Both the position numbers and the translations under genes were made by a program. A DNA stretch of 64,000 nt, taken from contig NW_023365729.1 in the NCBI RefSeq assembly GCF_000003815.2, positions 84,327-148,326 on the forward strand. Reading direction: 5' to 3'. A model generated the notes under the pieces. That model was not told the origin of the DNA. It did not search any database and was given only the letters and a program-made list of their open reading frames with translations. How positions within the stretch are numbered: position 1 is the stretch's first letter; each line of letters opens with the position of its first letter. The stretch comes from Branchiostoma floridae (taxonomy: Eukaryota; Chordata; Leptocardii; Amphioxiformes; Branchiostomatidae). Below are positions 1 through 64,000 of this stretch, piece after piece.

Positions 1-181
1 CTCGGGGGTGTTTTATATGTATGAGGGGTTCATATATTGCATGTTGTAAATGAGAAAATTCCTAAGTCCTTCCAGCGGGTGTTACATTGAAATACTACGT
101 CCAATCTCCAGACAATTAAAAGTGTTGACGATTTTGTGAAGAAGAAAGCAGGGATCAGTACTGGGCTGGACGCAGACCGAG

Positions 182-3100
182 ATGGCGTATACTCCGTTAC
201 AGCGGTCAGCAAAAACCGGAGCACCTGCAGGTGCGGCTGCCCCACCGAGCTATTCAAGGATATGGAATCGACCCCTGCCGCCAGTCCCTACCGAGGATCT
301 GCTCCCAAGGGCTGCAGAAATGCACGAGCGAGATCACGGAAATGGAGAACAGGTCGCGTCGTCTCCACAAGAAGATTTCGTCGAAATCTTAGACTGCCAG
401 AATCCGGGGGGAGCTCGCCTTCCCTCCGTGAAGTTCACGAGGGCATCGCCTCCTCTCACCCGACAGGTACCGAGGGCGCTGTCTCATCACTCCGGACAGG
501 CACCGAGGGTACCGCCTCATCACTCTGGGCAGTCACCGAGGGTACCGCCTGATCGCTCTGGACAGGCTTCAGGGGTACCGCCTCATCACTCCGGACATGC
601 ACCGACCCGCTCCGGACAGGCGCCGGGGGCACCGCCTCATGGCTCCGGACAGGCACCACATCATCACTCCGGACGGGCACCGACCCATCGCCCCGGACAG
701 GCACCGACCCATCGCTCCGAACTAAGCTCCGAACAGACACCGGAGGTACCAACCCATCGCTCCGGACAGGCACCGACCCATCGCTCCGAACAGACACCGG
801 AGCTACCGCCTCATCGCCCCGGACAGGCACCGACCCATCGCTCCGGACAGGCACCGGGGGGTCCGGATGATCACAATCAGTCACCAGGGGCACATGGGTA
901 CCACAACCTTCAGAAGCAAGACAAGAAGCACGTACAATCGAATCCGATGTATGGCGGAGATCTGCCATCAGGTCAGTTGGAAAATTATGACATGGTAGAT
1001 AGATTACATTGTTCACCATTCTTCGTTAACGGGGACAATTGGGTTAATATTGTCAGAAAATTAAAGCTCTCCAAAATACGCTTAACCAGTAATATATATA
1101 ATATGAAGTCATCATATCTATGGTTGACTACTACCGTTTGTCCTATTTTGAGTGGCGCTAACAGATTTCATTTTTTAGAAGAAAATTGCGACGTTTTTTC
1201 CGCGATAACATAACGTTAGGGATCAGTCACATGAGTGCGAATAAAGTCCTTATGAGTTGCATATTGCCATTCTTTTGTTCTTTTATTGTGTAGACTTGCT
1301 AATGGTTATCGAACTGAAAAAGAACAACCCTTTTGTGCCTAAAATTGACCTCAACAAAAAAGTGAAAATACTTAACAAACAAAAAATGTATTTTTGTGCA
1401 GCCTAGTTATTGAAGTTAAAAAAACTTTTTTCATTTGCAAACTTTATCTAAATCCGATATTTGCGGAATAGGGAACTCATACGGAATTGAATGTACGCAC
1501 TCGTATTCACACGTGCCTATATGTTCAAGTGCGTATGAGGTGCGTATGGAAGTCTTAGCCTCTGCCAGACTCCACAGGTTGTTGGAAAAATAGTTGGACT
1601 GATATGGACAGATAACATGCCAAACGAGTTAGCTAGGTCGCAAACCATACTCCTCGGTCAGCTAACTCGTTTCGGGCTACTTCTGGCATGTTATCTGTCT
1701 ATATTTGTCCAATTAGTATATATTTTCCAACGACTTTTGAGCCTAGTAGAGGCTAAGAACTCCACACGGACCTCATACGGACTTGAATATAAACGCACGT
1801 GTGAACCCGGCTTTAGGTTGTCATTATGATGAATACAATCTGAGCGATCAGACCTCAGCATTTAATCTCTACTATACAGACAAATACTTATCTGGTGGTG
1901 TTTCTATTGCTTCTTATGACTTGAAGGGCAAGGTTATTTCTCCAAAAGGCAGCATATAAGGCGCGCTATATTTTACCTCTAAAGACACGCTATATTTTAC
2001 CTCTAAAAGTGACAATTGGTGTAATTTGTTGGGTATCTTTTTTCCAAAATTTTCTTAGTTGTGGGCTTGATACGCAAAAGCAGTTACAAACCCACAAAAC
2101 CGTGAAAATATTATCGGAAAGTGTCTTTTCGTGGGATAATAATGCTCAACAGTTGTTCGATAACGTGATTTAGTAACTTGACCGATAACGTAAACAAGCG
2201 AACATAGTAACGTAGTAAAAAAAAAAGTTGGAGACATGACATGATATGCTAGACAACTTCATCCACCGGTGTCAAGCCAAATTTCTGCCCCGCCATATTT
2301 TTGCTCCTTGAGGTAGGGGCGCGACTAATTTCCGTCTCGTAAACAGTCGTCGCCTTTTGCATATACAAAACAATGTATTTTCATACACTAGTATATTACG
2401 CTCTGTCACTTGAAGCGTATTAGAACGCTCTTTCTTCTTTCACAGTGCTGTATCTTGGTGTAGTTGATCATTTGTGGTTAAGGTTGATAGGGATGGGTAC
2501 GTACCGGTACAGTGTACGGGACCTGAAAAAAACAACAGACAGAGGACCGGATGTTGGACCGATTAGAAAATGATTTACCGGAAGACATTCACATGTTTTA
2601 GGCCTTACACGTCTAAGAAAATAACGATAGCGAAGTAGAGGAGAATTGATAGTCATTTGTAGTTTCTAAAGTCAAGCTTTGTCTAAAACAGTGTAGTACA
2701 AGAAAATAGTATTTAAAACCAGTGGACGTTTGACATACTCCATCAAACATAGTCCTTTGTAGCGAAATAGACCATAATTTTAATATCGCCCATTCAGACG
2801 TTTTACATCAATTAGGACCAGGTTCATATCCGGACCTGGACCTGATCCTATGGACCTGGACCGTACCTGGACCTGAATTTTCTGTACTGGTACCCACCCT
2901 AGCATTGACAAATTCATCATAATGAAGACGAAAAACGAAAAATCATCATGCAAATTTCATGAAGCAAACACGGCTCATAAAAACAACGACCAAAAAAATC
3001 AAGCCTGTGATTTTCTTAATCCAATGGGCCTTGCTGACGAAATGGAGTGCTTTCCTTCGAATTCAAAGTGCGTACACCCAGAGTATTGGTGTTTACGGAC

Positions 3101-6100
3101 AACACTATATTTTTATTCAGATATTTACATGCTTCTACATCCAATCAGTGCACACGATATATCGTTTTGTTGTCGCGTATTGCAAGCATGCAAGGCGTTT
3201 ACAATTTCACGCTTTTTAATCGCATACTTACAGACACAGTTCTTTTAACCACGTTTACATGGATTTTGCATGGAAAATGAACAACGTATAAAATGCTTGC
3301 GAAGGGAAGTTATTCGAAACCTATACAGTATAGTGATAGAGCGAATTGCGTACGGTTTAATCACATATTTTCCCTTTTTTGCTTGAAGTTACTGTGTTGT
3401 CAAGCAAGGATGAAGAAAATGTACATGCAGTATCGGTCATCTGTCAGTAGAAATTGGAAATCTCATTCAAAATTTCATCTGAAATGCCTCCGTGTGCGAT
3501 AGAATAAGATTTCATACAACCCTCCCTCCCCACGATACTTACAGAACAATCCCGCAGTCCGCCATTTTGAAATATTTACGTCAAGGATACACACCATATT
3601 ATTAACTATAAATATACTAAAAGTATACCTTTTAAACTATACAATGAAAATGCGCCCTACGTCTTTAGGCACTTACAAACACGTTGGCTTGATCTCTCGT
3701 AACATATCTATTAACCACAAATATACCTTAGAAAGCTTTTCAAAAAAGCCAAATAAAGTAAAACATTATTAAACATAAATCATGCAAATCAGGGCGTAAT
3801 TTTATGATTTATTAGGACATTCTGCAACAGCTTTTTTTAATAAGACAAGACGTCCGTACTTTGAACAACGTGTACTTTAACTTATTACAGTAGAGAAGGT
3901 GATCAACTGAAATGAATTACAAACAGGACCTTTATGTTCATTGAGAAAAATCAATACTATAGGACGTAATTCGGATACCTATATTTTTCAATGGTAGATT
4001 AAGACCCGCTTTTCATACATGCAAAGTAGTTAATGAAATTTGGCGAAAGTATGGGGTAGTAAAACTCTAGCTTTAATCTAAGAAGCACAGTCTTAGACCG
4101 AGTACCTGTGATGGTCTAGATCCTTGTCATGTGAGCCCTGGTAGCCATACATGTATGCCATTAGTCACTGGAAACGTTAGTTTTCTATAACAACTTCTGT
4201 CAATCAGCAGGCGGCCCCGGCCAAGTTCGACATCCACCGGATGGGGCAGGACAACCGGACCAGACGGTGCCGGGCCCGCCCGCACACGTGCAAAGGGATG
4301 ATGGGGAGGCTGTCCCCAAGACCCCAGCAAGAAGCACCGTTGGGGCCCAACCCGCGACGGCCTCCACACACGTGTACGATAACGAAAGACCAACAGTCGG
4401 ACAGCCTCCGGACGGCGGCGGTCTAAGCGCGCGGGCTCCCCCACTTTTCCCGAGACCAGGAGCAAGAACCACCGACGGGGCCCAACCTGCGGCGGCCGCC
4501 ACACACGTGTACGATAACGAAAGACCAACAGTCGGACAGCCTCCGGACGGCGGCGGTCTAAGCGCGCGGGCTCCCCCCATTATCCCGAGACCAGGAGGAA
4601 GAACCACCGACGGTGGGGCCCAACCTGTGGCAGCCTCCACACACGTGTACGATAATGAAAAACCGACAGTCGGACAGCCTCCGGACCGCGGCGGTCTAAG
4701 CGCGCGGCCTCCCCCACTTTTCCCGAGACCAGGAGCAAGAACCACCGACGGGGCCCAACCTGCGGCGGCCGCCACACACATCTACGAGAATGATGACACG
4801 TTCGGACAGTGTCTCGGGCCACCTCTGAACCGGGACGCTCTCGGCGCACCACCTGTCCCCTCTACTCCGAGGCCAGGAAGAAGAACCACCGACGGGGCCC
4901 AACCTGTGGCGGCCGCCACACACCTGTACGAGGATGGTGACGCGTTCGGACAGCGTCTTGGACCACCTCTGAACCGGGACGCTCTCGCCGCACCGCCCGT
5001 CCCCTCTACTCCGAGGCCCGCGAGGAGGAACGATCAGATGGGCAGCCCGAATCAGCCTCCAGGTAGACTACTACAATATATGTTTATGTCCCGCCCTGAA
5101 GTGTGTATGACGACTTAAGGCCTACTCGGTTCCTTTGGTTACCTCCTAATCAACTTCGCTTTGCTCGGTCATCATATACACCAAGGAAAAGGCGGGACAT
5201 AAACGTTATCACCATTTGGCCTGTTAACCCTGACACCGCTCTAGACAACACTGGACTTTTCTTTGCAAAACTTTTGCAACTAACGCTGCATACCTTCTCC
5301 CCCTCATAGACGCCGCTAGAGAAAGACGTTCAATCTGGGAACAAGTATGTCAAGGCCGAGGAACCGCCATCATCATTCTAGCGTCCGTCGTCATGGTAAC
5401 GCTGATGCTCTCAGTACTGGTACATGTACTTCTGGTGCACACCACATCCCTGCCGTCGCACCCTGACTCTGTGAGTTGACATCTTTGAACATCTTACGAA
5501 ATATTTCTTGTATGAAAGATTATTCACGCCCAGGAAATTCTTTCTTGGCATAGTTTACGGTAATTCTTGTCGTACCCGCTAGAATTTCATACCGTAAATA
5601 CAATTTAGATAGATAAATACATACTGTGTATCTTTGCTGTACAGATTACTAAGACAGGACTTTCAAGAGACTATACGCACTTTGTCTGTGCAAATTCCAC
5701 CATTGGTACTGGAAAAATTATTGGGTGCAGCAAAAATTTATAACGGGTACGGTAAGAGTTACTGGGTACGGTAAGAGTTACTGGGTACGGCAAGAAAGGA
5801 GTTCGTAAGAGTGTGTTTTGACAAAACGGGGCATAGTTTGTGAATGTATTATGTGACCTTCTGAATCCAAGCTTGGGTAAGATCGTAAACTAAAACAGAA
5901 CATTGAAAGTTTCTAAAGAGTTTTAAAGAGTCATCTCAAAGTAGTCGGAGGAAGAAGGCATCTGAAAAAGTTGTCCGTCAAAAGAAATGGTAAAGTACAA
6001 GAAAATCAAGGTTGAGGACTTTTAGGGTCTTCTAAAACTGCATGTTTGCACAATTAACAGTATCCATATGTCTGTTTGTAGCCTACAACAGACACTGGAG

Positions 6101-8916
6101 GAACCAACACCACTGGTGGTACTGCCTGGAAAAGTTCCCATGTGCTGAAGACTGTGGCGTCGGCTGACGTCATCATGGTCAGTACCTGTCTCAGTACATA
6201 GACCTTTGTCAGGAGTTGCTTACAGACTGTGGAATGCTTATACAGCTGTATAGCTTTTGTCTAGGAAATTTACGCATATCAAAATTAGTCAGGTTGTAAA
6301 ATATCATTTAACAACGTTTGAATGTTTTCTCCAGCCGCCTTAAACAACCAGAGTCCCTGACAGACCTCTTTATTCTATACCAGACTGACTATCCTACCAG
6401 AGGAGTTGGTTAGCCGTGCAGCCAACATGAACCTAAGCGCGGAATAACTCCTCTGGCCATTTTTTTCGATTTCTACGATTCCCATATCCCTGTAAGAATG
6501 TCTGGTGGAGGCTAGACCTCTTGGTGTATTGGAAGAAGTGTAGAAATTGCATGCCAAAATAGGGGCACTGTTTTGATACTAATAGAGGGCTTAGTCGATC
6601 ATTGCATAACCTGGAATCCAGTCTAGTTGTGGCACGACCTACCGTAGTTAGTGTAGGCTCTCTACGGGGCCAGTGCAGCTCTCAACCGCCAGTGTAATCA
6701 TTCACACCTGGTAGCATTTTCCCGGTAGGCCTTTGCCCACCCCCACCGTGCAAAACTCCTACCAGGTGTGAAAGATTACCCCGGCGGTGGAAAGACCCTC
6801 CTGTCCCGAAGGTAGCCTTGCCAATCCACGGTAGACAGGATTCCAGGTTAATCATTGACCTTGCAGTACAGGTACCGGTGTCTTTATCTTTGTTGTTTGC
6901 TAATGGCAACCCTATGGTCAGCTGACTCCTCTGGTCACTTTTTTTCACCAACTAACTCAGAGTCTGAAACAAAGTTGTAAGGTTCATAATTTGAGACGTA
7001 CATATAATAACCGTTACACAGATCAACCCCGTCCCCGGCCGCAGTTCTCCTGAAGCTGTCACTGCCCACGTGGAGACAGCAGCACCTGAAGAAGCCTCCA
7101 GGCCACTTTCCGTGGACACTAAAGGTGTGTCATTACTCACTGATCTTGGCATGTGCGAGGGCTGCTCATGTTAGATTTCCGTTGGTTCACTTATGATTAT
7201 TGCTCGATGTAGGTTAGACATTCAGGTAATAAGATATGCCGAAAAAGCAGTTACTCAAGCAAGTTGATATGATTTTGGAAACGTCAGATAGTGACACTGA
7301 CGAAAGATTGTGGATACTATCTGAAACGTCAGAAATTCCACATCTACTGTAATACATATCTCTGTACGTCTACGTCATATGACTGTTCAGGTTTTTGTTG
7401 CTAGCTGGAAAGGTGGGCTGGGGGGGGGGGGGGTGACAGAGGAGCCAGTAGATTATCGAAGTGAGTTCGTCAAAGTTTTTCGAAGACTAATTTTCAAGCA
7501 ACTGTTAATAAAGAGGGATGAATCTTGGCAAATGTATTACTCTTTCAATAACTATAGCTAATACCTGTGTCAACTGTTCCTTCCTCGTCTAGGTCTACTA
7601 ATGGTCTATGAAAAACATTGAATAAACCCTGATGACTGCTCTGAACTCACCATCCCTAGCCGAGTTCAGGATTGAAAATGACTGGTCAAATTTCAGTCTC
7701 CTATACGAATAGAAGATGCAAAAAATGAATACATGTCTAAGAGTGCCAGACAAAATATCCATTGAGCCACCATCATATAATGCGCTTGATTGTTCAACTT
7801 CAATGACATTTTTAAGACTGACAAAATGTAAATTTGAGGTCAATTTGACGTACTGTCAGGCTGCATCATGCTTCACGTGACAACCCACTCAAGTCCACAA
7901 GCTGGTAAACACTTCTGATCAGATTAAAACATTTCCAGTGCATGTATCGTCCCTTCTGTTACTGATACTAGAGAGACATTAAACGATTAGAATGTTCGAG
8001 GAATGACTATTGTAAAGACTGATCTCGCCCTCATAAAATGAATTTGTGATTGAATAACTGACCTTCCTTTTCTTGTATTGCTGTAGAAGCACATCCCATC
8101 ACCTTTGGTGGGGAGTCGGGGGATGGAAGCCTGAGCTACGCATGCGGAGTTGCAGTTTCCTCCGACAACAAAATCTGGGTGGCTGATCAGAACAAAGCTC
8201 GCCTCCAAGTCTACAACATGGAAGGTGCCTACCTGTACCAGTTCCCACGAGGTGCACCGGGGCTAGGGTACCCATCAAAGAAACCATATGGTGTGTCCAT
8301 CGACAGGGATGGTCATCTGTGGGTCTTGATGTTAGGGTATCCTGCCAGCCCTGACTCCGTGGTGCAGGTCAGCAGAGATGGCCATCTGAAGGCCAACTTT
8401 GACCTGCCTGACACTGTACCCAGTCAGAGTTACACGGGAATGGCAGTGGACCTGCGTAATAACCGCATTTTGGTCACATGGTCTGACGGTATGAAAGGTG
8501 GCATGCAGGCCTTCAACCCGGATGGGAAACTCCTGTGGTCGGATGTCGGCCGGGCCTGGATGAAGGCGCCCAAGTACGTCGCCGTCGACCGGGAAGGCAA
8601 CAGCTTTGTCTCGGACTATAGCACTCACGTCATCTACAAGTATGACGACACCGGACGGTACGTGTCCAAGTTCGGAGGACCGGGACTGAGCGGTGCCAAG
8701 CTGAATCGTCCTCAGGGCATCTGTGTGGACAGTCAGTCCGGTCACATCGTGGTGGTGGATTCGAAAAATCCGCGCGTGGTGGTGTACACGAGCCGGGGCG
8801 CGTATGTCCGCCACATCGCTCTCCGTATTGCGCACCCAACAGGGGTGGCAGTAGGGCCGAGTGGAGAGTTGGTTGTGACAAACAAAAACACCATCGTTGT
8901 CTTAGCCCGCTATTGA
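182..8916 (+). CDS. NHL-propeller type II membrane protein, copy A (6 exons)
   Basis: Coding exons join(182..971, 4208..5062, 5310..5470, 6082..6177, 7022..7124, 8087..8916), 2,835 nt, 944 aa. All introns are GT-AG with phases 1,1,0,0,1, the same as in copies B and C. Cytoplasmic tail: PPSY at 21-24, the SH3-type ligand RPLPPVP at 30-36, a His/Pro/Ser/Gln-rich array to about residue 235, NPMY at 254-257, then five repeats of about 47 residues carrying THVYDNE-like tyrosines. A single hydrophobic helix lies at about 567-592 with no signal peptide before it, so type II topology is inferred. The stalk has one N-glycosylation sequon (NTT). Residues 670-944 form six NHL-like blades. The ATG at 182 was chosen because it is conserved in all three copies. 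The ligand and cellular role are unknown. NHL repeats are best known from intracellular TRIM proteins and from secreted or membrane enzymes; the receptor-like reading is inference. Confidence 0.85.
456..971 (+). repeat. In-frame 24/33-bp coding repeat array, copy A exon 1
   Basis: About 14 degenerate units of 8 or 11 residues (type HHSGQAPRVPP or HRSGQAPT). Unit lengths are multiples of three, so array length can change without breaking the frame. By hand count the arrays hold about 14 units in A, 19 in B and 8 in C. The antisense strand is also open across the array; I treat that as a composition effect. Confidence 0.85.
1214..1820. mobile_element. Foldback MITE in intron 1 of copy A
   Basis: Long inverted arms: 1,214-1,260 and 1,490-1,655 pair with 1,660-1,820. 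Examples are the left AGATAACATGCC against the right GGCATGTTATCT, and the left CACACGTGC against the right GCACGTGTG. The same element sits at the orthologous place in copy B (15,571-16,204). Copy C keeps only an end-to-end remnant (34,662-34,888). No coding capacity. Confidence 0.6.
2488..2901. mobile_element. hAT-like nonautonomous element, intron 1 of copy A
   Basis: The ends are inverted: left TAGGGATGGGTAC, right GTACCCACCCTA. The interior holds several GGACCTGG motifs. TAGGG-type ends resemble hAT MITEs, but I could not identify an 8-bp target duplication. Present in copy B (16,852-17,274), missing from copy C. Confidence 0.45.
4330..5062 (+). repeat. In-frame ~141-bp tyrosine-motif repeats, copy A exon 2
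   Basis: Five units of about 47 residues. Each has a T-H-[VIL]-Y-[DE]-[ND] tyrosine core, then a G-Q-x-P or G-Q-x-L-G-P-P segment and a PRPGxRTTDG linker. Three units carry YDNE, one YEND and one YEDG. YxN is the Grb2-type SH2 consensus; phosphorylation is inferred, not shown. B has five units and C has three. Confidence 0.85.
5747..5808. repeat. Short tandem repeat, about 21-bp unit
   Basis: Three imperfect units of the type GGGTACGGTAAGAGTTACT lie in intron 3 of copy A. Copies B and C have only one or two diverged units here. Confidence 0.55.
6684..6795. repeat. Hairpin-forming inverted repeat in intron 4
   Basis: The left arm (CCGCCAGTGTAATCATTCACACC) is inverted at 6,765-6,795 with a few mismatches; I give the pairing by position because the arm is longer than about 20 bases. 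It is also present in copy B (21,558-21,680) and deleted from copy C. Probably a MITE relic. Confidence 0.5.
8087..8916 (+). CDS. Copy A terminal exon: six-bladed NHL-type propeller
   Basis: The acceptor at 8,085-8,086 opens a phase-1 exon that runs to a TGA at 8,914-8,916. The 275 residues contain six blade-like units that each begin with a G-V/M/I-x-V-D/S type strand ([42 protein letters not shown]) and continue with D/N-x-x-x-V and an aromatic-rich outer strand. This fits NHL or 6-bladed propeller folds. Copy A differs from B and C at several exposed-looking positions (for example KKPYG against KEPRD, STHVI against GTHSI, and the C-terminal IVVLARY against IFVFARY), so it is the divergent ectodomain of the three. 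Confidence 0.85.
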
Positions 8917-9895
8917 TAATGCTGTTGAAAGTGATGCTTCAACGCCAGAAACAAGTGCTCTGTTTCTTCGCATTTCTTCGCACCCCCCGCCCCCCCTGAT
9001 AACCCACAAATGCACTCCAGATAAATTACCGTAAGGTGTAACATACTGTTTCGCAAACGTTACGATTGGACAAACTTCTAAGCAATTGATGTTTACAAAT
9101 ATTGGACTGGTATTTGTAAGTATGTTCGAATCCAAAATTAATTTTGGACACCCAATTTGACATCAAGTTTACTAGGCCACAGTTAAATTACACAGCAACA
9201 AATTCTGATCATTTCACAAACAACGGCTGGACAAACTTCAAAGCGATTTGTGTTGGAATCATCTTGAAAATGTTTTTTACAATGTGTTTCTGGCCTAATC
9301 TAGTCAGCCAGTAAAACTCCCCATTGATGTTCGCTTTCTTCTAGCCAAAAATTATTACCTTTGATCCCCAACAATCATCCCATTGAAACATATGCTTTGA
9401 AATTTAAAAACACTGCCCTCAATAAAGAAAGTGACGTTCAGAAATTTAGGCATCTTGAAAAGGCATATGCATCTTTTTTAAACTAACACATGCTTCTACT
9501 GTTGAGCACCTCTTTGAGTATGGCTTTATGGCTTTACCGTAGCTGCCAAGTACCAGAGACCATCTTTACCACCCCACCGCCCGTATTCTTTTTTCAGGGT
9601 TTTCAGGGTATCAGCTTGGTTGGAAATGTTCCTGGCTTGTATTTCTGGCTTCCTGGATGGTGATGCTGGGCTTTCGTATCACCAGGTGACCTCAATTGCA
9701 TTGCTGATCTAGACAAAACTTTTCAGTATGAATTACCTAATACTGTCAGCTTGGACATGGTACTCGCCTCGTCTAAGTGCCCGCAGATACTCCCCGGGCC
9801 CTTTTGACGTCAGTTAGTTTCAACTTGGTACTACGTGGTACCATTTACTTCTCGCCCGAGCTGCATTCTGTTTTATGAGGAGTTTTTAACTGAAA

Positions 9896-10272
9896 AAGGG
9901 GGTAAATGTTGTTCAAGGAATTTAGACACGGTGCTCGCTTTGTCCGAGTTTCTGGGTTCGAATCCATACCAGACCCCAATGTTATGCCCTTGGGAAAGCG
10001 GCACTTAACACCTACATGTATTTCCCAAATTTGCTTGGGTGAAAATGAGCACCTAGCTTCGGTTAGGGACCTCCTCTCGGATCGGAGGTAAAGCCATGAG
10101 GTCCCGTGTTTGAGGAGAGCCACACCTCGGGCACGTTGAAGAACCCACCACACTTGTTGAAAAAAATGTCCATCTGAGTGTGAGTGGATCAAACCTGACA
10201 GTACCCACTGTACTAAACTGGTGTGTTACACATGGACGGTTTACCGGTCATGCAAAACAAACAAAAAAAAAC
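9896..10272 (+). mobile_element. tRNA-derived SINE-like element, unit A
   Basis: A good pol III B box (GGTTCGAATCC at about 9,955) is followed about 300 bp later by an A-rich tail (AAAACAAACAAAAAAAAAC). No convincing A box was found. The related copy in unit C is at 43,255-43,630. The copy in unit B is split by another element. The tRNA origin rests on the B box alone. Confidence 0.5.
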
Positions 10273-10598
10273 TGAAATTCTTTACTGCGCTCCTGAAACC
10301 TAGCTTGGATCTTGTTTCTGTACGTTGTATGTCTGATAGTAAATCAGACATAATATAGTGTGGCCTGAATGCGGGCCAACTAATACATGATGTAATATGT
10401 ACCAAGACATTTTGTTTGATGTAATTTTTCATATAATTCAACTCTAAAAACAGGTGTCATGTTTGTAGCATCACATATACTATTCTTTCAAAGTCATATT
10501 ATTATATTGGCAACTTGACATTAAGTTTCTAGACCTATTCTCTTAAAAATAATATTCTCTTAAAAATTGAAATAATTTTGCTTGTGATTTATATTTAT

Positions 10599-10622
10599 GA
10601 TTGATTGATTGATTGATTGATT
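10599..10622. repeat. (GATT)n microsatellite
   Basis: Six GATT units. The array is of similar length in unit B (26,031-26,054) and shorter in unit C (about 43,961-43,974). Confidence 0.8.
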
Positions 10623-12679
10623 AATATAGCCTTTGTAACTTTTTCTTCTCCCAGCTTTGGACCAAAACGTTACCTATAGTTCCATTAATCATCCAATTGA
10701 CATGCATACTTAAGATTTTAATAATGTTCCATCAGAAATATGATTGATCTTAAGAAAGAAATTCTTTAAAATGTATTTTGAAAATGATGTATTAGTGTGC
10801 GAATATGTGCGTATCGATACGTTGCCTTAACAACAAATAGGGGAACTAGATCATTAGCAACTACATGTACTGTATTGGAACCCATTCTTAAGAATATATA
10901 TCAATGATCAAGGAGGATAACCTCCTTGGGATGCTCTGTCCTGTTTATACAGGTGTTAGATTATGTTTGTTGATCTGTGATGTAAGCAACATATACTTTA
11001 AGTTTTCCTTTAAACCTAAAAAAATATGCGTAATTTTTATTAGAAACACCGAGATCCTAAGATCTGAGTTCTACTTTATTTCTGCATTGGTGTAAAGGGA
11101 GGGACGAGTAAGTGAACAGTATTCAAAATATGATACTTTTTTAACCTCCTTGTACCTGAAGTCTTTGTCCCCACATGCAAGCTGGTTTTCTATGGCTAAG
11201 GTTTGTTTTGATAGAAAAAGTGGAAGGTCAGCTACAGTCAAGAGATTGGCGAGTGTCCCAATGGTCAGTCTAGCCAGTGAGAAAGAAGTTAGGGGTTAAT
11301 TACAGGGCAAATTATAGCGAAACTTTGGGTCAGATTTGAAAAATGCACATGCTTTTGTCCTTCCGTGCAGAGAAAAATTACCTTTCTGACCAAAATTGCA
11401 CAAGGAGATATTAGTCAATGGGATCTACTGTATTCAATTCAATTACTGGTTCCTCCCTATTTTATTATTAGGATTTATCTGTTTGTAATATTTCAGTTTA
11501 TATCAGTGCGTAGCGTCGTGTCATTGTCGAAACTCAGTATTTATATAATTCTAATAGAATAATTTTAGGTTGGTTTCTATACGCCGGGCGCCAATATTCA
11601 TGAAGGCAGAGGAGGCTGATTTTTCACAATCATCCTATGTTTTTATTTCAAAACCAAACTGCTCAAATCTCCTGTATCCTGTCCTTTATGAAAGACAAGT
11701 GTTATTTCAGCATTGAAGTAACAGTTTGTATAACCTCACCTCACCTCACCACCACTCTAGAAGTGAATTTTCAAAACAACATGGAGAGCTTGCCGCTTTG
11801 CTTTTCAAACGTGCAGACAATCAAATATCTCCCTCCTCGAACGATATGAATATTGAATATTTAAAACCAGGGATCAAAGGTTTGTCAAGCGCGCAATCTG
11901 TGGCTTGCTCTCCGTCAATTTCCTGTGTGGTGTTTTTTCCTAATTCCAGTTACTTTATGTAGTCTCTCATGTTAGGCAGATGATATTTAAGAGCTTTTGT
12001 AAACGCCTTAAAATCTTCGTCAGTGAAGCTATAAGCCTAGAGAGAAAACGTCTTGTATCGCATTAATAGTACAAATAAAGCTCAAATTAGCACCATCTAT
12101 GTTTCTTGTGGGTCTCGTCTTTACAAATTACAAAATCATAGATAACCTTGTGATAACCTACATCGACGTACACAATCATAGAGTTTGAAAGAGTCATCCT
12201 TTTGCAGAATGCGAGTTTATCATTTCCTCATCTTTTAAAGTTTACATTATCCTTGAATGGTGGTGTTTACCTAACTTACAGGTCACAAGTGTGTAATTCT
12301 CATTCATTACCACTGAAAATTATGGCAAGTTTGTACTAATTTAAAAAAAATCTCTATGTCCTTATTTACGTACCTTATATGAAAAATGTTCCTCCAACCC
12401 AAAATCACGTATGCTACTTATCTGTCATTCATATAATGGACTACCCTGGAACTGAATAGGTTGCAACCTATACAAATCAGAACGTAATTTTCATACGTGT
12501 GAGGACAGTTTATGGTTCCAGTGTTGTCCATTGCTTTTGTGGATCTGTCACTTAGCTATCCATTTGCCACGAATCCTGAAAATCCATTATCATATAGCCA
12601 GGTGCCGCGGACCAATCAGAAGGCCCCGTTCCACGTTGGTTATGACGCCGTAACACAAAGATTTAGGCCAGGCAGGTGG

Positions 12680-12765
12680 GTATCGCTCCTCTGATTGGTC
12701 AGAATGAATCGACACCGGCACCGGTGCCGGTGTCGATTCATTTTGACCAATCAAAAGTAGCGATA
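12680..12765. repeat. Near-perfect 86-bp palindrome
   Basis: The palindrome is centred at 12,722/12,723. The innermost 24 bases (12,711-12,734) are perfectly self-complementary and GC-rich. The arms extend outward with about four mismatches to TATCGCT on the left and its complement on the right. There is no loop, so it could extrude a cruciform. Confidence 0.8.
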
Positions 12766-13098
12766 CACACAAGAAAGTAAGGTATATGCAGGCATCGGCC
12801 AATAAAAAGGAACGAAACATATGCCAGAGCAGAGAGAATAAGTACAGACTGCAAGGGGGAATGGCTCCTTCTAACATTGATAATGAGTTTTGTTGTTCTA
12901 AAAAGCCTGCAATGTTTGGAATATTTTCTGTGGAACTTTTTGTTTTGAAATGCAATGTGTAATCTCCTTACATATGCATGTACCAAAGAACAAATGTAAA
13001 ATTTCAGAAATTCGACAAAGGAATTCACACGTATAGTACCAAGAGATCTATGCGTCATACAGGAGTTTGCAAGTTTGGGTAGGCTATATGATAATAAC

Positions 13099-13276
13099 GT
13101 TAATGACCCGCCTGTTCCTCGGTGTACATGGTGTAATAATTTAGCGCCTGGTCCTTTGCTATAACCACCTCATAAAACCACCTCGTTCGCTTCGCTCACA
13201 TCGGTGGTTTTATTCGGTAGTTATAGCAAAGGACCATGCGTTATGACACCATATACACCTCGGGGCGGGTCATTAA
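13099..13276. mobile_element. Foldback MITE, about 178 bp
   Basis: The ends are GTTAATGACCCGCC and GGCGGGTCATTAAC, with arms of about 75 bp that pair almost throughout, including GGTCCTTTGCTATAAC on the left and GTTATAGCAAAGGACC on the right. It is nested in the unit-A-specific insertion. Confidence 0.65.
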
Positions 13277-13984
13277 CCCTTAATTATTACTTGGTTGAGT
13301 TATCATCTTCCAAAGTTACGGGGAGGACTCCTTCTTCTCAACAACAAAAGCTATCTTCCACTATAAAAGGAAGACTATGAAAGTTCCGCTACAGTACCAG
13401 GGGAGGCCGCCAGGTAGCTCAAAAATCGACCTTGACTTTCCACAACAATCCACATGACAGTTCCCGCAATCCATCAATAACAGCGTGTGTGATTTTGGCC
13501 AAAGTATGCCAGAGTGATTGTTGAGTTCTTGGCAGCCATGTCTCTGTCAGTGATGTGGAAATGGAGAGAGTCACGTTGTTTTTGTCTTCTGGCCCTCTAG
13601 CGATCGTTAGTCGAAAAGATTTTAGAAAACCATCGGCACTGTGAGGGGAGCGCGCTCGAACATTTCGAAACACTTCGATCCCAGCGCTGAGTTTACGAGA
13701 TGAACTCTTATGATATGCCAGGGATAACTTCTAAGAAATGTGATTCGGTTCCCTTCATTCTGCATTTGCTGAGAGGGGAGAGTGGACCGGGTTCCTATAA
13801 AGGGTGGCTTTAAGCTCCATTTCACTAGTTCTAAAGATAACGATACAGTCTGAACTTTTCCCTAGCCTCCTTTACCGGCCTCCCTGTGGGCATTAGCGAT
13901 TTTCGATTCCCGATTTTCAGTTTTCAACAGGGAGGGTTCTGATGTCGGAAAGGGAATATACGCCGGGAAGCTTGAAAGCGACAG

Positions 13985-13992
13985 TATTTATA
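13985..13992 (+). promoter_or_regulatory. Possible TATA-like box upstream of copy B
   Basis: TATTTATA lies 417 bp upstream of the copy B ATG. The same sequence lies at 33,106-33,113, 411 bp upstream of the copy C ATG, inside a well conserved flank. The transcription start is unknown, so this is only a candidate. The equivalent part of unit A is outside the window. Confidence 0.2.
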
Positions 13993-14669
13993 CAGTTTGC
14001 ATATAATCGTGCTTCTCTTGATTCTTCCAAGTCACCCACAACGCAGAAACTATTAAAATCCATTCATCCCTTCTTGAGTGTATCCTGGTTTGAAAACAAG
14101 AACAAGTGTGTAGTTCAAGCAACGCTGCCAAAAGTTTCGAGCCAACAACATCTATACAATACCTTACGCTAAACGTCACTGTATAACGGCACACACGTGT
14201 ACATGTTTTACGATACAAAGTTGACTCGGAGGTGGTTTATATGTATAGAGTTCAAAGCTTGCTGTAAATAAGAAAATTCCGAAGCGTATTGAGCGGGTGT
14301 TACATGTGAACATATCCAATCTCCAGACAATTAAGTGTTGACGTTTTCGAATTTCGTGTAGAACCAAGCAGGGATCAGTACCGAGCTAGGTGCGGACCGA
14401 GATGGCGTATACTCCGTTACAGCGGTCAGCAAAAACCGGGGCACCTGCAGGTGCGGCTGCCCCACCGAGCTATACCAGGATATGGAACCGACCCCTGCCG
14501 CCAGTCCCTACCGAGGATCTGCTCCCAAGGGCTGCAGAAATGCACGAGCGAGATCACGGAAACGGAGAACAGGTCGCGTCGTCTCCACAAGAAGATTTCG
14601 TCGAGATTTTGGACTGTCAGAATCCGGGGGGAGCTCGCCTTCCCTCCGTGAAGTTCACAAGGGCATCAC

Positions 14670-15335
14670 CTCCTCTCTCCCGACAGGCACCGAGGGCGCT
14701 GTCTCATCACTCCGGACAGGCACCGAGGGTACCGCCTGATCGCTCTGGGCAGTCACCGAGGGTACCGCCTGATCGCTCTGGACAGGCTTCAGGGGTACCG
14801 ACCCATCGCTCCGGACATGCACCGACCCATCGCTCCGGACAGGCGCCGGGTGCACCGCCTCATGGCTCCGGACAGGCACCAGAGGTACCGCCTCATCACT
14901 CCGGACAGGCACCGACCCACTCCGGACAGGCGCCGGGTGCACCGCCTCATGGCTCCGGACAGGCACCAGAGGTACCGCCTCATCACTCCGGACAGGCACC
15001 GACCCACTCCGGACAGGCGCCGGGGGCACCGCCTCATGGCTCCGGACAGGCACCACATCATCACTCCGGACGGGCACCGACCCATCGCCCCGGACAGGCA
15101 CCGACCCATCGCTCCGATCAGACACCGGAGGTACCGACCCATCGCTCCGGACAGGCACCGACCCATCGCTCCGAACAGACACCGGAGCTACCGCCTCATC
15201 GGCCCGGACAGGCACCGGGGGGTCCGGATGATCACTCCGGACAGTCACCAGGGGCACATGGGTACCACAACCTTCAGAAGCAAGACAAGAAGCACGTACA
15301 ATCGAATCCGATGTATGGCGGAGATCTGCCATCAG
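14670..15335 (+). repeat. In-frame 24/33-bp coding repeat array, copy B exon 1
   Basis: About 19 units, the longest of the three arrays. It includes a nearly exact higher-order duplication: the block APGAPPHGSGQAPEVPP followed by HHSGQAPT occurs twice in a row (about 14,845-15,010), a sign of recent unequal exchange. Confidence 0.85.
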
Positions 15336-15570
15336 GTTAGTTGGAAAATTATGACATGGTAGATAGATTACATTATTCACCATTCTTCGTTAACGGGGAC
15401 AATTGGGTTAAGATTGTAAGAAAAGTAAAGTTCTCCAAAATACGCTTAACCAGTAATATGGAGTTATCATATCTATATGGTTGACTTCTACCGTTTGTCC
15501 TATTTTGAGTGGCGCTAACAGATTTCATTTTTTAGAAGAAAATGGCGACGTTTTTTCCGCGATAACATAA

Positions 15571-16204
15571 CGTTAGGGATCAGTCACACGAGTGCGAATA
15601 AAGTCCTTATGAGTTGCATATTGCCATTCTTTTGTTCTGACCAAAGATTGCAGGAAAGAAGTATTTTACTTTGACTTTTATTGTGTAGACTTGCTAATGG
15701 TTATCGAACAGGAAAGACTACTTTTTTGCCTAAAATTGACCTCAACAAAAAGTGAAAATACTTAACAAAAAATTGCATTTTACTTTTTTGTGCAGCCTAG
15801 TTATTGGCGTTAAAAAACCTTTCTTCATTTGCAAACTTTATCTAAATCCGATATATGCGGAATTGTGGAACTCGTACGGAATTGAATATACGCACTCGTG
15901 TTCACACGTGCGTATATGTTCAAGTGCGTATGAGGTGCGTATGGAAGTCTTAGCCTCTACCAGACTCCAGAGGTTGTTGGAAAAATAGTTGGCCTAATAT
16001 GGACAGATAACATGCCAAACGAGTTGGCTAGGTCGCAAACCATACTCCTCAGTCAGCTAACTCGTTTGGGGCATGTTATGTGTCTATATTTGTCCAATTT
16101 CTTATATTTTCCCACGACTTTGGAGCCTGGTAGAGGCTAAAAACTCCACACGGACCTCATACGGACTTGAATATATACGCACGTGTGAGCCCGGCTTTAG
16201 GTTG
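15571..16204. mobile_element. Foldback MITE in intron 1 of copy B
   Basis: Orthologous to the element at 1,214-1,820, with the same inverted arms and centre. It was therefore present before the A/B duplication. Confidence 0.6.
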
Positions 16205-16851
16205 TCATTATGATGAATACAATCTGAGCAATCAGACCTCAAAATTTAATCTCTACTGACAAATACTTATCTGGTGGTGTTTCTATCGCTTATGAATTGA
16301 AGGGCGAGGTTATTTCTCCAATAGGCAGCCCGATAACGTAACGTTACATTTCACCTCTGAAAGTAGTGTAATTTGTCGGGGATGGTTTCATTTTTTTTTC
16401 CAATTTTCTCTAAGCTGTGGGCTTGATACGCAAAAGCAGTTACAAACCAAAAAAAAAACGTGAAAATATTATCGGAAAGTGTCTTTTCGTGGGATAATAA
16501 TGCTCAACAGTTGTTCGATAACGTGATTTAGTAACTTGACCGATAACGTAAACAAGCAAACGTAGTAACGTAGTATAAAAAAAAAACTTGGAGACAAGCC
16601 ATAATATGATACTGGACAACTTCATAACACCTGTGTCAAGCCAAATTTCTGCCCCGCCATATTTTTGCTCCTTGAGGTAGGGGCGCGGCTAATTTCCGTC
16701 TCGTAAACGGTCGTCGCCTTTTCCATATACAAAACAATGTATTTTCATACACTAGTATATTACGCTCTGTCACTTGAAGCGTATTAGAACGCTCTTTCTT
16801 CTTTCACAGTGCTGTATCTTGGTGTAGTTGATCATTTGTGGTTAAGGTTGA

Positions 16852-17274
16852 TAGGGATGGGTACGTACCGGTACAGTGTACGGGACCTGAAAAAAACAAC
16901 AGACAGAGGACCGGATGTTGGACCGATTAGAAAATCATTTACCGGACCGCGGAAGACATTCACATGTTTTAGGCCTTACACGTCTAAGAAAATAACGATA
17001 GCGAAGTAGAGGAGAATTGATAGTCATTTGTAGTTTCTAAAGTCAAGCTTTGTCTAAAACAGTGTAGTACAAGAAAATAGTATTTAAAACCAGTGGACGT
17101 TTGATATACTCCATCAAACAGAGTCCTTTGCAGCGAAATATACTATAATTTTAGTATCTCCCATTCAGACGTTTTTACAGCAATTAGGTCCAGGCTCATA
17201 TCCGGACCTGGACCTGATCCTATGGACCTGGACCGTACCTGGACCTGAATTTTCTGTACTGGTACCCACCCCTA
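16852..17274. mobile_element. hAT-like nonautonomous element, intron 1 of copy B
   Basis: Same element as at 2,488-2,901, with right end GTACCCACCCCTA. In unit A the sequence after the right end, including the hexamer array, is missing. Confidence 0.45.
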
Positions 17275-17384
17275 GTTACGGATAAGGCCTTTTTGTTCTG
17301 AATCGGGTTTGAATCAGAGTCGCACTTTCTCTCTTTTCGATATTTTTACCATCTACAGGTATTACGATATTGTGATTGAACTGT

Positions 17385-17513
17385 GGGCTAGGGCTAGGGC
17401 TAGGGCTAGGGCTAGGGCTAGGGCTAGGGCTAGGGCTAGGGCTAGGGCTAGGGCTAGGGCTAGGGCTAGGGCTAGGGCTAGGGCTAGGGCTAGGGCTAGG
17501 GCTAGGGCTAGGG
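17385..17513. repeat. (GGGCTA)n array, about 21 units
   Basis: A nearly pure hexanucleotide tract in intron 1 of copy B. It is one base away from the TTAGGG telomere repeat but is not telomeric sequence. The same site holds about 65-70 units in copy C and none in copy A. Confidence 0.95.
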
Positions 17514-20500
17514 TTTACTTTTAGAGCTAGAGTCCAAAGAATCATTGACAAATTCATCATAATGAGGACGAAAAACGAAGAATTATCATGCAAATTTCAT
17601 GAAGCAAGCACGGCTCATGAAAATAACGACCAAAAAAATCAAGCCTGTGATTTTCTCAATCCAATGGGCCTTGCTGACGAAATGGAGTGCTTTCCTTGGA
17701 ATTCAAAGTGCGTGCGCCCAAAGTATTGGTGTTTAAGGACAACACTAGATTTTTATTCAGATATCTACATGCTTCTACATCTTATCAGTGCACACGATAT
17801 ATCGTTTTGTTGTCGCGTATTGCAAGGCTTTTACAATTTCACGCTTTTTAATCGCATATTTACAGACACAATTCTTTTAACCACGTTTACATGGCTTTTG
17901 CATGGGAAATGAACAACGTATAAAATGCTTGCGAAGGGAAGTTATTCGAGACCTATACAGTATAGTGATAGAGCGAATTGAGTACGGTTTAATCAAATAT
18001 TCTCCTATTTTGCTTGAATAGCAAGTCACTGTGTTGTCAAGCAAGGATGAAGAAAATGTACATGTAGTATCGGTCATCTGCCAGTAAAAATTGGAAATCT
18101 TATTCAAAATTTCATCTGTGCGATAGAATGAGATTTCCTACAACCCTCCCTCTCCACAATACTTACAGAACAGTCCCGCAGTCCGCCATTATGAAATATT
18201 TACGTCAAGGATACACACCATATTAATAACTATACATATACTAAAAGTATACCTTTTAAACTATACAATGAAAATGGACCCTACGTCTTTAGGTACTTAA
18301 CAACCTGTTACCCTTACAAACATATTGGCTTGATCTCTCGTAACATATCTATTAACCACAAATATACCTTAGAAAGCTTTTCAAAAATGCCAAATAAAGT
18401 AAAACATTATTAAACATAAATCATGCAAATCAGGGCATAATTTTATGATTTATGAGGACATTCTGCAACAGTCAGTTTTCTTTAATAAGACAAGACGTTC
18501 ATACTTTGAACAACGTGTACTTTAACTTATTACAGTAGAGAAGGTGATCAACTGAAATGATTTACAAACAGGACCTTTATGTTCATTGAAAAAAATCAAT
18601 ACTATAGTACGTAATTCGGATAGCTATATTTTGCATTGGTAGATTAAGACCTGCTTTTCATACATGCAAAGTAGTGCGAAAGTATGTGTAGTGAAACTCT
18701 AGCTTTAATCTAAGAAGCACAGTCTTAGACCTAGTACCTGTGCTGGTCTAGATCCCTATCCAGTGAGCCCTGGTAGCCATTCACAACTAAACATGTATGT
18801 TCTTAGTTACTAGAAACGTTAGTTTTCTATAACAACTTCTGTCAACCAGCAGGCGGCGCCGGCCAAGTTCGACATCCACCCGACGGGGCAGGACAACCGG
18901 ACCAGACAGTGCCGGGCCCGCCCACACACGTGCAAAGGGATGATGGGGAGACTGTCCCCAAGACCCCAGCAAGAAGCACCGGCGGTGGGGCCCAACCAGA
19001 AGCGGGTGCCACACACGTGTACGATAACGAAAAACCGACAGTCGGACAGCCTCCGCACCGCGGCGGTCTAAGCGCGCGGCCTCCCCCCATTATCCCGAGA
19101 CCAGGAGCAAGAACCACCGACGGGGCCCAACCCGCGACGGCCTCCACGGACACGTGTACGATAACGAAAAACCGACAGTCGGACAGCCTCCGCACCGCGG
19201 CGGTATAAGCGCGCGGCCTCTCCCCTCTATCCCGAGACCAGGAGCAAGAACCACCGACGGGGCCCAACCCGCGACGGCCTCCACACACGTGTACGATAAC
19301 GAAAAAAACACGGTCGGACAGCCTACGGACCGCGGCGGTCTAAGCGCACGGCCTCTCCCCTCTATCCCGAGACAAGGAGGAAGAACCACCGACGGGGCCC
19401 AACCTACGGCGGCCGCCGCACACATCTACGAGAATGATGACACTTTCGGACAGCGTCTTGGGCCACCTTTGGACCGGGACGCTCTTGGCGCACCGCAAGT
19501 CCCATCTACTCCAAGGCCAGGAGGAAGAACCACCGACGGGGCCCAACCTGTGGCGGCCGCCACGCACTTGTACGAGGATGGTGACGCGTTCGGACAGCGT
19601 CTTGGACCACCTCTGAACCGGGACGCTCTCGGTGCACCGCCCGTCCCCTCTACACCGAGGCCAGGTAGAAGGAACGATCAGATGGACAGCCCGAATCAAC
19701 CTCCAGGTAGAATACTACAATATATGTTTATGTCCCACCCTGAAGTGTGTATGACGACTTAAGGCGTACTCGGTTCCTTTGGTTACCTCCTAATCAACTT
19801 CGCTTCTTTGGTCATCATAAACATTATCACCATTTGGCCTGTTCACCCTGACACAGCTCTATGTAACCCGTATTGACAGTGTCTTTGGGTCTCTTTCCAC
19901 TCAGCGGCGTGGCACGCAGTGTGTAGCGCGCCGATAACGTTTAGGATCCGTCACGGTGTCTCAGGCATGCTCCAAAGCAAACTTCTAAGGCTGTTTATCT
20001 ACCTGGCTTGCTATCCTATCTCTAGTTGACTTAGATAGACCATGTTTGTTTTACACCCCCTTCACATGCCTATATAGATAGTTTTTTTTCCATTCTTCAC
20101 CGTTAATATAGCTCTAAATCGTACAATTCTTTTCATTGCCCAAAATTCCTTCAACACTGGACTTTTCTTTGCAAAAATGTTGCTAACGCTGCATATTTTC
20201 TCCCCCTCATAGACGCCGCTAGAGAAAGGCGCTCCATCTGGGAACACGTATGCCAGGGCCGAGGAACCGCCATCATCATTCTAGCGTCCGTCGTCATGGT
20301 AACGCTGATGCTCTCGGTACTGGTACATGTACTTCTGGTGCACACCACATCCCTGCCGTCGCACCCGGACTCTGTGAGTTGACATCTTTGAACATCTTAC
20401 GAAATATTTCTTGTATGAAAGATTATTCACCCCCAGGAAATTCTTTCTTGGCATAGTTTCCGGTAATTCTTGTCATACCCGCTAGAATTTTATACCGTAA

Positions 20501-23095
20501 TTAAAATCTAGATAAATAAATATAAACTGTTTATTGTTGTTATTCAGGGTACTTAGACATGACTTTCAAGTGACTATACGCACTTTTCCTGTGTATGGTA
20601 CACAGTTGGTCGTGACGGGCAGAAATATTAGATGGTGCGGCAAAAAAACTCTAACGGGTACGGTAAGAATAATTGGGCACAACAAGAAAAGAATTTCTCG
20701 GTAGTGTGTATCGACAAAATGGGACACATGTGTACAGTTTATGAATGCGCTAGTATTATGTGACCTCCTTGATCCACTCAAGCAGAACTTTGGAAGTTTC
20801 TTAACACTAAAAGTGTTTAAAAAGTCATCTCAAAGTAGCATAATGCTGTAGTCAGAAGTAGATGGATTGGTGAAAACATCGGGTTGTGTGGTATTACTTA
20901 CACACTCACTCAAGTATCGTACAATTAACAGTATCCATATGTCTGTTTGTAGCCTACAACAGACACTGGAGGAACCAACACCACTGGTGGTACTACCTGG
21001 AAAAGTTCCCATGTGCTAAAGACTGTGACGTCGGCTGACGTCATCATGGTCAGTACCTGTCTCAGTACTTAGACCTTTGTCAGGAGTTGTTACAGACTGT
21101 GGAATCCTTATGCAGCTGTATAGCTTTTGTCTAGGACATTTACGCATATCAAAATTAGTCAGGTTGTAAAATATCATTTAACAACGTTTGAATGTTTTCT
21201 CCTGCTGCCTTAAACAACCGTAGTCCCTGACAGACCTCTTTATTCTATACCAGACTGACTATCCTACCAGAGGAGTTGGTTAGCCGTGCAGCCAACATGA
21301 ACCTAAGCGTTGACTGACTCCTCTGGCCAATTTTTTTTCGATTTCTGCGATTCCCATATCCCTGTAAGAAGGTCTGGTGGAGGCTAGACCTCTTGGTGTA
21401 TTGGAAGAAGTGTAGAAATTGCATGCCAAAATAGGGGTACTGTTTTGATACTAATAGAGGGCTTAGTCGATCATTGCATAACCTGAAATCCAGTCCAGTT
21501 GTGGCACGACCTACCGTTACGGTAGTTAGTGTAGGCTCTCTAAGGGGCCAGTGCAGCTCTCAACCGCCAGTGTAATCATTCACACCCGGTAGCATTTTCC
21601 CGGCAGGACTTTGCCCAGTGGCAAACTCCCACCGTGCAAAACTCCTTCCGGGTGTGAAAGATTACCCCGGCGGTGGAAAGACCCTCCTATCCCGAAGGTA
21701 GCCTGGCCAATCCACGGTAGACTGGATTCCAGGTTAATTATTGCAATACAGGTGTCTTTATCTTTGTTGGTTGCTAATGGCAACCCAATGGTCAGCTGAC
21801 TCCTCTGGTCACCTTTTTTTCACCAACCCACTCAGAGTCTGAAACAAAGTTGATCAAAGTTGTAAGGTTCACAATTTGACACGTACACGTAATAACCGTT
21901 ACACAGATCAACCCCGTCCCCGGGCGCAGTTCTCCTGAAGCTGTCACTGCCCAAGTGGAAACAGCAGCACCTGAAGAAGCATCCAGGACACTTTCCGTGG
22001 ACACTAAAGGTGTGTCATTACTCACTGAACTTGGCATTTGCGAGGGCTGCTCATGTTAGATTTCCGTTGATTCACTTATGATTATTCCTCGATGTAAGTT
22101 ACACATCCAGGTAATAAGATATGCCGAAAAAGCAGTTACTCAAGCAACTGGATATGATTGTGGAAACGGTCAGATATTTCAGATATTTCTGACGAAAGAT
22201 TGTGGATACTATCTGAATCGTCTGACTGTTTCCAAAACCATATCCAGTTGCTCGAGCAACTCCTTTTAAAGCATAATTTATGATTATTATTTCATAGGGC
22301 TGAAATTATACCTCTACTGTAATACACATCTCTATACGTCTACGCCCGACTATTCAGGTTTTTGTTGCTAGCTGGAAAGGTGGGCTGGGGTGTGATAGGG
22401 GAGCCAGTAGAGTGATTATCGGGGCATTGAACACGCGGTTTGTTCGTTAAAGTTTTTCGAAGACTAATTTTCAAGCAACTGTTAATAAAGAGTGGTGAAA
22501 CTTGGCAAATGTATTACTCTTTCAATAACTAAAAACTGTGCCAACTACTCCTTCTTCTTGTAAGACTTCAAGTGGTCTATCATCGACTCTTTGGAAAACA
22601 TTGAATGAACACACCGCGTGTTCAGAACCCTGATGACTGCTCACCATCCTTACACTAGCCGAGTTCAGGATTGAAAATGACTTGTCAAATTTCATTCTCC
22701 TATACGAATAGAAGATGCAAAAAATGAATACATGTCTAAGAGTGCCAGAAAAAATATCCATAACCACCATCATATAATGTGCTTGATTGTTCAACTTCAA
22801 TTTTTCATAATTTTTTTAGACTGACAAAATGTAAATTTGAGGTCAATTTGACGTAATGTCAGGCTGCATCATGGCACGTGACAACCCCACTCAAGTCCAC
22901 AAGCTAGTACACCCTTCTGATCAGATTAAAACATTTTCCAGTGCATGCATATGCATCGTCCCTTCTGTTACTGTTACTAGAGAGGCATTAAACGATGAGA
23001 ATTTTGAAGGATTGAATGTTGCAAAGACTGATCTCGCCCTCATACAATGAATTTGTGACTGAATAATTGACCTTCCTTTTCTTGTATTGCTGTAG

Positions 23096-23928
23096 GTTTC
23101 CTTTCCTTGGGAAGCAACAGTGGTGAGAGGGGGGATGGAAGCCTGAACTACGCACGTGGAGTTGCAGTTTCCTCCGACAACAAGATCTGGGTGGCTGATC
23201 AGAACAAAGCTCGCCTCCAAGTCTACAGCATGGAAGGTGTTTACCTGTACCAGTTCCCACGAGGTGCACCGGGGCTAGGGTACCCATCAAAGGAGCCACG
23301 TGATGTGTCCATCGACAGGGATGGTCACTTGTGGGTCCTGATGTCTGGGTACCCTGCCAGCCCTGACTCCTTGGTGCAGTTCGGCAGGGATGGCCATCTC
23401 CAGGCCAAATTTGACCTGCCTGACACTGTACCCGGTCAGAGTTACACGGGAATGGCAGTGGACCTGCGTAATAACCGCATTTTGGTCACATGGTCTGACG
23501 GTATAAAAGGTGGCATGCAGGCCTTCAACCCGGATGGCAAACTTCTGTGGTCGGATGTCGGCCGGGCCTGGATAAAGGCGCCCAAGTACGTCGCCGTCGA
23601 CCGGGAAGGCAACAGCTTTGTCTCGGACTATGGCACTCACTCCATCTACAAGTATGACGCGTCCGGGCGGTACGTGTCGAAGTTTGGAGGGCCGGGACTG
23701 AGCGGTGGCCGCCTGAATCGTCCTCAGGGCATCTGTGTGGACAGTCAGTCCGGTCACATTGTGGTGGTGGATTCGAATAATCAGCGCGTGGTGGTGTACA
23801 CCAGCCAAGGCGCGTATGTCCGCCACATCGCTCTCCGTATTGCGCACCCAAGAGGGGTGGCAGTTGGACAGAGGGGAGAGTTAGTTGTGGCAAACAAAAA
23901 CACCATCTTTGTCTTCGCCCGCTATTGA
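23096..23928 (+). CDS. Copy B terminal exon: NHL-type propeller, intact
   Basis: Phase-1 exon after the acceptor at 23,094-23,095, ending in TGA. The 277 codons give six NHL-like blades with no internal stop. It is closer to copy C than to copy A (both have the [21 protein letters not shown] and IFVFARY segments). It starts with one codon more than the A and C exons (FLSLGSN segment). The good condition of this exon argues that the exon 2 frameshift is young or artefactual. Confidence 0.8.
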
Positions 23929-24753
23929 TAATGCTGTTGAGGGAAAGTGATGCTTCAAAGCCAGAAACAAGTGTTCTGTTTCTTCGCATTTCTTCGCACC
24001 CGCCCCCCCCCCCCCCCCGATAACCCACAAATGCACTCCAGATAAATTACCGTAAGGTGTAACATACTATTTCGCAAACGTTACGATTGGACAAACTTCT
24101 AAGTAATAAATGTTTCAAAATCTTGGACTGATATTTAAAGTATGTTTGAATTTTGTTACTGGCCTTGTTTGTCAATCTATATTTTTTTCACTATCCTTTG
24201 CCCAAGAATTGAATTTGATCGCTGACAATCAACCCTATGAAACCAATGGTTTGAAATCTAAAACAGTTTCCTCAAAAAAGTAAGTGAAGTTCAGGCCTAA
24301 TCTGCCTGGTTGGAAAGGTTCCTGGCTTGTATTACTGGCTTCCTCGATTGTGATCCTGGGCTTTCTTGTCAACTTGACTGTTTGACTGGTCTGAACAGAC
24401 TTTTCAGTATGACTTTACTATACTATAACTATACCGTTTACTTCAAGTCGCCTGAGCTGCATTCCGTTTTATGAGCCTTTTAATTTTTTTAAATGAAAAA
24501 AGGAGTTAAAGTTGTTCAAGGAATTTAGACACGCTTCGACCGAGTTTCTGGGTTGGAATCCATAGCAGACCCCAATATTGTGTCCATGATAAAGGCATTT
24601 TAACACCTATTTGCCAACTCTACTTGGGTGAAAATGAGTACCTAGCTTCGGTTAGGGCCCTCCTCTCGGATCGAAGGTAAAGGGAAGACTTCCCGTGTTT
24701 GAGGAGAGCCACACCTCGGGCACGTTAAAGGAGCCCTAAGCAGTGTTTAGCTG

Positions 24754-24956
24754 GTTCACCTTTAACCACGGGGTAACCTATATCCGTGGAATACTGCACA
24801 TCGACATGATGATGTCTTGTCGACTGATGCTGGATTCCAAATGCAATATCGTCAAAGTATTGTAGTACTGAAACCACCGTCGAGGTGACTTCATACCCCT
24901 AAATACCCTGATTTTACAACGGATATAGGTTACCCCGCGGATAAATTTAGGTAAAC
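24754..24956. mobile_element. Nested foldback MITE (GTTCACC...GGTAAAC)
   Basis: About 200 bp, with about 35-bp imperfect inverted ends around GGGGTAACCTATATCCG and CGGATATAGGTTACCCC. A second member is at 55,963-56,165. The target duplication is unclear here and TA in the second copy. Confidence 0.65.
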
Positions 24957-24964
24957 TGATAGCG

Positions 24965-25232
24965 CTACTTGGTGCAGACGACACAGGTGAGCTCCCTCCC
25001 TTCCACGTAGCTCGGGCACGGCAGGGACCCACAGCGGGCTTCCACCAGGTAAAACAGCGCTCCGTTCTGGTTCGCGTCCCCGCCCGGTATGATCTCCGGC
25101 TGCCCATCAACACAGACGTACTCTTTGGCGCCGGCGTGGTAGTATTTACTCGCCATCAGGTAGCCATCGTACTCCTTGATCCAGCCGGTGGGGCAGGTGT
25201 TACGGGCGGGGATCATCAGCTCACTGCCGCGG
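24965..25232 (-). pseudogene. Terminal exon fragment of a short-chain collagen C4-like gene
   Basis: Reading the - strand leftward from the gap, 88 codons end in TAG at 24,965-24,967. The frame shows the cysteine-rich tail typical of short-chain-collagen-C4-like proteins: LMIPARNTCPTGW, EYDGYLMAS, EYVCVDGQPE, NGALFYLVEARCGSLPCP, and the end GRELTCVVCTK. The 5' side runs into the 100-N gap, so collagen repeats and earlier exons are not visible. The fragment lies wholly within the TTAA-flanked element, so it is either a captured gene piece or part of a gene carried by the element. No promoter is visible. I class it as a fragment; the open frame could also be functional. Confidence 0.65.
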
Positions 25233-25332
25233 NNNNNNNNNNNNNNNNNNNNNNNNNNNNNNNNNNNNNNNNNNNNNNNNNNNNNNNNNNNNNNNNNNNN
25301 NNNNNNNNNNNNNNNNNNNNNNNNNNNNNNNN
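25233..25332. other. Assembly gap of exactly 100 N
   Basis: The round length is the usual placeholder for a gap of unknown size, so distances across it in unit B are not reliable. Confidence 0.98.
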
Positions 25333-27303
25333 TTACGATGTAAATGTGCAAATACAATGCAGTAGATGTCAATATCACACAGATTATGTTATCCGAAATA
25401 TTTCCACTTAAAACAGGCAAAAACTGCTTAGGGCTCCTTTAAAGAACCCACCACACTTGTCGAAAAAAAGGTTCATCCAAGTGTGAGTGGATCAAACCTG
25501 ACAGTACCCACTGTACTAAACTGGTGTGTTACGCATAAAAATGGACGGTTTACCGACCATGTAAAACAAACAAACAAAAACTGAAGTCTTTTTACTGCTA
25601 TCCTGAAACCTAGCTTGGATCTTGTTTCTGTACGTTGTATGTCTGATAGTAAATCAGACATAAGATATTGTGGCCTGAATGCGGGCAAACTAATATATGA
25701 TGTAATATGTACCAAGACATTTTGTTTGATGTAATTGTAACATAAAGGGGGGATTCAACTCTACAAACAGTTGTCATGTTTCTAACATCACATATACTAT
25801 TCTTTCAAAGTTATATTATCATATGGGCAACTTGACATTAAGTTTCTAGACCTTTTCTCTTTAGACCTATTCTTATTATATTGGCAACTTGATATTTAGT
25901 TTCTAGACCTATTCTCTTTAGACCTATTCTTATTATATTGGTAACTTGACATTAAGTTTCTAGACCTATTCTCCTTAAAATAATATTCTCTTAAGAAATT
26001 GAAATAATTTTGCTTGTGTTTTATATTTATGATTGATTGATTGATTGATTGATTAATATAGCCTTTGTAACTTTTTCTTCTCCCAGCTTTGTACCAAAAC
26101 GTTACCATAGTTCCATTAATCATCCAATTGACATGCATACTTAAGATTTTAATAATGTCCCATCAGAAATATGCTTGATCTTAAGAAAGAAATTCTTTAA
26201 GATGTATTTTGAAAATGATGCATTAGTGTGCGAATGTATGCGTATCGATACGCTGCCTTAACAAAAAATAGGGGAACTAGATCATTAGCAACTACATGTA
26301 CTGTATTGGAACCCATTCTTAAGAATATATATTAATGATCAAGGAGGTGCTCTGCCCTGTTTATACAGGTGTTAGATTATGTTTCTTGATCTGTGATGTA
26401 AATAACATGTCCTTTTGGACTTACGTTTTCCTTAAGACCTAAAAGATTGTAAGTAATGTTTTATTAGGAACACCGAGATCCTAGGATCTGAGTTCTACAT
26501 CTACTTTATTTTTGCATTTGTGTAAAGGGAGGGACCAGTAAGTGAACAGTATTCAAAATATAATACTTTTTAAACTCCTTGTACCTGAAGTCTTTGTCCC
26601 CACATCAAGCAGTTTTGTTTAAGGTTTGTTTTGCTACAAAAAGTGGAAGGTCAGCTACGGTCAAGAGATTGACCAGTGTACCAGTGGTCAGTCTAGACAG
26701 TGAGAAAGGAGTTAGAGGTTAATTACAGGGCAAATCATAGAAAAACTTTTGGTCGGATTTGAAAAATGCACATGCTTTTGTCCTTCCGTGCAGAGAAAAA
26801 TTACCTTTCTGACCAAAATTGCACAAGGAGATATTAGTCAAAAATTTCCCACAACGGGATCTACTGTATTCAATTTAATTACTAGTTACTCCCTATTTTG
26901 TTATTGGGATTTATCTGTTTGTAATATTTCAGTTTATATCAGTGCGTAGCGTCGTGTCATTGTCGAAACTCAGTATTTATATAATTCTGATAGAATAATT
27001 TTAGGTTGGTTTCTATACGCCAGGCGCCAATATTCATGAAGGCAGTGGAGGCTGATTTTTCACAATCATCCTATGTTTTTATTTCAAAACCAAACTGCTC
27101 AAATCTCCTGTATCCTGTCCTTTATGAAAGACAAGTGTTATTTCAGCATCGAAGTAACAGTTTGTATAACCTCACCTCACCACCACTCTAGAAGTGAATT
27201 TTCAAAACAATATGGTTCAATTTTTTAAAACAGAGCTTGCTGCTTTTGCTTTTCAAACGTGCAGACAATCAAATATCTCCCTCCTCGAACGATATGAATA
27301 TTG

Positions 27304-30300
27304 ACTAGAAAGGCCGACATTTGCTTAAGAGCAAATACAGCATATTTCAGCCATACCCCTTCCCACGCAACATTGGACTGTTCCAAATCACCCCTGCGCA
27401 AAAATGGAACATCCTCTTAACAGTACATTATCCCCCAAAGTGGACTGGTATTGTGAATTGATTCCAGGTAAAAAAAAGAGCTTGCTTCTATTTTTCAGAA
27501 AATGACAATAATCACACCTTCCATTCAGAAAATTTTCATCATGACTGAAAATTGTTGAATGACTTCATGTAATGTCATTAACAATTTTCAGTACGATAAC
27601 TAGGTGTAAGTTTAAAAAAGTATAAGCTCCTTGTGATGTGGGTACATTTATTATTGCAGTGAACTTTGTGAACTTTTTTTATTCAAGTAGGGCATACGAT
27701 TTAATAATTATCAAGCAGGTGCATGTACTGTAGGAGCGTTCAAGCTGTAAAACTGTTAAACTGTTTTACTTTGTATGCAATCAGCCATCGAGCCTATTCT
27801 TATTTTAGTTTAACAACTTCCTGCCAGACCCGGAAGATACGATTGAACCTTGTTCGAGGATTTATTTTCGTCTGTCTGGTCAGTCTGTTCATACCCTGGC
27901 GCTGAGAGTGTTTTATTGGGCTGAAACTCTGGCAGTTTAAAGTTACTTACAATTTAAATGTTCAAAGTTTATGTCAAACAACAACAGCACTATACATTTG
28001 CTCTGGAGAAAATACAGCAGTTTTCGTAAGTTCCAGTCCAGTGATAGAAATGTGGCCACTATAGACAGGTGGTCACTATAGAGAAAATGCTGATCTATTG
28101 ACTAGGAGCCATACGTTACACATGATTTCAGTACACTGATCATTAATCATATAAACATTGCACAGGTAAGCCAATTGTTTAGATGTACAATTAAGTTCAA
28201 ATAATTCTGAAGAGAAATATTGATGAGAAAATAATCATTCTCGCCACTGTCTAACTTATAATTACGTATCAAAACTAAACGCAGATTTTCTAACTAACGC
28301 ACCTTTCGCCGACTTCATCAAAGGACCGCCGGCTATCAATCAAACACGGCTGTTGATTAGACTTAGAGTTTCAAACAGTCATGTGCTGTGTGCCAGTTGA
28401 CAGCAAACTTCATGCTACGTGATGTTTTACATTGCTTGGACCTTCTTTCCTACAGCGGTGCTTCTACAAAATATTTAGACTGTAACACTGAGTCCCACAT
28501 GTTTTATAGAATAGAATTTGACGCAGAACAGCGTTTTTTGCTGGGTATTTTTCTTGAAACATGTCCGTGGGAATATCAGCGAGGCGGCGACGTAGGGATA
28601 TCAGACCGTCAACAAAAGTCGCACGGCGGCTAACGGCGCAGCGAAGATACTAGCGCTATAAATAAGCGCTTCAACTAAGGATGGCAACCCGTACAATATT
28701 TTTGTATACTGTTGAGCTAAGTAAAGTTTGTTGTTTATGAGGTTTTAGTTGTCTTTGAAGCTTTGACCCGAAATATTTAAAGTCAAACTGCTGAAGAGAA
28801 GTAAGTGACTGCTACGATTATCGTAGATATGGCCCTAAAAAACTGATAAAAGAAGCCTTCTCAATAGTCTAAAATGCAAGAGCTTCCGAGGGGGCTTCGC
28901 CCACCTGGGACCCCATCCGACGCTTTGAAAAAATCCTGGTGAGAAGTCTGTACGGCCTGAGTCTTCAAGTTAACGTATTGTGTGGTCCCGCTTAAGAATA
29001 TTAATTAGCCTTCGCTTTCCTCTTCGCTGATTGGCTGAACCATTAATTGAATTAACTCTTCCTGCCGGCTAGACGCAGGTGCAGATGTCGGCTCTGTGGG
29101 GTGAACGTCCGAAAGGTCATGGCATGGAGAACGAAAGAAAACCAATTTCCCCTAAAAACAAAGTGCTGTAATTAAGCCTTTTACAGTACTTTATGCCAAA
29201 AATTTTACTTGGATCATTTTACCAACTATCTTATGCCTATCTATACCAAATGTTACTCATACCAGGGTACAGGGGTGCAAAATATACCGTTATAAGACCG
29301 TCAACAACAGTCGCACGAAAATACCATCGCTAGCGTTTCAACTTCGGATAACAAGTTATAAGTACTGTTGAACTCAGTAACGTTAAAGTTTGTTTTTAGT
29401 TGCCTTTGACGGTTTGACCTGAAATAGTGTTACGTTAAACTCCTGAAGAGAAGTTAAGTGACTGCTGCGATTATCATAGATATGCCCCTAAGATTCTGAT
29501 ACAATATAAAGCCTTCTGAATAGTTAAATGCGAGAGCCTTAGGCGGGCTTCGCTCCCCCTGGCAGGAACACTGCTATATACGGGATCATGAGGCCCCGCT
29601 TATGAATATTAATTAGCCTTTGGCCTCCTCTTTGCTGATTGGCTAGGTCTTTGATTCAATTAACTCTCCGGCTGACGCGCACAGGTGTGGCTCTGTGCGG
29701 GGTCACGGAAGGTCACGTCAGGAAGCCAAAAGAAAACAAATTTCCCCTCAGAAAAGTGCCAAAATTAATCATTTTAAAGTTGTTTATGTCAAAAAATTTA
29801 CTTGAATCTTGTTACCAAGTATCTAATGCCTATCTATACCAAATTTCAGGTCATTTAATTGTAATACCAGGGTACAGGAGCCAAAAGTGTCCTTTTTTGG
29901 TCAAAAATTGGCCAAAAATCGCAAAAATAAGCATTTTGTTGCACTGTACACCAAAAGTGTTATTGAATTTATATGAAGGGATTATCAAGGCACATCTGTG
30001 TCAAATTTCAGCTCATTCGGTTGCAATAGCAAGGTACAGGAGCCAAAAGTGTCCTTTTTTGGTCAAAAATTGGCCAGAAATCGCAAAAAATAAGCCTTTT
30101 GTTGCACTGTACACCAAAAGTGTTATTGAATCTATATGAAGGTATTATCAAGGCACATCTGTGTCAAATTTCAGCTCATTCGGTTGCAATACCAAGGTAC
30201 AGGAGCCAAAAGTGTCCTTTTTTGGTCAAAAATTGGTAAAAAAAATCGCAAAAATAAGCATTTTGTTGTACTGTACACCAAAAGTGTTATCGAATTTATA

Positions 30301-30786
30301 TGGGGGCATTATCAAGGCACATCTCTGTCAAATTTCAGCTCATTTGGTTGTAATACCAGGGTACAGGGGCCAAAAGTGTCCTTTTTTGGTCAAAAATTTG
30401 TCAAAAAATCGCAAAAATAAGCATTTTGTTGTACTGTACACCAAAAGTGTTATCGAATTTATATGGGGGCATTATCAAGGCACATCTCTGTCAAATTTCA
30501 GCTCATTTGGTTGTAATACCAGGGTACAGGGGCCAAAATATACAGTTTTGGTCTAAAATTGACCAAAAAATCTCAATAAAATCATTTTAGAGGCAGATAT
30601 GAAAAAAATGGGAAAAAAGGATCAAGGTATTGGCCCATTCTACCCCTGTGCCAAATTTCAGGTCATTCGGTCCAGGAACGGCGGAGATGAATCACTTTGA
30701 AGATTTGACAGGAGAAAGAAGAAAGAAAGAAAGAAAGAAACATTACGAATACAATATATTTCACCATACTATGTATGGCTGAAATA
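27304..30786. mobile_element. 3.5-kb insertion with internal tandem repeats, unit B only
   Basis: Units A and C read GAATATTGAATATTTAAAACC without interruption (11,850 and 45,206 regions). Here that site is split by about 3.48 kb. Inverted TATTTCAGCCATA (about 27,343) and TATGGCTGAAATA (about 30,774) lie near the ends. The interior shows a direct duplication of a several-hundred-bp block (around 28,790-28,920 against 29,450-29,575) and the 163-bp tandem array. A (GAAA)n tract sits near the 3' end. No conserved protein domain was seen, so the superfamily is unassigned. Confidence 0.55.
29841..30665. repeat. Tandem array, ~163-bp unit, about 5 copies
   Basis: AAATTTCAG anchors recur at 29,841, 30,003, 30,166, 30,330, 30,493 and 30,653. 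The spacing of 160-164 bp is not a multiple of three, so the open frames here are by-products. Shared phrases include CCAAAAGTGTCCTTTTTTGG and TACACCAAAAGTGTTAT. Confidence 0.85.
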
Positions 30787-31307
30787 TAAATATTTAAAAC
30801 CAGGGATCAAAGGCTTTTTAAACGCGCAATCTGCGGCTTGTTCTCCGTCAATTTCCTGTATGGTGTTTTGTTCCTAATTCCAGTTACTTTATGTAGTCTC
30901 TCATGTTAGGCAGATGATATTTAAGATCTTTTGTAAACGCCTTAAAATCTTCGTCGGTGAAGCTAATAAGCCTAGAGAGAAAACGTCTTGTATCGCATTG
31001 ATAGTACAAATAAAGCTCAAATTAGCACCATCTATGTTTCTTGTGGGTCTCGTCTTTACAAATTACAAAATCATAGATAACCTTGTAATAACCTACATCG
31101 ACGTACACAATCATAGAGTTTGAAAGAGTCATCCTTTTGCAGAATGCGAGTTTATCATTTCCTCATCTTTTAAAGTTTACATTATCCTTGAATGGTAGTG
31201 TTTACCTAACTTACAGGTCACAAGTGTGTAATTCTCATTCATTACCACTGAAAATTATGGCGTGTTTGTACTAATCAAAAAAAAAACTATGCCCTATATT
31301 TAACATG

Positions 31308-32179
31308 CATTGGCATAATACCGGTCATAAGCCTTATACTGGTCGATTAAAAATAGTGGAACTTAAAGAGATCTACACATGCAACAATAGTTATTTCTGA
31401 GGTATGCACACTTCAGACATCTAGGTGTCCAATAAATAATTTACAAAGCATCGATAACAATGCATTCGAAGACAACAAGGCCAAAAGTTTTCAGGTCATT
31501 TTCGGGGCAGGCGAGCTCGTCGTGGGACAAACACACTGTCACGTTCATCGCCAGATTTGTAGATAATAATCACATGTGCTCACGGCACAAGACGAGCATG
31601 ATTCAACAGCAATCTTGAATTTCTTTTGGTGACCTACAACTCGTGTAAAAGTGTGAGGAACCGTTGCATTATCGCCCGGATCTACGGCTGAATGGGTCAA
31701 ATTGAACGTACGTTTTTCCCGCCATTTTTAATGCTACGGCCAGCAGTTAAGTTTTAGCGTCATAGCGGTTGTGACGGACCAAAATTAAATGAAAATTCTT
31801 GTCAGTATACGCCCATTTCCTCATGACGTTTTGTATGCTCATGCAGATTTTTGTTTTGTGCAACTACTAACAGGAAAGAAAGGAACAACAGAGGATGTAT
31901 AAAGGTACATAGCGGCAGTTAATTGTGCCGTGTTTCGTTCGGCCGGTATAGTGCACCCCCTTCCAACCACGCGCCTGTTCTCCGTGCAATTCCGCGGTGT
32001 GTTCCAATTACGATATTATGTTTTTAGCAGGACCAGAGAGACAAAATAATTTACACAGAAGAAGTGGCAAAGGTAAGCTGTAACAGCAACATGTAACTGG
32101 AGAAAATGATGCGTTGATCATTTGCCAAATTAGCATTGCTTGAGAGATTGCAGTAAACCGACCGGTATTATGCCAATGG
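31308..32179. mobile_element. 872-bp element with 19-bp inverted ends, unit B only
   Basis: Perfect terminal inverted repeats CATTGGCATAATACCGGTC, inserted where unit A has uninterrupted sequence (about 12,350). TTA on both sides would fit a PIF/Harbinger-type TWA target, but the exact duplication is ambiguous. No transposase frame. Confidence 0.6.
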
Positions 32180-33516
32180 ATGTTACGTACCTTATATGAA
32201 AAATGTTCCTCCAACCCAAAATTACGTATGCCACTTATCTGTCATTCATATAATGGACAACACTGGAACTGAATAGGTTGCAACCTATACAAATCAGAAC
32301 GTAATTTTCATACGTGTGAGGACAGTTTATGGTTCCAGTGTTGTCCATTGCTTATATGGATCTGTCACTTAGCTATCCATTTGCCACGAATCCTGAAAAT
32401 CCATTATTACTTGGTTGAGTTATCATCTTCCAAAGTTACGGGCAGGACTCCTTCTTCTCAACAACAAAAGCTATCTTCCACTACAAAAGGAAGACTATGA
32501 AAGTTCCGCTACAGTACCAGGGGAGGCCGCCAGGTAGCTCAAAAAATCGACCTTTACTTTCCACAACAATCCAGATGACAGTTCCCGCAATCCATCAATA
32601 GCAGCGTGTGTGATTTTGGCCAAAGTATGCCAGAGTGATTGTTGAGTTCTTGGCAGCCATGTCTCTGTCAGTGATGTGGAAATGGAGAGAGTCACGTTGT
32701 TTTTGTCTTCTGGCCCTCTAGCGATCGTTAGTCGAAAAGATTTTAGAAAACCATCGGCACTGTGAGGGGAGCGCGCTCGAACATTTCGAAACACTTCGAT
32801 CCCAGCGCTGAGTTCACGAGATGAACTCTTATGATATGCCAGGGATAACTTCTAAGAAATGTGATTCGGTTCCCTTCATTCTGCATTTGCTGAGAGGGGA
32901 GAGTGGACCGGGTTCCTATAACGGGTGGCTTTAAGCTCCATTTCACTAGTTCTAAAGATAACGATACAGTCTGAACTTTTTCCTAGCCTCCTTTACCGGC
33001 CTCCCTGTGGGCATTATCGATTTTCGATTCGCGATCTTCTGTTTTCAACAGGGAGGGTTCTGATGTCGGAAAGGGAATATACGCCGGGAAGCTTGAAAGC
33101 GACAGTATTTATACAGTTTGCATATAATCGTGCTTTTCTTGATTCTTCCAAGTCACCCACAACGCAGAAACTATTAAAATCCATTCATCCCTTCTTGAGT
33201 GTATCCTGGTTTGAAAACAAGAACAAGTGTGTAGTTCAAGGCAACGCTGCCAAAAGTTTCGAGCCAACAACATCTACACAATACCTTACGCTAAACGTCA
33301 CTGTATAACGGCACACACGTGTACATGTTTTACAATACAAAGTTGACTCGGAGGTGTTTTATATGTATAGAGTTCAGAGCGTGCTGTAAATAAGAAAATT
33401 CCGAAGCGTATTGAGCGGGTGTTACATGTGAACATATCCAATCTCCAGACAATTAAGTGTTGACGTTTTCGTGTAGAACCAAGCAGGGATCAGTACCGAG
33501 CTAGGTGCGGACCGAG

Positions 33517-36500
33517 ATGGCGTATACTCCGTTACAGCGGTCAGCAAAAACCGGGGCACCTGCAGGTGCGGCTGTCCCGCCGAGCTATACCAGGATATGG
33601 AATCGACCCCTGCCGCCAGTCCCTACCGAGGATCTGCTCCCAAGGGCTGCAGAAATGCACGAGCGAGATCACGGACATGGAGAACAGGCCGCGTCGTCTC
33701 CACAAGAAGATTTCGTCGAGATTTTGGACTTTCAGAATCCGGGGGTAGGTCGTCTTCCCTCCGTAAAGTTCACGAGGGCATCGCCTCCTCTCACCCGACA
33801 GGTACCGAGGGCACTGTCCCATTACTCTGGGCAGTCACCGAGGGTACCGCCTGATCGCTCTGGACAGGCTTCAGCGGTACCGCCTCATCACTCCGGACAT
33901 GCAACGACTCATCACTCCGGACAGGCACCCAGTAGGGCGCCGCCTCATCACTTCGGACAGACACCGCAGGTACCACCTCATCACTCCGATCAGTCACCGG
34001 AGGTACCGCCTCGTCGCTCCGGACAGGCACCGGGGGTACCGCCTCATCACTCCGGACAGGCACCAGGGGCACACGGGTACCACAATCTTCAGAAGCAAGA
34101 CAACAAGCACGTACCATTCAATCCGATGTATGACGGAGATCTGCAACCAGGTCAGTTGGAAAATTATGACATCGTAGATATATTACATTAGTCACCATTC
34201 TTCGTTAATACAAACAATTGGGGTGAAAGATTGCAAAAAAAAAGTCGTCAAGTTATCCAACATACTTAATCAGTGATAGATATAACTTTATTGCACAACA
34301 ATTGTACGAGGTACAAAGTATGGCATCTACATAACTACAGTTCTATAGCTTAACTAACTAAAACAGGAGTTGTAGTATGGGATAAGCTTCTTACAATGAT
34401 TGGAAGCTTTTATAATCAGTTGAGGAGTACTAGTTTCTAATATCCAAACCTTCTTTGATATATTTTCCTATATCTGCCATGCAGTGATTGTCACATGTCA
34501 TGATGTGTTTGAATTTGCACTTCAGGTCTATTGAGATAAATCCTTGTGTATGAAGTTGTCATATCTATGGTTGACTACTACCTTTTGCCCTATCTTGAGT
34601 GGCGCTAGCAAATTTAATTTTTTTAGAAGAAAATGACGACGCATTTTCCGCGACAACATAACCTTAGGGATCAGTCACACGAGTGCAAATAAAGTCCGTA
34701 TGAGTTGCATATTCTTTTGGTTTATCTCAAGATTGCGGGGAAGAAGTGTATTACTTAGACTTTTATTGTGTAGACTGGTTAGTGGTTATCGAACTGAAAA
34801 GACTTTTCAGCGACTTTGGAGCCTGAAAGAGGCTAAGAATATATACGGACTTGAATATATACGCACGTGTGAACCCGGCTTTAGGTTGCCATTATGATGA
34901 ACACAATCTGAGCAATCAAACCTCAGAATTTTATCTCAGACTCAAACTACAGACAAATAATTATCTGGTGGTGTTTCTATTGCTTCTTATAAATTGAAGG
35001 GCAAGATTATTTCTCCACTAGGCAGCACGATAACGTAACGTTATATTTTACCTCTAAAAGTGACAATTGGTGTAATTTGTCGGGGATGGTTTCATTTTTT
35101 TTCCAATGTTCTCTAAGCTGTGGGCTTGATACGCAAAAGCAGTTACAAACCGACAAAACCATGAAAATATTATCGGAAAGTGTCTTTTCCTTGGACAATT
35201 ATGCTCAACAGTTGTTTAATAACGTAACTTAGTAACTTGTTCGATAACGTAAATAAGCAAACATAGTATCATAGTAAAAAAAGTTGGACACAAGACATCA
35301 TATGCTGGACAACTTCATCCACCGGTGACAAGCCGGTGTCAAGCCGAATTTCTGCTCCGCCATATTTTTGCTCCTTGAGGTAGAGGCGGCTAATTTCCGT
35401 GCCTTTTGCATATATTTCCATGTCCTAGTATATTACGCTCTGTCACTTTAAGCGTTTGAATCAGAGTCGCACTTTCTCTCTTTTCGATATTTTACCATCT
35501 ACAGGTATTACGATATTGTCGTACATTTGTGTTTGAACTGTTGCTTTATATACGTTTTGCTTCTTGTCAAACTCTCCCAAAATTATGAGTTAGCTGGGGC
35601 TAAAGCTGGTACTAGGGCTAGGGCAAGGGATATGGCTATGGCTATGGCTAGGGCTATGGCTAGGGCAAGGGCTAGGGCTAGGGCTAGGGCTAGGGCTAGG
35701 GCTAGGGCTAGGGCTAGGGCTAGGGCTAGGGCTAGGGCAAGGGCTAGGGCTAGGGCTAGGGCTAGGGCTAGGGCTAGGGCTAGGGCTAGGGCTAGGGCTA
35801 GGGCTAGGGCTAGGGCTAGGGCTAGGGCTAGGGCTAGGGCTAGGGCTAGGGCTAGGGCTAGGGCTAGGGCTAGGGATAAGGCTAGGGCTAGGGCTAGGGC
35901 TAGGGCTAGGGCTAGGGCTAGGGCTAGGGCTAGGGCTAGGGCTAGGGCTAGGGCTAGGGCTAGGGCTAGGGCTAGGGCTAGGGCTAGGGCTAGGGCTAGG
36001 CTAGGGCATGGGTTTAGTTTTAGAGCTAGAGTCCCACGAATCATCGACAAATTCATCAGAATAAGGACGAAAAATTATCATGCAAATTTCATGAAGCAAA
36101 CACGGCTCATTAATGACCAAAAAAACAAGCCTGCGATTTGCTTGACCGGGGGGGGGGGGTGCTGACGAAACAGAACCATCTCTTACGAATTGAAAGTACG
36201 CATGCCCAGAGTAATCGTATTTTACGGACAACACGAGATTTTTAACAGATAGCTACATACGTTTACATCCAATAAGTGCACACAATATACCGGTTTTTAA
36301 TCTAATCGCGTATTGCAAGGCTTTTACAATTCCACGCTTTTTAACCGCATACTTACAGACGCAGTTTTTTTTAAAACCACGTTTACATGGCTTTTGCATG
36401 GGAAATGGACAACGTGTAAAATTCGTGGGGAGGGAAGTTATTTGAGATCTATACAGTATAGTGATAGAGCGAATTGCGTACGGTTTATTCAAATATTTTT

Positions 36501-39500
36501 CCTTTTTTTGTATTCAAGCAATAATGAAGACAATGTACATCCATCATCTGCCAGTAGAAATTGGAAATCTTATTCAAAATTTCATCTGAAATGGCTCCGT
36601 GTGCGATAGAATAAGACTTCCTACAACCCTTCCCACGATACTTACAGAACAGTCCCGCAGTCCGCCATTTTGAAATATTTACGTCAAGGATACAAACCAT
36701 ATTAATAACTATACATATACTAAAAGTATACATTTTAAACTATACAATGAAAATGCGCCCTATGTCTTTAAGTACTTAAAATCATGTCGGCTTGATCTCT
36801 CATAACAGATGTGTTAACCACAAATATACCTTAGAAAGTTTTTTAAAAAGCCAAATAAAGCAAAACATTATTAGACATAAATCATGTAAATCAGGGCGCA
36901 ATTTTATGATTTATGAATACATTCTGCAACAGTCTTCTTTAATAACACAAGACGTCCATACTTTGAACAACGTGTACTTTAACTTATTACAGTAGAGAAG
37001 GTGATCAACTTAAATGATTTACAAACAGGACCTTTATGTTCATTGAGAAAAATCAATACTATAGGACGTAATTCAGATACCTATATTTTTCAATGGTAGA
37101 TGAAGACCTGCTTTTTATATATGCAAAGTAGTTAATGAAATTTAGCGGAAGTATGGGGTAGTAAAACTCTAGCTTTAATCTAAGAAGCACAGTCTTAGAC
37201 CGAGTACCTGTGATGGTCCAGATCCCTGTCCTGTGAGCCCTGGTAGCCATTCACAACTATACATGTATGTCATTAATCACTGGAAACGTTAGTTTTCTAT
37301 AACAACTTCTGTCAACCAGCAGGCGGTGCCGGCCAAGTTCGACATCCACCCGACGGGGCAGGACAACCGGACCAGACGGTGCCGGGCCCGCCCACACACG
37401 TGCGAAGGGATGATGGGGAGACTGTCCCCAAGACCCCAGCAAGAAGCACCGGCGGTGGGGCCCAACCCGCGACGGCCTCCACACACGTGTATGATAACGA
37501 AAAACCGACAGTCGGACAGCCTCCGGACCGCGGCGGTCTAAGCGCACGGCCTCTCCCCTCTATCCCGAGACCAGGAAGAAGAACAACCGACGGGGCTCAC
37601 CCCGCAGCAGCCGCCACACACATCTACGAGAATGATGACACTTTCGGACAGTGTCTCGGGCCACCCCTGAACCGGGACGCTCTCGGTGCACCACCCGTCC
37701 CCTCTACTCCGAGGCCAGGAGGAAGAACCACCGACGGGGCCCAACCTGTGGCGGCCGCCACACACCTGTACGAAGATGGGGACGCGTTCGGACAGCGTCT
37801 CGGGCCACCTCTGAACCGGGACGCTCTCGGTGCACCGCCCGTCCCCTCTACTCCGAGGCCCGCGAGGAGGAACGATCAGATGGGCAGCCCGAATCAGCCT
37901 CCAGGTAGACTACTTCAATATATGTTTATGTCCCGCCCTGAAGTGTGTATGACGACTTAAGGCCTACTCGGTTCCTTTGGTTACCTCCTAATCAACTTCA
38001 CTTCGCTCGGTCATCATACACACCAAGGAAAATGCGGTACATAAAAACGTTATTGTTATTTGGCCTTTTCACCCTGACACAGCTTTAAATAACCGGTATT
38101 GACGGTGTCTTTGGGTCTCTTTCCACTCAGTGACATCGGCACACAGTGTGTAGCACGTCGATAACGTAGGTTCCATCATGGTGTCTCAGGCATGCTCCAA
38201 AGCAAACTTCTAAGGCTGCTTATCTACCTGGCTTGCAATCCCATCTTTACGGACTCACTTGACTTAGATAGACCATGTTTTTATGTAGACAGTTTTTCCA
38301 TTGTTCACCGTCAATACTGCTGCAAATTCTTTTTATTGCTAAAAATTTTCTCGACACTGTGGGACAACCACATTGTTAAAATGGTAGCTAAGGCGAACTC
38401 CGTCCTGGGTTTCATCAAACGCACAATTGGTTTTAACGCTAACACTGATGTCCGTAAGGCACCGTACACCACATTGGTCAGAAGCATCCTAGAATACTGT
38501 TCTCCATTGTGGTCTCCCCAGTCTAGGAAACTCATGTCCTTAGTAGAGGGAGTGCAGCGCCGAGCTACTAAATTCATTTTAGGTCCCCAGTCTACCGACT
38601 TAACCTACAAAGAAAGACTGACAGCACTACAACTGCTACCACTCACGTACAGGCGGGAGGTGTGTGACATTATGCTTTTTGTCAAATCGAGGTCAACTGT
38701 GGAGAAATATGTGTCATTTCCCACAAGGCCGACTAGAAGTATTAGATCCTTCATGCTTACTCCTGTTAGATCTAAGACCTCAGCGTTCCATCACTCCTAC
38801 ATTCCTAGACTGGTAACAATCTGGAACTTGTTGGCTCCTGGCCTCCGTTGTATCGGACAGCTAGCAGCCAATCAGCCTGATGCGTTAGCATTCAAGCACA
38901 AGTTGGTAAAGTCTGCCTATGACAGACTCAGTTTACAATACAGTCTTGACCAACCTTGCACTTGGTCCACTTCTTGTGGGTGTGGCTCATGTGTGGCGTG
39001 GAGGCCGCGCAAGGCAATAGTTTTATAAGTAGTGCTACCCAGATTATGCTTTCCATATATATATGACCTGTATTATGACCTGTATTGTATGTACAGGTTG
39101 TTGTTGCTGCTTGTATGTTATTTATTTGTATGTACTGGTGTTATTTTTATGTGAGGGAGGGCAACTTGTAAAGGTTGTTCGAACCTGTTTTGCCCTCCCA
39201 ATTATCACTGTGTGATGAATTCAAATAAACAAAATAAACAAATAAACTGAGCACTGAACTTTTCTTTGCAATTAACGCTACATTATTATATTTTCTGCCC
39301 CTCATAGACGCCGCCAGGGAAAGACGTTCAATCTGGGAAGTATGCCAGGGCCGAGGAACCGCCATCATCATTCTAGCGTCCGTCGTCATGGTAACGCTGA
39401 TGCTCTCAGTACTGGTACATGTACTTCTGGTGCACACCACATCCCTGCCGTCGCACCCGGACTCTGTGAGTTGACTTCTTTCAACATCTTACGAAATATT

Positions 39501-42500
39501 TCTTGTATGAAAGATTATTCACCCCCAGGAAATTCTTTCTTGGCATAGTTTCCGGTAATTCTTGTCATACCCGCTAGAATTTTATACCGTTAATAAAATT
39601 TAGATAGATAAATATAAACTGTTTATTGTTGTTATACAGGGCACTAGTACTTAGACATGACTGTCAAGTGACTATACGCACTTTTCCTGTGCAAAGTACA
39701 CAGTTGGGCGTGACAGGCAGAAATATTGGGTGCGGCAAAAACTTCTAACGGGTACGGCAAGAATAACTGGGCACTGCAAGAAAAGAATTTCGTGGTAGTG
39801 TGTATCGACAAAATGGGACACATGTGTACAGTTTATGAATGCGCTAGCATTATGCGACCTCTTTGATCCACTATAACAGAACTTTGGAAGTTTCTTAAAA
39901 CTAAAAGTGTTTAAAAAGTCATCTCAAAGTAGCATAATGCTGTAGTCAGAAGTAGATGGATTGGTGAAAACATCGGGTTGTGTGGTATTACTTACACACT
40001 CACTCAAGTATCGTACAATTAACAGTATCCGTATGTCTGTAGCCTACAACAGACCCTGGAGGAACCAACACCACTGGTGGTACTGCCTGGAAATGTTCCC
40101 ATGTGCTGAAGACTGTGACGTCGGCTGACGTCATCATGGTCAGTACCTGTCTCAGTATTTTAAATAGGCCTTTGTCAGGAGTTGCTTACAGACTGTGGAA
40201 TGCTTATACAGCTGTATAGCTTTTGTCTAGGACATTTACGCATATCAAATTGAATCGGGTTGTAAAATATCATTTAACACCGTTTCAATATTTTCATCTC
40301 CTACCTTAAATAACCATAGTCCCTGACAGACCTCTTTATTCTATACCAGACTGACTACGCTGGCTATTATAGGGAAATAATTTGCCAGGGGAGTTTTCTA
40401 CCAGAGGAGTTGGCCGGTCGCGAGGGGGAACATTAACCGTAGCGTTGACTGACTCCTCTGGCCACTTTTTTTGCCGAATTCTACGATTCCCATACCCCTG
40501 TAAGAAGGCCTAGTGGAGGCTAGACCTCTTGGTGTATTGGAAGAAAGTGTAGAAATTGCATGGCCAAAATAGGGGTGCTATTCTAATAGAGGGCCTGGCC
40601 GATCATGATATGGGCTACAAGTGAGTCCACCATCGTTGGTTGTAAATGGTCACCTTTTTTTCACCAACCCACGGAGTGAGATAGAGTCTGAAACAATGGT
40701 GTAAGATTCACAATTTGACAAGTACACGTGATAACCGTTACACACACAGATCAACCCCGTCCCCGATCGCGGTTTTCCTGAAGCTGTCACTGCCCACGTG
40801 GAAACAGTACCACCTGAAGAAGCCTCCAGGACACTTTCCGTGGACGCTAAAGGTGTGTCATTACTCACTGAACTTGACATGTTGGCACTTATGATTGTTC
40901 CTCGATGAAGATTAGACATCCAGGTAATAAGATATGCCGAAAAAGCAGTTACTCGTCTCAAGCAAGTTGATATGATTTTGGAAACGTCGTCAGATAGTGA
41001 CACTGACGAAAGATTGTGGATACTATCTGAAACGTCTGACCGTTTCCAAAATCATATCCAGTTGCTAATGCTTGAGTAACTTCTTTTTTAGCATAATTTA
41101 TGATTATTATTTCATCGGGCTGAAATTCCACATCTACTGTAATACACATCTCTATACATCTATGCCATATGACTGTTCAGGTTTTGTTGCTAGCTGGAAA
41201 GGTGGGCTGGGGTGTGATAGGGGAGCCAGTAGAGTGATTATCGGGGCCTTGAACACGCGGTTTGTTCGTTAAAGTTTTTCGAAGACTAATTTTCAAGCAA
41301 CTGTAAATAAAGATTGGTGAAACATGGCAAATGTATTACTCTTTCAATAACTAAAAACTGTGCCAACTACTCCTTCTTTTCGTGTAAGACTAACCGTACC
41401 GCGTGTTCAGAGCTGATGACTGCTTTGAACTCACCATCCCTAGCCGAGTTCAGAATTGAAAATGACTTGTCGAATTTCAGTCTCCAATACGAATAGAAGA
41501 TGCAAAAAATGAATACATGTTTAAGAGTGCCAGAAAAAAATATCCATTAAGCCACCACCCTATAATGTGCTTGATTGTTCAACTTCAATTTTAATGACAT
41601 TTTTTAGACTGACAAAATGTAAATTTGAGGTCAATTTGACGTACTGTCAGGCTGCATCATGCTTCACGTGACAACCCCACTCAAGTCCACAAACTAGTAT
41701 ACCCTTCTGATCAGATTAAAACATTTTCCAGTGCATGCATATGCATCGTCCCTTCTGTTACTGTTACTAGAGAGGCATTAGACGATGAGAATTTTGGAGG
41801 ATTGAATGTTGCAAATTGTGATCTAACCCTCATACAATGAATTTGTGACTGAATAATTGACCTTCCTTTTCTTGTATTGCTGTAGGAGTGTCCTTGGGAA
41901 GCAGCAGTGTTGAGAGGGGGGATGGAAGCCTGAGCTACGCACGCGGAGTTGCAGTTTCCTCCGACAACAGGATCTGGGTGGCTGATCAGAACAAAGCTCG
42001 CCTCCAAGTCTACAACATGGAAGGTGTTTACCTGTACCAGTTCCCACGAGGTGCACCGGGGCTAGGGTACCCATCAAAGGAGCCACGTGATGTGTCCATC
42101 GACAGGGATGGTCACTTGTGGGTCCTGATGTCTGGGTATCCTGCCTGCCCTGACTCCTTGGTACAGTTCGGCAGGGATGGCCATCTCAAGGCCAACTTTG
42201 ACCTGCCTGGCACTGTACCCGGTCAGAGTTACAAGGGAATGGCAGTGGACCTGCGTAATAACCGCATTTTGGTCACATGGTCTGACGGTATGAAAGGTGG
42301 CATGCAGGCCTTCAACCCGGATGGGAAACTCCTGTGGTCGGATGTCGGCCGGGCCTGGATGAAGGCGCCCAAGTACGTCGCCGTCGACCGGGAAGGCAAC
42401 AGCTTTGTCTCGGACTATGGCACTCACTCCATCTACAAGTATGACGAGTCCGGGAGGTACGTGTCGACGTTTGGAGGGCCGGGACGGAGTGGTGGCCGCC

Positions 42501-42715
42501 TGAATCGCCCTCGGGGCATATGTGTGGACAGTCAGTCCAGTCACATTGTGGTGGTGGATTCGCGCAATCAGCGCGTGGTGGTGTATACCAGCCAGGGCGC
42601 GTATGTCCGCCACATCGCTCTCCGTATTGCGCACCCAAGAGGAGTGGCAGTTGGACAGAGGGGAGAGTTAGTTGTGGCAAACAAAAACACCATCTTTGTC
42701 TTCGCCCGCTATTGA
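33517..42715 (+). CDS. NHL-propeller type II membrane protein, copy C (6 exons)
   Basis: Exons join(33517..34150, 37320..37904, 39308..39465, 40043..40138, 40750..40852, 41886..42715), 2,406 nt, 801 aa, with the same intron phases as A and B. The cytoplasmic tail is the shortest: about eight short repeats in exon 1 and three tyrosine repeats in exon 2 (YDNE, YEND, YEDG). It keeps PPSY, RPLPPVP and NPMY (here in NPMYDGD). Exon 3 has lost one codon just before the membrane helix (IWEVCQ against IWEQVCQ in A), in frame. The propeller exon is intact and close to that of copy B. Intron 2 holds a 5'-truncated LINE, and intron 1 a large hexamer array and a LINE 3' fragment. The function is unknown; the architecture suggests a surface receptor or adhesion protein. 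Confidence 0.85.
34277..34550 (-). mobile_element. 5'-truncated LINE 3' end in intron 1 of copy C
   Basis: This segment is absent from copies A and B. On the - strand it ends in GCAATAAAGTTATA, typical of the 3' end of CR1/L2-like non-LTR elements. No coding part remains. Confidence 0.4.
34662..34888. mobile_element. Deleted remnant of the intron 1 foldback MITE, copy C
   Basis: Keeps the left end (TTAGGGATCAGTCAC) and the right arm (CGCACGTGTG...GGCTTTAGG). The inner left arm is lost, so it can no longer fold into the long hairpin. Confidence 0.5.
35594..36007. repeat. (GGGCTA)n array, about 65-70 units, copy C intron 1
   Basis: Expanded version of the array at 17,385-17,513, with scattered variants (GGGCAA, GGCTAT, GGATAA), mostly near the 5' side. 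Two sense frames contain no stop, so long artificial Ala-Arg or Gly-Leu frames appear; these are not genes. Confidence 0.95.
38359..39249 (+). mobile_element. 5'-truncated CR1/L2-like LINE in intron 2 of copy C
   Basis: The frame ending at 39,028 encodes the C-terminal region after the reverse transcriptase: a [11 protein letters not shown] segment, [22 protein letters not shown], and the C-terminal [12 protein letters not shown]. This is typical of CR1, L2 and related LINE ORF2 tails. A 3' UTR follows and ends in ATAAACAAA-type repeats. Copy B shows the empty site (AACACTGGACTTTTC). Here CACTG occurs on both sides of the insert, a likely short target duplication. The element is dead because its 5' part is absent. 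Confidence 0.75.
40944..41085. repeat. Hairpin in intron 5 (copy C; also B, partly A)
   Basis: The left arm GATATGATTTTGGAAACG is matched inverted by CGTTTCCAAAATCATATC, with an inner stem of the type CAGATAGT and ACTATCTG. Copy B has the same hairpin at about 22,130-22,262. In copy A the right arm is deleted (7,250-7,345). Confidence 0.65.
41886..42715 (+). CDS. Copy C terminal exon: NHL-type propeller
   Basis: Phase-1 exon after the acceptor at 41,884-41,885, ending in TGA at 42,713-42,715. Six NHL-like blades without interruption. Differences from copy B are few and mostly at blade edges (for example [26 protein letters not shown]). Confidence 0.85.
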
Positions 42716-43254
42716 TAATGCTGTTGAGGGAAAGTGATGCTTCAAAGCCAGAAGTGTTCTGTTTCTTCGCATTTCTTCGCACCCCCCCCCCCTGATAACC
42801 CACAAATTCACTTCAGATAAATTACCGTAAGGTGTAACATACTATTTCGCAAACGTTACGATTGGAAAAACTTCTAAGTAATTGATGTTTAAAAATCTTG
42901 GACTGATATTTAAAGTATGTTTGAATTTTGTTACTGGCTTTGTTTGTCAATTTATATTTTTTCACTATCCTTTGCCCAAGAATTGAATTTGATCGCTGAC
43001 AATCATCCCTATGAAACCAATGGTTTGAAATCTAAAACAGTGTCCTCAAAAAAGTAAGTGAAGTTCAGGCCTTATCTGCCTGGTTGGAAAGGTTCCTGGC
43101 TTGTATTACTGGCTTCCCCGATTGTGATCCTGGGCTTTCTTGTCAACTTGACTGTTTGGCTGGTCTGAACAAACTTTTCAGTATGACTTTACTATACTAT
43201 AACTATACCGTTTACTTCTCGCCTGAGCTGCATTCTGTTTTATGAGCCTTTTTT

Positions 43255-43630
43255 TTAATGAAAAAAAGGAGTTAAAGTTGTTCAAGGAATTTAGACACGC
43301 TTCGACCGAGTTTCTGGGTTGGAATCCATAGCAGACCCCAATATTGTGTCCATGGTAAAGGCATTTTAACACCTATTTCCCAACTCTACTTGGGTGAAAA
43401 TGAGTACCTAGCTTCGGTTAGGGCCCTCCTCTCGGATCGAAGGTAAAGGGAAGACGTCCCGTGTTTGAGGAGAGCCACACCTCGGGCACGTTAAAGAACC
43501 CACCACACTTGTCGAAAAAGAGCTCCATCCAAGTGTGAGTGGATCAAACCTGACAGTACCCACTGTACTAAACTGGTGTGTTACGCATAAAAATGGACGG
43601 TTTACCGACCATGTAAAACAAACAAACAAG
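43255..43630 (+). mobile_element. SINE-like element, unit C
   Basis: Uninterrupted copy of the family at 9,896-10,272, with the B-box region degraded (GGTTGGAATCC). It preserves the empty TTAA target at 43,491-43,494. Confidence 0.5.
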
Positions 43631-46600
43631 AACTGAAGTCTTTTTACTGCTATCCTGAAACCTAGCTTGGATCTTGTTTCTGTACGTTGTATGTCTGATA
43701 GTAAATCAGACATAAGATATTGTGGCCTGAATGCGGGCCAATTAATATATGATGTAATATGTACCAAGACATTTTGTTTGATGTAATTTTTCATATAATT
43801 CAACTCTACAAACAGGTGTCATGTTTGTAGCATCACATATACTATTCTTTCAAAGTCATATTAATATATTGGCAACTTGACATTAAGTTTCTAGACCTAT
43901 TCTCTTTAAAGTAATATTCTCTTAAAAAATTGAAATAATTTTGCTTGCGTTTTATATCATTGATTGATTGATTAATATAGCCTTTGTAACTTTTTCTTCT
44001 CCTAGCTTTGGACCAAAACGTTACCTATGGTTCCATTAATCATCCAATTGACATGCATACTTAAGATTTTAATAATGTTCCATCAGAAATATGATTGATC
44101 TTAAGAAAGAAATTCTTTAAAATGTATTTTGAAAATGATGTATTAGTGTGCGAATATATGCGTATCGATACGCTGTCTTAACAAAAAATAGGGGAACTAG
44201 ATCATTAGCAGCTACTGTACTGTATTGGAACCCATTCTTAAGAATATATATTTATGATCAAGGAGGATAACCTCCTTGGGATGCTCTGTCCTGTTTATAC
44301 AGGTGTTTGCTGATCTGTGATGTAAATAACATGTCCTTTTGGACTTATCTTTTCCTTTAGACCTAAAAGATTGTGAGTAATGTTTTATTAGGAACACTGA
44401 GATCCTAGAATCTGAGTTCTACACCTACTTTATTTTTGCACTTGTGGAAAGGGAGGGACCAGTAAGTGAACAGTATTCAAAATATAATACTTTTTAAACC
44501 TCCTTGTACCTGAAGTCTTTGTCCCCACACCATGATCAAGCTGTGTTTTTTTTTCAGGTTTGTTTTGCTACAAAAAGTGGAAGGTCGGCTACGGTCAAGA
44601 GATTGGCCAGTGTACCAGTGGTCAGTCTAGCCAGTGAGAAAGGAGTTATCATAGCAAAACTCTTGGTCGGATTTAAAAAATGCACATGCTTTTGTCCTTC
44701 CGTGCAGAAATAAATTACCTTTCTGACCAAAATTGCACAAGGAGATATTAGTCAAAAATTTCCCACAATGGGATCTCCTGTATTCAATTCAATTACTGGT
44801 TCCTCCCTATTTTATTATTGGGATTTATATGTTTGTAATATTTCAGTTCATATCAGTGCGTAGCGTCGTGTCATAGTGGAAACTCAGTGTTTATATAATT
44901 TTAAGAGAATAATTTCAGGTTGGTTCCTATACGCCAGGCGCCAATATTCATGAAGGCAGTGGAGGCTGATTTTTCACAATCGTCCCATGTTTTTATTTCA
45001 AAACCAAATTGCTCAAATCTCCTGTATCCTGCCCATTATGAAAAACAAGTGTTATTTCAGAATTGAAGTAACAGTTTGTATAACCTCACCTCACCACCAC
45101 TCTAGAAGTGAATTTTCAAAACAACATGGTGTATGTTTTAATCAGAGCTTGCCGCTTTGCTTTTCAAACGTGCAGACAATCAAATATCTCCCTCCTCGAA
45201 CGATATGAATATTGAATATTTAAAACCAGGGATCAAAGGCTTCTTAAACGCGCAATCTGCGGCTTGCTCTCCGTCAATTTCCTGTATTGGTGTTTTTTTA
45301 CTGAATAATTCCAGTTACTTTATGTAGCATTTTCTCTCATGTTAGGCAAATGATATTTTTAAAATCCTTATCAGTGAAGCTAATAAGCCTAGGGAGAAAA
45401 CGTCTTGTATGGCATTAATAGTACAAATAAAGCTCAAATTAGCACCATTTATGTTCATTGTGGGTCTCGTCTTTATACAGTATAGTAATCATAAAGTTTA
45501 GAATTGTGTGAAAATCTCATCCTTTTGCAGACTGCGTGTCTATCTTTTCCTTATTACTTATGCTTAATGCCATCAAAGTATGCATATCCATGAATGGTGA
45601 TGTTTACCTAACTTACAAGTCACAAGTGTTTAATTCTCATTCGTTCAACCACAAAAGAATTATGAGTTTGTACTAATTTAGAAAGTTATCTATGCCCTTA
45701 TTTAAGTACCTAATATCAGAAATGTTCCTCCAAACCAAAATTACGCCTGTCGCTTATCTCTCATTCATATAATAGACAACACTGGAACTAAATAGGTTGC
45801 AACCTTAAGCTATGCAAATCAGAACTTATTTTCCATACGTGTGGGGACATTTTATGGACATTTTATCAAAATGAAGTTCTGATTTGCATAGGTTGCAAGT
45901 GCAATCTATGCAAAATTATGATTGCAACTTATGCAAATAAGAACTTCATTTTCATACGCGAGAGGACATTTTATTGTTTCGGCGTTGTCCATTGATTATG
46001 TGGATCGGTCACTTAGCTATCCTTGCCCCGAAAATCCATTCCTACTTGGTTGAGTTATCCTCTTATGATCTTCCAAAGTTACGGGCAAAAGCACCCCTGC
46101 AGTTCCGGAAGAAGCCGCTCGGCACGGAGGCGAAACTTGCACTCCTTCTCGACAATGAAATATTGCACACAAAAAAAACTGAAGACTACAAAAGTTCCGC
46201 TACAGTACCAGGGGACTCCGCTGGGGGTAGCTCAAAAATTGACCTTGACCTTCGTCTTTCCACGGGCAACCCGCAATCATCCATAGCATCTTGTGTGATT
46301 TGGGCCAACGTATGCCAGGGTGATTGTTGAGTTCTTGACAGTCTTGTCACTGATGTGGAAATTGAGAGAGTCATGTTGTTTTTGTCTTCTGGCCCTCTAG
46401 CGTTCGTTAGCCGGTTGGACGAAACGATTTTAGAAAACGGTCGCCACTGTCAGGGGAGCACGCCCGAACATGTCAGATCACCTAGATCCCCAGCTCTGAG
46501 TTCACGAGATAAACTCATATGGTATGCTATCGTAGCTAGTGATAAGTTCTGAGGACTGTGATTCGGTTCCCTTTATTTGCTGAGAGGGGAGGGTGGGCCG

Positions 46601-46647
46601 GGTTCCTATCTTTGAGTAATCTCTTAGGCCTGGGTCACATTTCCAAG

Positions 46648-46805
46648 CCGGGGCCCGGCCGGGATGTTCTAAGAAACGAAACTTCAATTTGTATACCTGG
46701 AAAAATATATAAATTATGCCCTTGAATCTTATTTTGACATTTTGTGTATTTTGATGTCTTTCATATCATTTTTTTCGCTCCTGATAGCTGCCCGGTCGGG
46801 CCCCG
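46648..46805. mobile_element. Small GC-ended MITE
   Basis: Inverted ends CGGGGCCCGGCCGGG (46,649-46,663) and CCCGGTCGGGCCCCG (46,791-46,805), with one mismatch, around an AT-rich centre. It lies inside the interrupted fourth unit. Confidence 0.5.
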
Positions 46806-46840
46806 TTTTTTAAATGTTTACCAAACTCATGCCTAGTCGG

Positions 46841-47027
46841 ATAGTAATAGGGGACTTTGGCAAAGTTAGGAATAAAAGCCCAGTAGGAGTTAATTGGCCT
46901 ATATAGGAGTAAACTGGCCGGCCGGCTGGATAGACTGCAAAAGACTGACTGAAACCCCATGTCAACATATCCCCAGGCCGAATTCTTCTCTCTTTTTTAT
47001 CCAGCTGACACGTCTGCTTGGAGAGTA
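46841..47027. repeat. Dispersed repeat, family shared with 51,724-52,120
   Basis: Both copies share TAATAGGGGA, AGTTAGGAATAAAAG, GTAGGAGTTAATTGGCCT, GGATAGACTGCAAAA and TTTTTTATCCA in order. The copy in the lectin gene is interrupted by a MITE, this one is not. Confidence 0.6.
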
Positions 47028-48824
47028 GCTTTAAACACCATTTCACAAGTTCTGTAGATAACAATACAGCCTGACCTTTTCCTAACAATCGCGTCCGTTT
47101 GGTCTGCTTGGCGGGAGGATTCGAGTCCCGCTGGGCCGCTTTTACAGGTCCCAAAAGTCAGTGACGCCTTTTTGTCACCACCAAAAAACTTTGACGCTAC
47201 CAAAGCAACTCAAGTCTCTTCGAATTCCAAGAACTCCGGTCGTCCATAGCCTAAACCAGAGCCATGTTGACCGTTCCGAGCCTATACGCTAACTGAAGAG
47301 ATTCGGCCGCAAGCTGCATTACGTTTGAGAAAACTTTAAGAAAATAGCGAAATGTACGTGATCTGGAATCGTTTCCACCGGCAGCTTATTAATGCCGCTT
47401 AATCTCTTGGTTTGAGAGAGGGCTGAAAGTGCCCGGAGTTGGTCCACTGTGCGGTGGGGAAGAATAGAATCACATCAGCTTCACTGAAGACAAAAAGATT
47501 CTTTGTGTCGGCTGTGAATGTGATGCGGTTGAATCACCATGACTGCGCAGGCTGAATCTGTTGCATGTGGACTGACTTCCCTTTCTGCAGTGTTCATCAC
47601 GGGACTCTCACAGAGCGTTCGTGAGATGTACGAATCTGTGTGAGAGGGTTCGGAATGTGAAAGGCTGTCAGTTTTGGAAGTACGAATCCGGTACGAATGA
47701 GCTACCCTTCTAATCTACTACAGCTGACATTCTGTCGTCAGACCTACATCCATGGATTGCTTACGGATTATCAGTTCACCCCGATGACATTCTCAACAGA
47801 CTTCTATTCTGTGGCTGGAATTTGAACAAACACTGCCTCAGAGTTACAGGTTTGTACCTCTAAATTTTACATTCTGTACGACATTAAATAGAGTAACGGG
47901 GGAGGTAACGGTAATGAAGATATACATGGCCCAGAAACGGTTTCTGATATTATGATGTAGAATCATAGACGTCTGATGATGTTTGTGTATGATATAGAAA
48001 AAGAATTATCGTTGTAACGGAGCCTACTGGTAGAGATTAAGCCATGACATAATGGTTAGCACTGCATGTGCAAAACCAGGCAGTGTTTTTGCATTTCTGA
48101 ACACATAGATTCATCAGCGAGTTGCATGTTTGGCTTTGTTGTCCAGTCGACTGTCGTGACCAGTTCACGGTCACCATAAGGGCGCCGTTCGCGTCCTTTG
48201 TAGTACGGATGTCCAAGGAATGGTGACTTATGCCAACTGGTCACCCAAAGGCATCCAACGGGCCATCCGCATTTTCTTTGTTATAGATTCCTCAAGGGCC
48301 CCTTTGATGAAACTGAACAATGTTTGTCAGTGTATATGAAATGTGGTACGACAAACAACGTTAGTACTATTAGGCTCAGGAGCGTGTTTTTTTTCCCAGT
48401 CAGTCTAAATTATCGCAAGGCTAATACATTGGTGAAATTCTCTTTTGGGGCCACTGGCAGAAAGATGACAGCAGTTTCAAACTTCTCAACTTTACAAAAA
48501 ACTGTTTTTCAATGTACATTCTTTGCATTTTTAACTGTACTGTTATGTTTTTGAAAGCCATTTTATATCGGATTAAACACCCCAGTGCCTTTTCCAATGG
48601 ACTTGGAAGGGAGGCGTGTATTCATATATTAGTGTTGTTAGTACAATCTTTGCGACGATTTCTTCCTTTATTGGAAGTCATCACTCCCCGGGGTGGGGGG
48701 TGGGGGCAAAGCAGGTGGACGGTTGCGTTTACAAGTCCCCCCACCAATACTTAAGACAGCAACAAAAATATCTACGAATAAACAATTGTACACAATGATT
48801 TATTGACAATATTGCTTTCCAGTG

Positions 48825-51800
48825 ATGGAGAAGAAACCCCCTGCTCACGTGGACAGACCGCCAGACTTACCCGGCTGTGTGACGACAAAGGAAGAGGAGA
48901 GTTACCTGGAAGTGGAGCAGGTGTACCGGTACGTCACAACAGGGAGCCTGTACAGGACACTGTCAGGAGTCAGCCGTCAGTCTACAAGGTCTCTACATCT
49001 GGGACAGGTACTGTTTACATCTCAATATTGTATGTAACGTTATAGCGTGGAGTCTGGACTAGATGACGTGTAGTTTGTACTAGATCAAGTACTAAGTAGT
49101 CTGTTATAACGCTTTGGTCTATATTATACATTGTATTCTCTGTCAATATTGTGCCATGCCTAATCGCCAGGCATATTTACCGGTGGCATAAGATAGTTGG
49201 CAGGCTGAATAAGGTTCTAAACTAGAACTATGCGGCTCTATGTCTTTTTTTTTACTGAGGGATGACTGCGGTGCGATAGATGTCGGTTAGCTGAGGTCCA
49301 CTCTACTACATACGTACCGGTGGCATAACGAGAGAGAAACGAGTCAGCGCCGTGAGAACCAATTATAGAAAGCCTTGTATCCAGTCGTATTATAGCTCCA
49401 GAGTCTCTTCGGTCTTCTCCGAAAATGATGATGTGGTACTCTGGCCAAGGAATGTAGCTGACCAAGGAGTGTCATTTGCCACCGGTGGCCCTGTCTTTGA
49501 GAATGGTTTGTTCCTGCTGGACTGGGTCGAAATTCGGCCCAGATGGCGGGAATTGTGTAACATTAAGCATTGGAGACTTCCAGGATGACAAAGGTTTGGC
49601 ACGGGGCCAAGGTCCCAATGCCATACGAATGAAAAGAATATACATTAAACTTTGCACAGAATTAGCGAGAAACTCGCCATAAGAAATAAAACAAGTACCG
49701 TTAGACGCCACACATTTGCTATACACGTTTTTAACGTCCTTGATGAAAGTCATCGGCATGACAAAAAAATACTCAAACACACCTGGGTTAGCCAGCATCC
49801 GTCCTTCCGTCCTTTGGCGGAATTTTGACGCTGGGGATGGACAGAAAAAAGGTATCAATTGAACCAATCTGATTCTATCAGCAAAATTTGCCCCTCAAAA
49901 TTGAGAATAGAAATTGCGTTTCAGGGGGTCTAGATTTCATATTTTTCCTGGGGAGCGCGCCCCCGGACCCCCCATAGGAACGTTGCCCCTTCGACAGGAT
50001 TTCCAATGCGGACGGAAAAAATTCAAACTGGCTAGAACACTACTCAAACATCTAAAATTCCCATTCATCATGCATAAAGTCACGCTGCAAATGTCACCCC
50101 ACCAGGACACAAAATATTTGATTGACAGGCGTAGTAATAGTTAATCCCCCTCCTACCAGAGACCTTGAATAGGCTCAAGCTAGAGGTCCATTGGACAACG
50201 TTGGATTTCCACCCTTCCACCAAAGCATGGAAAATTCTTTTGGTGTGTGTGTGACCACCTATCCACAGTGATCAATTTCCATAAGGCACTTGAGAGATCA
50301 CTTTAAAAAGGATTGGCTGTTAAGCTAACGTTATTGCACAAAATTGGTACCAGCATTGTAACACCCTACATGATGTACAGTAATGTTATAACGTTATGAT
50401 AATCTTTATTGCAAACTCATGCCCGAAGGCTAATTGCAAAAATACATGTAACTGTTATCAAAGTACAATGATGATAATGATACAATAACAAAGTTGACAT
50501 TAAGTGAAAAAAGGATCATCAACTAGTGATACTTCTAATCTAAAATGAATGCTATTGGGTTTGATTTCTTTTCTGTAACGTAACCCACAAATAATGTGCT
50601 AAACGAGGAAACAGACATCCAGACAAGAAGGAAAATGAACTAAGTCAAAGTTGTAAATTGACACTCAAAGTTACAAATTGGTCATAATTGTCACCAAGGT
50701 TCTCAGAGTCTGTTTTTGATAAAATTGATCATCCTGTCATTATTTCCTGCAGGACTCAGATGTATCAGAAAGCAGAGAGAGGTGGTCGTGGCGAGCTGTG
50801 GTGGTGGGCGTGGTGGCCTTCGTGCTGGCCATTACACTCGCCCTGGCACTCAACTTCTCGGGTACGTCACAACAAACATCGACAACAGTGTCTAATCTAT
50901 TTATGATGTTGGGAGGATGTGAGGAATCAATTTAGCAACTGACATCCTGAGAGGAGGTTATCTTTTATGGTTCTGTGCCCTGGGTCCAGAAAAAGGATCC
51001 TAAGATCCCCACATAAGAAGAGGTGAATGTAAGAGAACTACTTATGCATCATCATTAATCCTCAAGATGATACATCATTTCAGATGTCCACATTTTGATA
51101 AGGCCTTGACAACACTGTTTTTCACAGCTGGTCATACCCTGTGCTACCCTGTGGAGATTTCTGTCTTCATATCAACTATCATTAGGTTTTAGATACATAC
51201 AAAAATAATGCAAATTAGGTTAAATCTCAAGAGGGGTAACTGATAATGAATGAAAACAATGCTATTTCAAAGAGTCTCATGTAACATCCTTGGTCTACGA
51301 GTTTTAGGTTGCCTCCTCCAAAAATATACTCATTTTGTTTTCTCTTTACTACTCAGTGCCCACTGGCTCTTCTGACCAGGTTGAAGAAGAGGGTGATGGG
51401 ATACGTGAAGAGTTACCCCCCAAGGAGCAGAAGCCAGGGACAACAGAGCAGCACATGCTCAGGGCTACCCAGGAGTCAAGAACAGGTCTGGGATGGTGCT
51501 TTTCCCTAATCTCCAAGCAGATCCTACAGTGCCATAAGATAGTATCAAAGCTGGCCAAGGAGTGTAGCCAGTCAAGGGAGTCAAACGGGCACTTGATACT
51601 ATACATTACGCACCGTGGATCTGGTTCGAGATTAGCTTTTCCCTCTGTGGTTGCCAGTGAAATCTTCCAGTGATTGTTCCAACTATTTAGATCTCTACCG
51701 GACTCCTGCCTGGCTGAATAGTAGAATAGTAATAGGGGAATTTGTTCAAGTTAGGAATAAAAGTCTAGTAGGAGTTAATTGGCCTAGGAGTTACAGTAAA

Positions 51801-54800
51801 TGCAGAGACTTTCGTGGTGGTTTAATGTTCGAGGTTTTCGCGGTGGCCGCTTCACCGTGAACTTAAAACCACCGCAAACATTTTTCCATGGCAGTCAGAG
51901 ACTACAGTGCATGTTGCTACCGTAAAAAAAGTCTTTTTCCCCGCTACCGCCTACCGCGAAATGAAATCCCTGGGAATTATAAAATAATGCATTTACAGTA
52001 ACTGACCAGCCTGCTAGCAGGATAGACTGCAAAACACTGACTGAAAACCCATAGTAACTACTTTGTCCCTATTTGGCCAAATTCATCTTTTTTATCCAAC
52101 TGACATGTCTGCCTGGAGACTAACCTTACCAACCATGACAAATTTATCTGTTTCACTTAAGACAAGGAGGTTATATTCTGAATATAACCTCCTTGCTTAA
52201 GATTTATAGCTTATACTATCCTGGGAGACCCTCACACCTCTGGCTATCAATGTTGTCTCAATTGGGCTATAAATTACTTGGTTTCTCACTGGCAGCTGAT
52301 AAGAGTGACACCAGTAGCTGAAAACTATTAACACATGCTGTCTGGGGACCACCTCTGTTTATCTAAGGATTACAAGGCATGGTGTATGAGTTTGTGACTT
52401 ATCTCCAAGCAGATGTAGATAGCTGCTTAGATCTCTACACACAGACCTGCTGTGTAAGGATTTGGTTCAGTCTTGAATGGTTGAAAAGGTGCACTAGTAA
52501 AAAAAAAAAACATTTTGTCTACATGCAGAAATATCATTGAGTTGTGTATTGTCAAAATTATAAACTGTTCATTTTTCTGTAGAACCTTTGACACTAAGTT
52601 GCCCTTGTCTGCTGTTGGTAAATACAGTCAAACATTGCACAACTTTATCACTTCGCCCTTATGTTGGTACATACGTACGTATATAACTATCTAATGTTAC
52701 AAGTGTAAAAAAAATAAATACATAACGTAAAGGTTTTTAAAAACAAATAAAATCCAACACGAAACAATCACTTCCATTTCGACCGCATCCGTCCCAAAGA
52801 TCAGTATGTGCCACTTGGCATGAATGTGGATTGAATTTCTAATAAAGTGACCAATAGATAGGATTAAGAATTTCATAAGGGATCATCCTTTGGGTTACTA
52901 CATGTAACGTTATATCTTATCACATGATACATGCAGGTTTGTCTGCTGAAACCTCAACATCTCCAACCAATCACCTCACTACAGATGTCACCACTCAGCC
53001 AACCAGTGTTACAGAGGAGACAACTTCAACTGTCACGACCAGCTCAACAGTAGACACGACCAGCTCAACACAGTCCGTCACACCAGCACCCACCTCCCCA
53101 CCCACCAGTACCACCAGCAGTGCTGCTGTGACCACATCCCTACAGCATGTCAGCCCTACAGTAGCAGTCATTGAGCTGTCCACTCTAGCGTCATCCACAC
53201 AACCAGTCTTTACAGAAAGTAGGTGGGATATGCTTACATTTCAAAACAGTTTGAATCAAATCTGATGACATTTTGTTAATAGATGCAACTGTATATTAGT
53301 AATGTCACAACTTGATTTAACATGCCTGGTAAGTTATTTAAATTATTGATTATGTCAGAGATTCGTAAATATATTCGTAAATCAGAAGATTCCAACAGAG
53401 AATTCATGAAATGTTGTCTGTAGACAAAGTTTAACAGCATGTTTGAATTAGATTCTATGTAGAATTACTAGTATTACTATCTTTATAGTACCTGGACAGT
53501 ACCCCTGTGCTGATGTACTATTATTACCTACAGGAGGGTACATACTGTACGGAGGTCCTGGACAGTACCCCTGTGCTGATGTACTATTATTACCTACAGG
53601 AGGGTACATACTGTTCGGTGGTCCTGGACAGTACCTCTGTGCTGATGTACTAACTATTATTACCTACAGGAGGGTACATACTGTACGGAGGTCCTGGACA
53701 GTACCCCTGTGCTGATGTACTATTATACCTACAGGAGGGTACATACTGTATGGAGGTCCTGGACAGTACCCCTGCGCTGATGTTGTCAGTATTATTACCT
53801 ACAGGAGGGTACATACTGTACGGAGGTCCTGGACAGTACCCCTGTACGGTGCTCCTGGACAGTACCCCTGTGCTGATGTACTGTTATTATACAGTAGTAT
53901 TATTACCTACAGGAGGGTACATACTGTACGGAGGTCCTGGACAGTACCCCTGTGCTGATGCAGACAGGACAGCTGCTGTCATCCCTGTGTACCAGGTGTG
54001 CGATGGAACACCTGACTGTCCTGATGGCAGCGATGAACAGGAAATGCTGTGTAAGGCCAACCTTTGGATGTAAAGAGGTCACATTTCCCACTCCCCTTAA
54101 CCTGAATACTAACTGAAAATAACCAGGACTAATGACCTCCTGACATTAGTCCTTGAACCAAGGACCCTATTAAAGTCATACCTGCTTGCCACAACTATTA
54201 TTTAAACATACCCTACGCATTGTAAAGAAACAAAGTTACTTGGAGAACGCATGGGGTTGTTGAACTCTAGTTTTTGATTAGATGAAATCAATCATCTGTT
54301 GAAGAACAAAAGATGAAATAGAAAGAATACATTGCACTTCATTCCCATTACAATAATTTCTAACCAGCCACAAAACTAGTACATGTAGTCTGTGTGACAC
54401 AAACTCTGCTGTCCAGGGCTGTAACTCAGGGAGGCCGGCAAATGTTGGGTGGGCTGCTATAAGCGAGATATAATCAGGCTACAAAACAGGCATCTTGACA
54501 TTGATCAATCTCTATTTAATGTGAGCAGTTATGTTCTTCGTATTCCAGGCCCTCCCTTGGCGTGTTGGTCAGTGTTGAAGCCTATCCGAAATGCCCAGGA
54601 CTGTGACAACAGAGTACACTGTAGTGATGGCAAAGATGAGGATCCTGAAAGATGTGGTACTTCATTTTTTTTGTTTATTTGTATAGCAATTGTTTTGTAA
54701 ACCACCGTAGAAGTGTAAAGTAATAATATTTCATCAAAAGCTCAGTATTTTCAGGAGGAAGTGCATTGAAGAAAGTTTTTATAGCAATAATTGTTTTAAC

Positions 54801-57800
54801 GTAAAATGATCTTTTGCCTGAAGTCCAACATTATTGCAGTGATCATTTATCTGCCACCATCTTTCCCAAAGAGTTAACTAGAGGAAAATCTGTGTACATG
54901 TAACTAATATACTCAATTTTGATTAAAAGTAGAACCACACAGAACCTCTGAAAGAGTAGAGAAATCTAATTAATGTAACATTACCACAGGTTGTTGAAAA
55001 GATATGTGAAATTATCAATTGAAAGTGCTCAACATTTGTTCTCTAATCTCAGCACCATTTCAGTGTGTGGATGGAAGTCGGCTGGTTCCTCGGTACTGGA
55101 AGTGTGACGGTACTGCCCAGTGTCCAGATGGGAGTGATGAAGACCCAGCGATGTGCAGTGAGTGTGGTTTGGCATTATCTACAATGATGAAAAGAACCAT
55201 CAACTGGCCTAATCTCAAATGTAAAACAACTTCACTACTAAGGTATTTGCTGATCTGTATGAATACAAAAGTATCAAACTGTGCAATGTCTCTCTAAAGG
55301 TTTAAGCTAGTTTTAAAGCAGTGAGTACATGGATTGTAATGTATAGTTTTTTGTGGTCTATGTTTTATTTGTAATTTGAGTTGTCTCAAGCCCACAATGT
55401 CTTTACTGAATAAAAACCATTGATAAAACAAAGATACCTTTTGCTGTCTTTTTATGTTTTGAGCATTTTGTATTGGCTTATCCATTAAACCTGGGTCCAT
55501 TCCAGATAGGTACATGTACATCGTATAATACTTTGGCCTGCTGCACCTGTCTGTCTGTCTCACAGGACCATTCAGTTGTGCTCGTCAGCAGCGCGACTCC
55601 TCTGTCCCGTTTTTCCGAACCTGTGACGGTTTGATGGACTGTGATGACGGGAGTGACGAGTGGGCACCGCACTGCAGTAAGTATGGAAACATCAACAACA
55701 TTTAGTGTCCATTATATACCTGTCAGCAGTGGTGAGCTTCTAAAACATTAGCCTTGACTATACTCTCTACCACCACTAGAATCTGAGAACAGCCAGCTTG
55801 TATAGGGGGTGAGTTCCTTAGAAGACTTCATAACCCCACGCTGCCTCCTCTGTTGGGTCAGTAATAGTCCTCATTCACAGCTTAGCAAGAGAAGCTACTT
55901 CTGACTGTCAGACAGCTGGGAGAGGAACGAGGTGCTGATCTAGTCCCTTTTATGTAATGCTAGTTTACCTTTATTCACGGGGTAACCTTTATCCGTTGTA
56001 TATAAAATCGGAGTATTTAGGGATATTGAGTCTACAAACGGCTGTTTCAGACTGGAATGCTATAAGAAATATTGCAATTTCAAACCAACGTCCGCCGACT
56101 AGATTCTCCTAAATATCTTGTTTTTAAAAACAACGGATATAGGTTACCATGTGGATAAAGGTGAACTACTGTTACCCGGTAAACTTCAACTGGCTTATGT
56201 TAATTGTGGTGACCTTGAATACTGTCCACATAGAGCAGATTTTACTCCCTCGCGTTGTCTTCTTGCGTAGCTTTGGCCGTATAGAGAAAATTAAACCTGA
56301 CATTTGAGATTGTCTGTTGTTGCAGGTGTGTGTAATATCGGCTGGATGGAACACCAGGGCCTGTGTTACCTGTTCTATGTGTACGGTGTTCTCTGTTGTT
56401 GCAGGTGTGTGTGATATTGGCTGGATGGAACACCAGGGCCTGTGTTACCTGTTCTATGTGTACGGTGTTCTCTGTTGTTGCAGGTGTGTGTGATATTGGC
56501 TGGATGGCACACCAGGGCCTGTGTTACCTGTTCTATGTGTACGGTGTTCTCTGTTGTTGCAGGTGTGTGTGATATTGGCTGGATGGCACACCAGGGCCTG
56601 TGTTACCTGTTCTATGTGTACGGTGTTCTCTGTTGTTGCAGGTGTGTGTGATATTGGCTGGATGGCACACCAGGGCCTGTGTTACCTGTTCTATGTGTAC
56701 GGTGTTCTCTGTTGTTGCAGGTGTGTGTGATATTGGCTGGATGGAACACCAGGGCCTGTGTTACCTGTTCTATGTGTACGGTGTTCTCTGTTGTTGCAGG
56801 TGTGTGTGATATTGGCTGGATGGAACACCAGGGCCTGTGTTACCTGTTCTATGTGTAAAGTGTTCTCTGTTGTTGCAGGTGTGTGTGATATCGGCTGGAT
56901 GGAACACCAGGGCCTGTGTTTCCTGTTCTATGTGTACGGTGAGCTGCCCTGGGCCGTGGCACGAGACGCCTGTCAGACGTTCAGCCCCGGTGCGGACCTA
57001 CTGGTGGTGGACAAACCGGAGGTCATCAACTTCGTCAGCAAAACTATCAGGAGTCTGGACCCCAGGTGGAAGAAGGGGAAAGGGTTCCGGTGGTGGATAG
57101 GGTTCCAAGGGCAAACTGTGAGTACTGAAATTCAGAAGGGTTTCTAAACCACTATATGTAGCAATCCCTACAGGTTAAGCATTTAATGTAATCCTGTAAA
57201 TTGTTGGTGCAAGGTTCTTGCCAGCGCCCGTCCTTCTGTCCTTTGACAGAATTTTGTTGCTGCTGGGACGGACACAAACTTTGCCCTTCCCATCTTCTGT
57301 GATGGACAAAAATCAGCATATAAAGATATCAATTCACAAAGAGTCTACCAGCAAAATTTGCTCAAAGTAAAGGAAATAGCATTTCAGAGGGTCTAAATTT
57401 CAGCATTTTCCTGATGAGCATACCTCAAAACCCCCCTTGGATCCTTGCACCTTCAACAGGATTTCCATTCAAAATCCAGGGGACGGTGAAAAATTTCAGG
57501 CTGGCTAGAACTTTTTTTGTGACATACGTAACTGTTTTCTGAAGTTGCTTTTATCATTTGTTATAGTCTAATATCTGACACCATAGTTGTACTTTATCAA
57601 CTTGAATTATTTATGGTTATTGTTTTGACTACAGGGAGGGAAAGACTACGCATGGTTGGATGGGACGTCCGTGTCACCGTCAGCAGCACTACAGAACGGT
57701 CGCTGTGGAACGTTAAAGTTTCCGGGAGGAAGCAAGCCACATCAGTACGCTGGGGAAACGTGTGAAATCAAATTGAACTTTGTATGCAGGACTCTACCAA

Positions 57801-57820
57801 GACAAGTCAAGAGGAATTGA
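48825..57820 (+). CDS. Type II LDLa / C-type lectin-like receptor (10 coding exons)
   Basis: Coding exons join(48825..49007, 50753..50861, 51357..51485, 52937..53218, 53913..54050, 54549..54656, 55053..55157, 55566..55676, 56879..57117, 57635..57820), 1,590 nt, 529 aa, all GT-AG. Order: cytoplasmic tail 1-75 with tyrosines in ESYLEV (Y27), VYRYV (Y34) and SLYRTL (Y43); membrane helix about 76-96; linker; Ser/Thr-rich stalk 141-234; four LDLa-like modules 235-388; C-type lectin-like domain about 389-529 with WWIGF and the terminal CEIKLNFVC. Exons 4-8 have phase 1 on both sides, a shuffling-friendly module set. The ATG follows an acceptor at 48,821-48,822, so a 5' UTR exon lies upstream. The lectin domain lacks EPN/QPD and WND, so classical calcium-dependent sugar binding is unlikely. 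The ligand is unknown; a recognition or immune role is inference. Confidence 0.85.
49788..50042. mobile_element. Dispersed repeat in lectin intron 1
   Basis: Shares TAGCCAGC...CCGTCCTT, AGCAAAATTTGC, GGGTCTA and CTTCRACAGGATTTCCA phrases with 57,219-57,513. The ends carry inverted CTAGCCAG and CTGGCTAG, so it is probably a nonautonomous DNA element. Confidence 0.55.
50398..50685 (-). mobile_element. Possible LINE 3' end in lectin intron 1
   Basis: On the - strand this segment ends in TTTGCAATAAAGATTAT, like the 3' ends of the CR1/L2-like fragments elsewhere in the window. No coding part remains. Confidence 0.3.
51724..52120. repeat. Dispersed repeat copy with a nested MITE
   Basis: Same family as 46,841-47,027. 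It is split at a TA site by the MITE at 51,791-52,001, which gives the relative age of the two insertions. Confidence 0.6.
51791..52001. mobile_element. MITE with TTACTGTAAATGCA ends
   Basis: The left end TTACAGTAAATGCA and right end TGCATTTACAGTAA are inverted, and the body is rich in CCGCGAA/TTCGCGG-like words. A second member is at 58,042-58,262. TA target inferred from the interrupted host repeat. Confidence 0.65.
53485..53912. repeat. Tandem decoy copies of the first LDLa exon's 5' end
   Basis: Five upstream copies of acceptor plus exon start (CTACAG|GAGGGTACATACTG) open at 53,534, 53,600, 53,670, 53,735 and 53,805. Spacings are 66, 70, 65 and 70 bp. The functional exon starts at 53,913. 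Each copy carries about 48 exon bases and a short intron tail but no complete LDLa module. Confidence 0.85.
55963..56165. mobile_element. Foldback MITE in the lectin gene (GTTTACC...GGTGAAC)
   Basis: About 203 bp, with inverted ends flanked by TA on both sides. Same family as 24,754-24,956. It lies in the intron before the lectin exon. Confidence 0.65.
56326..56878. repeat. Seven perfect-period 79-bp decoys of the lectin exon start
   Basis: Units start at 56,326, 56,405, 56,484, 56,563, 56,642, 56,721 and 56,800. The functional exon begins at 56,879, exactly one more period on. Each unit holds the first 58 bases or so of the exon plus a TTGTTGCAG acceptor for the next unit. The units differ by only a few bases. 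Reading on from any decoy acceptor soon meets a TGA, so only the last acceptor gives a full lectin domain. Confidence 0.9.
57219..57513. mobile_element. Dispersed repeat in the last lectin intron
   Basis: Second member of the family at 49,788-50,042, with the same order of shared phrases and more substitutions. Confidence 0.5.
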
Positions 57821-58041
57821 GAATTGATATTACAGGTAAACCTGTACAAGTACCTGTACATCTGAATCAGGGCACATAGTGGCCAGTTTTTGTGGTCCCT
57901 TAGATTTTTCCATTGACACAAGCATCAAGTTTATAGTGACTGTGATTACCTGTCTGCATTTTATCGGTTCCCTAAGTAGTATTCTGATGCAGATTTGATT
58001 AAAAGTATTTTGTACACAACAAAACTGGTTTTAAAGATATC

Positions 58042-58262
58042 AGTTACTGTAAATGCAGAAATGTTTGCGGTGGATTAATGTTCGTAGTTTTTGCGGTAAC
58101 CACTTCACCGCGAACTTAAAACCCGGATGATTGCGAACATTTTTGTACTATAGTATTAGACTGCAGTCTATAGTGTTACCGCAAACTTAAAGCCACCGCA
58201 AAAAGTCCTTTCTGCTGCTACCGCGAAATTAAATCCCCGTGAAGTTAAATGCATTTACAGTA
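58042..58262. mobile_element. MITE with TTACTGTAAATGCA ends, second copy
   Basis: Left end TTACTGTAAATGCA and right end TGCATTTACAGTA are inverted repeats. Same family as 51,791-52,001. Confidence 0.7.
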
Positions 58263-58679
58263 TACCATGTTCTGAAAAGATAGAAGACGACTTAGTGATT
58301 ATCATGGGGAGGGGGGTGTTGACACATATACCTCTATTTGTGCTAGGACTTTTTATTTCTTTATAAGTTATAGCTTAACTAAAGCACAGCTGGTCTCTAC
58401 AAGCTTTGCATAAATATTCAGCAAAACATGTATTTCTTTATCATAATGGTAAAATGGCATTAAGTATGTTGTGCTAGCTAAAGTAAAGTTATTGTAAAGA
58501 GAAACCCCCCACAAACCATTTATACTGACATATTTATATTGACAACACAATGAGCAAATTGTGGCAAAAGTACAATTTTAATAGAAATAACCCTATAATC
58601 TATGAACATAAAATAATTTTTGCTGACGATTCTTTATTTTGCTGCAATAAAGATGACTTAAAGCTCAGACTATGGTTAA

Positions 58680-59613
58680 AAATCATCTTTATTACACACA
58701 AGATGAATACATACATGTATATATTACAAGCTAAAAACCTAGGACAGCCCTTTGTCTAGATCTGTTCTCCAGGAGGGCGCAAGGTATTAAAAAGAAGTAC
58801 AGTGACAAATTAAAATCGTTTAAAAACATTAACGTCACATTTCATAACATTTTTGGCCCAGATACATCATAAAATTTAGACCCAGATACAAACTAGTTTC
58901 TGTAGATAAACAGTCCTGAAGTAGTCCCAAGTAGGTGTGTTTCGGGCACAGTAGATAGCATAGGATGCACAGAGTGCGCACTTTCCCAGTCTACTTTTAA
59001 GATGTCTCACTTCACGGTCTTTGTAGCTGACCGGACAGAGTGACTTCAGCTTTGCAGTGTTCTCGCCGTTAATCCAACCTCTACTCCCTACTTCAACTGT
59101 AACAAGGCTAGCCCTGTAACTACTGTGCGAGTTTATTTCATTGATCAGACATTCGTATTTGGCCATTTTTCTGTCCTCGGCGTGCTGTGCATTCTGATCA
59201 AATGGGACGGTAAGTTCAACCAAGTTCAGTGTTTGTTGTACAGGATCCTGAATGGTGATGTCTGGTACCAGTGAAGTCGGCAGGATGTCTGGAGGGACTG
59301 TTGTGTGCGTTCCCCCTTCGATGAAGTCCTGGCTCAGATCGCACCTGATTATGGTCTGTGGGTTTGCTTTGGCGTGCCACATTTTGAGGGTGGTGACCAG
59401 TTCCCTAAGGACACTGTTATGTCGCCAGGTGTACCTGTCTTTAAGGGCTACTGGGCACATGTTGAGGACATGACACAGAGTCTGTCGTCCTTGGCAGAGT
59501 GGACACTTGGGTGACAACATTTTCCCCCATCTAACTAGATTGTCACGTGTTGGGAGCCAGTTTAACATTCCGTTTAGGGCAAATTCAAACACTCTGCGGG
59601 GAGTGTTGCACAA
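58680..59613 (-). mobile_element. R2-like non-LTR retrotransposon, 3' end
   Basis: The frame 59,613 to 58,876 encodes about 245 residues. A CCHC zinc motif (CX2CX7HX4C in CPLCQGRQTLCHVLNMC) is followed by RYTWRHNSVL, then a PD-X14-E pattern (VPDIT...VELTVP) and a downstream KY. This matches the C-terminal knuckle and restriction-like endonuclease order known from R2 and other early-branching site-specific non-LTR elements. The 3' UTR ends near 58,680 with TAATAAAGATG on the - strand. The reverse transcriptase part is absent, so the copy is 5'-truncated. Family naming is tentative. Confidence 0.6.
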
Positions 59614-61749
59614 ATGTATATGTACTAGTTTTACTTGTAGAAACAGCCACTTTGTTGTCTGTGTGTATATATTGCAATTATATTGTATCCTTTTGAATAA
59701 AAATAGTACAAAAAATAAACCCAGGGGGATAAATTGTTGTTATTGTAGATGTGTATCTTCTGGAGAAACAGTGTCACACTCTGATGGCTTCCCTATTACA
59801 TCAGTCATAGCTAATATCCTGGTCTTTTCTGTTGCATTGCCATTGTAGTTTTATATAGGACACCAGTTTAGGAAGTTTTCTGGGCTCACTTCCAGTCATG
59901 TAAAGGGGCAAAGTATGACAGGATTTCTACATTTAGTACTAGTGTAGGGTAGCCTTGCACTAGCCTCCTTCACCAGCCTCTGTGGGCATTGGCATAAGTT
60001 TTTTTTGAGTGATGGGGGAGGGCGATTTTCAACCAGGAATTTATCCTGAAGCTCCCCTTTACACAGGGATGCTAGCTTTATGTCACCATCCAAAATAGTG
60101 ACATAAAGTGAAAAAAGCAAACCCTTGCAGCTTGTTGCAGGCGCAGGGAATTAAAGCAGCCAGTTTGGCAACTGAAATAATAAAACAATAGGTCCATAAT
60201 TTGATTTATTGTTCATCTAATACTAGCATATATCATTCATACATCCACAAATGTTTGGTTACCTAAAGTTTGTACATTTCATCAAACTTACAAAACAAGT
60301 GTCCTCATAACAGAAAAATTCCTAAAATTTACAGGAATACATGTTCTGACAGAATATTTCAAGTAAATAAAAAAACAACATCTGTAGTGGAAAAGTATAC
60401 ACAAAGGATTTTAATAAAGCATTGTGTTGGAGTGAAGTATGAAAATTTAAAATTAAATGTGACAAGGTGAGGTTGACAGTTTCTTGTGTAAAAGAAAAAT
60501 TAAACCTAATACGTCTTATTACATACATTGTAGTATGTGTCCTATAAACATGGCAGCACAAAATCTGCAGCACAAAATGTCCCGAAACAAAAGTCCAGCT
60601 TGCAAAACATTACAGCAAGATGAACATTACACTTTACTCATCTATGTTTCACTCATCCAAACACTCTAAAACAGACTATTTGTTTAAAAATACACATGAA
60701 CACTGACCCTTTGATATTACAGAACAAGTAAGTTCAAGTATGGCACATAGTATGATGTAGGTTAGAAATGTACAAATTCAGTGTTCTGGGCTGTAGTTGA
60801 AGTTTAGTCATTGCACCAAGGTATTTCCACACAAATAGCTTTTTTTGCCAGTCACACAGCTGGAAAATTGGTCGGTCAACAAGTCTCTAAATTACATTTT
60901 CGTGAGTAATACACCCTGTGCTCTTGATCACCATGCAAATTTTTAGAGATGCCTGCAGGTCTGATCCCAATGTAATGTGATAGAGAAGATTTTGATGTGA
61001 AAAATGTTGTTGAGTCCTGCAACTTTTTAATTTTGTGACCTGGTAATGCATCAGAAGCTTGTTGACTGTTTGACAAGCATTCTAGACTACAAGAGCACTC
61101 AAAATTTTTCGTCAGTCTTTCAAAACAAAGGCATTGTTCCCCAATACTGCAGCAGTTTGTGATTGAGAGACTAAAAACATGACATTCCATATTGCTGGTT
61201 AAATGTCATGAGCCTACAGATTTATTCATACGGATAAATCAACAGAACTAATCTATCTGCTATCTTCATGCGAATATTGTACAGTTCAGCTTTGAGGACT
61301 TCATCATAGTAAATACAACAAAGAATGCAATATTGAAACTTGAAAAAAAAAACTGACAAAACTCAAGAAAACAGTTAATCTACAAATACACATCAACAAG
61401 AGGACATATTTCAATAATACATCATTTATCAACCTGGAAGTACATTATAACTAGCATGTTCATTACCAAGAAAAGGTCCTCTAGCATGTTTATTACCAAG
61501 AAAAGGTCCTTAGCTAAAAAGACACTAAGGACATTGTCCCTAGAATTTCTCTTGATCTTCTTAGTGACAAACGAGATGCTAACTTCCCCCTAAAATGCTA
61601 CATCTTCTAGTGTTTCATCAAATTCAAAGTAGATTTTTAAAAAGATGCCATCAATGTATAAATTTGTCAACAGCAATTGCAAAATTCCTGTGCATTTCAG
61701 TATATGGCAGTTAAAGTAAAGTGAAGGCTACAGTTCTGTACTAACTAAG

Positions 61750-62902
61750 TTATGTTGCAGTTTTCACGCGGCCAGAGCCGGACTTGGATGCGATAAGCCT
61801 GTCCACCATGGTGCGAGCGTAGCGTAGGCGAGTGAAGAGCTCCTTGCTGCATCCCTGTTCTTCGATCAGGGACAGGCGGAAGGTCCGAGAGTTACGCTTT
61901 TCGTCGATGTAGGTGACTGCGCCCATGAGGGGGCACAGGATGATCTTGGTGTGATCCTGTAGAGGTATCAATGAAAAAATAAAAGTTGTGAACTGTTGTT
62001 GTTTCCAGTCAAAAAAGGAAAAGCATTTATAGATAGCAATTATTGTCATACTTTAGACTGCCTAAGACAAAAAAAAAAGAATCTGTGTGATATCACTATT
62101 AACCTGATGGAATTATTCTTTGATCCCAAACTTAGGGGCAATAGAGAAAATAGATTTCCCTTCCCCCATAGGGGATGGAAACATAAAAATAGCCAACGTG
62201 CTATGAATAATATAATGAAATAATGCCTTATTTTACTTTCAAAGTCTATGAAAAGTGTATCAATAAGGATCAGTATGATATGTCGCAAGTCTTGCTACTA
62301 ACCTAAATAAAGGCACAAAGGAATGATCCCTTAACATAGAAATACTTTTTTCTGCATACCAGTGCAGGTAACATTAAAGCACCAGACAAATTCTACCTGC
62401 ACCACTCTGAATTTAGGAAGTGTGGATGACTAAAATTGTTCAGGAACCATTGCTAGTTTTTTCTTTTATACTTTATAATTATAGGTGGTAACGGTCAATG
62501 CAGCTAATAACAATCCATATACACCTACACCATATGACACTTATGTATAAAACCCAGTACATGGACCAGTGCAGGTTTGGTGCAGGTAGATACCAGAAAT
62601 ACCTGCACAACTCCAATTTTACCTGCACTAACCTGCATATGTAGGTGGTATTTCAAGCCCTGTGAATTTTTGTGTAACAACATGTGTTGAAACAGTAAAC
62701 TGTTGGAAAAGTCTCCTACCTGGAAGAAGTTGATCTGTAGGGTCCCACTGCTGAGGTGAAGCACGATGGCGCTACGCGTGCGGAACCACATCCGGAGGAA
62801 CGGCAGCCGCGCCATCTCCTGCACCTCGCGGGGGGCGATGTTCGCTCCCGCCTTCAGCAAGTGTTCGCTCATGTAGTTGCGGAAGTATTTCAGTAGGGTT
62901 AC
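61750..62902 (-). CDS. PLK1: Polo-like kinase 1, last two coding exons (partial)
   Basis: Exons complement(join(61750..61956, 62720..62902)). The upstream exon is 61 codons, phase 0 on both sides ([20 protein letters not shown] to LQINFFQ). The terminal exon is 68 codons plus TAA ([20 protein letters not shown] to SGRVKTAT). Together they form most of polo box 2 and the C-terminal tail. Established knowledge: in human PLK1 the His and Lys of DHTK form the phosphothreonine pincer (H538, K540); both are kept here. The LLKYFRNYM and RLRYARTMV segments fit PLK1 better than PLK2/3. The kinase domain and polo box 1 lie to the right, beyond the window. PLK1 controls mitotic entry, centrosome maturation and cytokinesis. 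Confidence 0.93.
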
Positions 62903-64000
62903 CTAGGGAGAATGGACAATTGTGAGTGCAAACTTGTCTTATCATAAAATACATAGTTTATCAATTATCATCAAGTTATCAGATTTTACATGGATTCAAA
63001 AGGAAACCCTAAGAATTTCTTACAATTCAATTGGGAATCATCAGGTACAAATCAACCCCATTCATCAAACAACTCCATATAAATATAATAGTCTGCTAGT
63101 CACATGCAACTATGTGTTATGTATGTTGTCACCGTTGGACAAGTAGTCCATGGGCCAGGACCCGAAATTGACGATATTTGTACCACTGAGAGGGACCAGA
63201 GCTACCATGCATTTTTTTAATCTGCAATAACCAAAGTTTATTTTAATCCATGATAACAAGCTTTTATGTACAGCTTTCTTGTTGTAATCACGTGACCAAG
63301 TGACGTTATCCAAACGGATCTCTCAGATTGACACTATGCTGAAAGGAACGCGTAGAAATATCAAACATCAATATTTTGAAATAAAAATTCATAGGTTGGT
63401 AGAACCAGTCACTACAACCACCGAAATATTCTTCCTTTTTTAATATCTAGCTTTGATAGAAAATTATGAGTCCTAAAATCAGATTTTTTTGGAGATTTTC
63501 TCATAAAAAATATATAGTCTACTTTCCAATATCGTACATTTCTTCACATTACCTATGGGGCCTTGCCTGATGATTTAGACTTACTGTGCATACCATTCGC
63601 TGCATATCAAACTTTGAATGGTATAAATCCGTCCATGCAATCCGGAGATATAAATGTGTGAAGGATGACACATCTGCCAGCTTGTAAGTGACAATATCGT
63701 TGCTAAAGCCGTTGCTAAGGCCGTTGCTATGGAGGTTTCAGATCGTACTCCACAACAAAACTGATACACAGAACTAATTTTTCTGTAGTATTTTGCTCTG
63801 ATTACCTCAGTAGAAGTGTACAGAATAGTGTTGACATGTTTAGCATTTAACAGATGCAGAAATATGTTTTTATACGTTGTTTCCTTCAGAATCATTAGCA
63901 AAACTGTTGCTAAGGCCGTTGCTATGGGGATACTCGGTCATGTTTCAAGCAAAGAACAGCATAGAATCAAATTTTAAACACTCCTATTTTGCTCCTGTCA
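62903..64000 (-). other. PLK1: PLK1 intron, running out of the window
   Basis: The acceptor lies at 62,903-62,904. No further coding exon is seen to the edge, so the next upstream exon is outside. The stretch is AT-rich and holds copies of a CGTTGCTAAGGC-type short repeat. Confidence 0.6.
63699..63928. repeat. Short GTTGCTAAGGCC repeats bracketing ~200 bp
   Basis: Three 12-bp units (CGTTGCTAAAGC, CGTTGCTAAGGC, CGTTGCTATGG) lie at 63,699-63,733. TGTTGCTAAGGCCGTTGCTA recurs in the same orientation at 63,905-63,928. Probably a minor repeat element. Confidence 0.5.

Follow-up and report, generated by a model that had tools for sequence, protein, structure and literature searches.

A 64-kb stretch of the Branchiostoma floridae genome (513 Mb in 431 contigs) carries three tandem copies of one six-exon gene unit on its plus strand, at 182-8916, 14402-23928 and 33517-42715. 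The stretch, referred to below as the window, is 64,000 nucleotides long and covers positions 84327-148326 of contig NW_023365729.1 (C171 in our labelling). Each copy encodes a proline-rich tail, a single helix, a linker and a predicted propeller of the NHL type. The same order of tail, helix, linker and NHL domain was found at 12 of 13 loci distributed over three contigs, and we regard this architecture as practically certain. The reading of the genes as a whole that we favour, with moderate confidence, is that of a family of putative tyrosine-docking receptors, which would sit at the cell surface, bind a ligand and signal. An earlier note on this DNA had suggested a possible lineage-specific surface receptor system. 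That suggestion is borne out in part, by the exon order, the coding constraint and the predicted fold and helix; surface location, ligand and signalling are conjectural.

Gene structure and coding constraint of the tandem copies

All 15 introns of the three copies have GT-AG borders, and in copies 1 and 3 the intron phases, calculated from the exon lengths, are 1, 1, 0, 0 and 1. In every copy exon 1 begins with an ATG, and an in-frame stop precedes its open frame. The reading frame runs uninterrupted to a stop codon over 943 amino acids in copy 1 and 800 in copy 3. In this assembly, exon 2 of copy 2 contains a 2-base insertion that shifts the frame and leads to a stop about 60 bases later; past the insertion, the other frame is open to the end of the exon. 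The three six-exon paralogues of the earlier note are thus confirmed in their structure, borders and outer limits (182 and 42715), except for the frameshifted exon 2 of copy 2. The copies are spaced at 14.2-15.4 kb (first interval) and 17.9-19.1 kb (second), and exon 1 measures 790, 934 and 634 bases in copies 1 to 3, the length of the tail varying through the number of repeats. The repeated unit is present over just ~220 bases of the 10 kb lying 5' of the window, so copy 1 is the first of the array.

Exons of the three tandem copies (positions in the window)
Feature	Positions	Strand	Content
Copy 1 exon 1	182..971	+	start ATG, proline-rich tail, RPLPPVP and NPMY
Copy 1 exon 2	4211..5062	+	tail repeats, tyrosines VYDNE / IYEND / LYEDG
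Copy 1 exon 3	5310..5470	+	predicted membrane helix
Copy 1 exon 4	6082..6177	+	linker, NTT sequon
Copy 1 exon 5	7022..7124	+	linker
Copy 1 exon 6	8087..8916	+	predicted NHL propeller, stop
Copy 2 exon 1	14402..15335	+	
Copy 2 exon 2	18853..19706	+	frameshift, 2-base insertion near 19148
Copy 2 exon 3	20213..20373	+	predicted membrane helix
Copy 2 exon 4	20953..21048	+	
Copy 2 exon 5	21907..22009	+	
Copy 2 exon 6	23096..23928	+	predicted NHL propeller
Copy 3 exon 1	33517..34150	+	
Copy 3 exon 2	37323..37904	+	fewer tail repeats
Copy 3 exon 3	39308..39465	+	predicted membrane helix
Copy 3 exon 4	40043..40138	+	
Copy 3 exon 5	40750..40852	+	
Copy 3 exon 6	41886..42715	+	predicted NHL propeller, structure modelled

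Gaps between the copies are divisible by three in 29 of 31 cases in exons and in 56 of 244 in introns, and both exonic exceptions are the single insertion of copy 2, counted in two pairs. Taken over all exons, Ka/Ks amounts to 0.41, 0.44 and 0.38 in the three copy pairs, with exon 2 of copy 2 read as two parts and the codons flanking the insertion excluded; the tail exons give 0.36-0.40. In the helix exon, 0-1 changes are non-synonymous and 5-7 are synonymous. Taken individually, exons 4 and 5 hold too few changes for their Ka/Ks to be judged, and some of the ratios exceed 1.

Divergence in the three copy pairs is 9%, 21% and 18% in introns and 8%, 9% and 7% in exons. Introns 1 and 4 are 94-95% alike between copies 1 and 2, a divergence not above that of the exons, and identity between copies 2 and 3 is 94% for intron 3 and 96% for exon 6. 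This patchwork of similarity across 182-42715 suggests exchange between the copies.

The window contains several other features. At 48825-57818 on the plus strand, inspection by eye revealed a tyrosine-bearing N-terminal exon, a stretch near 50795 that resembles a helix and precedes an NFS sequon, a threonine-rich stretch and a C-type-lectin-like end, and PF00057 matched LDLa domains in two frames; this is likely a neighbouring type II receptor gene. A C-terminal exon at 24965-25220 (minus strand), beside a 100-base N gap, has no Pfam match, and we take it to resemble short-chain collagen C4-like proteins. Retrotransposon-like open frames occur inside intron 2 of copy 3 (38165-39028, plus strand, seen by eye) and at 58876-59739 (minus strand, with a zf-RVT match under the cut-off). 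Tandem arrays lie at 17291-17596 and from 35515 onward (12/18-base spacing, intron 1 of copies 2 and 3), at 56231-57083 (79-base unit) and at 29751-30540 (163-base unit).

Predicted propeller, membrane anchor and related loci

Exon 6 of the three copies matches the NHL profile PF01436 with E values of 2e-23 to 5e-30 (81-103 bits; the curated cut-off is 20). A structure prediction, named in the earlier note as a check on this exon, returned a six-bladed propeller for copy 3: 23 strands form five four-strand blades and one three-strand blade (pLDDT 83.7 and pTM 0.85, from an alignment of 3 sequences only). Judged by this predicted structure and its matches, exon 6 is a six-bladed propeller of the TRIM-NHL type. 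The ectodomain has two cysteines in copy 1 and three in copy 3.

We searched the animal's own genome with the NHL exon of the window. Among the 140 of 722 candidates that were scored, at least 10 further NHL exons lie on short open frames: nine, including a partial one, on contig C6 at 64-70% identity, and another on C16 at 58%; the next-best matches in the same set are long open frames, chiefly on C17, at no more than 48% identity. The context of these ten loci was read from 10 kb reaching upstream of each. At nine of them the NHL exon is preceded by a tail exon 2 and by a helix exon that has diverged, with order and strand conserved, and at the tenth (L045) just exons 5 and 6 are visible in a region containing 1026 N. 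Exons 4 and 5 were each detected at nine of the ten, exon 5 at all except L052, and five loci yielded an exon 1 (L047, L049, L051, L053 and, partially, L050). Compatible splice sites are present at four C6 loci, in a search that required phase-1 joins. The NHL exons of L049 (= L022) and L053 (= L026) have apparent frameshifts. A genome search with the helix exon of the window at E<=1 recovered only its three copies and was insensitive, missing the diverged helices on C6 and C16.

Exon 3 supplies the sole strong hydrophobic segment of copies 1 and 3 (KD peak 2.88, runner-up 0.9), with four K/R in the 15 residues on its N side and none in the 15 on its C side. The linker exons 4 and 5 that follow comprise 32 and 34 codons. 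An NTT sequon is present in exon 4 of all three window copies, and an N-x-S/T at just three (L044, L046 and L050) of the nine further loci having this exon. The helix reaches KD 2.31-2.93 at the nine further loci and stays within that range over 12 loci, at which 4-7 K/R precede its core and 0-1 follow it. By sequence, the proteins thus have the single helix and basic N-terminal flank of a type II single-pass protein, and the recurrence of the basic side at 12 loci predicts this topology, with the N-terminus inside and the C-terminus outside, which we consider highly probable. The earlier picture of a tail, one helix and an extracellular NHL domain accordingly survives in exon order, single helix and (as a predicted fold) propeller, the placement outside being a prediction from the flanks.

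In a midpoint-rooted tree built from 32 NHL domains, a branch supported at 100/100 separates the 12 full family members from the others, with long-branch warnings for L025 and for the L007/L008 branch that meets the family branch. Six of 38 NHL loci (L001-L005 and L026) were omitted from this tree for a short match or an internal stop, and hence it holds no TRIM71-like rows. The 17 long frames read from C17 (L027-L043) contain no segment above KD 1.5 and no RING pattern, and a large cluster of long-frame NHL genes occupies C17:18.3-18.97 Mb. At C15:20.70 Mb, a single open frame (L007) combines a RING, a B-box and NHL with a membrane-like segment of KD 2.23, and two weaker matches to the helix region of this frame lie close by on C15 (E 2.5e-9 and 8.8e-4); it is possibly a second, separate membrane-NHL class. 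Scans for prokaryotic and viral relatives, with two short peptide patterns each, yielded no confirmed relative among 81 and 37 pattern matches, an absence that means little.

Tail motifs, variable loops and the proposed receptor role

The tails of copies 1 and 3 contain RPLPPVP, one NPMY and tyrosines in the contexts VYDNE, IYEND and LYEDG; in copy 1, no Pfam match was found in stretches of 269 and 272 amino acids that span exon 1 and the greater part of exon 2. We scored motifs in the tails of copies 1 and 3 and of four of the ten further loci (L047, L049, L051 and L053, all on C6), leaving out L050, for which no start was found, and the frameshifted copy 2. The C6 tails were modelled with phase-1 joins imposed and with an exon 3 acceptor 12 bases past the likelier one. 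YxN sites number five in copy 1 and three in copy 3, against ~0.2 in shuffles, and each of the C6 tails has four YMPM/YTPM (YxxM) sites against ~0.3, although these tyrosine motifs lie within tandem repeats, so that the shuffles overstate their independence and significance. The same C6 tails also carry a PPPLPPK-type stretch, two NPMY and two YED/YEN. YxN was not found in three of the four C6 tails scored, nor YxxM in either of the two window tails; common to both groups are only NPxY, present in all six, and Y[ED][DN]. SH3-type proline motifs are present at counts near shuffle level (the fraction of shuffles reaching the observed count is 0.04-0.8). YxN, YxxM, NPxY and proline motifs bind Grb2, p85/PI3K, PTB and SH3 domains, respectively, and NPxY is an endocytic or PTB signal. 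An amphioxus phagocytic receptor works via Grb2 and itself lacks a cytoplasmic tail, according to the accessible part of PMC10199209; that paper therefore speaks for Grb2 serving such receptors in amphioxus and for nothing more.

Variation in the propeller is concentrated in the B-C loops, which we take to share one face. In 12 NHL domains of the family they are the most variable class, with a mean entropy of 1.19 against 0.55-0.74 in other loops (p 0.001). Over 26 B-C sites, pN/pS is 0.86, 2.16 and 0.90 in three groups (n = 4, 4 and 3). The strands of these groups give 0.54, 0.75 and 0.39 and their remaining loops 0.47, 1.09 and 0.46, values that are no more than suggestive of positive selection at the B-C loops. 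In 18 soluble C17-type relatives the bias towards these loops is at least as strong (entropy 1.36, p 1.2e-6), and the variability is therefore not tied to a receptor role. It likely marks a shared recognition face or tolerance.

In the receptor reading, a type II single-pass protein would display a propeller of the TRIM-NHL type outside the cell (or in a lumen) on a short stalk, and its cytoplasmic N-terminal tail would act as a low-complexity docking scaffold. Ligand binding by the propeller would cluster the protein, the clustered tail would become phosphorylated on tyrosine, and YxN (window) or YxxM (C6), NPxY and proline motifs would recruit SH2, PTB and SH3 adaptors. Of this picture we infer the orientation, the surface location and the glycosylation of the protein, as well as its phosphorylation, ligand binding and signalling. 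As a tentative extension, which we hold with clearly less confidence, the family may be an undescribed chordate receptor class: a TRIM-NHL propeller would have become joined to a type II membrane anchor whose tail is IRS- or adaptor-like. The family would then have expanded, its B-C face diversifying into a recognition surface (a single subgroup reaches a pN/pS of 2.16 there) and its subfamilies becoming wired to different adaptors (YxN or YxxM).

The tails could instead belong to a membrane-tethered adhesion or capture protein, whose propeller binds outside and whose tail is a low-complexity anchor without signalling. Such a protein would accommodate a tail length that varies with repeat number, tyrosine motif types that differ by subfamily and proline motifs near their shuffled counts; however, the local context of the tyrosines is kept (four YxxM against 0.3 and five YxN against 0.2 expected), and the tail exons have a Ka/Ks of 0.36-0.40, so we judge this reading unlikely. 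NPxY in all six scored tails speaks against a protein that resides in internal membranes, be it the ER, the Golgi or the nuclear envelope, and turns its propeller to the lumen. The few ectodomain cysteines would suit such a protein, which we find quite improbable. Still further from the evidence is a decaying, unexpressed gene cluster. The frameshifts in copy 2 and, apparently, in L049 and L053 point that way, but two of the three window copies are wholly open and pairwise Ka/Ks is 0.38-0.44, which leaves this reading very improbable.

Lancelet gene models are often in error and some novel domain combinations artefactual, according to the accessible part of PMC4967905, so the tail-helix exons and the NHL exons might come from different genes and be mis-joined in our model. 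Yet order and strand are equal in the three window copies and at nine of ten loci on two other contigs, the first methionine of the exon 6 frame in the window copies lies about 52 residues in, inside the NHL domain, and a simple scan of the interval from exon 3 to exon 6 for an exon that could initiate translation returned 1, 1 and 0 candidates by copy. RING and B-box patterns are likewise absent from the six frames of the window. With the exons in one order at 12 of 13 loci, we reject a mis-join as scarcely credible. If the receptor reading is true, this compact family would show that the NHL recognition fold can face outward as a receptor, and the different tyrosine codes on one ectodomain fold would constitute a natural experiment in receptor rewiring.

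Comparison with known systems

Animal NHL propellers are mainly intracellular, in TRIM-NHL proteins, or form part of the very large teneurins. TRIM-NHL proteins (TRIM2/3/71, Brat and Thin) have a RING and a B-box, whereas neither was found in the window genes, in which a predicted helix precedes the propeller. No RING or B-box pattern was found in the six frames of the 64-kb window, and membership of the TRIM-NHL group therefore fails. The IRS proteins are cytosolic, with PH-PTB heads; the repeated YMPM/YTPM of the four C6 tails resemble those of IRS-type docking proteins, and a membrane helix and a propeller are present here instead. The bloodthirsty-type end of zebrafish btr31 is B30.2. The accessible part of PMC3137616 describes btr31 as a TRIM relative in which a membrane domain replaces the B-boxes and coiled coil; it is alike in having a TRIM-related membrane domain and differs in its C-terminal end, which is of the bloodthirsty type and not NHL.

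The earlier note knew of no described receptor family with this order; to say that none exists is too strong, since teneurins and PknD have such an order. Mycobacterial PknD/Mbk shares the order but is a bacterial kinase, whereas the present proteins are from an animal and their tail has no recognised domain. In the accessible parts of the open-licence literature, we did not find the architecture described in animals outside teneurins. Teneurins are type II proteins with a proline-rich, SH3-binding tail and an extracellular six-bladed NHL propeller, and their ectodomain also holds EGF, YD-repeat and toxin-like domains, as set out in the accessible part of PMC6297184. The TEN_NHL profile scores 21.1-22.7 bits on our sequences, under its cut-off of 27.1, and the short linkers and the stop of the frame at the end of the NHL exon leave no space for EGF domains, a YD shell or a toxin-like end; we therefore do not file the family as teneurins. 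The two are alike in outline, with a type II layout and an NHL propeller (both predicted here); the tail of the present family is proline-rich too, its SH3-type motifs being close to shuffled numbers. They differ in the additional ectodomain domains of teneurins, the NHL domain being the sole folded ectodomain seen in the family described here.
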